From contig OY727098.1 of NCBI GenBank assembly GCA_963402885.1, positions 7,001,001-7,065,000 on the forward strand: DNA of 64,000 nt. The letters are read 5' to 3'. Shown piece by piece: positions 1-64,000 of this stretch. Below the pieces are notes generated by a model that made no database searches, was not told the origin of the DNA, and saw only the letters and a list, made by a program, of their open reading frames with translations. How positions within the stretch are numbered: the first letter of the stretch is position 1; every line of letters begins with the position of its first letter. A program made the translations under genes and the position numbers. This DNA is from Antedon bifida. Taxonomy: Eukaryota > Echinodermata > Crinoidea > Comatulida > Antedonidae.

Positions 1-91
1 AAAATCCTCTTTTCTCAATCTCTAATTTTGGTAAACTGTTTGCTAAAAATACATTTTATTATTTCATCTAATTATTATGATATCACATTAC

Positions 92-244
92 CTGTTAAAC
101 ATTTCAGACCAGTATAGCCAGTTATACAGTCACATCCATATGGATCAGGCAGGCAGATTTGAGAACCTTTGCATTGGGCTTTGGTATCAACTCTAAATGT
201 ACATCGCCATTCACAATTAGGTAAAAGTCGATTACCACCACACG
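92..244 (-). CDS. Gene C exon 5: EGF-like 2 (Tie type)
   Basis: 153 nt, phase 1 to 1, acceptor AG at 245-246 and donor GTAATG at 86-91. Starts CGGNRLLPNC and ends GYTGLKCLT, with CLPDPYGC in the middle. The same exon is found in genes A and B. Confidence 0.85.
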
Positions 245-3200
245 CTGGTTAAAAAAAATACAATATTTGTTTAGAAACAAATTATTGCTAAATCAATATT
301 GAATTAGTTTCTGTAAAACCTTCAAAATGGTAATTTTGTTCAAATTCAACAACATTTTGTGCTTGAATATTCATACTTACTGGTTATACAGTTGTCTCCA
401 CTAAAACCTGCAGGGCAAATACAGTCACCCGTCTTATCATCACATACGCCACCATTGTAACACTTATTACAAAAACCTGTACATCGAGGAGGACCCCACC
501 GACCAGATGTGCATCCTATATGATAAGTAATAGTTTAGGTGTTTAATTTCACATAATAGACTATATTCACTTTGACCAAAAACTGGATCGAAAAAAAAAT
601 ATTTAAACTAAAATAAATGTAATTTAAAGCAAAAACAAAATATTTAAATTGTCTGTCGGACAATGGTTTTTGGTTAAAATTAAACTTTAATTTTGTCTTT
701 TTATAAGTTTTTGGGTGTTTTTATTACAGAGTGAATAGCTTTATTAAAATTGCAAAATGGCCCAAGAAGGAATGCCAAGTTAAAGTCATAGATACAAAGA
801 CGGGTTCCTTCTCTCACTTAAGTAATTTATGATATTACTGCAAAACACGTTAGTGGACAAATAGTTTGGAATTAATCGGAATAATATTTATTATAATGCA
901 TTCCATGAATAGGAAATAACCTCGATTATCAATGAATGTGGAATCATGACCACTAACCTCTAACTATCAGTTCAATGAATGAATGTTGGAATTGCTCTCT
1001 TTCAGTTTCAAAATGAAGTTCATACATTCCAGCATTTTCAAGTCCAACATTTTCAAATGTAACGCTTGATTGATCATAAAGGTAGTTGTAGTTATCTAGC
1101 CTATCACCATCCTTTCTCCAGATTAATTCTTCATTATCAGGATTACTTTCTACATCAAATGATACAGTGACCCTATCTCCTATTGAAGCTGTGATACTTG
1201 TTTTGTGGTTTGTTGGTATTATAACGGCTGAAATTAAGTTAAAAATGGAACAACTCTACTAACTTCTGATTTTACATAATAACAGATTTATACTTTTGGT
1301 CCTCACGAACGTTTTGCAAAGTGCATTATGATTTAGAATAAGGATGTAGAGATATGTTAGACAATTAGTTCACGACTCTAAAAATGTGTACCAACATAGA
1401 TGAAGGCTAACTTTGTTTGATTTTTTAACCACCTCTTCGGGGTGCCATTTCCAATTTCAAAAAACAATTGGAACACGTAACTTTGGAAAGTAGCCTGGAT
1501 TTGTTTAATTAATCTCTTGGAATAGTATTAAAATAAGTTTTGTCATTTAATAATTTGTGTGAGGAGTAGGAAGAATAATTAGAAAACCTCAATTTGGAAC
1601 ATACGATGATGTGTGTTGCAGATAAAAACCTATAAACATTGCTATACTATACAAAGAAAGAATTACTTACAATCCTGAACGGTTTGAGTATCAACGATTG
1701 TAGTGTACACAATAGTTTCTTCACCACCAACAACACCTTTACAGTAATAAGCACCAAACGCATTTTCACTTCCAATAGGAATAGGTAATATTCTAGCATT
1801 AGGAAATCCACTATGAACTCTCCCAGGCTGTTCTGCAGTAGAATCAGAGCGGCTCGCTATCTTAAATGCTCTTCCTAATGTTATTGTCGTACCAGCTTCA
1901 CTTGGGTAGCATTGGAATTGTTCATAATTAGCAAAAGGTGAGCCAACGTTTAAAATTGTTAAATGTGTACCAGCTGCAAAACCTATAAGAAAATAAATAT
2001 TTAACAATTTTATTAGGGTTACATAATTATTATTATTATTAATGTTAATGCTCTGAGTGTACTAAGGTTACTTATCACATGCTGTAAGGTCCTATATGTA
2101 TATTTATATAGAGGGCGCATTTCATTTTCAACATTGTTTTTTTTTTTTTTTTTTTTATTTATTTGGTATAACACTCAAAATGCAACAAAAGTTGAAAATC
2201 TTATGAGTTTACAAAAGGTACAACAAAGAAAAAGATATAAAACTAATAGGCCTATACTAAAATTGACATAAAAACAAAACCAATTAAAACAAAAATATAA
2301 TATGCACAAATTTAAAATTAATGATTATTATTAGATCAAATTAATAGAAATTCAGAAATATATACAAGTTTAAAATTATTTATTATTTATTATTTATAAA
2401 GTCCTCTTAAAATTTAAATTCAAAAATGTCATTAATCCAAGGATCAATACAATTACTGTATTATTATTTATTTAAAAGTCTTATTGCACTAGGAAGAGTT
2501 GAATTCGCATAACGGTTAGTCCTACATCTAGGTACACTGTACTTGCTGAAGGAACGTAAAGTCCTCTCGGGCTTGATGTTCTCAGGTATCCACGAAGTAA
2601 AACGCCCAGATGTCACCAGACTGCTTCCAAATTTGGCAAGTACACCTAACCGTCTGTCTTGTAAAGATGTTACATTCAAGATTTCTAAAGTGTCTTGATA
2701 CCCTGTGTAGTTGTTATATCCGATGATGATCTTAAAGGCTCTTTTTTGAACAAATCCCAACTGGGTGCATTGCAGTTTAGTGATTGCTGAATGCCATAAG
2801 GGACTAGCATACTCCAGTAAGGGCCTGATGTACGTTATATAGGTGAAAACAAGATCATCCCGAGGTGCACCATATCGTTTTAAAATATATAACATAAACA
2901 AACGACGAGAGGACTTGGATATCATTTCATTAACTTGATAATCCCATTTCATGTTCTTTTGTAATAAGACACCCAGTAACTTAACAACAGACTTCTCTTC
3001 TAGAACATTGCTTTCCTATCGTGGTATCACATTTAAAAGAGGATGACAAGCCATGGTTTAATGTTGGTATAAAGAAATTGATTTGCAAACGACATAATGC
3101 TTATAGACTAGGAAAAGACACAGAATTCCGCTTCTATAGAAATGAGGTCCGCAATAAAATCAGATCGGCCAAGGCCGAATTTTATTCAAAATCAATCGCT

Positions 3201-6200
3201 GCCTTAAGAAATAATGAGCCACGCAAATGGCACAAAAAGATCCAAACAATTACTGGAAAAGCAAAAGCCTAAATCTAACACAATCGTATTAAGCTGTTAT
3301 TTACCAGTACATGATGTTGTAAGAGACCTGAATATTCATTTTTCCAGAATATGCTCTCAACTTCCTGCTCTAGACTTGGAGAATTTACCAGCATTTCTCC
3401 CATCTCTGAGTCCACCAGTTATCTATCCTGGTCAGGTATACAGACGTCTGTTAAAGATTAAGGTTAATACATTTTTTTTTTAGATGATCCCTGTTTTTGG
3501 GAATAAGACATGTGCGCGCCTAAGGTTGTTGTAGGAGGAGACATAAAATGGTCGCAAGGATGAGACCATCTGTCATAGGCGTCTGATAATATGCTATTAT
3601 AAAATTGTTACGCGGAGAAAGACCATAGGTTTTGAAACCCACAAGCCACATGCATCACATGTTTGACAGCTTAAAGGAGGAAATAAAAATAAGGAACAAG
3701 CAGTATATTGTGTGTAGTCTTGTTGTTGTTTACCTGAATCAAACTCCGTGAACAGAGGTCGTAACATTTCAAAACCTGTGTCTACGAGTCAATCTAGACA
3801 AACAAATCGGAGGTGCATTGTTGTGCAACAGGAGGCTTTATGTACGTTGGATATCCAAAGGTCAAGTAAGATTTGTGCAATTAATCGAGGTTCTTGATGC
3901 GTGAATAGGCTCGCTTTGGAGGAACCAAGAGGAATTTGCATACTTTGCTGTGAAGATACTGTACTATTAAGGGAACCAAGATATCAAGGAAAGAACCGTA
4001 TCTAAATATTGTTATCAAGGACTTTATCATTGATTATATATATGCATTGTAATTTAATTACTTTCCACAAGGATTTTTATTGCATTTAGGAATTTAGTGT
4101 TAATATTGTACACAATATTTCAATTACTGTTGTGCTACTCATTTAATTGATATTGTATTTGTTCGTAACAATGCCTCTCTCCAAAGGTTCTTCTGTATGC
4201 TCTAGCTCTGCTGCATCCATTAGGTTGTCAGCCGCACAAACACGAGCTGACCTGGCAGTAGCTAAGGCAAAAAGGGATGTTGAATTAAAGAAACAAGAAT
4301 TAGCTGCAGATATTCAAAGATTAGAACTTGAATCTGAAGTAACTATGAACGAGGTAAAATTACAGGTTTATGAACAGGAAATAAAGAAAATGGAGGAGGA
4401 AGAGGAGAATTATAGGCAATCGAGAGACTTGGATTTTCCTGAAGGAAATAGTCAAGAAAGAGTAGCAGATTATATTCAATCTAGCATCACTCATAGTTCT
4501 ATGCCACCATTACAAGATGACAATGAAGAAGATTATGCTGTAAGGGAAGAAAAGCTACCTAGTCAGCGTGGTGCAACTGTGCAACCCAAGACAAAGGCGG
4601 CTATTAATTTAAAGGATCCGATTCATGATGCATTCATGCAGTTTATAAAAACCACCAGTTTACCAAAGAGGGAGTTGACTCCATTTAGTGGGCAGCCAAC
4701 AGATTATAATAGGTTTATTCGAGCATTCGAGCATGAAGTGGAGAAAAAGGTGCCTGATAATCAAGACAGACTTTACTACCTGGAGCAGTTTACTGCAGGA
4801 GAGGTGAACCAGCTTGTTAAGAGTTTTATGCATATGGAACCAGAAAAGGGCTATAAGGAAGCTAAACAAGCCATCGTGAAAAGATATGGTAATAAGTTTA
4901 AATTGTCGGAATCATATCTTCAAAGAGTTAACGGTGTCTCAGAGATAAAGGCAGAAGACGGAGGTAGAATCTCAACGTTTTCATTACTTCTTTTAGAGTG
5001 TCAAAATGTAATGTTAGATTTGGGCTATATGGATGAACTCAATGCTACCACTAACCTTCAAATAATTATCAAGAAGCTTCCATACAAGATGCGTGAAAAA
5101 TGGCGCACCAAAACTGATGCTATCCAGCAGAACCGTCGAGTTGTTTTTTGAGATTTAGTGGAATTTGTGTCTACACAGGCTAGGATACTGGACAACCTAA
5201 CATTTGGTAGGATAAAGGATGAGAAGGTAATGGGAAAGACCCCATCAAAATATACGAAGAAGGATACTATGAGCGGTGCATTCGCAAGCGTAGAAGAAAC
5301 ATCTTACAAGGACCTAGAGAATGTATGCCCGTATTGCAAACTCTGGGTGTTGGTTAGGAAAATGTTCACCGTTTGCAAAACTAAACAGAGAAGATAAACT
5401 TAACTTCTTGGCAAAGGAAAGGAGATGTTATGGTTGCTTAGGAAAGGGACACGTATCCAATTGAAGAAGTGCAGTAGACGAAGTAAATGTAAAAAATGCA
5501 ACCAGAAACATCCCACAATTCTTCACAGAGATGATGGTAATACTGTGCAGTCAGCAAGTCAGCTCACTACTACGTCGAAAGAATTTGTACCAGCTAGTAG
5601 CGACCTGGCATCAGCTTGCGTTGATGACGATGCAGATTACGCGCTGGCCGTCGTACCAGTTTTGGTAAAGCTTAATGGGCGCCAAGTAACAACTTATGCA
5701 TTTCTAGACCCAGGCAGTAGCATCTCTTTTATTTCAGATAAGTTAATGCAACAATTAGGAGTAGGCGGAACAAAAGGTTCAATTTCATTCAAAACGATGG
5801 GCGTGCCACATACGGCCCCCGCGAAGTTAGTGAAGAATATAAGAATACAGGCTTTGGCTGGGAAAGAAAATGATGTGACGATTCATTTGGCCTTCTCGAA
5901 AGAAAACTTACCTATTGAGCGGAATTTAATACCCACGCAAGAAGAAATAGATAAGTGGGCCCATCTGGGTGGAGTGAAAGTCAACTATATTGAGGCCGAC
6001 GTTGGGCTGCTGATCAGTATGAAGATTCCAGGAGCTTACATACCCCTCGAGATCAAGACTGGTCCTGAAGACGCACCTCATGCAACAAGAACCAAGCTTG
6101 GGTGGATTGTGTGGGGATTGATAAAGGGAGAGAGAGCCAGTCAACATGCTTCTTACAGAACTCAACTTGTGGCCTATAATAACTCTACACATGAGGAAAC

Positions 6201-9200
6201 AAGGTTAGAGAAGCTATATCAAGGATCCTTAGAAATGGACTTTCCAGAAAAGGGACTTAATTTGAACCATAAACCTTCTGAGCGAACGCTGGGTATAAAT
6301 TGTGACTTGGAGAATGACGTGTTTCAACTGAGTACACCTAGTGTGACAAGGCAACAAAACATATGGACTAGAAGACACTTATTGTCAGTAATGAGTTCAG
6401 TATTTGACCCGATGGGGTTGATGTCACCAGTGGTACTGCCAGCAAAGGACATTTTTCAGCGATCACTTAGTTTGAAGGACAGCGGTTGGGATGACCCATT
6501 CTCAAAGGAATTACAAGGAGAATGCACAAAGTGGTGGAGTGAGCTACAACTTCTCAAGGAGGTTGTGATTCCTAGATGGTTAGGAACATATGCACATTGC
6601 AAATGTCAACTACACGTATTTGCTGATGCATCCAGTAAGGGATACGTGAGATTAGATGACGGATCCAATAGATGTACGTTGCTATACAGTCGATCCAGAG
6701 TTTCGCCGAAGAAAAAACAAACTATTCCGAGGTTAGAATTGACCGCTGCGACAGTTGGTGTAAAAAGTGCAGCAGTTATAAGACAAGAAATGGACGTCGA
6801 ATTTGAATTACATTCATAATAGAAATACGAGATTCAGTGTGTTCGTGGCAAACAGGCTACGCGTGATTCACGAGGGCTCGGAACTTAATCAATGGCGTCA
6901 TGTTAGGAGTAAAACCAATCCAGCTGACCTTGCATCTCGAGGAATAAATCTAAAAAATGAGGATGAGGTTGCTATGTGGCTACGAGGGCCGGCGTTCCTC
7001 ACAAGAGATCCGTCGGAATGGCCACAGCTATTTCAAGGTAATCCATTAAAAATTGATGATCCTGACGTAAAGGAAATCTTTACGGTAGTAGAACAAAACC
7101 GTTGGATGAATGATCTGATTAAGCGGTACTCTTCCTATCACAAACTAAAGAAGGCAGTCGTATGGTGGACTAAATTTATAGGTTACTTGTCCCACAAATC
7201 CGTAACACCAATGATAACAGCAACTGAAATGAAACAGGCCGAGATAGACTTGATCAGATATGTACAGGAAGAGTTTTTCAACGAAGAGATTGATGCGTTG
7301 AAGGGCCAAAGGGATGTGAAGAAAACTAGTTGCCTTGCAAAATTAAACCCGACCTTGGATAAATGTGTGCTGAAGGTTGGAGGGAGATTGAAAAATTCGG
7401 AGTTGGACGAAAATGCCAAGCATCCAATTGTATTGCCGAAGCATCGTCTTTCAGAGGTGATAACTAACGAGGTTCACAAGCGCACAGGTCATTGTGGCAG
7501 GAATCAGTTAATCAACGAGGTGCGAAAGAAATTTTGGATTGTCACGCTTCCATCGGTTGCGAAAGCATGTGTTACGAGATGTGTCACTTGCAGAAGATAC
7601 CAAAGAAAACCCGAAGAACAGCAGATGGCCGACCTTCCATCTAGCAGAGTATCCACAGGGAGTAGACCATTTGCTCATACAGGCATCGACTATTTTGGCC
7701 CGTTTGAGATAAAACGAGGACGCTCAGTATTGAAGCGATATGGTGTATTGTTTACATGTTTTACAACCAGAGCCGTACACTTGGAGGTAGCCCAATCTTT
7801 GACTACATATTCATGCATAAATGCATTGAGAAGGTTTCTGGCTAGACGCGGTCATGGCGTCAAGACCATTACTTCAGATAACGGAACAAATTTGGTAGGC
7901 GCAAGGACCGAATTGCGACAGGCCCTTAACAGTTTTGAACATGACAAGGTTCAGGAGAAGATGTTAGCAAACAGTATTGATTGGAAGTTTAACCCTCCAG
8001 CGGCATCACATTTTGGAGGCATATGGGAACGTTTAATAAGATCATTACGGAAGGTGTTATACGGTGTATTGAAGGAACAACCGTTAAGGCTTGACGATGA
8101 AGGGCTTTGCACTCTGTTTTGTGAAGCAGAGAATATTCTGAATAGTCGCCCACTTACTATCAATCAGGACACGCCGGATGATTTGGAACCATTAACCCCC
8201 AATCATTTGTTAATTGGAGCTAACGTAGTAGGCTATGCACCAGGAGTATTTGTCAAAAAAGACATAGTTACAAGATAAAGGCAAATACAATACCTTACGG
8301 ATTTGTTTTGGAGGCGTTGGAAAAACGAATATCTAACAACATTGCAAGAACGTCAGCGATGGCACCGGTTAAGGAAAAACATAAGTGTCGGAGATGTTGT
8401 AATACTGAAGGATAATTGTCCTAGAGGGCATTGGCCTATGGCTAAAGTGGAGTCAGTCTTCATTGGAGATAACGGTGTTGTCAGAGCATGCAAGGTGAAA
8501 ACCCAAACATCAACTTTGGTTAGACCTATTACCAAGGTTGTGCTACTGCTTGAAGCAGATGGAGAGGTGTAAATTGTAGAAATTGCTTAAAAGATAATCC
8601 AATTATATTGCCTTTAATTATTGTTTGTTTAAGATATGATGGATTATATGTTACTAAACTTTATCAGGTTATTATAGAATTTATAATTGATCAAGATCGA
8701 AAATTGTATGTTTGTTTATTGTTTAAGGTGTTTGCTAATGCTCACTTTGAGTTTGCATTAGGTGTAAGGTCATATATGTATATTTATATAGAGGGCGCAT
8801 TTCATTTTCAACATTGTTTTTCGTTCATGTGCAAGTTTTTTAGATGATCCCTGTTTTTGGGAATAAGACATGTGCGCGCCTAAGGTTGTTGTAGGAGGCC
8901 TGGAGACATAAAATGGTCGCAAGGATGAGACCATCTGTCATAGGCGTCTGATAATATGCTATTATAAAATTGTTACGCGGAGAAAGACCATAGGTTTTGA
9001 AACCCACAAGCTACATGCATCACATGTTTGACAGCTTAAAGGAGGAAATAAAAATAAGGAACAAGCAGTATATTGTGTGTAGTCTTGTTGTTGTCTACCT
9101 GAATCAAACTTCGTGAACAGAGGTCGTAACACATGCTATAGTAATTAGTTCTACTGAATGGAATTGATAATAAATGATATTTAATGGTAATAATGAATTA

Positions 9201-10845
9201 TTATATTCACTTGGGTAACATTGGTACACTCCCCCCCATTAGCAAAGGGTGATTTAAAGTTAAAAACTGTTAAATGTGTACTAGATACAAAACCTACAAT
9301 TCAATAGAATAAATAATTGGTTTCTTTTATAAATTATTTTTGCCAATAAAAAAAGTAGTAACTGAAGAAGAAAAACAATTTAAAAAATACACCTGATTAT
9401 GATTCTTGAAGTTTAAAAAATGTACAATACATTAGCAATTCAATCTACAATCCAGTGTAAACGGGACTATATGATGAGTGGGGGGGGGGGGGGGGGGCGA
9501 TAGGCCGCAGTAGAATTATAATAGGCGATCGTGTAAACACAGTTTAATAAACCAATTTGTCATTTGATTGGTGATCGTGGTATTCATGACTGAATTGTTC
9601 AAAATTGTGACTACGGGTATGCTGGAAATTATGCTAAATATGTCGACTGTTTGTAAACTTCTTGAGCATGTTTTGTGGTGGTGCTCTAGGATAGGGTAAT
9701 GTTTGTTCGGTGATAGGGGATTTGTTAGACGACCATGGAACGATGATCCTGTCAGGATTTATTAATTCAATTCAATCTTTATTTAATTAAAAAAACATGA
9801 GTAAAAGTAAGAAAATAAAGGACTGACTGAAAATGGAAATAAAAAACCCCTTAAAATTGGTTGTAAGTATAATGAGTCCAGTTACAATGTGAAATAGAAA
9901 AATTATATATAAATATTAAATATATTAAAAATAGCAGAACGTTAAAAGAAAACAATTAAATCTTGTAAAATGGCAGGTAAAACATTTAAAATTGTATACA
10001 AATGCACAATCAATCAGTTTCGGTAAACAGCTCTTTGATGGATATACAGTAATAGTATGAGAGGCAACAATGTTCCGGGCAACAGTGCCAGATAGTGCTG
10101 CTTCTCATTTTTATGTTTATGTTAAATGAAAATAGACATAACTGAGTAGACGTTTAATGGTGAAATATATAAAACAAATAATGTGTATGGCATCGATATA
10201 AAAAAAAAAAAAAAAAATTCACATTTAATACCCAGTGAACATCTCCCCTCCCTGTAATGTGTAGCTCCATGTGACGTGACAGGGATTTTGTGTATGAATT
10301 CTCCTTACATAGTCGAATTTAATTTAGTGTTCCGTATTTATATTTTGATTGCTGCGCATGCGTGCGACCTGAAGATTAAAGATTTTTAATGTGATCGTTA
10401 CCTCTGGATACTTGAGTACCACAGAGAACGGCGAGTGTGCCTAAACTATACTCCTTGGACAGACTACTAGATATCCTATAATCTGTGCCAAGTGGTTTTA
10501 AATCTGCGGATGACACTCGACGATTGCAAACATTTACATCCCGGCAACATTGGCTTAGCTTTTAATCTTTCACCTTACTTTAAATGACTAAACTAGCTAT
10601 TAATATTAATATTTATATTCTATCACCAACGATTGGAATGATAATGGTTGTCAATACTATATAATACTGTATGCAACCACTATGAAATAACCAGGGAAAT
10701 GTAAGGGCCTACCCCTACTGCTGCGATCCCTTTCTGTCCTACGTATTCTAAAAGTCAATAAAAAAAAACAGAAAACATTACCATTGTGAATTCCAATGGC
10801 GACCAGCTGAATTAAAACACGGAAATAAATGAACACATTCGCCAT
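92..10845 (-). CDS. Gene C: Tie-type receptor ectodomain, partial (5' part only)
   Basis: Five exons are visible, all ending in phase 1: signal peptide (10782-10845), Ig1 (1671-1973), Ig2 (958-1227), EGF 1 (381-515) and EGF 2 (92-244); 925 coding nt, about 308 residues. The reading frame is open throughout and the gene leaves the window at the left edge. First exon and both Ig exons match gene A closely, so it should be a secreted or type I membrane protein with a Tie-like ligand-binding head. EGF 2 contains CLPDPYGC, a motif I recall from vertebrate Tie EGF 2. Intron 1 is about 8.8 kb because a BEL/Pao element landed 105-110 bp from the Ig1 acceptor. Whether the protein ends in a kinase, a phosphatase or nothing cannot be seen here. 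Confidence 0.8.
381..515 (-). CDS. Gene C exon 4: EGF-like 1 (Tie type)
   Basis: 135 nt, phase 1 to 1, donor GTAAGT. Contains GRWGPPRC, then [17 protein letters not shown] and GFSGDNC, a full EGF cysteine pattern with the W-G-P signature of Tie EGF 1. Confidence 0.85.
516..957 (-). other. Gene C intron between Ig2 and EGF 1
   Basis: 442 bp of AT-rich sequence with no open exon or repeat that I recognise. Confidence 0.6.
958..1227 (-). CDS. Gene C exon 3: Ig-like domain 2
   Basis: 270 nt, phase 1 to 1. Reads SVIIPTN...[11 protein letters not shown]...[10 protein letters not shown]...SFIELIVR. The Trp and the '[10 protein letters not shown]' F-strand are Ig-like, but neither canonical cysteine is present (VTVSF replaces the B-strand Cys; YELHF replaces YxC). 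Donor GTTAGT. Confidence 0.8.
1671..1973 (-). CDS. Gene C exon 2: Ig-like domain 1
   Basis: 303 nt, phase 1 to 1; acceptor TTTTGCAG, donor GTAAGT. Has FQCYPSEAG and GAYYCKGVV, the expected Ig disulphide pair, and ends [10 protein letters not shown]-like as in genes A and B. The frame stays open upstream of the acceptor to a Met at 2005-2007, giving a hydrophobic lead (MLNIYFLIGFAAG). Confidence 0.85.
2464..2998 (-). pseudogene. LINE ORF2, C-terminal RT/thumb fragment
   Basis: The frame opens with VVKLLGVLLQKNMKWDY, the 'KLLGV...W' motif that follows the RT palm in CR1/L2/Rex-like LINEs, and continues with RPLLEYASPLWHS and a RRLGVLAKF segment. It ends at a stop at 2464. No catalytic FADD motif is present; upstream sequence is cut by the inversion. 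Confidence 0.8.
3021..3470 (+). pseudogene. LINE ORF2 linker fragment, inverted
   Basis: Two overlapping open segments (3021-3272 and 3214-3483) need one frame change. They contain KPWFNVGIKKLICKRHNAYR and KWHKKIQTITG, typical of the region between endonuclease and RT in non-LTR elements. The second ends near VYRRLLKIKVNT, where the RT domain would begin. Confidence 0.7.
3768..4146 (+). other. BEL/Pao 5' leader
   Basis: 379 bp between the left LTR and gag. A primer-binding site is expected just inside the LTR (tttcaaaacctgtg...), but I cannot match it to a tRNA by eye. No open frame of note. Confidence 0.5.
4147..5151 (+). CDS. BEL/Pao gag-like N-terminal polyprotein part
   Basis: 334 residues; the Met at 4171 (MPLSKGSS, context acaATGc) is the more likely start. 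Residues about 25-100 are a charged coiled coil (AKAKRDVELKKQELAADIQ), followed by a conserved BEL capsid-like block LTPFSGQPTDYNRFIRAFEH and LYYLEQFTAGEVNQLV. The expected role is particle assembly. It ends at a premature stop (5149-5151) directly before a further open segment of the same protein. Confidence 0.85.
   Translation: MILYLFVTMPLSKGSSVCSSSAASIRLSAAQTRADLAVAKAKRDVELKKQELAADIQRLELESEVTMNEVKLQVYEQEIKKMEEEEENYRQSRDLDFPEGNSQERVADYIQSSITHSSMPPLQDDNEEDYAVREEKLPSQRGATVQPKTKAAINLKDPIHDAFMQFIKTTSLPKRELTPFSGQPTDYNRFIRAFEHEVEKKVPDNQDRLYYLEQFTAGEVNQLVKSFMHMEPEKGYKEAKQAIVKRYGNKFKLSESYLQRVNGVSEIKAEDGGRISTFSLLLLECQNVMLDLGYMDELNATTNLQIIIKKLPYKMREKWRTKTDAIQQNRRVVF
5158..5520 (+). pseudogene. BEL/Pao zinc-knuckle region, frameshifted
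   Basis: Pieces with VCPYC and, in another frame, RRCYGCLGKG then CKKCNQKHPTILH carry the paired zinc knuckles of BEL gag. A stop at 5395-5397 and at least one frame change near 5340-5450 break the reading frame. Confidence 0.75.
5425..6819 (+). pseudogene. BEL/Pao pol part: aspartic protease and RNase H, RT core missing
   Basis: 464 residues. The protease is clear: AFLDPGSSISFISDKL with active-site D. After KLGWIVWG and EETRLEKLYQ the frame passes straight to SERTLGINCDLEND and RRHLLSVMSSVFDPMGLM, which normally follow the RT palm. No YxDD motif is present, so about 250-300 residues of RT have been lost in frame. RNase H then starts (HVFADASSKG, IPRLELTAA) and stops at 6817 before its third acidic motif. 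Confidence 0.85.
6803..8278 (+). CDS. BEL/Pao pol part: RNase H end and integrase
   Basis: 491 residues. FSVFVANRL and WRHVRSKTNPADLASRG close the RNase H; then an HHCC zinc finger (HKRTGHCG...CVTCRRYQ) and the DDE core with D in GIDYFGPF, D in TSDNGTN and E in GIWERLIRS. The integrase itself looks whole. A TAA at 8276-8278 separates it from its C-terminal domain. The Met at 6803 is not a real start; the frame continues from the previous segment through a small deletion. Confidence 0.88.
   Translation: MNYIHNRNTRFSVFVANRLRVIHEGSELNQWRHVRSKTNPADLASRGINLKNEDEVAMWLRGPAFLTRDPSEWPQLFQGNPLKIDDPDVKEIFTVVEQNRWMNDLIKRYSSYHKLKKAVVWWTKFIGYLSHKSVTPMITATEMKQAEIDLIRYVQEEFFNEEIDALKGQRDVKKTSCLAKLNPTLDKCVLKVGGRLKNSELDENAKHPIVLPKHRLSEVITNEVHKRTGHCGRNQLINEVRKKFWIVTLPSVAKACVTRCVTCRRYQRKPEEQQMADLPSSRVSTGSRPFAHTGIDYFGPFEIKRGRSVLKRYGVLFTCFTTRAVHLEVAQSLTTYSCINALRRFLARRGHGVKTITSDNGTNLVGARTELRQALNSFEHDKVQEKMLANSIDWKFNPPAASHFGGIWERLIRSLRKVLYGVLKEQPLRLDDEGLCTLFCEAENILNSRPLTINQDTPDDLEPLTPNHLLIGANVVGYAPGVFVKKDIVTR
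8303..8572 (+). CDS. BEL/Pao integrase C-terminal domain (DUF5641-like)
   Basis: 89 residues: FWRRWKNEYLTTLQERQRW, then VGDVVILKDNCPRGHWPMAKV and a final STLVRPITKVVLL. This domain always ends BEL pol. It is in frame with the integrase segment except for the intervening TAA. Confidence 0.85.
   Translation: MFWRRWKNEYLTTLQERQRWHRLRKNISVGDVVILKDNCPRGHWPMAKVESVFIGDNGVVRACKVKTQTSTLVRPITKVVLLLEADGEV
8763..9131 (+). repeat. Right LTR of the BEL/Pao element
   Basis: 369 bp, complete, TGTAAGG...CGTAACA. It supplies the intact reference for the split left LTR. Confidence 0.92.
9208..9300 (-). pseudogene. Relic of an Ig1 exon (acceptor half)
   Basis: On plus this reads 'cacttgggtaacattgg', 'ttagcaaagg', 'aaactgttaaatgtg' and 'aaaacctacaat', a decayed copy of the first 80-90 nt of the Ig1 exon and its acceptor as found at 53257-53345 and 1890-1985. 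A C-run replaces part of it, the acceptor is altered and the second half of the exon is missing. It marks an earlier duplication inside gene C intron 1. Confidence 0.75.
9301..10781 (-). other. Gene C intron 1, distal part
   Basis: About 1.5 kb of intron between the relic Ig1 exon and exon 1. A-rich tracts (9784-9960, 10199-10216) but no recognisable gene or complete element. Confidence 0.5.
9479..9497. repeat. Poly-G run
   Basis: A run of about 17-18 G in AT-rich sequence; a likely length-variable site and a G-quadruplex candidate. Confidence 0.8.
10782..10845 (-). CDS. Gene C exon 1: start codon and signal peptide
   Basis: 64 nt, ATG at 10843-10845, donor GTAATG at 10776-10781. Encodes [21 protein letters not shown]. 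The gene A first exon starts [18 protein letters not shown], and similarity continues into the 5' flank, so I take this as the start of gene C. Phase 1 fits the Ig1 exon. Confidence 0.75.
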
Positions 10846-10945
10846 AACTCTTAGAAGAAGGAAGAATGTTTAAAAAAAATTGTTTACTATGAAGTTTCGG
10901 AGTCAATGGAGTATAACATATACTTCCGTTAAGTTTGCGGCTTGT
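10846..10945 (-). promoter_or_regulatory. Probable gene C promoter-proximal region
   Basis: Directly upstream of the gene C ATG. 'agtttcggagtcaatggagt' resembles 'agttccgtgatcattggagt' at the same place upstream of gene A, so the two first exons share a 5' flank. No confident TATA box. Confidence 0.4.
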
Positions 10946-11032
10946 GGGTCAGTTAGAGTAGTATATGTCAATGTACACTATTATATTATTTTATTGGTTG
11001 AGGCATGGTTGAGGTAAATGTTTGCATATCGT

Positions 11033-11243
11033 AAGGCCAATTTACACATACGAGCGGTAACGGTAAGAAAAATATAGAATCTGTTATTCCTTATGACCAT
11101 TTACACACAACGTTGGGAGGACGGGCGTGTTACAACCGCTAATGTAGAAAACGCATTAGGGTTGTAACAGGGCGGTTTCCGCTCAGGATAGATACAGATT
11201 TTACGTGGGACAATATACCGCTCGTCTGTGTAAATTGGCATTT
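11033..11243. mobile_element. MITE with inverted ends (GCCAATTTACACA family), copy 1
   Basis: Ends are 'gccaatttacacatacgagc' and its near reverse complement ending 'gtgtaaattggc'. The interior repeats 'cgagcggtaacgg' and 'ccgctcgtctgtgt'. A second copy is at about 61150-61343. No coding capacity. Confidence 0.75.
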
Positions 11244-11404
11244 ATGCATGTTAGGCCATGTCTAAAATAAGTCGGCCTAACAATATGTGTTCTAAAATCT
11301 GTATGGTTCATCTATATTTATGAAATTTATCCCTAGAGGTCCCATATTATTTAATTTCTCTCGCCTCAAGCACACCATGGTGGGCCAGTGTGACCAGCGA
11401 TGGA

Positions 11405-11700
11405 AATTAAATTATGCTAGGTGGCAGCACAAAATTATGGCAGATTATGCTAGGCACAATTACGGCCAAAATAGTACAAAAACAATGTATCAGAGGGCGG
11501 TGTATGTTTATGTATGTGGGAAGCAAAAAAAAAAGTTTTCGAGTTTTCGGGCAAATTATGCTAGATTAGAAATATGCTAGAAAATATGCTAAATCGTGGT
11601 ACATATGCTGTAGAATTGGGTTTTTTAAATTATGCCAGATTATGCTAGATGACAGATGGGTCAAAATTATGCCAGATAGCATAATCATGCCAGATTGGCC
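11405..11700. repeat. Degenerate ATTATGCTAGAT / ATTATGCCAGAT repeats
   Basis: At least eight copies of a 10-12 bp motif (attatgctag, attatggcag, attatgccagat) in both orientations, irregularly spaced. A chance frame (11320-11580) crosses it and is not a gene. Confidence 0.65.
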
Positions 11701-12194
11701 ACTATGGGTGGGCCTGACGGTGGTCAGCGCTGTAACATATAAAATGTAAACATGTACTTATAAACTTTACTTATCTTTATCAAACTAAAAAATAATTATT
11801 AGTAGCTGCCTCCTATATTTATTTTTGTTTTTCTTATTTTTTTAGTTTGCCTAGTGTAACAAAATGTAATAAATAGATAATGGCACATAAAACATTGGAT
11901 CATACTAATATAGCACGGCTTTGACTTAGTATTAACTCAATTATTTACTTCAGAACATTTTTTAAAGTGTTGTATCCGCCACAAGAAAGATTGCATATAT
12001 GGTAATATGCTGTTTAGAAGACAAAATCAAGATAAATCGTAATTTGTGTTCCACCCCAGCGTCTCCCCTGAAAAACTGTAAAGTAACCTGTAGCCTAGTA
12101 CATCATTTGAGTGGTGCGACCCATGTTAGCTTTAGGAGAATCAAATCAAAAATACAAAACATTCTAATGGGTTCCCGCTTATAGTTCAGTGTAT

Positions 12195-12540
12195 CACTTG
12201 TGCATACACTACATAATTTAAGTATGAAGCGTTATTACAATAATACATATACTATTCTATTTTTATCTAAATAAAAAAAATTATAAGCCTAAAGAAATGC
12301 ATATGTATCAATATTTATCAGTATAATTAATATTAATTGCAGGAAATTCAATTATTTTGGCAAAAGCATTATATAAACATGTATTTGTAAATTTAGATAT
12401 TAAATAAATTCTCCATACATTTAAGTTAATAATTGCTAAATGCTTCTAAAAAGGGAATTGTGTAACGCAAAAAAGATCCAAAACATTATGGAACATAAGA
12501 GAGCAACAGATGACCAATAGTGATTGTTTTGCTGAGGCAT
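12195..12540. other. DNA similar to gene A's 3' flank
   Basis: Patches match 25970-26360 in the same order: 'cacttgtg.ata', 'tatac..tattctattt', 'aataaa..aagcctaaa', 'caggaaattcaatt', 'aaacattatggaaca'. That region lies downstream of gene A's stop. The match suggests that gene B once had the same 3' end. Confidence 0.6.
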
Positions 12541-12662
12541 TTTATGTATATAGCCATTAGTCTAGGATCTAGACGGTGATTCGACATAATATTGGTAAAA
12601 ATTAACATTTTGGCACAAATGGCGTTTCATACGTATAACATACAAAAATCAAAATGCCGACT

Positions 12663-12707
12663 AGTGCCATCAAAGAACCTATAATACATAGGTTCTTAGA
12701 TGGCACT
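12663..12707. repeat. Hairpin, agtgccatc arms
   Basis: 'agtgccatcaaagaacctat' faces 'ataggttcttagatggcact' with a few bases between: about 19-bp arms with one mismatch or bulge. Confidence 0.7.
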
Positions 12708-13387
12708 CACTATAGTAAAGGAATAGTAACAACATAAAAACGACAAAAACTATACTTGTGGCAAGTGGCAACATTATTAAAACAAAATATAGCACATTTC
12801 ACAAATATCTATCCATTTAAACACACTTGTTCTCGGCGTGATTTTTTAGAAAATGCTTGAAAGTTGAAAAAATTGAACTGCTACACTGATATTTGTTTTA
12901 GTATTTTGTGCCACAAATATGTTATAGCAATTTCAATAATCGTTTGTTCATCATTGTCTCTTTTTATTTGTATAATGTTTTGTTTATATAGAATGAATAG
13001 CTGATTCTTAGTGATGTATCTCATTGTCTATATAATACTAGGCGATACATGTGAAACACATGTGACGCTGTATCACAATATTGTCCTATGATACTGGGAT
13101 AAGTAAATATAGATACAGTACCCTGTATCGTATATCTACTTGCTGGTAGAAGCCCATTCCACACCCAAATAAATTGAGGTGGAATACATTTTTCTATCTG
13201 TTTTAAATGCAAGATATTTAAAATGTTAAACTTTCAAATGCCTACTATAGCCTAAACTATATAAAACATTTCGAACAAAAATAATAGTATAGTAAATTGC
13301 TTTGAGATTCAATAGTATTTAAATTAAGCACAAATACGTTGTTGTTTCTGCTGTCGGTTTGAATCTTTTCTCTCTTTAGTTAGAGTT

Positions 13388-13930
13388 AAAAACCAAATTT
13401 TTTTGCCAAACCTTGAACAAAATATTTACAAAGCGATTTTTGAAGGAAACTCTTCATAATGAACCTAAAGTACTTAACCAAAAAAAGGATTTGGCCCATG
13501 GTAAACTTTTTTATGCCGCTATTTTCAAAATAGCCGCTCACAACTTGATATTCTTGTATTTCGGTAACCGTCAAACACAGATCTTTTGATCTTAAATTGT
13601 TTTAGAAGATATCCCATATTCATATTCTTCATAATGGAATATTAAGTTGAGGTCAAATGTCAAAACGTCAGAAATGTCATTTCCGATCACTTTTGGGCAA
13701 AATATTCTATTATGGTGAATAGAAATATGTATCGTTTAAACAACTCTCTGAGACTAAGATACAAGCATAATAAGTTGTAAGCGGCCATTTTGAAATAGCG
13801 CCATAAAAGGTTTCCTATGGGCCAAATCCTTAGACCTTTTTTTGGTCCTGTTTTAGGTTCTATGAAAGGTTTCGTGCCAAAATCGCTTTGTAAATAATTT
13901 TGTCCAGGTTTGGTGCTGATTTTCCGTAAG
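13388..13930. repeat. Diverged inverted repeat pair (arms about 200 bp)
   Basis: Left arm 13388-13585 and right arm about 13700-13930 are reverse-complement relatives: 'tttacaaagcgattttt' against 'aaaatcgctttgtaaat', 'aaggatttggcccat' against 'atgggccaaatcctt', 'gcgctatttcaaaatggc' class blocks. Several chance frames arise here. Probably two opposed copies of one repeat. Confidence 0.7.
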
Positions 13931-14220
13931 TACTTGGAACACCAAATAGGGGAACAGTATTCAACATGACCGTTATAAAGATGCAACAAGACAATTCTGT
14001 TACTATGGATCGCATAGACCTAAATCCCACTATCTTTTTACATTTAATGTAACAGTGTCCACTTGATAAAATCATGATATATTACAAAACCAAGTAATGT
14101 ACTTGGTGTTCCTAAGCATCTTTGCAACAATCAATAAGTTTCTTCGATATCGACAGTAGGCCTAGAATATATATGCTATGGTTGAATTGATACAAACATC
14201 ATCATCAGTATCGTATACAT

Positions 14221-14478
14221 TTACTGTGTATAATCGTATATTGTGTCTGCAAATTGTAGACCGTTCAAGTCATTCACGCCGTTATAATCCACCGCTATTA
14301 TGCCAACGTGAGTGACACCAGTATTAGTATCAAGTGAGGTAATCCAAGTTCGAGCAGGATTTAAAAGCAAACAAGATGGTAGCGAAGTGCAAATGTTTTC
14401 TAATATTTTACTACAGGTGTAGTTTAATTTAATCGATTCGCTTCTTTCCAGCACTGGAATGCAATATAAAGGTGACAA
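14221..14478 (-). other. Unassigned open frame, 85 residues
   Basis: A minus frame with four Cys (NYTCSKILENIC, SLPSC) and WITSLDTNTGVTHVGII, ending DTIYDYTQ-stop. A possible acceptor (tgcattccag) lies just after the Met. It sits where gene B's later exons would be expected but resembles none of gene A's exons. I do not recognise it. Confidence 0.2.
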
Positions 14479-14696
14479 TATAGTAGCACATAACTTAAAG
14501 TAGATGATGTCACAGAAGCCTTTCCATTTTTCAGACGTACTTCTTAGTTAGGGTCACCTATAAAAATCAATATCAACATTTCTACATCATCCACACTATC
14601 ATTAGTAGGCCTAACCAAATTCTATTATAGATGAAGTACATAATTACTACATTACTCACTTACTTATGGTATACATACTGTACTGTAGTTACTTAC

Positions 14697-14836
14697 CTTC
14701 ACATGCGTTACATTGTTTAAACCTTCCGTGCATTATTGGTTACTACACGCACCAGTTGTCTTATCACAGGCAACATTGCAATGACAAATTGAAGTACAGT
14801 AATCATCATAGTAACCAATTGGACAGACTTCAGGAA
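14697..14836 (-). pseudogene. Gene B exon 8: EGF-like 4 with stop
   Basis: Acceptor TTATTGCAG, donor GTAAGT. Reads VPEVCPIGYYDDYCTSICHC...CSNQ then TAA. Gene A has ...CSNKEC at this place. Five extra nt relative to a phase-keeping exon make it out of frame downstream as well. Confidence 0.8.
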
Positions 14837-17800
14837 CTGCAATAAGAAAGATATATATATTTACACTTTTCTGGATTTGAAAATTTCTGTCGCTATCCAA
14901 TCGAATTTGAATATTACGATGGTTAAAACATCATATGAAGCAGAAAGTTTGGGTAGCATTTTCTCATTCTCACAGATTTGCTTATCCAGTATTTATCATT
15001 TCAAAATTAGTTAATTAATTCTCATGTTATCACCGGGTGGTTTAGAATTTCTTCAATGCCTGTAAATGCATATGAAGAGACGTTTTGTTTATGATCAATT
15101 AAAATATCACTTTGTTTTTCCAGATATATTTGGTAAATCTTGAAATAGCAAAGATGAGAAAAGCTTAGAAGCTTTTAATCTACTTTATAATGTTTCAATC
15201 CAATTCCGTTGTCTCAATTTATTATGCCGTACCTTGACAATTACTTCCATACCATCCCAAAGAACAGCCACTACCGACTGTACACTCTCCAGTATATTGG
15301 TTACATCCTCCAGAGTTGCAGTGACATTCTTGACTACAACCTGCTCCAAATTTCCCAGTTGGACAGTCTGAAAGTTGTATAACCTTATTATTAATTGCAT
15401 TTTAAATGATTATAGGCCTATAGCATGTACTATTTTATTTATTTAAAAACTGGCGATTTCAAATGTAAATAATACATGTCGTTTGCAGGAACGAATAAAT
15501 AGACACGGTGATTTATGTAGTCAACTAAAATTAGCACCCTGCGAATTACTTGAGTCAAATTCAAACAAACCCAATTTGTGTTTTGTATGTAACATTAGGG
15601 TTGATGGATGGTGAAGAGGATGGGTGCAAAGATGAACCATTTTAAAATATATTCTTTATCCGTAACGACATATTTGTTTTTATGTTTTATAGACACGGTG
15701 ATTTATGTAGTCAACTAAAATTAGCACCCTGCGAATTACTTGAGTCAAATTCAAACAAACCCAATTTGTGTTTTGTATGTAACATTAGGGTTGATGGATG
15801 GTGAAGAGGATGGGTGCAAAGATGAACCATTTTAAAATATATTCTTTATCCGTTACGACATATTTGTTTTTTTGTTTTATAAATAATATACCACTAAACA
15901 CAGTAAAGCATTTGCGATTTAATACTTTGTTGAAACTGTCACTGTCGGTCATAGTCGATTGAAATAGTAAAGTACATGTAACGATACACCACGACGTTTA
16001 TATTTTTATAATTATTAATTAATACAATTAACGTTTAGAAGCAACTGTAAGTAATAAGGTTTATTTGTATAATTATGTGTTTAAACAGTACCCACCCACA
16101 CAGTAAGCCATTTGCGCTTCAAATGGCGACAAAAAATGGTTTATGTATTTATCCCAAGGGCCCATAAATTTACCTACTTGTGTTACACCAAATTCTACTG
16201 GAAGACTGAGAGATTGGAATGTTACCATTCATCGCCAAGCAATACGTTTGTATAAACGTATATTAAAATCAAAATAGTATTTTTAAAAGAAAATCGGCTT
16301 GTCTTCAACATTATAATGCTGTACTCGAGCTGCTTAACAAATGTTCAGCTATTAAAAACAATTATCGTAGAAGGAGATAGGTAAATGCGAAGCATCATCG
16401 TATTATTGTGTGCGGGTATTTTTCGTGTAGGCCTATACCATGACAGAAACACATCCCTATTTGGTACAACTGGTTTTATTCGTCAATAATTAATAATCAT
16501 TATCTAACTCAACTTAATTAGTAAACAGGGTTACATTAGGTGGTTAAAATCAGTGCCGAACGTATGAACCAACTTTATATACCATCGAGTAAAAATTCTA
16601 GAAGTAACGCGCGATTTACCGATTTTTTCTCTTACGTAAATTTATATATATATGTGTTTATATAAATCGAAAGGCAAATTACTGAAAAAAATGATAATGC
16701 TGTGGGTATCAGTGGCTGGATCTCAATGGGGATACAAAATAAAAGCGAAAAGCTAAATCAAAACGAGAAGTAAAACAGCCAGTATATACATATATATATA
16801 TACAAACACACCAGGCAAAGAACATTAATTCTAAACCGCCCGGTGATATACTGAAATTTAATTAATTAATTAATTAATTTGAAACGATAAAGATGAGGAA
16901 TTCTGTGAGAATGAGAAAAAGTCGCCCCAACCGAGACTCGAATTCAGACCGTCTGCTTGATATGCAGCTGTCCTAACCATTAGACCACTGGGGCTTTCAT
17001 GGTATTGTTCAAAGTCGATTGGATAGCGACTCTTTCACACTCTCGGCGTGGTACGGCGGAACAGCACTATAGTCTTCAATTGTACGCAAGCGCATCTTTA
17101 TCGTTTCAAATTAATTAATTATCACCGGGCGGTTTAGAATTAATGTTCTTTGCCTGTTGTGTGTATATATATATATATACTAAGTAGAAAGCCAGATCAA
17201 CTGGAGAAAGTGCTCAATACCATGGGTAGAGCCTAATACAATCATTAATTGTTAATTCAATAATTATTGTACTAATGGTTAGGGCAACTGGATATCAAGC
17301 AGACGGTCCGAGTTCGAATCTCGGTTGGGGTGACTTTTTCTCGTTCTCACAGATTTCCTCATCTCTATCGTTTCAAATTAATTAATTAAATTTCAGTATA
17401 TCACCGGGCTGTTTAGAATTAATGTTCTTTGCCTAATGTGTTTATAAGCAGGCGGTCCGAGTTCGTGTCTCGGTTGGGGCGCTTTTTCTCATTCTCACAG
17501 AGTTCCTCATCTTTATCGTTTAAAATTAATTAGTCAGTATATTACCGGGCGGTTTAGAATTACTGTTATTTGCCTGATAACAGAAATACAACAAAAGGAG
17601 ATAGGGTGGAGTCTGAATAAGAGTAGAAAACAAAGAAGGTAGCTTAGTAGAGATATAAACAATTTTGGAATGAAACTAAAAAACAGCTTAAATGGAGGTT
17701 AATATTGAAACTTAAATTTGGTAGTCAATGGAATAATTTTACCGATCTGGGAGTATGTTCCTAATGTTAAGTCCAAAAGGTTTTGTGGTTTTAAGTTGTA

Positions 17801-20800
17801 ATTCCCAGTGGTTTTCTTTGTCTTTCCGAGTTTTGTCGCTCCATTTGACATCGTGGTCTATTGCAATAACTCTGAAATTTGCAATCGAGTGACCAGCTGA
17901 ATTAAAATGTTCAGCTACAGGTTGATCAAGCTTTAATGCTTTGATAGCTGATCTGTGTTGTGTCATTCTCATACGGAGAGTGTTTTTTGTTTCTCCGACG
18001 TACTTTTTGCCACAAATATTACAGTATATGAGATAAATGACGTTTTTGGTTAGACAATTAATTGATTGTCTTATCCGAAAAATGCGGCCAGTTTGGTTAC
18101 TCTTAAATTTTTCAGTAGAATCAACCAATGAAAAAGTTTTGCAAGATTTGCCGCAAAGGTGACTGCCCACATTTTGGCTGTCATGAGAGTTAGTTTCGCT
18201 CTTCAATTTGGATCTGACTAATATATCACGAAGGTTGGGAGGTCTACGAAATGCAATAATGGGTGGTTCCGGAAAAACAGTCCTGAGACGTACGGTTCTG
18301 TGGACTGTAGAATGGGCATATGTTTCTCAATAATAGCCCGTAATGGAGGCAACCTAGGGTGATAAGTTGTGACAATGGCACTCTTGTCAAATTTTTTGGC
18401 TGACGTGGTTTGTACGTCAGTGTTTGACATCGAGGAATATCTTTTGCTTTCTTTATAGCAGTTTCTTGTAATTTCTATTCCGGAGATATCCGGTTAGTTC
18501 TTCGGTACGATTCTGAAAATCTAAATCTGAAGAACAGATACGTCTGATACGTAATGCTTGACTGTACGGTATGTTTTTAGTACAGTGAAACGATAAAGAT
18601 GAGGAAATCTGTGAGAATGAGAAAAAGTCGCCCCAACCGAGACTCGAACTCGGACCGCCTGCTTGAGATGTCCTAACCATTAGACCACTGGGGCTTTCAT
18701 GGTATTGTTCAAACTCGATTGGATAGCGACTCTTTAACATTCTCGGCGTGGTACGGCGGAACGCGTAATTTTTTTTTCCAGGACGATTCATGAATAATTA
18801 TGACATAATAGGGAACATTATAGAGGGCGCTATATAAGCATGCAGAGCGATTAAATAAGTAGTGTAAACAGCGTTAGCCAACCGAAATGTTTGGTCTAGT
18901 GGTAAAGGCTTTAACCTATTACGCTGGAGCCCTCGGTTCGAGGTCTTTCATGAACATGTGTTTTGTTTATAGTTGAGAGAGATTATTTAGAGGGTTAGGT
19001 TTAGTATATTTAGGAAGTAGATAAGCTATCTTGCAATTCTTTATAATAGAAAATAATTAAGGTAATGAATTATTCATGATTTCTGCCCACGTTCGTCCTA
19101 GAAAAAAAAAATACGCCGGCGGAACAGTACTAGTCCTCAGTTGTACGCACGCGCACCAGAGATCACATTGATACGCCCTCATCTTTCAGTATTTTTATTG
19201 ACGAGGCGGGATCTCCGAAGAGATACTTTTATATATATAAACACATCAGGCAATGAACATTAATTCTAAACCGCCCGGTGATACTGAAATTTAATTAATT
19301 AATTTGAAACGATAAAGATGAGGAAATCTGTGAGAACTCGGACCGCCTGCTTGATATGCAGATGTCCTAACCATTAGACCACTGGGACTTTCATGGTATT
19401 GTTCAAACTCGATTGGATAGCGACTCTTTAACATTCTCGGCGTGGTACGGTAAATATATAAATATTGTGTGTAAGCCTCATATTAAAACCATACATAAAC
19501 TATGATACTCAGTTGTAAAAATAAATTACTCAATACTGTATTATCATTGAATTAAAAAAAATAAAAACCATCAATATTCTTTTCCTGATCTGTAAATTTG
19601 TAGTCTCATTGCTTGCTTAAACTTACAATTCTACAATTAATGTTTGCGGGTGTGTATTATATAAATACAATATTACAGTTACCTGTTAAACATTTCAGAC
19701 CAGTATATCCAGTTATACAGTCGCATCCGTATGGATCAGGCAGGCAGATTTGAGTACCTTTGCATTGGGCTCTATTATCGGTCCCGAATGTACATCGAAA
19801 TTCACAATTAAGTCCAAAACGATTGCCACCACATGCTGAATATTAATAAAACCAGTTCAACTTCATATTTGATTTAAGCAATAAAAAAAAAATAAAATGT
19901 TAAAATCATAAAAGTTGTAAATTTCATTCTAATGCATACAATATATAGATGTTGTGCTTGAATGTTCGTACTTACTAATCATACAGTTGTATCCACTAAA
20001 ACCTGGAGGACAAATACATCTACCCGTCTTATCACATACACCACCATTGTAACAGTTATTACAAACACCTGTACATCGAGGAGGACCCCAACGGCCAGAT
20101 GGGCAATCTGTAAGAATTGGTTTTGTTTATTTACCTCCGCCAAGGAGGTTGTAATCGATCGAGTGTATCTGTCTGTCTGTCTGCAGGATTACTCAAATTA
20201 TTAATAAATGAAAATACAGATAGATATGTGGTCAAGGACCACTCCATTCTGGACCACTTTTTAGTAATATTTTCAGACCTGCTAGTGTTAAAAGATAGGA
20301 CAGAATTTTTAAAAGCCGACGAGTAGTCTTCATGTAACAAGAACTACTTGTCCAAAAAACTTTATTTTTGTACAAAAGGCAAGAGTTATAATTTGTGATT
20401 TGTAATTTTAAAACACAATTTGTTTTTTTGGATACGAGTAGTTTTAAAAAACCTATTTCGTTTAAAATTAAAATTTGTTTTTGCCGTTCCTGTTCTATTG
20501 TTAGTCAACTGAAAATATAATAGTTGAAAGGCATTTAACACCAAACTCGCATACACATGCTTGTAGTGAAATTAGCCTAAAGCACAAACAGCATTAAGAC
20601 ACACAACACACACAAATATAAAAGAGAAATCTTATGTAGAAGAATTTTACAGTAGGCGGATGCACTCTCAGAGTGGCTTTCAAGTTCATCATGTATTAGA
20701 GTGCTCGCTAAAAGTTTAAATCAAAGTGAAACTTAAGCAATGTTTCTGATTGTGTATACCAAATGTTTTAAATAATCATTTGTGTAGTAATGTACAGTCA

Positions 20801-23800
20801 ATAGTCAATGCTAGTGTAGATCCTTGTCATTGATTGGTTGATGTTGTATCACATGTCATGCATTAGACCTATTATATGAAGATACTATTTCACTGTCAGC
20901 CTTATTAAAAACAATTACAATTGTAAGAAAAACAAACTCGACATTGGATTCAGGATAGAGGCAGATGACTAATTGAATCCTAGAACAGTAGATGTATTAT
21001 TAAACAAATAATGTATGGTTGCCTCGTTGAATAGAAAAGTAAAGATAAATAATGAATGTTTGAAATGAGGACTTATAAATGACTACTAACCTATTATCAG
21101 TTAAATGAATGAATGTTAAAATGACCACTAACCTCTAACTATCAGTTCAATGAATGAATGTTGGAAATGATTTCTTTCAGTATAAAAATGAAGTTCATAC
21201 ATTCCAGCATTTTCAAGTTCAACATTTTCAAATGTTATGCTTGATTGATCATAAAGGTCCTCGTAGTTATCTAGCCTATCACCATCCTTTCTCCAGTTTA
21301 GTTCTTTATTATCAGGATTACTTTCTATATCAAATGATACAGTCACAGTATCTCCTACCGAAGCTGTGATACTTGTTTTGTGGTTTGTTGGTATTATAAC
21401 GGCTGAAAATAGATTAAAAAACTATGATTTTGTCCTTTCATAATTCCTAGATATAAATAATACATTTGAGTGTAAAAGTGTATTTGCTTCACGCGCAATC
21501 CTCTAGTGTATATGTTTTCAGCCAATTAATAATTAAGTGGAATCAATAAGAAATATAATTACAAAAGGGTCTATACATATTCTATTGTAGCTTGGTCCAA
21601 GCCAAACAAAATAAATTATCAATTTGTATGTTAAACAACCTAATCTCTTCATAATAATTAACAATCTTAAGACAAATAATTGTCAAAGATTTAAATTGTG
21701 CGGATCAATTTCTAATCTTTGTACAGTAGTTGAAGGATCAAAACTAACAACTAATATTTGACCTATTTGGCTTAAGAGTTCTCTTCTATACTTCAACAAA
21801 AATGTTACTTACAATCCTGAACGGTTTGAGTATCAACAATTGTAGTGTACACAATAGTTTCTTCACCTCCAACAACACCTTTACAGTAATAAGCACCAAA
21901 CGCATTTTCACTTAGAATAGGAATATCTAATACTCTAGCATCAGAAAATTTACTACTATGAACTCTCACATTCTGATCATCAGTAGAATCAATGGGCGCT
22001 ATCTTAAATGCTCTTCCAAATGTTATTGTCGTACCAGGTTCACCTGGGAAGCATTGATACATTCCTCCATTGGCAAAACTTGACTTAACGTTAACAACTG
22101 TTAAATGTGTACCAGCTGCAAGACATATTAACAATATTTTAACAATTATAATAGTATGAAGGGGTAGTGTTGCCCGACAGCTCTGCAAATTTTGTTTTAC
22201 TTCGTTTTGATTTATCTTTTTGCTAATAATATATTATTTTGTGTCTCCATTGAGATCTATATATATTAATAAATCAGGTAGTTTATCGATATTAAATAAT
22301 GCAGTTATCAAAAGAAACAACTTAATTACCATCTGACATCCTCCCTACTAACGACTTACTTTTTTTATTCATCCTCTCTAATGCTTTCCTTGCTTTCTCG
22401 TATTCATACGTCAAAATACACCCTTCAGGATCGTGAATATCATATTCAACCACTAAAAATACAACAATAAAACTAACTAGATTTGAACTCGTCAGTTTGA
22501 CGAGTTTGGGTTTTCCGCGCAAACGCAACATGCACCACATACGTTCAAATATGAACGCCGACAATTATTATGCCATCCTATGACATGAATTAAATATGTT
22601 TAAAGTACTGAATTGTACCTATTTTGTATCATACAGCATATTACGGTATTTACGGAATACACTGTATATGTTATATACAGCGTAGCATAGATGAAATTAC
22701 GAGACCCATCTTTTAAATCCAATTTTTAACACGATGACGTCATCAAATTGCGCTCTCGTTTAAACGCGATGAATTTTTATGAAAGATATGGAAATCTGAC
22801 TTTTTTAATTCAACTGGCCATATGATGACGTCATGACATCAGATAGACAAAATTTGTATATGAATTCATATCTATAATTCAACAGCTTCCATAATAAGTT
22901 TTAATCATGCGGGTCACTTTTCATTCCGAGGAGCTATGACAGATTGAAATATACTGTATAGATGAAATTAAGCAAGTCACGTTATTCTAATTTTTTTATA
23001 TGATGACGTAATAAAAATTCCAATTATTTTAACTCATGTGAAAGAGTATTGATCGTGAAAAAACATATTAAAATCTAGGGCGGAATGGAATAAGCATAAG
23101 CGCAATGCGCGCTCTATGAAATGGGATTAATTAGCACTAAAGCGAAAAAATCCTATTTTTAAAATTCGAGTGGCCATATGGTGACGTCAGAACATCCGGT
23201 AGATATAAATTGTACATGAATTAATAACTACAACTCATCAGCTTCCATAATAGCATTTAAAAAATGGGGTCACCAGCCATCCTGAGGAGCTATAACTGAT
23301 TAAAAATAGGTGTATTTTTGCACAAATTTGCATTAAATTACCCATTTTTTAGCACACGATTCTTAAATTTTATCGTGCGCGTGCACGTGCGTTGTTATTT
23401 TGTTATTAAAGTTCATCAAAATGAATATAATCTACTACAGAAGGTATGAAAAACGAAAATCGATTGCAAAAACCGCGACTCTGACGTCATATAACGAAGT
23501 TTCTTGCACATCTACAGCTACAGGTCAATCTTATGACAAACTTATACAATCTTATGTTGACCAGAAATAGAGATACACGTGCAACAAGGGGTAATCCGCG
23601 GATAACCAATTATTTTAAAATAGATGATTCATAATATTGTTGCAATATTAACATGTTACTGTTCTTATATTTTAGGCCTACTATTAATATTATTATTTTC
23701 ATTGTTTACTACTTACACTGATATCGAAAATTAGCTTTTCGGGATTTTAGTTTAGATATCGGTTTATAGTCTTAATAAAATAGCCTATAGCAATAATATG

Positions 23801-23966
23801 ACATGAATCAATACAAATACGTTAACATTTGTGTAATAGATTATAACTCGCACTCGAAAAAGACAAACTCAAACAAATTACCATCATCCGAGTGTTTTAG
23901 TAAGGTCCCATAGCAGATGATCACCAGCAAAAAACAAGTAAAAACAATAATTCTTGTCCTCCTCAT
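14697..23966 (-). CDS. Gene B: truncated Tie-type ectodomain, secreted form or pseudogene
   Basis: Eight exons in matching phase give 434 residues: signal peptide (23882-23966), an extra exon (22330-22452), Ig1 (21813-22115), Ig2 (21133-21402), EGF 1 (19976-20107), EGF 2 (19683-19835), EGF 3 (15233-15367) and EGF 4 (14697-14836). EGF 4 has an in-frame TAA at 14733-14735 where gene A has Glu, and its length (140 nt) no longer keeps phase 1. No Ig3, FN3, membrane or phosphatase exon follows before gene C starts at 10845. The product would be a soluble Ig-Ig-EGF protein without anchor. All splice sites and all frames before the stop are intact, so expression as a decoy is possible; a recent pseudogene is the alternative. 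Confidence 0.75.
14880..15070 (+). repeat. Degenerate tRNA-bearing repeat unit, fragment
   Basis: 'gtcgctatccaatcgaa', 'tttctcattctcacagattt' and 'tcaccgggtggtttagaatt' occur in the order of the 16.8-19.5 kb family, plus orientation; the tRNA part is eroded. Confidence 0.6.
15233..15367 (-). CDS. Gene B exon 7: EGF-like 3
   Basis: 135 nt, phase 1 to 1. [37 protein letters not shown]; acceptor TTTCAG, donor GTACGG. Confidence 0.85.
15501..15880. repeat. 190-bp direct tandem duplication
   Basis: 15501-15690 and 15691-15880 are the same except for two substitutions (cgtaacg/cgttacg, tatg/tttg). A recent local duplication in a gene B intron, non-coding. Confidence 0.95.
15881..16800 (-). other. 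Gene B intron, no feature seen
   Basis: AT-rich intron sequence without recognisable coding or repeat structure, apart from a TA-rich tract near 16640-16660 and 16780-16801. Confidence 0.5.
16801..17105 (-). repeat. tRNA-bearing repeat unit, copy with full tRNA-like part
   Basis: Read on minus: GCCCCAG...TTGGGGC acceptor stem, D-arm GTCTAATGGTTAGGAC, anticodon loop ATATCAA (anticodon ATC) and T-arm; then 'ctttttctcattctcaca', 'ttatcgtttcaaattaatta' and 'caccgggcggtttagaatt'. The tRNA part lies at about 16923-16995. It looks Glu/Asp-like from the D-arm. Not a working tRNA gene as far as I can tell: part of a repeat family. Confidence 0.8.
17092..17180 (+). repeat. tRNA-bearing repeat family, 3' part
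   Basis: 'tttatcgtttcaaattaatt', 'atcaccgggcggtttagaat', 'gttctttgcctg' then a TA microsatellite. It forms an inverted junction with the preceding copy. Confidence 0.75.
17265..17432 (+). repeat. tRNA-bearing repeat unit, plus copy 1
   Basis: Starts inside the D-arm (taatggttaggg), then a canonical T-arm (CCGAG TTCGAAT CTCGG) and the shared tail to 'ttctttgcctaatgtgttt'. Confidence 0.8.
17445..17578 (+). repeat. tRNA-bearing repeat unit, plus copy 2
   Basis: Starts at the anticodon stem (ataagcaggcggtcc), has the T-arm and the tail to 'tatttgcctgataac'. It abuts the Penelope-like fragment. Confidence 0.8.
17739..18592 (-). pseudogene. Penelope-like retroelement, C-terminal part with GIY-YIG endonuclease
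   Basis: The 155-residue frame 17739-18206 carries NVIYLIYCNICGKKYVGET and LRMRMTQHRSAI, the GIY-YIG nuclease core, followed by AEHFNSAGHSI. Upstream, in shifted frames, are PPIIAFRRPPNLRDILVRSK, HPRLPPLRAIIEKHMPIL and IPYSQALRIRRICSSDLDF, all typical of the segment between RT and endonuclease in Penelope-like elements. RT is absent; at least two frame changes (near 18220-18280 and 18440). The element would cut target DNA for its own insertion; this copy is dead. Confidence 0.85.
18593..18762 (-). repeat. tRNA-bearing repeat unit, minus copy
   Basis: tRNA-like part at about 18631-18693 lacks eight bases of the anticodon arm; the rest follows the family. Its left end is fused to the Penelope-like fragment at 'tatcgtttca'; its right end is cut by the 18763-19117 insertion and goes on at 19118. 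Confidence 0.8.
18763..19117. mobile_element. 355-bp inverted-repeat element with 8-bp target duplication
   Basis: Ends 'gcgta', T-run, 'ccaggacga' and 'tcgtcctag', A-run, 'tacgcc' are inverted copies, with a second inner pair 'ttcatgaataatta'/'taatgaattattcatga'. GGCGGAAC stands on both sides (18755-18762, 19118-19125), rejoining a repeat unit when the insert is removed. An 8-bp duplication fits a hAT-type MITE. Inside, 'tggtctagtggtaaaggc' and 'ggttcgaggtc' resemble Pol III A and B boxes. Confidence 0.78.
19118..19455 (-). repeat. tRNA-bearing repeat unit, dimer continuation
   Basis: Continues the unit of 18593-18762, then passes into a second tRNA-like part (19338-19395, with the full anticodon arm). 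A small UUCG-type hairpin (atctc cgaa gagat) lies at 19211-19224. Confidence 0.75.
19683..19835 (-). CDS. Gene B exon 6: EGF-like 2 (Tie type)
   Basis: 153 nt, phase 1 to 1. [29 protein letters not shown]; acceptor ATTCAG, donor GTAACT. Confidence 0.88.
19976..20107 (-). CDS. Gene B exon 5: EGF-like 1 (Tie type)
   Basis: 132 nt, phase 1 to 1. [34 protein letters not shown]; donor GTAAGT. Confidence 0.88.
20130..20340. repeat. Dispersed repeat starting 'ttacctccgccaaggaggtt'
   Basis: The opening is a short palindrome (cctccgccaaggagg) followed by GTCT repeats and 'gcaggattactcaaa', a sequence I know from repeats in many marine animal genomes. It gives frames on both strands that are not genes. 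Confidence 0.6.
20341..21075 (-). other. Gene B intron, no feature seen
   Basis: AT-rich intron DNA between EGF 1 and Ig2 exons; nothing recognised. Confidence 0.5.
21076..21118 (-). pseudogene. Partial duplicate of the Ig2 exon end
   Basis: 'gactactaacc', 'tatcagttaaatgaatgaat' repeats, just downstream, the donor end of the gene B Ig2 exon (21127-21165). About 40 nt including the donor site. Confidence 0.7.
21133..21402 (-). CDS. Gene B exon 4: Ig-like domain 2
   Basis: 270 nt, phase 1 to 1; acceptor TTTTCAG, donor GTTAGT. Same pattern as gene C ([29 protein letters not shown]), no canonical Ig cysteines. Confidence 0.88.
21813..22115 (-). CDS. Gene B exon 3: Ig-like domain 1
   Basis: 303 nt, phase 1 to 1; acceptor CTTGCAG, donor GTAAGT. 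MYQCFPGEPG and GAYYCKGVV give the disulphide; ends TQTVQDC. The frame is open upstream to a Met at 22188 with a hydrophobic lead (IIIVKILLICLAAG), a possible alternative start. Confidence 0.88.
22330..22452 (-). CDS. Gene B exon 2: extra exon not found in genes A and C
   Basis: 123 nt, phase 1 to 1, acceptor TTTTTAG, donor GTAATT. Encodes VVEYDIHDPEGCILTYEYE then a basic helix (KARKALERMNKKSKSLVGR). Because the exon is symmetrical it can be skipped without a frame change. No family recognised. Exon status rests on splice sites, open frame and phase. Confidence 0.55.
22690..23320. repeat. Two copies of a dispersed repeat with 'gatgacgtca'
   Basis: Copy 1 about 22690-22990, copy 2 about 23085-23320. 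Shared order: 'tggccatat.gtgacgtca', 'acatc.g.tagat', 'agcttccataata', 'gaggagctat.ac.gatt'. A reverse copy is at 48640-48870. Confidence 0.65.
23882..23966 (-). CDS. Gene B exon 1: start codon and signal peptide
   Basis: 85 nt, ATG at 23964-23966, donor GTAATT. MRRTRIIVFTCFLLVIICYG is a good signal peptide (two Arg, then a hydrophobic core). Unrelated to the MAN...YFRVLIQ first exons of A and C, but the same phase 1. Confidence 0.65.
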
Positions 23967-25167
23967 TTCAGATAATGTAGGTCTATACACACATCACATA
24001 CAAAGTGTACACAATAAGGATAAACTTCTCAATTTAAGTAATACGCTTGAAATGGTTGATTTCACTAAAATGACATTCACATGATGAAACACTTGCATAA
24101 TTCAGACAATTAGAAAATAGGCCTATGACACGTGTAATGCTTACATGCATTTTTCAATTGCTATACCATCTTTATGCCTACATTATATACGTTTGTCTTA
24201 ATTAAAATGTTTCAAATATTGACGAGAAAAGCCGTTCTATCGATTATACTGCTATTAAAATTGTATGACAATCAAAATCATCTGAAATACACGCCTACAT
24301 TTTGATAACCGACATGAGAAGTTATGTACATACGGCCATTGACTCTTCCAATGTAAAACAACGTATTTATTTAGCTGTAGCTCTAGCCGTTTTTACAATA
24401 CAGTTACATTGGTCAGACCATTACCTAGTAGAAATGATTATCCAACTGCATGTTGTGGTCTGAATGAAAAAAAAAACATTAGCATATGTAGAAGATGCAT
24501 TTATGTTAAGTCCAGCACGTTAGGTCCTAGGACTTAAAATGTTTGAAACCATCAGTGATCGATGCCACAGAAAGTAACATAATTTTTATGAAGATAAATT
24601 GTTGCATTACTATTAAAATAAATATCTAAAATTATTTCGGGTATTTAATATCAGCATAATTACATTTTGAAGTGTACTGTATTTTGGATGTTCGCAAAAA
24701 TAATATACTCTTATGGCAACTGATAGCTAGGAAGTCTTTTTATTTTATACGATTTTTACGAAATGAATTAGTCCTACTGCATGCCATCATCATAATTAGT
24801 TGATAATCATAACGTGCAAATATACCAAAATTAGCGTATGATGATAACTGTATTTCTTTGGGTGATATTGCAAACAACTCTTGTATTTATAGAAAGTATT
24901 TCATGCACGAGTTATTCTTTTTTTTCTAATGAACTGATTTTCCAAGGTAAAATGAAAACGAAGGGATTCCAATAATAGATTAAACAAAATTAAAGAATTG
25001 AATTAATTCATTATAGCAATATATCTGCAATATCTTCCAAAATGATGTTTTGGTAATCAAACTTAATGCTTGTACTTGTTAAAGCATTCCACAAAATGTA
25101 AAGCTATCAAGCTATAAATGTTTCGTAGTTTCAATTTCCATTTGTCAGTAGCAAAAGACTTGTTAAA
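23967..25167. other. Intergenic DNA upstream of gene B
   Basis: AT-rich, no gene recognised. The promoter of gene B should be at its left end but no motif is clear. Confidence 0.5.
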
Positions 25168-25388
25168 GGGCGTGTGGCGCAGTGTGTTGGACGTTGGACT
25201 ACCGATCGTCAGACCTAGGTTCGAATCCAACTCTCACCGCACCCAGGTGTATAAATGGGTACCCAGTTATGGGAGTATGTTTCCATACGTGTTTGATCCC
25301 AAAAAATACTGGGGTAATAATGCTTGTAAAGCGCCTTTGAGCATGATTACTCATGAAAAGGGCGCTATATAAATGTGGTATTATTATA
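25168..25388 (+). repeat. tRNA-derived SINE
   Basis: A-box-like 'tggcgcagtgtgttgg', exact B box GGTTCGAATCC at 25219-25229, body with 'gtaaagcgcctttgagcatg' and end 'gggcgctatataaatgtgg' followed by ATT repeats. Classic SINE layout. Confidence 0.88.
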
Positions 25389-25969
25389 CAGTATTCATTT
25401 TGTCATTTTTGTCAGAATTTTGTTGATAGAGAAAACGTATAAATATCCCATTTGAATATCTACTTCATCAACATATATGTATTGAAACCTTGTTTCCATC
25501 CGATACGTCTACTGTACTATGTCTAGAGACAATAAACTTCAAGTAATCTGTTGAATGTTTATAGTGCTCAAATTTCTTTCTATTCTTGAGGGTAGATACT
25601 CATCTACCTCAAATGATACTTAATTGGTAGAGGTTTTGTAATTGTTCCAATGATCGTGCTTTCCTTCCCACCATAATAAATCACAAACAAAATGATTCCA
25701 CTTATAACATTATCTAGGGATGCAATACATGCTGAAATAATAATAATGCTATCATTTAATAACAAAACAAGCAAGCAACTCTTCCCAAACCTACTAGGAA
25801 AATGAATCATTAATCCGCCTCTGACGCACTATGATAATTATACAATGTAAAACATCATGTACGTCCTCATTTGAATGTGGCGAGGTGTATGTTTACATCA
25901 GATATACACACATTGTATACTAATATACAATGCAGTCTTTATATCCATAATATCTTTATCACAACAAGA

Positions 25970-26360
25970 AAAAAACCACTTGTGTATATGCATGAAGAGC
26001 GTGTAGTTTTATAGCAATAATATATACAGTATTCTATTTTATATAAATTCGTAACATTACAAAAATAAAGAAGCCTAAATAAATACAATGTAAATATTTT
26101 TCTTAAAATATCCCGAGATAAATATAAAAAATACAGGAAATTCAATTTGTTGGCAAGAACATTATCAAAGAATGAAATAGTTTTAATTATATTAGTATAA
26201 AATTATTATAAAAATATATTTGTGTATTTAGAAACTAAATGAATTGTCCATACATTAAAACATGCTAATCTTTATTAAGAGCATCAGGGCAATACAAATA
26301 AACCAAAACATTATGGAACATAGAGTAACTTAAAGAAGAAAAGATTGTTTGGATGCGTCT
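25970..26360. other. Downstream flank of gene A with a partner at 12195-12540
   Basis: Non-coding. Block order is shared with the DNA downstream of gene B, indicating that the duplicated segment included the 3' flank of the receptor gene. Confidence 0.6.
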
Positions 26361-27117
26361 GGCCTTACACAACATTTAAATAGGCCAATCAAATTGACAT
26401 CTTTAATAATAGCATGCTTGTTTTAATACCTTATAATTTGACACATTTAATTAATTGCATAGACCTCATACTTGTTAGACAAACACATAATAAACATATT
26501 TCACAAACCCATACACTGTAGGTATAATATAAATTTCTTTTTTACACACTTTTTTTCACAAAACAAATTTGTCGCTGAAAAAACCTCCAAAACAATTTTA
26601 AAAGTTAGTTCTACAAAATATTAAAGTCGTTAAAAATATATATATAAAAATTTAATTTCACACTCTATAAAATTATCTTTCATAAAAATAATTCATTTTA
26701 TCTTCTATTCTGTCTATTTAAATTTATACTCTATAAAATTCTTAGTTGAAATCATGTAATACCAGCAGCATTAGCAGCTTGAGGCATATGGAATGCAGGT
26801 AATACCTGTTGTTTATTAGCACTAGGCTTAGGCCAAAATAGTAGCACACCATAGGAATAGGCCTATTTGGACAACAAAACTAAATATATACCTTTTCAAT
26901 ATTCATTTGGCTATTATGGTACAGTACCTTAATGTGACCAGTGAGTGGAATGTCTGTTACGAATACAACACTATACTATAGTATAGAATTACAGTATAAA
27001 CATTTCAATTTTGTTTCAGTTTTAAGTAGTAGGCCTATGGAAACACTTTACTACTCTAAAATGGCTTAACATTAGGTCTAAGACATTACATTTCATATTT
27101 ATTTTATATGAAAATAA
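26361..27117. other. Intergenic DNA downstream of gene A
   Basis: Nothing recognised; short AT-rich tracts. Confidence 0.5.
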
Positions 27118-27365
27118 GCTTGTCTTCCAAAACTTAAAATAAGCTCTAGTCTTGTTCTTAGTCTTCCGAGACTTAAATTAATCTCTATACTTGTTTTTGA
27201 TCTTCCAAGACTTAAAATAGGTTCTAGACTTGTTTTAGTCTTCCAAGACTTAAAATAAACTCTAGTCTTGTGTTCTTTGTCTTCCGAGACTTAAATTAAG
27301 TTTTAGTATTGTTTATAGTCTTCCAAGACTTCAAATAAGCTCTAGTCTTCTTAGACCTAAATAAA
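27118..27365. repeat. Minisatellite, unit about 37-46 bp
   Basis: Six imperfect copies of 'gtcttccaagacttaaaata' plus 'agctctagtcttg' in direct order. The core ctt-cca-aga-ctt is itself weakly palindromic. Downstream of gene A's polyadenylation signal. Confidence 0.85.
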
Positions 27366-27585
27366 CTATTTACTACAGTACTACGGTATGTTTATCAAAA
27401 TTAGTTTTTAGAATTTAAATAATAACATAATATTAGGTAAAGTTAAGCGTTATATTAAATTTATAATTACTATAAATGTAAAGTGGGTTTATGTACACTT
27501 GTGCCAAATTAAGTTTATAATAAAGTAGTATTTTTGTGTGCCAACAGGGTGGTAAATATCGGTGCTGTAAACTACTTTTATATGT

Positions 27586-27591
27586 TTTATT
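27586..27591 (-). terminator. Candidate polyadenylation signal of gene A
   Basis: AATAAA on minus, 255 nt after the stop codon; the first such hexamer downstream. Confidence 0.5.
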
Positions 27592-27845
27592 TAAATACAC
27601 AGTCATTGTTCAAATTATACAGTAGTACACAAAGTAATTGGGAACTACGGTGCATTCTATTATTAATTTTTTTAAATTTAAAATTATTAGTAAAGTTATT
27701 AATATATCACCGCCAAAACATTACTCTTAGACGTAATTACATTACACAATTGTTATACTACTGTATATTGTGTTACACACATAAACTCACAGAAGTAAAT
27801 TGTTTTAAATGATTGCGTTTTATATATATGTTGAGCATTTCTTCT

Positions 27846-27923
27846 TTAAAAATTGGGATTTGCGTAAGTATCAAAACGTCCCAGATAGCTTGAAATGATA
27901 TCATAACAAAAAATGTATTGGTC
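27846..27923 (-). CDS. Gene A exon 32: end of PTP D2, stop
   Basis: 78 nt including TAA (27846-27848). [17 protein letters not shown], the final D2 helix; ends TYANPNF. Residues 1495-1519. Confidence 0.85.
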   Translation of the reverse strand, partial: DQYIFCYDIISSYLGRFDTYANPNF

Positions 27924-30900
27924 CTGAAAAAAAAAATAAAATTTTATTAAAAATTGGGTACAAACATAAAAAAAAGTATAGAAAGATAAAAAAGCTTAGT
28001 TTTATTATAATTACCATTGATAATTATAATGGTGTACTGGAATATTATTTTAGAGAGGTTATGTTAATTTTATCAAATTTATTTTGATGTATTAAAGAAT
28101 TTGAATTTGAATATTTCAGTGCAAGTTCATACTTGCTGGTATGCAACTAGATTACATGTTTCAAACAACATCCAATTTATGGTATTTTTTTTTTTTAATC
28201 GGTACTGTGCTGTAAGTATTTAATCTTGTAATATTATCATAAATTGAACTTACAATATTTTGAACTAGACCAGGTCTGTTCGTCCGCAACTTTTTAACCG
28301 TTTGAAAGACATCAATGATATTTTCCAGTTTCATTCTTTCAACAACTTCTACTACTGTGAGGAAGATGCCGGTCCTACCAACACCATTACTGCAAGAAAA
28401 AAAAAGTTTATTTCATTTAAACAATAAAATTTGCTTTTTTTTTGCACTTTTTAAGGAACTATATAAAAATTATTCTACCACAGTTACTGCATTGAACTAC
28501 ATTTTTTTAATTTAACCAGTTTATGTAATTATTTAGCAAAGTACCCCTTTTTTAATTGGGTAAGCAATAACATTGTTTATTGCAGTGATTGCCTAATAAA
28601 CTTCTACATTTAAACAAACTAAAGTGTACACTATTGCAGTAAAAAAACAAATGATATTGCAGTAGAATAAAACTGACATGGTCCCTAAATGTATTTTAAA
28701 AGCAACTGAAAAAATAAAAGATATTAAAGATTTCTTGTCCCTTTGACTAATTCCAAAAAAATAAAAAATAAAATAATTCAAAAAAAAGTGGGTCATTTTG
28801 AAGTATCATAATAGTTATTAACTTTCACCAAAAATTAGTCGAAAAAAAAATCATTTAACTGAAATACAGACGTTTTTTTGTTCAAAAAATAACTAACTCA
28901 ACCATGACGAGTTGTAAACAATCATAATTAGCATCATGCATAATGCATACTATTGGTTTCAAATCTTTGTTTACTTTCGCAAGAAATATAATCAAATTTA
29001 TTTACTTGTTAATTACATAAACTTGTTGTTTTTGGCTCGAATTTTCGACTTAAAGTGAATAACTTTAATATTACTTTGATATGGCAAGTAGAAATTTAGA
29101 ATATTTTGACCTTCATTTTTTGTGTTTCAAGGAACAATACATCTTTAAGAATTCATGTAAAAAATAGCAGTAGTACAGATTGGAAAACTTTGCTGTTTAT
29201 ATACATACAATAAACAACAAATGTACCTGAGGTCTGGACCAATTGACACCAACCCCCAGCCTCTCAAGTCTTACCCTCTTCCGTCTGCAGATGTTTGTTC
29301 TGCTCCATTGGATTGAAGTCTGGTACCAATTGATTTTTAAGAACAAGATACATACCTGCAATGAACAGCAATTGGATGGTTACCATGGTGATAGTCATGT
29401 TGGTTGTCGTCGACCAGCTCCAGCACCTCTAATAATGTCGTAGGATTTTCAGGAATGTCTTGGTCCGCTGACCATCCATGTACCTGGAACAGTTTGACTT
29501 TAGCAACGGCTTCCTGGTTAAAACAAATATTAAAAAAAGATACATTTGTAGTACTGTTCCATGTAATTAAAAAATGAAAAAAATGACACCTTAAATTTCC
29601 CAGCAATAATGCTCCAATAAGTAATGTGTAAATGACAGACAAGAACATCTGTAACAGTATATTATAGTTTCCTTAATAATAAGACAGATATTTTTTCAAC
29701 TCTCTTATCTTTGCTTTTTGCTTTTTAAATTATGTTATGCTATATTTTACATATAAGAGTAACATGATACGAAAAAATATATTATGTTGTCACAAGTTAC
29801 AAAATACAGCTACTATACAGAAACCATATATTAAGGGACATTTCGAATAGAGCTGACAAACTGTCCACTTAATAGGTATTTCCCCCTGAATTGAGGTTAG
29901 TCATAGTGTTAAACATACAGTGTGTTTTTCTTATTCATTTCACGAGAAAATGGCCCCTTAATAGGCGTGTCCAAAAGGAGGTGTTCTACTTTATATACAT
30001 TATATTCTAAAAGTTGTAAATTAACCAAAAAGCTTACCGGCTTGTTCTTGTTAGTGATGCTAAACTCTCTAATAGTAATATCTTTTTTAGAATTACTAGT
30101 TTTTAGTGTAACAACCAAAGGACCATATTTCTCGCTGGTACCTTCTTCATCCATCCAATACTTTGCATAAGACTATCAATTAAGAAAGAAAAAATAGTAG
30201 AAAACCCTTTTCAAAAAAAGTATGTTTAACCATGTAATACAAAGTTATTGGTTAAAGACATTTTTACTTTGAGAAAAAGAAATATCTAAAGAGATTCTTA
30301 CCGGATCATTTGAATCCATGTCATTGAGCATGACAACCGAACGAACGTTCCAGTCAAATATCAAACGCCACATATCTTCAACAGTGTCAGGTAAAGGCAT
30401 CTGAGTTGCTATAAACTTGTCTTTTTGTTTATATCCCTGCAATAATAAGATATTGGATTGCAACAACTACTTTAGACACAGGCGAAAGACTTGAATTGTG
30501 AGCTAGGCTTTGGAGTGAGATTGGACACCAAATGGAATATCAGTAACCCACCTCTAAAGTGTTATACAATTGTGGTATCATTTAGATGGACACCTTAGCC
30601 ACTAAGCAGGCATTAGCATTTTAAAGGTTCCAGATCATCAAGGTAACAGCCTGTTCTTTCGGAAACATCCCTGTTGGTTTCTTAAAGTGCACACAAGCTA
30701 GATATGTAAATTGGATTTCAAAGTCTTTATCTAATACAACTTATTCTACCACCAGAATTATGCCCAGGAGACAAAAATACTTTTCCCAAAACTTTCTCTG
30801 AAAATCCGAGAGAGGGCATCCCATTTTAGGGAGCATTATTATGAATATGGGCATCCTGTTTCATCTGGTCTGCGCTCACCCTCTGAATGAACTTTTCACC

Positions 30901-33900
30901 GTCTGTGTAGTCGAATGAATTAGACTATGGACTTTGCATGTCGATGTATGGTGTTCAATTCCCATGACCAACTTCTTTTTACTTTATAGTGAGAGAGATT
31001 ATTTAGAGGTAGTAGTTCGGCTATCCTTCATGTATCTTTCAGAGAAAGTCTTTGGGAACAAAGTGTACACGCCCAGGAGCACCTTGAGTGGCTGTATCCA
31101 TCGACATCTTCATGACCTATGACCCAAGATTAGGTAGTATATTGTAGTACCTGCATGGTTGACACCATAGTCTGTACTGACTATGTTGACACAGAGATAC
31201 AATCACTATTCTTTTCAATAGCACCAAGTAAAGGTAATCAACAGCCTAGTGTCAAATGGACATGCTAACCATCCCCACAATGACACAAATAATTTTCTTG
31301 AATTGGGCTTTCTTGTTTAGTTAGATTGGCCTTTCTAATTACCTATGCTTAGCCAACAAAACACAAGACTAGTAAATTAAATTAGTAATCAAACTAAAGT
31401 AAATCAACTCATTCTTACATCGACAAATGACGCGTTGATGTATTCATTTCCTCCAGAAGAACTCTCAGTGACCAGAAATGGACGGTTACGATCAACTGTA
31501 AAAAAAATAGTTACCATTTATAAATATTTTTTCTTTTACGATTGAAAAAAAATACAAAGCCAAATAAATAATGAGGCAATGGGATTAGTAGTTACACAAT
31601 TTAAATGTGATAAGTGATACTCTGAAAAGAAATATGCTGGTTTTTTTTTCTAGACTAGATCAGTAGCAATATATATATATTTTATGGAGAGAGAGAGTGT
31701 TAGAGACAACAAAAACCCCTGATGAGACATATACTAAAGTAAATTTTCAATTACAGCATTTCTTCATTTTGATTAGTATTCACACAGTATATATTTTTTA
31801 TAGCATTGAAGTATAATTTATTTTGGTGTTTTTTTAAATAAGTTCAAAGTTTAGCTTGTCAGTGGAAACCTTTTTTTGGAGACTCACTAAAAAGTATTTG
31901 ATAAAGCAGAAAATAAGAAGAAACTGCAAATACGAAAAGAATAAAATAAAGTTTTCCATATTGGCAGAGATAAAAGATAAATATATGAAATAAATAGAAC
32001 TAAAAAAAGTCATAAAAATAATGTATTTGAAAACAAAATATTATAATATAATAAATAATTATTTTTTTAAGTGGTCTTATTAAAATTAAAAATTTATATC
32101 AGATAAACAAATTTGTGTCGAAAAATGAACAGCTTTGTAAATTGTGAGCTGGGGAAAATAAAATGAGGAAATAAAATATTATTATATATTTTATTTCCTG
32201 CATTGTTTGACAGACATGGTTGGGATCTGATATCAAATTAAACATACTTTAATATTTAAAAACAAACAATACAAATTGTATTTTTGTATTTTCTAAATTT
32301 TAAAACAGTTAAAATTTGAAAAAAACATTGGACTTTTCCTTCATCACAGACTTGTGTCTGTTTGATATGTTATAGAATTACATCTATGTAATAAATATAA
32401 AATGTTATTGTCATTATGATTTTTTCAAATATTTTGTTCTCCGTTCTCAAGTATACAAAGACAGAAAAGGAAAGAAGAATTGTCAATACAACCACCAACA
32501 ACCCGCTACTTCCACCTTTAGATTATTAACATTATTATTTATAATTATTATACTGTATTTCGAGTTAAAATCATGATTGTGAGGCATTTGATAAATAGGC
32601 AACTGCCTTAAAATGACATGACATGTTTCTAGAAACTATTCTCATCATCAGAACAGAAAACAACCCCTAGAGTAGTTATATACCAATAGGACAGGTTGTA
32701 TGTAAATGAGGAAGTAATTTAAGCATGATAAACATCTGTATTTATATTTTGATATTATTATCTTGTATGATTCTATTTTTCAGCATGGTACACTGAAACT
32801 ACTGTAGATCATGTTAATACTGTAGTAATACTGTAGTAAACAATACTTTATTTACTATACTACTATATATATATATGTACTATTAAAATTAGCTAGACTA
32901 GATAATTGTCTATCACTAATAAATTTAATTAATTTACATGCTTGTTTCAACTGCTTGTTTGGAATATCTAAAAAACAATAATTGGCATATTAAAATTAGA
33001 AGCAACTGAAAATACAGCACAAAATTAGTAAATGGCTCACAGAAGAGAATTTGAATTCACACCAATAGTACAGTATAATTTTAAAACAAAATAATCACAG
33101 TGTAAAACGATGATCTCCAGTCACAAGTATCTAAAGAACAAATAACAATTGACATGAAATACTAATAAATGACAAATGATAACAAATAAAATATAAATAT
33201 TGTTGCTGTAAAAATAGTAAAATTTGAAAAAAGGAAAATAAATACATACATGTTAGTTACATAGGAAACACAGATTGACAGTAAAAAAAACCCCTGAAAA
33301 TGTTAAATTCGGCAACATCAGTTCAACGTCAAACTAAAAATATTATTGAAGGGTAAATTCAAACACATTTTGTTAACTTACTTGGTACAATGTTTGAAAC
33401 CCGGTTCTTGTGTTGGTTCTCTGGCAAATGTCCTGCCTTACAGTGATCAGCTGGAGGATATGGAGTTACAAGTTTTAGAATCTGAAATTAAATTCATAAT
33501 TACTTTACATTTACTTTGGAAAAAAAACCATACTCCACCCCAAAGTCAAAACAAATAGAATTAGAAACACATATATTCAGCTATCAGGTTGTATAATAGA
33601 GATTTCAAACACTAGTCCGCTAATTACTCATGTTTCTGTTACATTTCCCTGTTCATTTTTTTATTTAGTCTTGTTATTTATGTTATATTTATACTAACTC
33701 GAGTGTACTTAAGGACCCATATCTCATAGCTGTATATTTTTGCCGTTGTGACAATAAAGTTTTATCGTATCGTATCGTAAAGAGAATTAATTTATTTACT
33801 ATCCTTCTTAAAGGTGGCAAACACAAGAAGCTCTATATAAACAAAGTCTTAAGCTCTGTCTACACTATCAAACTTTATTTGACAAAAAAGTGTGATGCCT

Positions 33901-36900
33901 CAAATGTGGTAGTGAATTGTCATCATGTCCATATTTGGGCACATCACATTTTATTTTGTCAAATAAAGTTTGATAGTGTAGACAGAGCTTTAAACAACTC
34001 TTTGGGAGTTGTTCTTTTGTTATGGAAAAAAACATTTGACAGAATTGTTGATCGGTAACTGAAAATAACCACCAAACTCCATATTTGTGTTTTTGATATT
34101 GCAATTGTGATGTAACAAACCATGCTTTATTAAATGCACCTAATAAATCAAGTAAACAAATTTTAATTAGTTTTATCAACCAACCTCAAATTCTTCTTCT
34201 ATATAAGTCTTATCCGTCTGCGGAATAAGACGCTTCAATGTAGACAGACGAGTTTGGAAGTTACCAGTATTCAAAGCAGTATCTCCACAAAGACTGTACT
34301 CCAATAAGGCATCATAGATAAACACATATTGTTCCTAAAATACAAATACATTTCATATTATACACACATAGATACAATCATATACTAATGTGTAGTGTTG
34401 CTGCAGCATGGTGGCATGGTTGCCTTCCACTTGTAACCCACAACTGTCTCTACTTCACTCCCTAAGCCTCAAATGAGACTTAGTTTATAAGCGTGATACA
34501 GTTTATCTATTCTGTAATTGGCAAAAAGGAAAAATACATATACCACAGTCAATTTTAGTTATTTGATTTCTTTGTTTGCAGTATGTTATAATCTTGCATA
34601 CTAGTAGCACTAGCACTAAGGTAGCAAAACAGTATTCACTGTGTAAATTGTAGCTGTTTTAAAAATTTCAGGAATTGTTTTATATTATAAACATTTACAA
34701 CTTACAGGTGTTTGAACCATGTTGATTCGTTGGTCTCTTATGTTACGCACATAGTTGTAAACATCAACTTTTTGTTCTTTATCAATCATTTCCATCATAC
34801 TGTCAATGCAAATGAATGTTCCTGTTCTTCCAACGCCAGCACTAAAAAATGATGATAATTATTATGCATTTTACTTGCTACTTAAGTTTTACACATTTTC
34901 TGCTCAGAGAATAATCTCAGGAGCATATCAAAATCATAAAAACACAGCTTCTATAACACTATACTTTTTTTTCAATAGTGTCCTCCTATGCTTTAAATGT
35001 AAATATAAATGGGGGAATAACCTGCTACTTGTAGCCTACTGGGCTGAATTGCGCACAGGTGTGGACGACACATACCACAACTTTATACTCCCCTGAGGGA
35101 GCGAGTGCTGCCACCAAACGGCACCCGTTCGTTTACCCACAACGACAGGGGCTAAATGGACCAGTACACCAGTGTAACCCCTACTTTTCCAAAAGATGTA
35201 CTGGGTTCTTTAAAGTGCACACGCGAGCCAGATATACATAGTGGACCTCCAGTTTTAAGTCCTTAAATCTATGTTTTACCACCAGAACAATGGTCGAGGA
35301 GTGCCTTGAACTTGTGCCGATTGTATACTTATGGTTCGCGGCTCTCCCGCCTTAACAGCTCGGGCACTCGACTCAACTAGATGTCGGCTTTACTAATAAA
35401 AAAAAATAATTTGAATGTTGGAAACAATAAAAAGCACATATTTTTACCTGCAGTGAACAAGTGTTGGAGAGGAGTTGCTTTGGCTACTTTGTTTAATCTT
35501 CTTAACATAGTTGAGGGCAGCAGTGGCGTAAAGTGGTACACCCATGTCTGGCCAGGATATGAAATGGAACTGCTTGATGCGCCTAAAATCAACATCGCTG
35601 TCCTAAATAGAATAGATTGAATTTGTTTTATAATGGCAAAAACAAATATTAAATACAGAGAACATTTAATACATATAAATCTAGAGCATTTACAGTATTA
35701 GGAAATCTCATTCAGTTATCAAAGTGTAACAAATGTTATATTATAAGTTGTTATGATGAGAACTTTGATAAGATGGGAATGAATGGATGAAACATCTATA
35801 TCTAAAACAAAAACATATCAGGTAGATACAAACCTTCCAGACTTTTAAAGACCTAATCTTATAGTCTGCATAACTTTCTGTGACCTCTAAGAGAATACTG
35901 ATCTCTCCAAACTCAGCCACATGACCTCTGTTATCTGGCCAATACTTCTTGCATTTTTCCTGAAAATGTAAGAATGGCCAGTGTAATACTTTATGTATAC
36001 ACTAATACTTGAATGATACATATATTAGTTTAGCATAATATATTATAAAGAGGAATTTATAGGTGATTATAATCTGCCCAGCTATTACTCTAACCTACTG
36101 AGATTTGCTAACCCTATCCTCTGTTGACCAGCTAATATCAGTTGGTAATCATTTAATTGAAGTTCTATAATCATTCTCAAACTTTACATTTAATCACATA
36201 ATTACTGAGAAAGTAGGATAATTAACTCATAATCGTTGAGTAACTTTGGTTTTTGACAGGAAATCTAAATTCATACCTTGCCCGATTCAATAACATTAGA
36301 CAACATCACAATAGTTGTGACATTCTCTTGCCAAATCATACGCCAAAAGTCAATCAATGAAGCATTATTTGGTCCTGAAATCAGAAAAGAAAGAAATCAA
36401 GTTAAACATATGTGGTAAACTAAGATGTTTTCCTGATGAAACTCTCAATATATTTCTATTTTGTCATTTTTGTAGTAGCAAACACTTATACTGCTAAATT
36501 GCCAAGTCTTGATGGTATGTTCTAGTGCATTAACATGGTGAAGCAGAGTTTGGAAGTTAATATAACTTACCTTGACTTGCGATGTAAAAATTATCTCTCT
36601 TGTATCCCTAGATAAACAAACAAAAGCAAAACAAGTTTGTATAGAACAATGGTAACGATAAGGTCTAATGAAAATTGTTGTGTTCCAGAAGCAGTCTTTT
36701 CCCCTCTATTCAGCTGATTACATGCATCTTAGTAGTCTTGCTAAAAATATCTAGAGTGAAAAGTGGCTCCTCCAAATAATGTTACTTACATGTACATGGC
36801 ATGCATTAATATATCCTGATTCTGGGTCATCTTCATATTCCTCCAGTACTACTCTTGAATGATCATCTTTAATATGAATAAAGTAAAACAAATTAAAAGT

Positions 36901-39900
36901 TTCTGTCATTTGTGCAGTATACTGTACAGTTCAGTAGAATTCTAAACACCACAGTGCCATATCCACCATTCACACTTAGGATTTGGGGAAACAATTTCCT
37001 ATCTAAGTGAATACAATTTAAGGGAAACACTTAAATATTTACTGAGATAAGTGAAATACTTAATATTTAAGGGAAATATCTCACTTAAGTGTGATTGGTG
37101 AATACGGCCACAGACTTTTACGAAGAAACAAGATTAGTGTGGTGCAAGGATTTGAGATATAGTATATTACTTACAAGCAACAATATTTTTAAATCGATTC
37201 TTTGTGCGATTAGCTGATCGTGATGCTACTCCCCACGGATGAATCTGTCCCTTTGGAAGCTTCTGTTTATAAAGAAAATAACAACAATAAGAACAATGGT
37301 TAAATTCCAAGTTTATTAACACCTAGTTTTGGATCTGTACTTTACACTGTAAACAGTGACAAACATTTTCTAACCAGGGAAGGAAATCTTGATGTGATAT
37401 TAAATTTTCTTAAGATCTGTCTACACTATCAAACTAGTTTGACAAAAAAATTTGATGTTCCCAAATATGGTAGTGATATAACATCATCATCAATTTGTTT
37501 TTGTCACATAAACTTTGATAGTGTAGACAGAGCTTTAAGGCATCAGGAAGAAAGGGTAATACAAGTAGGCACTCATACCTTTATTTAGTAAGAATTTCAC
37601 TGACATGGAACCGTAAAGTAAACATACATTTTTTGTTTTAGTTTTTATGCTTTAGTTTTTCTGTTATCCTCTTTCAATCAATCAACTGGTTGGTTAGTTG
37701 TTTTAGGGTTTTGGGAAAATGGTAAAAATAAAAAATGACAGAATATAATTTGGAACTAAAGTCTAAATGTGATTTGTGTCTTCTTCTTTTGTTTAATAGA
37801 GTAATACAGTAGAACCTCTATAAAGACACTTTTGGGACCCAACAAGTGTTCCCTCTGTGTAATACCCATATAGTGGTTGGTCATAGTGTTAAAACATTTT
37901 TCCTTTTCATAAAGAGTGTCCTCTTAATAGGGGTATCCACTGAATCGAGATGTATCAAAGGAAAAGTTCTACTTAAAAATAAAAACATTACCCCATATTC
38001 ATGCTGAAGTCCATCCAGGGGATTCAATCGCTTCTTGCCAACAAAATCTGGGAGATCTTTAATGTGAATTGGTCGTATGGTATCAACATTCTGGTACATT
38101 TCTTCATCGTAGTTATCAGGTAACTGTGGAATAATTGATATGCGCCCAGCTTTCCTTTCCAATTCTGGTGTTGTTATCTCTTCTTTCGGTTTTTGATCGG
38201 GTTGATTTAAATATTCATCGGACTGGAACTTCTTAGCTTCTAAATAAATTGAATTATTTCACAAATCTGGTTTTATTAATGTTGTATATTTCTTTTGGCA
38301 AGGGTTTTCTTAGTATATAAGCTACTATAATGAATAGTATGAAATGTAATCCTACTATAAATAATTTGATAGTCTGATTGTCAATGGGGAGCTAGTTGAA
38401 TTGCTAGTTTACAGAATACACACTCATGCTCTCTAAGTCTCTCTGTGAGATGGGGTTGTAATCTATTCATCCTGATATTGAGTCAGAGAAAGGGACTTGA
38501 TTCAAGAATCATGCTCAAGAAAGAACCACCATGACATTATTTTATGAATGAATACAGTATATAGAATTTTTTTAATAATTACTATCCAAAACAATTTGAA
38601 TTAAGAGTATTTACAAATACAACTAAACATACAAAAAGGCTTATGGTGTTTAATTAAATAAACTATTGTGGTAACGGATGATGACTAAAGTCTAACGAAT
38701 TCGGGAAAGCAGTTGGATCAGAGAGACGAAGTTGCCCTGAGATGAGCAGGAGTGTATATCCAAACAGCTCAGATTTTTTTTTTATAAGGCTAATTCTTTG
38801 AAAAATAATTAAAAATTTTACCAGAAAAACTGTTGTGATTTGGTTGAATATATGAATCATCTTTTTGCAAAGAGTTTTTACGACGCCTGAAATAAAAAAA
38901 TATCACAATTGAGCGTACATAAAATTAGTTGTCATTTTCTAAAACATTATACATTTATGAAGTTGGTTACTGTAACCAAAACGGTATATTAGTACACAAA
39001 AAACCCAGTTTTTATCTTATACTAATTACACCAAGTGCCAATTATACAAAAGTAAAGATTATAAGATATTCATAACACTATCAGTAAATATAAACTATAA
39101 TTCATTTAAAAATCTAAGTATCTTATTCCAAGTGATGAAATACATGACATCTATACACGCTACTATGTGCTTTATAACATAACGTCTCAAAGGGCAGTGA
39201 ACCAGGTGTAACCCATACAATGGTTCAATATTAATCGTTTCCAAATCTCACCTAACAATGAATACTGCTAGAAATGCAATGATACTCAGAAGGATCAGAA
39301 TACTGACTACAGCAATGATTACTTCTGTACTTGAGCCACCACCATCATCTGCAAAAAAAAAACATAGTCATCATCATAATCAACATCTATTATTAACAAA
39401 CATTATTATGTTTTAAAATTCAGTAACGAATTAAAAATTGTTACTGAATTTTAAAACATAACTTGTGTTAAAAGAAAAAAAAACATTTCATAAGTAGGTT
39501 AATTTTCGATATAAAGAATCAGGCTTCACAGTCAAGTTTGCAAATGCATTACATTTTGAAGTTGACACTTATTTAGGCTACTGAATAAAGAGCTGTAGAC
39601 TAATTAATTAGAGTTTACATCTTCATGAAATTGCATGCATAAGAAGAATGCAAAACAATATAATATATTCTAAAATTGTGTTTTAAGTTTGTATGATAAA
39701 TGCTGGCAATAATCTTACAAATTTGATATTTTTAGTTAAAGCCAAGTTTATGCGGTTTAATCTATACATAGTTATGTATTACTTTCTATGCATTTCAATT
39801 TTTAATCTATTCATTTTACATAACTTTACTTTATGTACACACATTTTATTTCAATAAATAAATAGTAAATATATCTCATAAATTCTATAATTTGGCACAT

Positions 39901-42900
39901 TAAAACAAACCTTTTTTTTATGTATATATAAAGGCATACAGAAACTCAGTGATATACTGAAAGTGAATGAATTAATTATAAATAGTAAAGATGAGGAAAT
40001 CTGTGAGAATGACAAAAAGCCACCCTAACCGAGATTCTAACCCAGAAGCTTCTGCTTGATATGCAAAAATCGACTAGACCATTTGGTTCGAATCCGATTT
40101 GAACCATATTTTTTATCACCTTGTTTATTATTCTTTTATTTACGATTTTTACATATATTTTTTGTATTAGCAATTTTAATGTATTTTAATTATAATTTTC
40201 ATTTTCTATTTTGGTGAGCCACTTGACAGTGGTTTCACTTTGGTTATTTGGATTTTGAACTCTTTTTTTTTCTTTTTTTTCTGACGAAATAAATGAAATG
40301 AAACAACTCTTTACCATTGGTATGGTACAGCAAAGCAGCAAAAGAATTTTTTTTTTCTGTACCTGAAATACTTTCACAAATCTTGTTTTATATGCTAATG
40401 ATTACAAGCTGATTGTATATATAAAAAAAATAATTCAAATAAATGATATATGTACTATTGTGACACTATCAAATTGCATGTTGAAAATAAATTACATAAA
40501 ACATTTATAAACTGTCTAATGCAAAATTAAATATGCCAAGTATATGGTAACACATTTGCTAAATTGTTATTACAAATTGATTTGGTTTGAGGGCAGTTAA
40601 CTGCAGATTATTTGAAAGGTAATATTTTTTTTTCAAAGGAGCATAGCTTTTTTGAAAACTCAAAATATATTCTAAAAATGTGTTTGAAAGTTTGTATGAT
40701 ATTAACTGGCAATATTCTTACTAATTTGATGATATTTTTAATTAAAAGCCAAGATAATGCTGTTTAATCTATACATGACTATGTATGACCATGGAGGTAT
40801 TATACCTCCATGGTATGACTTTCTATGCATTTCACTTTTTAATCTATTAATTTTATGTACAGACATATAACCTTTGACTTTAATATTTGGTCATCTCTCT
40901 TTGGCTTTCTGGCATTTCTTGCCTCCATGCAAAAGTGTGCAGTAACCTTGTTTATAAAATGAGATCATTATCAATAAAATTAGGGAATTAATTATATTAA
41001 CAAAAGTTCACAATACAATCATTTAGTATTGTGTAGCAAACAGTCAAGAGTAAAAGACGAAAAATCACTCAAAATAATCACCTGTTGGAAATCCAAGATG
41101 TCTTCTAATCACAAAATAAATAAAAAAATTGGTATGTGAAATAATGGGCAAAATGTTGAAAATGGAGACGGTTCTTGATATACAATGTGTATAATAGGCA
41201 ATTCCATGATACAGTGTTACATGTTTATGCCTGTATTATAGTATTAAAATGTCACATGTGATACTACCATATTTAACCTAACCTTAAAAATAATAACAAT
41301 ATATTGTATAGAATTAACAACACACACATAATGGTGTATGACACAAAAAACTTGTCCATGATGATACTGCCTAGTAATGCCATTGACAGTCTGGTGGAGA
41401 ATGACAGTGTAAGAAGCAGTGGTACAAACATTTTTGGAATACTGTTTCTAATGGGAAAACAATGGTACTTTTTATTATGAAAAAGTTAGAAAAGCAATAA
41501 ATACAATATCATATTGATTGATTGATTGATTGATTAATTGATTGATTGATATTCAAGGTGATAAATACACAATTAGTAATAGGAAATTTACAGCTATGCT
41601 ATTATAATTAGCATAAATTTCTAATAAACAATGGGTGTGATTGATTTGAAACAATAAACAATACTGCTATTGTATGTATTCCTTACATCCTATTTCACTT
41701 GAATTCTTATCGAGGTAACTGAAAATGACTCTAAATCACTCAACATCACAAATACTGTATTGTTGATATAAATTTGCAGTACACCATGTATGTTAGTTCT
41801 GAAAAGAACTGTTGAGTTTCTCAACGTTTCGATCAATATGCCTTGATGTGTGAGGACGATCAAAGCATATTGATCGAAACGTCGAAAAACTCAACAGTTC
41901 TTTTCAGAACTAACATACGTGGTGTACTGCAAACTTATATTAACATTTGATTTCGCCATGCAAACCTTCAAACAATATAATTACTGTATTATTACCTGTA
42001 CTTTGACTACTTTCAGCTTGTATAGAAGCACTCCAGTTTCCAGGCCCAGCACCATTAACAACTCTAGCCTATTTTAATAAAAGAAGAAATAAAACTTACT
42101 GTAAATACAAGAACGTATGCCAAAATAAACTAGTGTTAACTAGTGCTGGCATTTAGACTACACAGATTCTACAATTTAAAACTTCTTTAAAGTAATGCTT
42201 TGTTCTGTTACATATAGATACAATAAGTCTGTTTGAGTTACTTTAGCTGTTAAACAGATTACATAAGTAATGAACCCCACACTTTTTTTAATTTAATATT
42301 TTCTGCAGAAACTATTTAAACATGTAAGAGTAGATGTTTTCTGGATGGTACTGTACTTAGTTGTGAAATCAATGTATGACTGATGACTACTGTACTGTAT
42401 GCAATTGTAGTATTCCCTGTGTTGTGTCAGGCTTATTATAAAGGTTTTCCCAGATTGATTCCAAGCATTGGTTTCATGGTTTCATATTTGCACTCTCCAG
42501 ATGGGATGTTATTGATCCTTATAGTGATTATAGAGGTGTACTTAAAGAAGGCATACAGGTATATTATTCATCATCAGCAGCATGATATAACCAGTGTCCT
42601 GTTAATATTATACACCTTTCACACCAAAAGTAAAACTCTGGAGATACTTCGGAGTTGACGCTCCTGTGTTTTAGTGTGAAAAGTAAAAATCAAACAACTT
42701 CGCAGTTCAAAACACCAGGGTTGAACAGCTGAATGTTCTCCGGAGGTCGGACTGCGTCGACACATCAGGACGGTCAGTGCGAAAGGTACCAACATCAACT
42801 CCGGAGGTTTTAGGTCAAAAGGTCATCCTCACACAATCAATCATTGCATTAGTTTTATTTCAAAATACTTTAAATATTTGTAAAAAATATATAGTGGGTC

Positions 42901-45900
42901 TAAACAATAATAAATAGTATAAGCAAAACATTATATGACTTTTGAAAATAATTATTAAACTAAAAATATTATCGATTCTAATGATTGTCGCTATGTAAAC
43001 AAACCAAAAGAGGGTGGTATTGACAATTTTATTTTAAAACTCTGGTGTTGCTAGTTTGGTGTGAATGGGGTATCTCCAGAGTTCTAGACGTTTTGAATGG
43101 TCACAGACCCCGGGGTGTCTCAGGAGATCACTGCAGAGTTTTGGTGTGAAAGGGGTATATGACATAATTGTGAATACTTACACTGACATCATAATCTCCT
43201 GCTTCTACAACTAGTATCTTGTAGCCTTCCATATTGTCTTTGTTCAGAATTGTGTGATTCAACCATTCATCACCAGACTTGTATCGCACATTATATTTAA
43301 TTATTTTTCCATAGAGATTGCGGCTAACTGAAGAAGACAGCTTTATAGAAACTTTGAGGTGTGAACTTTCATGAGTTGCTTCGACTTCTGGAGCTGGAGG
43401 TTCTAAAAGGTGATACAAGTTCATGCAATACAAAATAAAATGAATTTTAAAAAATATGGAACAGAATAATCTTACTATAAATAGTACAACAAATTTAGCC
43501 TCTGGCTGCTTGAAAATAAAAAAGGCCCTTTTAAATTAGTAATAGTAACTATGATTTATATGTCACTTTAAATTATATAATACATGAGCATAGTGCCACC
43601 AGAACTCAAGAAGGGAAAAAATAAATAAACAATGTCTCTGACATTAAAAATTTGCTGCGTAATTCACATTTTAGGAATTTGTAGTTAAAAAGTTTAGGGA
43701 CGAATATATGATTATAAAAAAAATAAGATTTTATATTCATCACATTAAACGCAACATTAGTATAGAAATTTAAAAGAAAACTTACTTTCCTCAGGTGAAT
43801 ATTCAATTATAATTCTTGGTTCACCAAGAGAGTCTATGTTTTTTGCTGTTACAGAGATTGTGTACTCTGTGTATGTTTCAAGATCATCTAATGTATATGT
43901 TGTTTCTGCTGTTTCTGAAGATACAGATGATAACGACTCATCTGATGTTATATAGGAAATCATATACACTTCAACACCAGTGGAACATTTTGCCTCATCA
44001 TTCTAAGAAATAAAATTGATAAAATCTACAGATTTTTATAATAAAAGATATATACCACTCTTTCTAATTCACAGCATCTGATTGGTTAATATAAAAATAA
44101 AAAACGATTTTTTTTTTGCACATGTCTGCATTCTAGTCCTACGTCATTGCAATGTAGGTACATGTACGCAGCAATATACTGATATGTCCCCCTCCGCAGA
44201 TGATTAGGTTTACCCTGGTCCGCTTTCTAACAACAATGGCTGAGTGGAAAAAATACCTGGTTTAAATTTGCAGATAAAACAGATACAATACAAAGAAATC
44301 ACCCTACTGTACTACCTTATGAACATACATGTAATATGGTAACTGATTATAAAAAAATTATTTTATAGCAGTGAATAAAGCAATGTTTGATGGAAACAGC
44401 AATGTCATCAAAGACATTTATTGCAGCAACTAGACAACGTCAGACTAGGCTAGCGTACGATGTTTGTACGTTACTGTTGTTTACAGCTAGGCCTACAAAA
44501 CTACTGTAAGCCTAGCTAGGCTAGGCCTAAAGACCGTCCACGAGAGGACATTCACTGCGAGCTACTTAGGTAGTGCATTGTTTCTCTCTTTTTATCATAA
44601 ATTACCATAAAATATACATCTAAGACAAGGAATAATGGGGTTTAATGTTTTTAAAGTAATAGATACGCATTATTTTTACAAAATGTAAAAAATTATAGGG
44701 AATGCATCTTTAAAAATACAGTATAAATATACCATTAGAGGTGTCCATGAAAGTTTAATCTGCTTTGGTTTCTCAGTGTTTATATTTGTATCAACTAGTG
44801 GTGAAGATGGTTCTGAAAGAGCAACAACAACCTACAGTAAGTATTAATAATTAATATAAAGTCTGTAATTTATAAAATTATGTCATAAAATAAAATATAG
44901 TGTCGCCAACTTGATAACAGTATGAACAAAAATAATTGTCTAAAGTAATCAAACTTGTAGCATTTTGCAATGATGATGAGATGATAATGGTTTCACTAAT
45001 TACAGTATAAAAATGGAAACAAAACGGAAAGTCAGACTAAAAAAATTCATTTCTTTGTGTTTTTCCTACCTACAACCTTACATTTTAGAAAAACTATTGG
45101 TGTACAGTTTCTTTTTATTTCTGCAAATTCTTTGTCTGAATATCATTAAGGGCAGCAGTTAAAAAGAAAATGAAATATTTCTTTCAGAACATATATTTCT
45201 CATTACAATAGTATCATTTATTAATGAAACATTGACTTAAAGAGGGAACATATTCGAAATGTAATTTAAATTTGATAGCTGCGCAATTATTTAGTAATTA
45301 TTTTTCTTTATTTATTCCTATTTTTTTTTAAACAAGATCACTTTTTGATAATGATTGAATAATAATATAATAAACCATTAAGATAAACATTCATAAGATT
45401 AACAGTTAACATTTCAGTTACCTCCACAAAGTGTTCTGGTAGATGTACTTTTACTTCCCAGTGAACCTTTACCTCCTTCACCCTCCCTTACAGCTGCTAC
45501 AACAAAGGAATAATCCTGTTCATAGTCTAAACCAGTAACTGTTGCTGAAGTTTGGCTGACTTGTGGTATTTCACTCCAAGTGGAGTCATAATAATACACA
45601 ACATATCCAACAATAGGCCCATCGCCAGAATCACCTTGTTCAATATTCCACTCACGCCATGACAATTCCACTGATGAGCCTGTGACTGATGTCACACTTG
45701 GTCTTGCAGTGTATGTCGGTAAACCTAGAGCAAAAAAAAGGTATTAAAATCTGTCATTTGTTTTTTTAACCCTATAATCTGTATTACAAAATTTGTTTGC
45801 AACGACCTGTGTTCTAAACTTGATTTAATGTTACTAATGTTGTTGCTGCAATGTTCTTTTTTTATTGTCATAGGTAATGTTCTTGTTGTTTCAGTAATTG

Positions 45901-48900
45901 CTGTTTTTAAGTTCAGGACTAATATATACAAGACAAGATCATTTAACTGCTACATAATACAAAGAAACAATAGATAAAAGTCAATCTCTACTATAAACAA
46001 TGAATGTTCATGAGCTGAATAAGAAGAAAACTTTATAAAGTTTACCAGTCTATTATTCATTCATGATTGAATGTCATATCTAGAGTGAAGCATAGTTTAG
46101 TTAACTGTGACAACAGTTTTTTAAAACTTTCATTTTTGTTTTATATCACACCTACTGTTAAAAAATATACCTTTATTCAATTAATGCTGGTTCTATCTTT
46201 AATCAAAATATCGAAGGCTGTAACATGCCTTTTGAAAAGGAGGCGATCAAATTTGATCTGATGAGTAAAGCAGTTATCACCGATGTATACAACTGGTTAA
46301 ATTTTTATCACGCATTATTATTAGGCTACTGTGTTGCACACAATTCTCAAATTGTTTAATAGCAACAATAGTGTTGAAAAGAATAATACATAGCATGTGA
46401 TATAAAACCATCCAGTAAAATGATACATTTAAATGTGTTATTATAATTAACGAAAACAAAATTCTTACTAAACAGATCAACTGTATGGGTACGAGGTGTT
46501 ATTAAAGAATCCTTTGAAATACTAAATGTGTACACAACTCCCATATTTGCTACTGTCGAAAATGAAACTGTGGTGTGTGTTGTAGATTGTGTACGTCCAG
46601 TTTCAGTAACTGATTCAGTCCCAGCTTGTAAAATTATAGCCACATCTGTCATATCTCCAACAATGTCACATTGAAACGTTGATGTCTGTCCAGGATTTAC
46701 TTTAACATTGCTTGTTGAAATGATTCCTAAACAAATATAAGATGAGAGTGTGAATGTGTAGTAAAAAAAATATCCCATTATATATTTATTTTGAATTTAC
46801 CCCACTCCACCCTCTCCATCTGCAACAACAAAATGCATTGAATAATATGCTTTATAGGTGTCACACATTTAAAGCTAAAATGTTCATGTAATAATTTTGT
46901 ATATTTACCTATGTGCCCATTTTTTAAAATTCAATTTCGATGGCACTAATAATAAATAATTAAAACAAGACTTTTGAACAATTTTAACATTCTCATCTTT
47001 TAATGTTTGCTTCCTTCAAAAAAAAATTGTGATCAATTTCATAGAGTAGTGATTGAAAAGATTGACGACAAGCAATTACATATACTAGCAAGTATCCGCC
47101 CCAGAGCGGGTTTCAAATGTTAATCTTCTGCTTAAAGATTAGACCATTGGGACTTTCATGGTATTGTTCAAACCCGATTGGATGGGTGACTCTTTAACAC
47201 TCTTGGCATGGTACGGCGAACAGCATTAGTCTTCCGTTGTATTGCACGCATACCAGAAATCAAATTGATACACCCTCATCTTTCATTATATTCATTCACA
47301 AAGCGGGATCTCTGAAGAGATACTTTTATATAAACACAACAGGCAAAGAACATTAATTCTAAACCGCCAGATGATATACTCAAACTTAATTAATTAATTT
47401 GAAACGATAAAGATGAGGAAATCTGTGAGAATGAGAAAAAGTCGCCCCAACAAAGATATATTTTTCAGTTCTTTGTAATTGATTGTCGTCTTGTTACAAA
47501 AATAAAAAAATTAAATTCAGCCTTCTTTTTCTTCACTTACCTGTAGTACAAGAGTTTGGCAGCCAGTAATCATTGCATCCACCATTGCATCCACTGTCCT
47601 GATTACAGAAAGTTAAATCACAGTTGCAAGTCGATTCACACATACTGCCATATTTTCCTGATTCACATTCTATAATTAATAGAAAAATATAAAAAGATGA
47701 TGTTCTATATTTCAGCCCATAATTGTGTTGATAAATTAATAAAGTATAAGTCCACATGAAATGTAATTCTTAAAAATGGTCAAGTAGATTTGTACTAGTA
47801 GTTTTTGACAAACATATTTGTTTTTGTGTGTATAATTTCTTGTAATAGAAATAATTTGAATTTTGTGATTTCAAGAGAATTGCAAAGTAAAATCACTGAG
47901 CTGTTAATGAGGCCTTCTTTGGTACAAACATTTATTATTAATTAACATTAACATTAATTAAGTAAGTTAATTAATTAACTTACTTTTACAGTCGTATCCT
48001 TCAGCACATTCTTTGTTACTACAGACACCGGTCATCTTATCACAAGCAACATTGTCCTTGCAATGGCAAATGGAAGTACAACTACCATCAAAGTAACCAA
48101 CTGGACACACTTCAGGAACTATAGAGAGAACAAACTGGATTTTATAATGTTATAACAATCATTAATAGCACTGTTTAAAATATGCAAGTCTAGATTAATT
48201 TTTAAATAAAATAATGGATTGTAATTCATTACTAGATTTTGTTGTTTAGTGATAATGTGCATGATTCTTCGAAATTACAAAAAAAGTGTCTGAAGAATAA
48301 GAAAGAGTGAAGTCTACAAACATATACATATGTTAACATGAAATTATTTTTTTAAAAATACAATCAAACTAAAAACACCACTGGTGTGACAGATTTCACT
48401 TGTTACACCTCTAACTGGCAAAGTTGTATTTATACTGACAGATGATAAATGGCATAGATATTCAAAATATTGACCCTCAGTCTCACATACGACTGGGTGT
48501 CTCAGAAATGTTATATCTTATTATAATTTATTTCAATAGTGTACTAAAAAAAAATGCACAAAATTGATTTCAAAATCTTAAAATTTGTGTAGTGTGTTGC
48601 ACACACACACCTGTGCGCACAGCCCGCAGTAAGTTCTTCATACCTTTTGTCAAAAATTAGAAATTTGATGGAAATTTTTGAAAAAAATATGCCTATTTTA
48701 TAATCTATTATAGCTCCTCAGGATCAACAGTGACCCACCATTTGTTCAACTGATAAGTTGTAGATATGACTGTATGTAAAATGTTATCTACCAGATGCTG
48801 TGACTTCATCATACATGTATGGCCATTCACATATTTAAAATAGGATTTTTTCTCTTTTCTACTATTTAAATCAATGTTGCGGATAATCTAACTTGTCTGA

Positions 48901-51900
48901 AGTGACGAGTTCACATCTAGTTTTTAATAGTCTAAATTTACTGTACCTTGACAATTACTTCCAGACCATCCAGCAGCACATCCTCCAGATGTACACTCTC
49001 CAGTATACTGGTTACACTCTCCTGAGTTGCAGTGACATACTTGACTGCAACCGGCACCAAATTTACCAGTTGCACAGTCTGGATGTAATTTTGTATATAT
49101 TTTATTTATTATTCATTATCATAGGTTTACCTTTAATAGTTCACCTTTTGTTTGGGTATTACTGATTTCTAACCATTCAATTAATTAGTATTTCATATAG
49201 TCATAAAATTTTAATAATAGAATTCATTTATTTATAAGGAAAAATAATTCACTATGGAAAAATTACACACAAACGATTTTATGTATTCTGGTGTGTCTGC
49301 AACACTTGTTTGGCCCTAATGAATTGTTGTGGCACGTACTCCAAAAATTACAGTGATATAAAAATTACTCAACATTTAAAATTGTAATCTCATTGCACAT
49401 CAAAAGATATGTTTTCAATATTCCCTTTTCCAAATGTCTGTAAATGTAACAATTTTCCAAAGATGGTTTTATCTGCCCCCTCCAGCAGTTTGCCTATTAG
49501 TAGTAGTGCTCTTTTTATCGTTTTCAGTACTTTTTTTAGGACATTAAAGCTTCTTTTAAGGTTCCTTTCATTTTTATCTAGCATTTTCTTTTATCCTCTG
49601 TATACATTTTAATGATGAATTAAATTGAAAAAAAGTACCTGTTAAACATTTCAGACCAGTATAGCCAGTTATACACTCACACCCGTATGGATCAGGCAGG
49701 CAGATTTGAGTACCTTGGCATTGGTCTTTGGGATCATTCGCATTATTTGTACACCGATTGTCACAATTAAATCCAAAACGATTACCACCACACGCTAAAT
49801 AAACAATAAAAATAAATCGAATAACATGTAATGTGTAATTAACCAATCAAATGGCAGGAAGCAGCCGTGTTATAATACTGTAGTACATAAATCACATATG
49901 TTCTCAGTTTATATTAGCATCTACTTTGATAATTTAAAATCAAAAATTAACTATTGCCAAAAGCATCACATGATGACTTTAGTGCACTCTTGAAGTTAGA
50001 AGATTGTTTACATCAATGTTAACAGTAACCATAGTAGTTTCAAGTTTTTTACAGCCATTACATTACACAGTGACAAACTAGCATATTATAAAACTTGGTA
50101 TGATTTTCCTTAGAGATACTGTATCTACTTAATAAAACAATTTGTTACATTTTGAATTAAACATGCGAGTTGGGTATTAAATTACCTATTGTAAAGGCCA
50201 AAATGTTCGCGTGCCCTTTATTTTCGCGACTTTCGCAATTGAACTGCGATCGCGAAAATAAAGATTGCACAAAAATCGCGAAATCCCCAACAATGTTGTT
50301 TACAGTAAATCAGGACCTAGGATAGGCTTAGTAACTAAGTTAGTTAGTTAGCTAGGCCTAGGTAGGCTTAATATGGAAAAAATGTATATAAAATAGTTAC
50401 GATAAACTTCAAATGTTGTATTCTTTGAAACATTTACGATCCCCGATTATTTATTGTTTGTTCAGATGTAATTAAACATTTAAAAAATTGCAACTGACCG
50501 AAAATGCTAGGCCCTATTCAGCCTGCGCCTTGCTCAAAACAATGATGATATTCCTCCTCTCACTCAGCGATCGAGAAGCGTCGCGCCGCCGTGGAAGGAT
50601 GGATAATGTTAGAATTGGAATAAAAAAGCATACAACATTTCTTAGGTTAATTTTTATGAAATGTATAGTGTACTTGCTTTACGAATCCTTTGTCCACTAA
50701 ATCATAAAAAATAAATTGTAATGTGTCTATAAAGTAATTATTCTACATGCGTAGTTTGTGGTAGCAAATGGTAAAAATACCATCACCATGCTCTCCAGCG
50801 ATCCATCCGACCGGGCGTCACTGCGTCCATTTGAAACAAACAATAATTTGGTAGAGTACATTAATTAAGGGGATGTTCACTATCTAAGAGCCTATTAAAC
50901 ATGTGCCTCGCCCACTGTGTAGCCAAAACATTTATTTACATCCCTAAATTTATAATCACATATTCTGTAATTTTACTGACGCTATTCAATTGTTGTTTGA
51001 TGTTCATCGCAGAGGTGAAATATATTCCCAATCTGGTTCATTTCTGTACTTACTAGTCATACAGTTATTTCCACCAAAACCTGGAGGGCAAATACAGTCA
51101 CCCGTCTTATCATCACATACACCACCATTGTAACAATTATTACAAATACCTGTACATCCAGGACCCCAACGACCGTTTGTGCATTCTATATGATAGAAAA
51201 AGTAGTTGATTATTTATTATTTATTAATCTATAAACTTTTGCATAGCCTAGACTAAGACTCGTCTCCCAGCCTATTGTGCTACCGGTTTTCCACATTTTC
51301 TACAGGATTACAAAAATATCTGAATTTTGATGTATGTGGTTTTCTGCAATCAAATATAACAAAAAGTCTTACACACAAGCATACTTATGATATTTAAGCC
51401 ATCTGCTGCCATAATTTTTTTCTCAACCGAATGGCTTGTGACTTCACATACTGCACACCATACCTCTTGATAATAGATAGAGGGCGCTGTTGGCCTAAAA
51501 AACACCACTTCCCGTTGTTTTAACTTCAGATGTTGGCATGTATGTAAATCTGGAATTGCCCATTGAACTCATTACATTGCATAATATTTATAACTGCACT
51601 AAACTTTAATTAGCAGTGAATGAATGTTGGAAAGACCACTAACCTCTAACTATCAGTTCAATGAATGAATGTTTGAATTGATTTCTATCAGTATCAAAAT
51701 GAAGTTCATACATTCCAGCATTTTCAAGTTCAACATTTTCAAATGTTATGCTTGGTTGGTCCTGATAGTTATCTAGCCTATCACCATCCTTTCTCCAGAT
51801 TAAATTGATACCATCAGGATTACTTTCTACATCAAATGATACAGTGACCCTATCTCCTACTGAAGCTGTGATACTTGTTTTTTGATTTGATGGTATTATA

Positions 51901-54496
51901 ACGGCTGAAAATAGTATAAATAGAATAAACTTTAACATTCTATGATATATTATATAAACTAGTCAGTTTGTACATTAGCAGAATGTAATGAACACAGTAA
52001 TAATAAAAACTTTATCTGTATTGGTTCTTTTGCAGTTCATTACAAGCTATTCTTGCTAAAAAAAGTGTAGTTTCACAATATTTATGTAAAGTGGCCATAA
52101 TTATGAAAGTTTTCAAATGCAGTTATACTGTACAAGCGAATGGGTCTACAAAGTTTGATACTTCATACACCTGCCAACTGTCACACATAATGCGTGAGTC
52201 TCACGCATGAGGGCCGGTTTTTTATGCCTCACGCATACATCTATAGCTATTTCTCATGCATTCATAAAAATTATTCAGAAAAACATTATTATGAAATTAA
52301 CTTGCCTATTTTGAAGGGAAAATAGCCTAGGACTACATTTTATTTAAGTAATTTGACCATAATTAACCAAGGCCTATGTTTATTTGTATTTTATGGTTGA
52401 GGTAGTACAGGAAAGCCAAACTCAATTCGGCGAAAAATTAAACATAGAGGGCTTATTTCATGATTATTTTGAGTTATTATAACATAGAGGGTGCTATATA
52501 CAATTTTAATTTATGTCTCACGCATTGGCCACTGAAAAAGTTGGTATAACTTCATTGTAAATATTTTTTTATTAAATAATTGTTTTTTCAACTTTATATT
52601 TTTTCTTTTGATGTTCAATGGTTTTTATTTTCTACTTTTCGAGTTATATCTAGGCAAGCAAGACACAGTAACATTACTTAACCAATAACATAATAATTGA
52701 ATACAATATGTGATATCAATTTAAAGATGATATATAAAGGAAATAATAATATTTGATAATATTATTAATACATGAGGATAAGATTGGTCATATTCTATCG
52801 GTTTGTATCATAATGAACAAGTCCACACTGATGTACAGTACCATAAACTTTCAAGTACAATTTGTGCATGAATCAAAGATTATATATGTGCTGGTCAATT
52901 TCTGGCAATTAATTTCTAGAAGTAACTTCTATTTCTAATAAAGTTGAGGGCATCAAAGGTAAAAATAATATTGTATTGGACGTACTGTATATTCTCTTCT
53001 ACTTTAAAAAAACAACAAAACATATACTTACAATCCTGAACGGTTTGAGTATCAACAATTGTAGTGTACACAATAGTTTCTTCACCATTAACAACACCTT
53101 TACAGTAATAAGCACCAAACGCATTTTCACTTCCAATAGGAATACCTAATATGCTAGCATAGGCTTGTTTATGAGGTGTCCCAGGCTGTTCTGCAGTAGA
53201 ATCAGAGCTCGCTATCTTAAATGCTCTTCCAAATGTTACTGTCGTACCAGGTTCACTTGGGTAGCATTGGAACTGTCCATAATTAGCAAAAGGTGACCGA
53301 GTGTTAAAAACTGTTAAATACGTACCAGCTGCAAAACCTACAATAAAATAAATATTTAACAATTTTATTAGGGTTACATAATTAATGAAGAAAATTTGAG
53401 GATTTTGTGCAACACAAAGTTGTTGATTGATTCTCATTCAAAACCCAACCTGTGGTATGCACAGTCGTAACTGTTCTACTCTGCATCTAATTACCTAGCC
53501 CTCTGTTTTTGTAATGGCCTAGCCCTTTGGTTTTTTTAATGGCCAGCCCCCTGGTTTTTTAATGGTCTAGCCCTCTGGCCTATTATATTATATAAGCCTT
53601 TGGAATTGATTAAAAGTGCAAACTGTGTATTAATGAACAATATAAGTTTACTTCACGATAAAACAAATAATGAATATTTATTGAAGGGGAAGAATATTTC
53701 ATGAGTTGGAATATTTACTGGAGCCTCATTAAAAACAGAATAGATTAAATGGATAAAAATGCCATCAACTCTTGCCATAAGTTTATTTATTTTTGTTTAA
53801 TTTTTAAATAAAGTATGTTGCAATATATAAAAATTAAACATGTTAATTAAACAATTTAATCAGTACCTCCATGATTCAATAGTAAAATCAATGTTAGTTT
53901 TTCCAATTTTCAACTGAAACCATTAGTAAGCCTATCACCATCCTTTCTCAAGATTAGTTCTTCATTATCAGGATTACTTTATAATTTACTCACCATTGTC
54001 TTTATTGTGTAATAACGACCAATGATAAACATTATATTGCACTGCATGAATAGTGAAAACTTCAAGAAAATGTAGTAGATAAAATACATACAGAGAGGGT
54101 GTCATAGTATGGGTGTTTGTTTTGTTGTTTGTTTGTGGTGGATGGGTGATTGTGTGTCCTGCAGAGATTAACTGATATTGTTAGCCTGGTTCAACCAAAA
54201 AGAGGTCATTAACTATGTTGTTACAATTCTGGAGAGGCCTATTGTTATTTGGGATCTGGAACTTCCCTGTTCAGAATCCAGGAATTGATCGTACAGCACT
54301 TGAGTCTCAGCTAGGACTAGTATAACTAGTATAGTAGTAGTCAGACCTACACAACACCTATAATCGTTCAAGGAAAAATAAAAACAACATAAAAGATATA
54401 AAACTGAAAAATAGTTAATACATTACCAAATTTTAAAAGTAGTCCAATGGAAGCGAACTGAATTAGAACCCGGAAATAAATTAAACAATTCGCCAT
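27846..54496 (-). CDS. Gene A: receptor tyrosine phosphatase with Tie-type ectodomain (32 exons)
   Basis: A type I membrane protein of 1519 residues, complete in the window. Order: signal peptide (1-23), Ig1 (24-122), Ig2 (123-209), five EGF-like (210-437), Ig3 (438-523), three FN3 (524-821), membrane helix (831-853), basic stop-transfer RRRKN, juxtamembrane to about 900, PTP D1 (about 930-1215) and PTP D2 (about 1235-1512). D1 has YDHSRVVL, SQGP, WPDMGVP (D1119), [10 protein letters not shown] (C1151) and a QRINMVQT Q-loop, so it should hydrolyse phosphotyrosine. D2 keeps [10 protein letters not shown] (C1448) but has W-S-A for W-P-D, so it is probably inactive or weak. Ig-Ig-EGF-Ig-FN3x3 is the Tie/Tek ectodomain order, and EGF 1-2 match Tie EGFs in motif. 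The total of 4560 nt with all phases agreeing supports the exon set; exon borders are by eye, without transcript data. Confidence 0.9.
28254..28389 (-). CDS. Gene A exon 31: PTP D2 P-loop
   Basis: 136 nt, phase 2 to 0. [10 protein letters not shown] completes the signature begun at exon 30 (HC); then [12 protein letters not shown], where D1 has [10 protein letters not shown]. Residues 1449-1494. Confidence 0.9.
29356..29513 (-). CDS. Gene A exon 30: PTP D2, altered WPD loop
   Basis: 158 nt, phase 0 to 2. [11 protein letters not shown] stands where active domains have WPD; ends PIAVHC with the D2 Cys (1448). Confidence 0.9.
30038..30172 (-). CDS. Gene A exon 29: PTP D2 core
   Basis: 135 nt, phase 0. 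[17 protein letters not shown] and [11 protein letters not shown]. Residues 1352-1396. Confidence 0.88.
30302..30436 (-). CDS. Gene A exon 28: PTP D2 core
   Basis: 135 nt, phase 0. [20 protein letters not shown] corresponds to the 'Y-IATQGPL...FWRM' motif. Residues 1307-1351. Confidence 0.9.
30590..31010. repeat. Interspersed repeat, copy 1 (gene A intron)
   Basis: 'tcttaaagtgcacacaagc', 'ctaccaccagaa' and a tail with 'gttcaattccc' and 'gagagagattatttagagg'; the first part is shared with 35050-35375 and the last with the insert at 18763-19117. Confidence 0.55.
31419..31495 (-). CDS. Gene A exon 27: PTP D2 start
   Basis: 77 nt, phase 1 to 0. IDRNRPFL and [10 protein letters not shown] (YINAS motif). 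Residues 1281-1306. Confidence 0.9.
31496..33381 (-). other. Gene A intron 26
   Basis: 1.9 kb AT-rich intron; no gene or complete element seen. A TA microsatellite near 32863-32876. Confidence 0.5.
33382..33481 (-). CDS. Gene A exon 26: D1-D2 link and D2 entry
   Basis: 100 nt, phase 0 to 1. [14 protein letters not shown], then [10 protein letters not shown], the KNR motif that opens D2. Residues 1248-1280. Confidence 0.88.
33849..33993. mobile_element. TTAA-flanked MITE, copy 1
   Basis: TTAA at 33849-33852 and 33990-33993. Ends 'gctctgtctacactatcaaa' and its inverse; 137 bp between. The TTAA target fits a piggyBac-type MITE. Confidence 0.85.
34185..34334 (-). CDS. Gene A exon 25: end of PTP D1
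   Basis: 150 nt, phase 0. [17 protein letters not shown], the D1 closing helix, then a linker ending IEEEFE. Residues 1198-1247. Confidence 0.9.
34706..34841 (-). CDS. Gene A exon 24: PTP D1 P-loop
   Basis: 136 nt, phase 2 to 0. [14 protein letters not shown] and [11 protein letters not shown] (Q-loop). Residues 1152-1197. Confidence 0.92.
35050..35375. repeat. Interspersed repeat, copy 2 (gene A intron)
   Basis: 'actcccctgagggagcgag', 'tttaaagtgcacacgcgag' and 'ttttaccaccagaac'. Related to 30590-30800. Confidence 0.55.
35448..35602 (-). CDS. Gene A exon 23: PTP D1 WPD loop and catalytic Cys
   Basis: 155 nt, phase 0 to 2. [15 protein letters not shown], then PTLVHC. D1119 is the general acid and C1151 the nucleophile by family analogy. 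Confidence 0.92.
35834..35959 (-). CDS. Gene A exon 22: PTP D1 core
   Basis: 126 nt, phase 0. [20 protein letters not shown], the 'KCxxYWP' motif. Donor GTTTGT is unusual. Residues 1059-1100. Confidence 0.9.
36277..36374 (-). CDS. Gene A exon 21: PTP D1 core
   Basis: 98 nt, phase 1 to 0. [16 protein letters not shown] and VIMLSN-type strand [13 protein letters not shown]. Residues 1026-1058. Confidence 0.9.
36571..36607 (-). CDS. Gene A exon 20: PTP D1 core, 37-nt exon
   Basis: [12 protein letters not shown], phase 0 to 1; joins exon 21 to give SQGP. Very short but bounded by good splice sites. Confidence 0.88.
36790..36866 (-). CDS. Gene A exon 19: PTP D1 phosphotyrosine loop
   Basis: 77 nt, phase 1 to 0. 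[11 protein letters not shown] and GYINACH. Residues 988-1013. Confidence 0.92.
37175..37262 (-). CDS. Gene A exon 18: PTP D1 entry
   Basis: 88 nt, phase 0 to 1. [14 protein letters not shown] and [12 protein letters not shown] (KNR motif). Residues 959-987. Confidence 0.9.
37410..37538. mobile_element. TTAA-flanked MITE, copy 2
   Basis: TTAA at 37410-37413 and 37535-37538; same ends as copy 1 (gtctacactatcaaac / gatagtgtagacagagct). Confidence 0.85.
37992..38239 (-). CDS. Gene A exon 17: juxtamembrane and start of D1
   Basis: 248 nt, phase 1 to 0. Polar juxtamembrane, then [17 protein letters not shown], the block before D1 in receptor phosphatases, ending LQHEYG. Residues 876-958. Confidence 0.88.
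38822..38886 (-). CDS. Gene A exon 16: stop-transfer and juxtamembrane
   Basis: 65 nt, phase 2 to 1. [17 protein letters not shown]. Residues 854-875. Confidence 0.8.
39252..39348 (-). CDS. Gene A exon 15: transmembrane helix
   Basis: 97 nt, phase 1 to 2. Gly/Ser-rich lead (DDGGGSST) then 22 hydrophobic residues from VIIAVVS to AVFIV. Confidence 0.88.
39406..39461. repeat. Perfect 22-bp hairpin
   Basis: 'ttatgttttaaaattcag' and on to 39427, then 12 nt, then its exact reverse complement 39440-39461. Confidence 0.9.
39930..40090 (-). repeat. Degenerate tRNA-bearing repeat unit in gene A intron
   Basis: 'gatatactgaaagtgaatga', 'taaagatgaggaaatctgtg', 'ccaccctaaccgagattc' and 'gcttgatatgc' follow the 16.8-19.5 kb family. 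Confidence 0.7.
40788..40814. repeat. 27-bp palindrome
   Basis: 'accatggaggta', tta, 'tacctccatggt': 12-bp perfect arms with a 3-nt loop. Confidence 0.9.
41513..41550. repeat. ATTG tetranucleotide microsatellite
   Basis: About nine copies of 'attg/gatt' with one interruption. Confidence 0.9.
41773..41933. mobile_element. Foldback element, 69-bp arms
   Basis: Left arm 41773-41841 and right arm 41865-41933 are reverse complements with three mismatches; 23-nt loop. Ends 'tttgcagtacacca'. No coding capacity. Confidence 0.85.
41996..42068 (-). CDS. Gene A exon 14: FN3 domain 3, second half
   Basis: 73 nt, phase 0 to 1. [15 protein letters not shown], the usual FN3 G-strand, then a Ser/Gln stalk. 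Residues 798-821. Confidence 0.85.
42610..43160. mobile_element. Inverted-repeat element, 'cctttcacaccaaaa' ends
   Basis: 'acacctttcacaccaaaag' at left and 'ttttggtgtgaaaggggt' at right, each followed inward by 'actctg(ga)' blocks. About 550 bp, no frame. It ends about 20 bp from gene A exon 13. Confidence 0.65.
43182..43402 (-). CDS. Gene A exon 13: FN3 domain 3, first half
   Basis: 221 nt, phase 1 to 0. [38 protein letters not shown]. Residues 724-797. Confidence 0.85.
43786..44002 (-). CDS. Gene A exon 12: FN3 domain 2, second half
   Basis: 217 nt, phase 0 to 1. [31 protein letters not shown], an FN3 core with the TxYxxxVxA pattern. Residues 652-723. Confidence 0.88.
44733..44812 (-). 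CDS. Gene A exon 11: FN3 domain 2, first half
   Basis: 80 nt, phase 1 to 0. [21 protein letters not shown]. Residues 625-651. Confidence 0.82.
45422..45724 (-). CDS. Gene A exon 10: FN3 domain 1
   Basis: 303 nt, phase 1 to 1, a whole domain in one exon. [46 protein letters not shown]. Residues 524-624. Confidence 0.9.
46469..46726 (-). CDS. Gene A exon 9: Ig-like domain 3
   Basis: 258 nt, phase 1 to 1. [20 protein letters not shown], then [11 protein letters not shown]; one canonical Cys, its partner is not conserved. Position after the EGFs matches Tie Ig3. Residues 438-523. Confidence 0.78.
47095..47450 (-). repeat. tRNA-bearing repeat unit, one full period
   Basis: Begins in a decayed tRNA-like part, runs through 'gtacggcgaacag', 'gcgggatctctgaagagata', 'aaccgcc' and 'gaaacgataaagatgagg' and ends at 'gtcgcccca', the start of the next tRNA-like part. 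It shows the unit is about 350-400 bp and permuted head to tail. Confidence 0.75.
47541..47669 (-). CDS. Gene A exon 8: EGF-like 5
   Basis: 129 nt, phase 1 to 1. [31 protein letters not shown]. Residues 395-437. Confidence 0.85.
47984..48118 (-). CDS. Gene A exon 7: EGF-like 4
   Basis: 135 nt, phase 1 to 1. [33 protein letters not shown]; the Glu here is the stop codon in gene B. Residues 350-394. Confidence 0.88.
48640..48870. repeat. Reverse copy of the 'gatgacgtca' repeat
   Basis: 'atagctcctcaggatcaac', 'tatctaccagatgctgtgac' and 'atggccattcacata' are the reverse complement of blocks at 22690-23320. Confidence 0.6.
48947..49078 (-). CDS. Gene A exon 6: EGF-like 3
   Basis: 132 nt, phase 1 to 1. 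[37 protein letters not shown]. Residues 306-349. Confidence 0.9.
49639..49794 (-). CDS. Gene A exon 5: EGF-like 2 (Tie type)
   Basis: 156 nt, phase 1 to 1. [36 protein letters not shown]. Residues 254-305. Confidence 0.92.
50195..50300. repeat. Hairpin with 'ttttcgcga' arms
   Basis: 'ctttattttcgcga' (50216-50229) faces its exact complement at 50250-50263, with further 'cgcgaaa' copies around it. Confidence 0.8.
51054..51185 (-). CDS. Gene A exon 4: EGF-like 1 (Tie type)
   Basis: 132 nt, phase 1 to 1. [37 protein letters not shown]. Residues 210-253. Confidence 0.92.
51644..51904 (-). CDS. Gene A exon 3: Ig-like domain 2
   Basis: 261 nt, phase 1 to 1. [30 protein letters not shown]; three codons shorter than in B and C and without the Ig disulphide. 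Residues 123-209. Confidence 0.88.
51905..53031 (-). other. Gene A intron 2
   Basis: 1.1 kb. Short repeats 'tctcacgcat' around 52196-52260 and 52515; no gene. Confidence 0.5.
53032..53328 (-). CDS. Gene A exon 2: Ig-like domain 1
   Basis: 297 nt, phase 1 to 1. [38 protein letters not shown]. Residues 24-122. Frame open upstream of the acceptor to 53437. Confidence 0.9.
53494..53580. repeat. Tandem repeat, unit about 29 bp
   Basis: Three to four copies of 'ctagccctctggttttttaa' + 'tgg' in gene A intron 1. Confidence 0.85.
53928..53985 (-). pseudogene. Relic of an Ig2 exon (middle part)
   Basis: 'gcctatcaccatcctttctc' and 'attagttcttcattatcagg' then 'attactt' match the Ig2 exon (1096-1155) nearly base for base, alone in gene A intron 1 and on the wrong side of Ig1. 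No splice sites remain. Confidence 0.85.
54427..54496 (-). CDS. Gene A exon 1: start codon and signal peptide
   Basis: 70 nt, ATG at 54494-54496, donor [26 protein letters not shown]; ends in phase 1 like all ectodomain exons. Homologous to the gene C first exon. Confidence 0.78.
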
Positions 54497-54555
54497 TATG
54501 GCTTCGTTGCTTTTCTTGTGAGAGAGGTGTTGTTAAAAGGAATGACAACACAAAA

Positions 54556-54600
54556 CAAGGAAGTTCCGTGATCATTGGAGTGGAAAATGACGTCATCCAA
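54556..54600 (-). promoter_or_regulatory. Candidate promoter sites of gene A: CRE and paired ETS
   Basis: TGACGTCA (54588-54595) is a perfect CRE palindrome about 92 bp upstream of the ATG; GGAAGTTCC (54559-54567) is a back-to-back GGAA pair. The CRE also occurs in a local repeat family, so chance is possible. Confidence 0.35.
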
Positions 54601-56270
54601 ACTTTACTACTTTACCGCTTTTCCTCCTCTAGTGGACAAGATTTAAGATTCAAGAAATGTTATTGATCCAGTTAAAATGAAAATTCATTTTGCTTGGCAT
54701 AATTAAGACAATAAAGACAATAAAACTACAAGAAAAATACAACAAATTGCACAAACGCTAAAATACGGTGGCAGCATCGGTAAAAAAGTCAAGTTATTTA
54801 TAATAAATGACAATAACTGTAAACACACCGATTTGAAAATAGCAATAAATTATACCGAGTAAGTTTAGCATAGATTCATCATAATTAATTACCAATTATA
54901 ATTATTATCAATGCTATTTCTTAAATTTTGAAAGATATTGTCCCTCAAAACATGAACAAAGGATAAAATCAAACTTTGAATAGGGCCTAAGCTATTTTGA
55001 AACCATTGATAAAGTTATTCAATGTTGGCAAAAATATGAACAAAACTCACTCTCGATTAAAAAACACCAATAAATAGTTAGGCCTAGGCCTACATTTAAC
55101 CAAAACCCATTAGATCTATATGTGACATTAAAATTGCCTATTCAACTATTTCTTTTTAAAGGGAGACAATCGGAATCTTTAAAATTAGGCACATTAGATG
55201 CAAATTCCATATGTCTATCTATTCACTCAATTATGATTTTTTTTTAAATATCAATTCAAAAACGTATTTGTTCAGCTAAATTCAGGGTACATTGTACCTT
55301 CAGCATTTGTTTTAATAATAATAATGTTTAATAATTCGTGAAAAAGGTTAAATGCCGCACACTCAGGACAATGCTTATTGTGTAGCCTAGAAGTGGAATA
55401 GTCTCGTTTCTGTGTCGAAACGATCATGGAATGCAATTATTTTAATATTGTTCTCAGCCACGTCACATAATCTATAAATTGTGAAAGTTTAAGGCTTATT
55501 CTTTCCACTACATCCTTTAAATACCTGGATTGTCGGAGTCATATTTTATTTTTAGGAACGAATGTTATAGTAGAAGTGATAGTTGATGGAGTAAGGGCAG
55601 TTTTCTGTTTGGGCTCACGCCTATTACTTGCTCCTGGCAAGATGAATTGTAAAATGTACTTTATGAACTTTTGCCGAATAAATATTATTATTAGAAGTAT
55701 ATTATAACTTTTATTATGAAAATCAAAAATAAACAGAGAGCGCCCTCACAATGTATCTATTGACAATGTAAACTATAAGATAAGAGAATAGCGCCATCCA
55801 TAATATTTGTTTATCTTTTTTTTTAAGAGGGGCTTCCTCACACAGCTCAGTGTTAGTTTAGTAACCAAGTTAAAATTATACATTATACCAGTTGACATCA
55901 TGATAGGATTTCTTCAGAAAATGTAAGCATAATGTAGTTTTTTTAATTGTTATTAATTATGTGACGTCTATGAACACTGAGCCAATGGCGTGTGAGCAGT
56001 AATTTAATTTCGTAAATTAGGATCCGTGTAATCATTCTGTCATGATAAAAATTATGATTGTACAGACATGTATGTTATTTATTTCATAGAAAGACAATGC
56101 GAATAAATAGGCCCGGTATCATTACATAGCAGACTTAATTCATTTTACAATTGGTACTATACTACCATAGAGATACTAACTCATGGTGGCCTAGCTACTA
56201 ACACGTCTGGTTCTTAGACTATACATGGACAAATCTCATGGATGATACTAAATAACCCAGTTTCCTATTA
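54601..56270. other. Upstream DNA of gene A, no gene seen
   Basis: AT-rich; short AGGCCT-containing words; no open exon with support. Confidence 0.5.
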
Positions 56271-56563
56271 AGGGCACACTTTCCCATGTGGGCATACGAG
56301 AGGAAAAGTTTCAGCAAACCCTATTCAGAAGACGCCTCTATTGAGGGGACACTTTCCCATGTCGGCCTATGAGAGGCAAAGTTTCAGCAAACCCTATTCA
56401 GAAAACGCCTCTATTGAGGGGACCCTTGTAGGCATACGAGAGGAAAAGTTTCGGCAAACAACTCTATTCAAAAGACGCCTCTATTTGAGGGGAAACTTTC
56501 CCATGTGGGCCTATGAGAGGAATTCATCAGGAGACGGCTCTATTAGAGGGACACTTACTGTAA
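56271..56563. repeat. Minisatellite, unit about 70-75 bp, four copies
   Basis: Unit: 'gggacactttcccatgtggg', 'catacgagaggaaaagtttc', 'agcaaaccctattcag', 'aagacgcctctattgag'. A chance frame (56341-56583) runs through it. Confidence 0.92.
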
Positions 56564-57738
56564 TTCATAGGCCTAAATTATAATAACCAGAGTCATTTCC
56601 ACGGGTCTCAAATCTCAATGTTTGATACTATCAGTATCACTTGTAGTGCAGGAAAAATCATCGGTACATTGAGTATAATAGGCCTATAAAGGTTCGTAAA
56701 ATCAATGATACCTTGTTTGCATTAAGTTCCGTTTAACCCGGTGTGACACCATAAATAAACTTCAGGATGTCAATTTGTTTGTTCACGTCCGTAATTCTAC
56801 TTACAGAAAAGAATCGTGAGAACAACGTCGATGACTTGGATTACAATAAAACGGGAGAAAATAACACACTACATACAGGGTCTTTGAATGAAATGGACAA
56901 CTCCAAGATAGATATTATGTTGTTGTATTTATCATTAATTTCAATTTACAGTACTTACTCACTTCATTTGACTTCATTTTTACGAATACGTAGCCTATTC
57001 AACAATAACCAAGTGGGACCGGCAGGCAACTATAGGAAAATTCACAAAAATTGAATCTCATTTATTTTGTTTTCTTAATTAAAGAAAAAGTACATTGATA
57101 AAAAGTTTCACATTTAAACCCTGAACAAATAATTCATTAAAAATGTTTTGTTGAATATGCCATTTTAACGTCACATAATAGTTATCCACTTTGACCAATA
57201 AAAACCCTATTTACCTGGAAAAAAAACATATTAAAAACATAATCCAAAGCAAAAAATAGTTAAATCTTTGGTCGAATTTAACCATTTATTTGTCATTTTA
57301 TAATTGATAATATTTTATTATTAGTTTATTTTTCTACGGAAGTGAAAACTTAAAACTATAAAATAACCTATTCAAAGTCTGATTTAATTAATCTTCATTT
57401 TTCATGTTTTGGGGGAACAATATGTCTTTAATAAGATACTTATTATAAATAGTAACATGATAAAATTCCTCATCTTATTTAAGAGGCATTATTTCACAAA
57501 TCTCGTTCGCACCGCTATCAAAAATAAGTTGTTGCAAAAAAGTATGTTATAATAAAATTCAATAAATGTAATCGTTTGTTTCTAATACGTATATTCGTTA
57601 GTCTTTCACAGATCAGCCTATACAGGACTAGACTCATCATAACTTCAATTTTGCCATAACCAGATCATTTTATTTTCACTTCTGACGAAATGTTCTTTTA
57701 TATGTAAAACACCATTAATACAAATTAGTTTTCCTTAC

Positions 57739-57798
57739 CTTGACCGGTTCCATCTTCTTTCTTTTCTCCACTATCTGGTTTGACCTTTTTTACAGTAG
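57739..57798 (-). other. Possible 60-nt exon, phase 1 to 1
   Basis: Acceptor CTATTAG, donor CAAG/GTAAGG, open frame TVKKVKPDSGEKKEDGTGQ. It would fit between a phase-1 first exon and gene A Ig1. No homologue seen; may be chance. Confidence 0.2.
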
Positions 57799-59022
57799 CT
57801 AATAGGCATATTGCGGATATCCGTAGTTTGCCAATTTTTTCTTTCTTATCAATTTTTTCGTGTGTTTTAGTAACATATGGATAATTCTGTATTTTTTTTA
57901 TTAAGGTTTTTTTTAGTTTTCATTGAATATTATAATACAATATAGTACACATTGATGCAACTTTAATGTATTGCTTGAATTAAGCTAGGGCGGACGGTAC
58001 TCAAATATAAAAAAGGAAATTGTGTATAGTGAATCCTACAGAAGGTCCCGAAATTTAATAATAATTAAACAACGAATATACATTACATTTTAGTTGACCT
58101 TAGATTCCTTCTTTCTGTCATAGGCCTTTTCCATCGCTAAGATTGTATAAATTCTAAGAATGTATTAATTATCAATTAGCGAAGCATGGTGGTCAAAAAT
58201 ATTGTTGACCAATGGGCAGTGTGAATTGATGAAGAGTTGTTGGTGGCGTATATCGCGAATCATGTCTATTCGCGCCGCGGTCGTCACGCTCCAATGCCCA
58301 TTCTGCATGGTGATTTTCTGGTATTATACCGTGGAATTAAATCACTTATATACGCGTTCTTTCATTACCTTAACATCAATAGCAATTCCATTACCGGCGA
58401 TCAACATCATAATAGTTATTTATATCACTATTTTTTTTATATATACTTGTTGTTAGAAGAAAATGATACACCCAATACTGGTACACCCGAAGATACTAGG
58501 CCTTCAACGACGCTAGGAAAGAGGGTCAAATTCCATCATTGAATTTTTCAAGATTAATATACTTCATCGCAAGTTATACTCCGTAAGTACTTGAACATTA
58601 ATTGCTTTTATTGTAATTGTTAATATAATTTGAAATTTAATCTAGGCTCCGAATGGAAATTATACACGTTTAGTTAATTATTCATAGCAGGATGGTTAAA
58701 CCGAAATATTGAGTTTTAGTTATTATTAATACTTTTAAGTAACATTAATATATATTCTGCATAATGTTATTATCATTAATGCTAAAACGAAGTTAAATAT
58801 AATATATATTTTGATACACAAATAAACCCGAGCCCTATAACAATAAATGCCGGCTGAAATTGAATCATCAATTTCTGAGACTGATGAGATGATGGAATCA
58901 TACAAAATGAATACGATAAATATGGGCCTAGAAGAATTCGTGCAAACAACGGAAAGATCGTTTAAACTGATTGCCATAAAAAGTTATTTAAAGCACAATA
59001 TTTAAAACTTAATCAGATCATA
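57799..59022. other. No gene recognised
   Basis: Contains two overlapping chance frames (58202-58542, plus) with no domain, codon or splice support. Confidence 0.45.
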
Positions 59023-59485
59023 CACTGTAAAAATAGTGTTTAGATCTAAACATGTATTTTGTAGGCCTACTCACCTTTTCCATACGTTTAGCCTTAAATA
59101 TGTTTAGATATGAACATGTTGAGATTCTAAATACATTCTAAACATGCAGTCTGTATCCAACTCAACACATCAGTGACGTGTCGATTGTTAAACATGTGGA
59201 GCAATATAAAGACACGTTTAAGTTTTAAACGTGTTTAATTTGTCATGTGTGGAGCTTTTTCCCGCCACAGTAAAATCATATGCACGCAACGTTAAACACG
59301 TACCTAAACATGTTGACTGAATATAATAGTGACACGTTGACTGCTGAACGAGTGGAGGAAAACAACATGTAGCTAGGTTTTAGGTTTTAAACACGCTAAA
59401 CATGTAACTCGTGTTTAAATGCTAAACGTGTGGATAAAGTGGGTACAAAATAGGTGTTTAAGATCTAAACACTATTTTTACAGTG
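59023..59485. mobile_element. Inverted-repeat element, CACTGTAAAAATAG ends, TA-flanked
   Basis: Left end 'cactgtaaaaatagtgttta', right end 'taaacactatttttacagtg'; TA on both sides. The interior is rich in 'taaacatgt' and 'acacgttta' words in both directions. 463 bp, no frame. Confidence 0.8.
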
Positions 59486-61149
59486 TAAACCATTCTGTGG
59501 AGACATTGACACTGGGTGCTATATTAACTGGTCAACATAACAGATTTGGTACAAAGTCATAGTATAGTTAGACTTTCTTCATTGAAGAGAACTGATGTTA
59601 TTGTGATTATGCGCATTTAATGACACCGAATACATTTATTTTAAATCCGAAGCCTAATGATACTCTAATGGATGACTTTAAGCCTACTATGTTTTATAAT
59701 ATTAAATCATTATAACAGACTGAGTGTATGGCAAGCTAATTAGCTGCCATTTATTCGAAAATAAAGATAAGTTTAAGTAATACTGTATGACGTTCCATGA
59801 CCTTACCTCAACACCGCCCCACCTCATATTATATTATATTAAAATTAACACATTATATTAAACTAGGTATAGTATAGGTAGCCAACACATGATTGTTTGT
59901 CAATTTAGGCCTAAAAATAGAAAAATGTTGATAAAATGAAATATTTCTTAAGTTGAAACACGCCTATATAGTATTTATAAAGCATGCTTGCAGTTTGAGT
60001 ATGTACACTGCTCCGGGTCCAAGAACAAGTGGTTGTTTATTTTGGGCCTTCGTCTGGGTTTACCAATCTCAATTATTGACATTTAGATGGTCCATCTTGA
60101 TTGGTCAATTACGTGCAGTGCGGCCCGATCTTGCGTTGCGTCAAAATGGGATTCAAGATTTAACATCAAGTTTAATTAATTTGAATTGAACACCGGGTTG
60201 AACATCCAGTTCATATAATGGAATAAACAATTCTTTAATTATACGGCAGAGAAAAACATTTTAATGCGGGCTTACATAATTTCACTTAGTATTTTGATAA
60301 TTTCAAAGTAGGTTTACCGTGTGAACACTAATGAATGCTGATAAATTACAAAGCCGAGACTACTGCCATTTGAAACGCATTTTAAAGAAATTAAAGATTA
60401 GAAGCATTACACGAAAATCTCGTAACGATATTTTTTGAAAATCATCAGGTGCTTAAAATCATTATCATTGCATCGTTAATATAATCTTTCATTATACCAT
60501 TTTCATCATTATTATTTTAATATGTTTGCATCATCATTATGCATCATTGTTGTAGTTTTAAACATTTGTTTCCAGGCTAGGTGAGACGTTGTTCTTTTTT
60601 ACCTCTGATTGAAACATTGTAATAAAAATAAATATAGGACGAGAATCACGTATAATTCGTCAAAGTAATGAATTAAAATCTGTTTTTAGGTATTATAACT
60701 ATTCCCGTTATGTAAATTCATTTTGCGAATGCGGGAACATTCAACACAGTTTTGGTGGATTCTAGGCGGCGTCCAATAACACTTTTACCTGAACTGTTGC
60801 TTTTTTGTATATAAAACTTGTCTGCAATCAATTCAGGTTTCAATACTAATATTATTTGATTTGACATTATATATATATATTTATATATACAGTAAGCCCT
60901 AATAGAACAACTATACAATTATATTTCATAATTTATTATACTAGAGGGGGAGCGAGCGACGATGGTTCTCGGAATGATGACTCGGGTAAAAAGTTGTAGA
61001 AAGACATTCTGGCCTGGACGTTTTCAGTCGATTACCATTATTGAAATGCGTTATTATATACATTAGGCCTAAGCCTCACTTTCATATTAGTAAAATGTTT
61101 TGCGTTGCTCGTTCTGTGTGCGTCTGTGAACCTAAGCTTATTAGCGATA
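59486..61149. other. No gene recognised
   Basis: AT-rich DNA; TA microsatellite near 60868-60890. A minus frame (60789-60867) opens with Met and ends at a possible donor in phase 1, not convincing alone. Confidence 0.45.
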
Positions 61150-61343
61150 CGTCAATTTACACAGACGAGCGGAGCTGTAACGGTAAGCGGAAAACCGCGT
61201 AGCTTGTCCCACGTTGAATATACAGTAGTAAGTATCTGAGCGGAAACCGCCCGTCCTCTTCGCGCTTTGTATAAACTGGCATAAGGAATAACATAGATTC
61301 TATATATATTTATTACCGGTTACCGCTCGTCTGTGTAAATAGG
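61150..61343. mobile_element. MITE (GCCAATTTACACA family), copy 2
   Basis: 'gtcaatttacacagacgagc' and 'ccgctcgtctgtgtaaatag' ends with 'gcggaaaccgccc' inside; same family as 11033-11243. Confidence 0.75.
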
Positions 61344-61475
61344 TCTTTATTCGTTGTAGGCCTACTTTTAATTTAATGGCCTGTTTGCTTTTTACGTGAT
61401 ACACCAGACGAGTTAAGTTGTGTTTACACTGGGAATAGGCCTACAAACAAATGAATAATATCAATAGTTTAGTTT

Positions 61476-61865
61476 ATGGACCATTGTGTTTTCATTGTAG
61501 ACATGGACTATAGTATAATGTTTCGCTTTGACTACGCGTGCGAATGGATTTTATGTTTCGTAAGCATAACCATTGTCATTTTCAATGTATCTGCGTATGT
61601 GACATATACTCAAATGACATCACCAAGAAGGGTGATTACGGAAAAAAATATTTATATTATTGTATCCCATACCAACGTGACAGATGGAAGTTGTATTGAC
61701 AGTTTGAAAATTTACAACCATTTTTGCGCAGTTTGTCAGTCTAGACGATTAATGTCACGTGTGAGCTTCTCCACGCGTACTAAACAAAACCCATTTTCAT
61801 TTGGGAAAATACTGGTTGATAAAACACAGAAGTGGCCTAGTTTCAAGAATAGTTCATTGGCATAG
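61476..61865 (+). other. Unassigned open frame, 129 residues
   Basis: Longest frame outside known genes in the right end. Has a hydrophobic stretch (WILCFVSITIVIFNVSAYV, residues about 24-42) after a short N-terminus, then a polar part with three Cys. It could be a type II membrane first exon or chance. No family recognised. Confidence 0.2.
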
Positions 61866-64000
61866 TATAGTACATTAAAGTCAAGAGCAATATTATTATT
61901 TTATCACATACCATTTCCCGGTGGCTGATAATAATAAAAGGACTTTAACCCAATGAATCGAATTTAATTTATAGCACTATTTGCCTATCAGTCAATTGTG
62001 TAGGCCTATCGATAATTTTTGGTTTCGATTCCATTGTATAACTTTCTTACACATCAAGCATACACATCAAGCATATGAGCTGACTAATTGAACACGCAGT
62101 CTATTATGATATATATATATAATATAATAAATAAATTCAATGTTAACATTTGAACTGAGCTACGCCGTCGCCTCTCTTCAACCACTTTCTTCGATGCCGA
62201 AATTGAAGCTCTGTAGTTATAGGCGTTGGCCTCGTCTTCATCTGCAGATTTTCATTTTCGTGGTAGGCCTACTTATTGTTTGAATATTTATTTTAGTATA
62301 CTGCAGGAGGGTGTGTTTGTCAAAAGTTCAAAATCAGGAATATTACGTTCTTTTCGACTGTAGAATTAACCGTATTTAGGAATGGAGGATGATGGCAAAA
62401 TAGAGGATTGCATTTTTTTGATGATGATAAATAATTAAGAAAAATCTGAAAATGATGATGACAATATAGCGGTATAGATGTAGGTACATGTATCCCTCTT
62501 GAACTCAAACTATTCAACTGAAGTATGTACATCTGTTCACGTAACTGATCACCCGTATTTAAACATACGAAATCTGTGTGCGATAAGTATGGCGGTGGGG
62601 GTACGTATGCAGACCTACGCGTATCAAGCCCGCACACGACCGCCTCACAAGAATCTGGTTGTTGATAATAATTGTTTTTTAGTGTGATTAATTATAATAA
62701 TGATGTTTTTATGACGCTTAATGCTGAATGCATTAATCACATAGAATTGAGGCTAAGACTAGCTAATGGTGAATACTGAAACGGCGATAGATTTAATAGT
62801 GAGGTGATTATGTCGCGTATGTTTTTATACGAAAAAATTGTAAACAACAAGACATACGACAGAGTTTGTCGTGGAGGGTTGATTAAACATAATCCGGCAT
62901 ACAACTCTTGATTTACCTCAGGGGAAAATAAACATAAAGGTATCATTATGGACACGCACGTTCAGCCTCATAGATATTTGAATAATGTTGTTTAGGCCTA
63001 ACACAATAAAATAATGCGTATAAAGTGAAGAATAGCTCAATTCTTAAAATACCAACCCCTCTCAATATTTACGCTTACAAAGTAAATAGTTACCATTTGC
63101 GCTTGTCATGTATAATGATACATAGGCCTAAGAACCAGCCGAATAATATCTGTTTGTTTCAATTGAAAAGGATTCTGCCTATATACAAACATATTTAGAC
63201 TATATAATATACTTTTATATCACATTAATGAACAGAGTTTCATTAGCTTCGTTGAGGTGGTTAAAAGGCTTGCTAATTATTATTATTCCCATGGTTTAGG
63301 TTCAAGTATTGGTTTGTGACAGTACCAGGATATGGACCTCATATACCAAAATGTAGTTCATACTAGTTTCTAGATGACTTATGATAGTCAATTAGAATCT
63401 ATCTACTGGCAGCTTCAGTGTTTAGAAAGTATGGCTTTATCCACGGTACTGAGATTTAAAACAAAATGTTAGATGTTATGTTTCTAATCCGTGTAAAATT
63501 CTCCCCAAACACGTCCGGATTATACCTTAAAATGCCATCAAACCAGTAAAATTCGTTGAATATTTTGCTATTGGTATCTTATATTCTTTTATTGCAATCA
63601 TTATTGTGATTGGATTAACAATATATAAAAATACACAGAATAATTAAAAGATTAAAACATTAAAGATAAAAAGTTACACAAAAAGTATAGCTGGGTCACA
63701 ACAATATACAGTACATAAAAAACATCAACACATTGAGATGGAGAAGTGAGAACCGACAAAATAAATAAAGATATTTTACCATTGGTTGAAAACTCCAACG
63801 TTGGTGATGAATTTCTTTGCTCTTTTAGTCTTAACTTCAACGTAAACATTTATTTTCTTTCTTTCAATCAATAATAAAAAACTTTTGCAAGCAAAGCAAT
63901 CTGCCTTGAGGTGGTCCTTGGTTTGTACTAATGATGGACAGCAGCAGGAGTTACAAGGAGGTCGTTCAGTCGGTGCTCACTTTCCTCAATTTTGTTAAAA
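61866..64000. other. No gene recognised
   Basis: AT-rich DNA to the window end; only short frames without support. Confidence 0.45.

Follow-up and report, generated by a model that had tools for sequence, protein, structure and literature searches.

A receptor tyrosine phosphatase with a Tie-like ectodomain in the crinoid Antedon bifida

In teaching, receptor kinases are kept apart from receptor phosphatases, as two families whose outer parts are unrelated. A 64,000-nucleotide stretch of the Antedon bifida genome (hereafter the window), which sits on a 28.2-Mb contig in a genome of 316 Mb, raises the question of whether a single gene can carry the outer part of a Tie receptor kinase on the tail of a receptor tyrosine phosphatase (RPTP) and, if so, how such a gene arose. 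A first-pass annotation of the window had described a gene of this kind (here gene 1) and explained it as a kinase-to-phosphatase swap through which a Tie-type ligand could directly switch on dephosphorylation. The 32-exon rebuild presented here, together with its agreement with Pfam, confirms at the level of predicted sequence that the described gene, a Tie-type ectodomain joined to an RPTP tail, is present. We consider that it very probably encodes a type I membrane receptor tyrosine phosphatase with a Tie-homologous ectodomain and a tandem RPTP tail that is of R2B type (kappa/mu/rho) or close to it. Gene 1 thus appears real and well supported, both as a gene and as a family, and seems to have been misread as a lone swap.

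Gene model and domain architecture

We rebuilt the exons without an exon list from the first-pass annotation, by independent exon chaining and manual refinement in which doubtful junctions were corrected from splice sites. Gene 1 runs on the minus strand from an ATG at 54496 to a stop at 27846, in 32 exons (Table 1) with compatible phase at each of 31 junctions, GT..AG at all 31 introns, and a single open frame of 1522 codons. Its domain order is signal peptide, Ig, Ig, five EGF, Ig, three FN3, membrane helix, and the PTP domains D1 and D2; the earlier model stands as to this order and the agreement of all 31 phases, but not as to its length of 1519 codons. Splice-site reading showed the short exons that the automatic chain placed at 51494, 44239, 42598, 31116 and 30902, as well as its first exon, to be false, and restored Ig3, the first part of FN3-2, EGF2 and EGF3, which the chain had missed or truncated. 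Pfam, run on near-final pieces of gene 1 (minus the signal peptide and the last residues of Ig3), found fn3 and two Y_phosphatase stretches (E 5.5e-154), while I-set was weak, at 21.6 bits against a cut-off of 23.7. MAM (PF00629) was absent from the Pfam list at E <=10, a range in which the program's filters discard most matches above ~0.1. In hydropathy, the six strongest windows of 19 residues all begin at residues 833-838, between the ectodomain and PTP halves. A short dispersed repeat occupies an intron of gene 1 (~47137-47460) and recurs in several stretches around a neighboring head-only copy (copy 2; 14.9-19.5 kb).

Table 1. Exons of gene 1 and neighboring Tie-headed features, in window coordinates
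Feature	Content	Coordinates	Strand
Exon 1	Start codon and signal peptide (23 residues)	54427..54496	-
Exon 2	Ig1	53032..53337	-
Exon 3	Ig2, corresponding in position to the ligand-binding domain of Tie2; no conserved angiopoietin loop	51644..51904	-
Exon 4	EGF1, Tie-like	51054..51185	-
Exon 5	EGF2 with CLPDPYGC, Tie-like	49639..49794	-
Exon 6	EGF3	48947..49078	-
Exon 7	EGF4	47984..48118	-
Exon 8	EGF5	47541..47669	-
Exon 9	Ig3	46469..46726	-
Exon 10	FN3-1; 11-residue motif resembling Tie kinases and some RPTP mu/kappa	45422..45724	-
Exon 11	FN3-2, first part	44733..44812	-
Exon 12	FN3-2, second part	43786..44002	-
Exon 13	FN3-3, first part	43182..43402	-
Exon 14	FN3-3, second part	41996..42068	-
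Exon 15	Membrane helix (hydropathy)	39252..39348	-
Exon 16	Juxtamembrane	38822..38886	-
Exon 17	Juxtamembrane and start of PTP D1	37992..38239	-
Exon 18	D1 (KNRF loop)	37175..37262	-
Exon 19	D1	36790..36866	-
Exon 20	D1	36571..36607	-
Exon 21	D1	36277..36374	-
Exon 22	D1	35834..35959	-
Exon 23	D1 with WPD loop	35448..35602	-
Exon 24	D1 catalytic loop (10 residues, joined from exon 23) and start of Q loop	34706..34841	-
Exon 25	D1 end, D2 start	34185..34334	-
Exon 26	D2	33382..33481	-
Exon 27	D2	31419..31495	-
Exon 28	D2	30302..30436	-
Exon 29	D2	30038..30172	-
Exon 30	D2, WSADQD replaces WPD	29356..29513	-
Exon 31	D2 loop (10 residues, joined from exon 30)	28254..28389	-
Exon 32	C-terminus and stop	27846..27923	-
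Copy 2	Head-only cassette Ig1, Ig2, EGF1-EGF4, in-frame stop in EGF4	14703..22137	-
Gene 2	Second tandem Tie-headed RPTP (part in window)	93..10845	-

Searched separately, the head leads to Tie2 and the tail to tandem RPTPs. Residues 95-353 of gene 1 form one 259-residue alignment with the human Tie2 structure 2gy5 (E 7.2e-44), spanning the end of Ig1, Ig2 and on through EGF3 with CLPDPYGC in register, and the best match other than Tie2 reaches E 9.8e-5 (EGF proteins); the earlier claim that the ectodomain is Tie-like in both order and sequence is upheld. Tie1 and Tie2 (TEK) share with gene 1 the order Ig-Ig-EGF-Ig-FN3x3, homology over the end of Ig1, Ig2, EGF1-3 and the FN3 block, and the CLPDPYGC of EGF2. 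They differ in having three EGF repeats and a kinase where gene 1 has five EGF repeats and two PTP domains; gene 1 lacks the angiopoietin-binding motif FIHSVPRHE, and its head falls outside the Tie-kinase groups in our tree. We count the sea urchin SpTie1/2 (Stevens 2010) with them in this comparison.

The stalk is less specific to Tie. Titin ranks top among matches to the FN3 block, and RPTP mu (E 6.6e-16) scores above the FN3 of Tie2 (E 6.1e-7), with RPTP delta and Dscam intermediate between these two. By a loose pattern, the GEGG-type motif seen in FN3-1 of gene 1 occurs in 26 of the 42 proteins examined, among them all three vertebrate Tie kinases and two of four vertebrate R2B phosphatases, and also in one molluscan phosphatase, in amphioxus and in many echinoderm and hemichordate members. 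From these scores and this distribution, the stalk and tail of gene 1 may share more history with the R2B phosphatases than its head does.

In the tail, the catalytic motifs of D1 are intact (the WPD loop, the 10-residue catalytic loop and VQTPEQY), and the D2 loop is present with WSADQD in place of WPD. Among the best 60 of 242 structure matches, the best two-domain chain was tandem RPTP alpha (E 5e-149, 501 bits), and no two-domain R2B chain was found. Against structures of D1 only, gene 1 scores highest with RPTP kappa, T and mu (304, 300 and 288 bits), followed by alpha, epsilon and gamma (255, 253 and 225 bits); the alignment also gives KNRF where RPTP alpha has KNRY, which we count against the explanation preferred here. 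A regular expression for the membrane-proximal domain missed members, and a profile was used instead; it gave no match in gene 1, compared with 112-128 bits in the three vertebrate R2B controls. Of 62 Tie-headed PTP chains, 60 retain HCX5R and 59 retain WPD or WAD in the first PTP domain detected. Given the motifs and scores of D1, and a D2 without WPD, an active D1 and a regulatory D2 are expected in gene 1.

The R2B phosphatases (PTPRM, PTPRK, PTPRT, PTPRU) thus resemble gene 1 in their tandem PTP domains with an active-type D1 and a degenerate D2, in having the nearest D1 scores and, in some members, in the GEGG motif of FN3-1, while gene 1 has neither MAM nor membrane-proximal domain and bears a Tie head in their place. 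VE-PTP (PTPRB), the phosphatase acting on Tie2 in vertebrates (PMC10815196), is a different kind of protein: by published descriptions it is of R3 type, with FN3 repeats and one PTP domain, in contrast to the Ig/EGF/FN3 ectodomain and tandem PTP of gene 1. The same descriptions bear out the earlier statement that VE-PTP opposes vertebrate Tie2 with an ectodomain of another kind.

Ligand binding, adhesion and mechanism

In Tie2, residues F161-E169 of Ig2 bind angiopoietin (PMC8294587). The whole motif occurs in none of the 95 head rows that we aligned to Tie2; one sturgeon row comes closest, vertebrate Tie1 rows differ too, and the Antedon mediterranea predicted protein P0001 has no letters there. 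In gene 1 the loop is replaced and shorter than in Tie2. Because the motif is missing, the proposal that a Tie-type ligand directly switches on dephosphorylation loses its support, and a conventional angiopoietin is unlikely to bind the gene 1 receptor as it binds Tie2.

RPTP mu and kappa bind the same or another protein on neighboring cells, and homophilic R2B binding requires MAM-Ig. It is possible, though less likely than not, that gene 1 is likewise an adhesion-type receptor: head and stalk would bind either their own kind or a different protein on adjacent cells, and the phosphatase would be kept at contacts instead of being switched by a soluble ligand. The nearness of its D1 scores to R2B phosphatases and the GEGG motif that FN3-1 shares with some RPTP mu/kappa are in keeping with this, as is the divergence from P0001: compared with the A. 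bifida assembly, P0001 is 63-91% identical from Ig2 to FN3-1, 97% in FN3-2, 88% in FN3-3 and 96-99% from the membrane exon to D2, and a head diverging more than the tail is expectable of a partner-specific or self-recognising surface. Against it, neither a MAM nor a membrane-proximal domain was found in gene 1.

We hypothesize that gene 1 most likely works through an active D1 whose clustering or localisation depends on the head. The head would engage a soluble or cell-bound partner, this engagement would alter the clustering or position of the receptor, and D1 would then dephosphorylate nearby substrates under regulation by D2. More speculatively, substrates or rivals might include the Tie kinases encoded on the same chromosome, and a kinase and a phosphatase with related heads would thereby set opposite outputs.

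Relatives, neighbors and the origin of gene 1

Three protein searches were considered (the best 120 of 238, of 5698 and, with the head of a spider protein as query, of 282 proteins). The best relatives of gene 1 are Antedon mediterranea proteins, followed by those of urchins, sea cucumbers, sea stars, a brittle star and hemichordates, with amphioxus members also among the matches, and the spider-head search added more spiders, ticks and one more amphioxus protein. Predicted Tie-headed phosphatases are found, then, in all five echinoderm classes, hemichordates, amphioxus and chelicerates. By head profile, at least 241 of the 336 collected sequences carry a full Tie head, the tail being a PTP in 63, a kinase in 148 and neither in 30, counts that depend on the matches listed (best 120 per search) and include many isoforms. 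Among the matches listed, the membrane-proximal domain is present in 27 of the headed phosphatases, absent from 36 (including gene 1), and present in 2 of the headed kinases, both sea-star models.

These relatives are known mostly from predicted gene models, many of them taken from a single contig per species, and false joins are a risk; in lancelet gene models false fusions are known (PMC4967905). Three headed phosphatases (P0252, P0253 and P0254) are encoded in single frames of 5,226, 5,604 and 5,223 nt on contigs of 6,186, 5,772 and 5,502 nt, long frames as expected of transcripts, which these contigs probably are; P0253 sits among the arthropod rows of the head tree described below. Two Lytechinus pictus proteins named 'receptor-type tyrosine-protein phosphatase mu-like' (P0007, P0010) match gene 1 in head, type of stalk and tail, and fall in the same groups as gene 1 in both trees. 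We recognised no published description of Tie-headed phosphatases in the open-licence literature, and an earlier description is possible; a 2006 survey of sea urchin phosphatases is said to have named FN3-bearing urchin RPTPs. A further A. mediterranea protein, P0003, is Tie-headed with repeated GEGG-type FN3 units, and neither kinase nor PTP was found in it. A Tie-2-like kinase and an RPTP F-like protein are reported in a 2026 coelomocyte proteome of Asterias rubens (PMC13409769).

For the head tree, 95 of the 241 headed sequences were used (Tie-type heads only, no EGF outgroup, unrooted), with vertebrate Tie copies and isoforms thinned by hand. Among phosphatases it took in 35 of the 36 that lack the membrane-proximal domain and 22 of the 27 that have it; among kinases, 20 of the 146 that lack it and both that have it; and, of the 30 tail-less sequences, 16. 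An extended tree of 97 rows adds two kinases from the A. bifida genome itself. Support is weak in the deep parts: of the head tree's 94 inner branches, 23 fall below 80 and are drawn open. The careful tree places gene 1 among 32 echinoderm rows that group at 89/76, a group also starred in the quick tree; 18 of these rows are phosphatases, 7 are kinases, each from Patiria, and 7 have neither tail. Inside this group the five crinoid rows, gene 1 included, hold together at 96/95. Vertebrate, urchin, hemichordate and crinoid Tie kinases all lie apart from the 32 rows. The D1 tree was built from 80 of 81 chosen rows (P0230, without a full D1, was dropped) and had no R2A, R4 or R5 references; there gene 1 is one of 21 rows that group at 93/96 and come from crinoids, urchins, sea cucumbers, sea stars and brittle stars, four of the 21 being models without a detected head. 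The five vertebrate R2B rows form their own branch in this tree, and gene 1 is among invertebrate rows. By these trees, gene 1 groups with Tie-headed phosphatases of all five echinoderm classes that have no membrane-proximal domain, and those of hemichordates, amphioxus and chelicerates are more distant.

At least two Tie kinases of A. bifida, with Tie head, FN3 and kinase exons, are encoded on the same contig as the window, at 13.23-13.25 and 4.04-4.05 Mb; kinase exons at 24.34 and 13.21 Mb have no head within the 40 kb examined. In the 97-row tree the heads of these two kinases fall with those of Tie kinases from urchins and hemichordates (99/87). A clade made up of crinoids alone is rejected, if not overwhelmingly (AU p 0.03). 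Gene 1 therefore probably did not come from a recent swap with the crinoid's own Tie. That a crinoid-lineage Tie kinase exchanged its kinase for an RPTP tail, leaving a Tie ligand to switch on dephosphorylation, would suit the Tie-like stalk (Ig and three FN3) without the RPTP membrane-proximal domain, and single swaps of a similar sort probably happened elsewhere in the family. Yet all five echinoderm classes have phosphatases of this form, which group firmly by D1 and less firmly by head, crinoid Tie kinase heads go with those of other ambulacrarians, and the angiopoietin loop is missing from gene 1; together with the modest rejection of a crinoid-only clade, these make such an origin very unlikely. 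The first-pass reading survives as to the Tie-type ectodomain and its join to an RPTP tail, but in a tree built from Tie-type heads only gene 1 lies outside the Tie-kinase groups, and the swap as its origin is not supported.

The neighborhood of gene 1 contains further Tie-headed copies (Table 1). The splice signals of copy 2 look intact by eye, but tblastn gave no match to an FN3, membrane or PTP exon between it and the next copy, and blastn none to a signal-peptide exon. It may be a pseudogene or, if a signal-peptide exon exists, a soluble decoy. Gene 2 has its signal peptide at 10845, Ig1 at 2016, Ig2 at 1228, EGF1 at 513 and EGF2 at 242, and continues from EGF3 to D2 beyond the window, down to window coordinate -16277, in the same order as gene 1, with no tblastn match for a membrane exon. 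Its D1 reads AGVGSTG, with the catalytic Arg replaced by Ser, and its Q loop has YTP for QTP; the same Arg-to-Ser change and YTP occur in its A. mediterranea counterpart P0002, and D1 of gene 2 is likely dead. Genes 1 and 2 are 90% identical in FN3-1, and 71% and 56% in the compared parts of FN3-2 and FN3-3. The tail of P0001 is 99% like that of gene 1, yet its EGF3-EGF5 and Ig3 are nearer gene 2 (91% against 63% in EGF5), a mosaic that would fit exchange of head exons between tandem copies, and the same process could swap tails. Retrotransposon-like frames with a BEL/Pao-type look (translation by eye) lie on the plus strand at 4147-8569, between the signal-peptide and Ig1 exons of gene 2. Further fragments, which by eye resemble reverse transcriptase and endonuclease, lie on the minus strand at 2467-3015 and 17742-18797.

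Across the genome, 78 Tie-EGF1-type exons were counted from 144 matches; the count excludes rows of EGF2 or EGF3 type, long rows in one frame on C1 and an additional EGF1-like row at C11 23502785. Within 40 kb downstream on the same strand, 42 of the 78 have a PTP exon, one a kinase exon and 35 neither, compared with a downstream PTP exon at 187 of 20,000 random positions on contig C11 alone; 150 of 159 PTP rows and 72 of 135 kinase rows entered this count, and, by eye, none of the kinase rows left out represents another gene in the 40 kb downstream of a counted head. Large arrays of such exons occur on C11 (23.26-23.53 and 27.1-27.3 Mb), C10 (6.4-6.8, 11.0-11.1 and 26.3-26.4 Mb) and C8 (13.1-13.2 and 33.7 Mb), many of them followed by PTP exons; in those at C11 23.26-23.37 Mb and C8 33.7 Mb no PTP exon was found within 40 kb.

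Head-only cassettes near gene 1, and the 2.65-kb intron between FN3-3 and the membrane exon, could also mean that two neighboring genes, one with the Tie-like ectodomain exons and one with the PTP exons, were wrongly joined. This is highly improbable: phases agree along the whole of gene 1, the strongest hydropathy windows sit between its two halves, and gene 2 repeats the exon order from Ig1 to D2 (its membrane exon being unmatched by tblastn). Moreover, head and PTP form a single chain in the A. mediterranea proteins P0001, P0009 and P0122, as they do in urchin, holothurian, ophiuroid and sea-star models; P0001, whose model begins within Ig2 and has no Ig1, runs from EGF1 through D2 in the order of gene 1 and is 99% identical to it over residues 930-1522. 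Convergence among EGF repeats is scarcely credible as the source of the Tie likeness, since, although EGF repeats of other proteins also score in head searches (e.g. P0247, P0248), a single 259-residue alignment at E 7e-44 with CLPDPYGC in register stands against 9.8e-5 for the next EGF proteins.

Exchange of kinase and phosphatase tails

If gene 1 is not a lone swap, the trees suggest a broader history. Forcing the 22 kinase rows together against the 57 phosphatase rows costs 559 log units (p-AU 3e-66). Kinase and phosphatase labels change 7 times on the 95-row head tree and 8 times on the 97-row tree; without the single models P0035, P0044 and P0061 there are 5 changes, without amphioxus as well 3, and without arthropods as well 2. 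The Tie-headed family appears to be old, its outer part exchanged between kinases and phosphatases more than once.

The sea stars provide most of the individual cases. Nine sea-star kinases form one clade in the kinase tree (100/98), and one of them, P0025, is nearest in the PDB to Tie2, with 267 bits as against 225 for Ret; an EGFR-labelled chain at 319 bits ranks above Tie2 but has no passing stretch. In the head tree, seven Patiria kinase heads lie beside and around the Acanthaster phosphatase P0035, the kinase P0044 adjoins the phosphatase P0041 (100/88), and the kinase P0061 adjoins P0134/P0137/P0141 (100/99). The Asterias amurensis models P0041 and P0044 are 81.5% identical over 1711 aligned ectodomain columns up to the membrane, beyond which P0041 is a PTP and P0044 a kinase. 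Both cysteines of CLPDPYGC are lost in all seven Patiria kinases, in the tail-less P0004 and in P0035, a rare shared loss that supports a common head. Because the neighboring crinoid, urchin, sea cucumber and brittle-star rows are phosphatases or tail-less, phosphatase to kinase would be the simpler direction in sea stars. Amphioxus kinase and phosphatase heads also cluster (100/100), and the amphioxus kinase P0054 scores 276 bits with FGFR1 and 279 with Tie2. P0035, P0044 and P0061 are single predicted models, and tandem arrays invite false fusion in echinoderms also; the exchanges are therefore firmer as a tree pattern, where they seem well supported, than case by case. Within each of Patiria miniata, Asterias amurensis and Ptychodera flava, Tie-headed kinase and phosphatase models lie on equal-sized contigs and so are probably on one chromosome.

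We tentatively suggest that the Tie head is an old exchangeable head that was present on phosphatases in the bilaterian ancestor, in view of members in chelicerates, amphioxus, hemichordates and echinoderms, and whose tails have since been swapped repeatedly. With similar reserve, the sea stars may have placed one Tie-class kinase clade on three heads, two of them known from single models. No vertebrate phosphatase with a Tie head was among the matches listed, so vertebrates may, just as tentatively, have kept only the kinase, and echinoderm enzymes with related heads could compete for one ligand. If this is true, the echinoderm kinase and phosphatase would be a built-in version of the opposition between Tie2 and VE-PTP. 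One outer part carrying either enzyme would directly show the rewiring of a signalling input to the opposite output, and a Tie-head family would put the origin of the blood-vessel Tie receptors in a new light. One question that this opens to testing is whether, within a single animal, a kinase and a phosphatase whose heads are related share a ligand.
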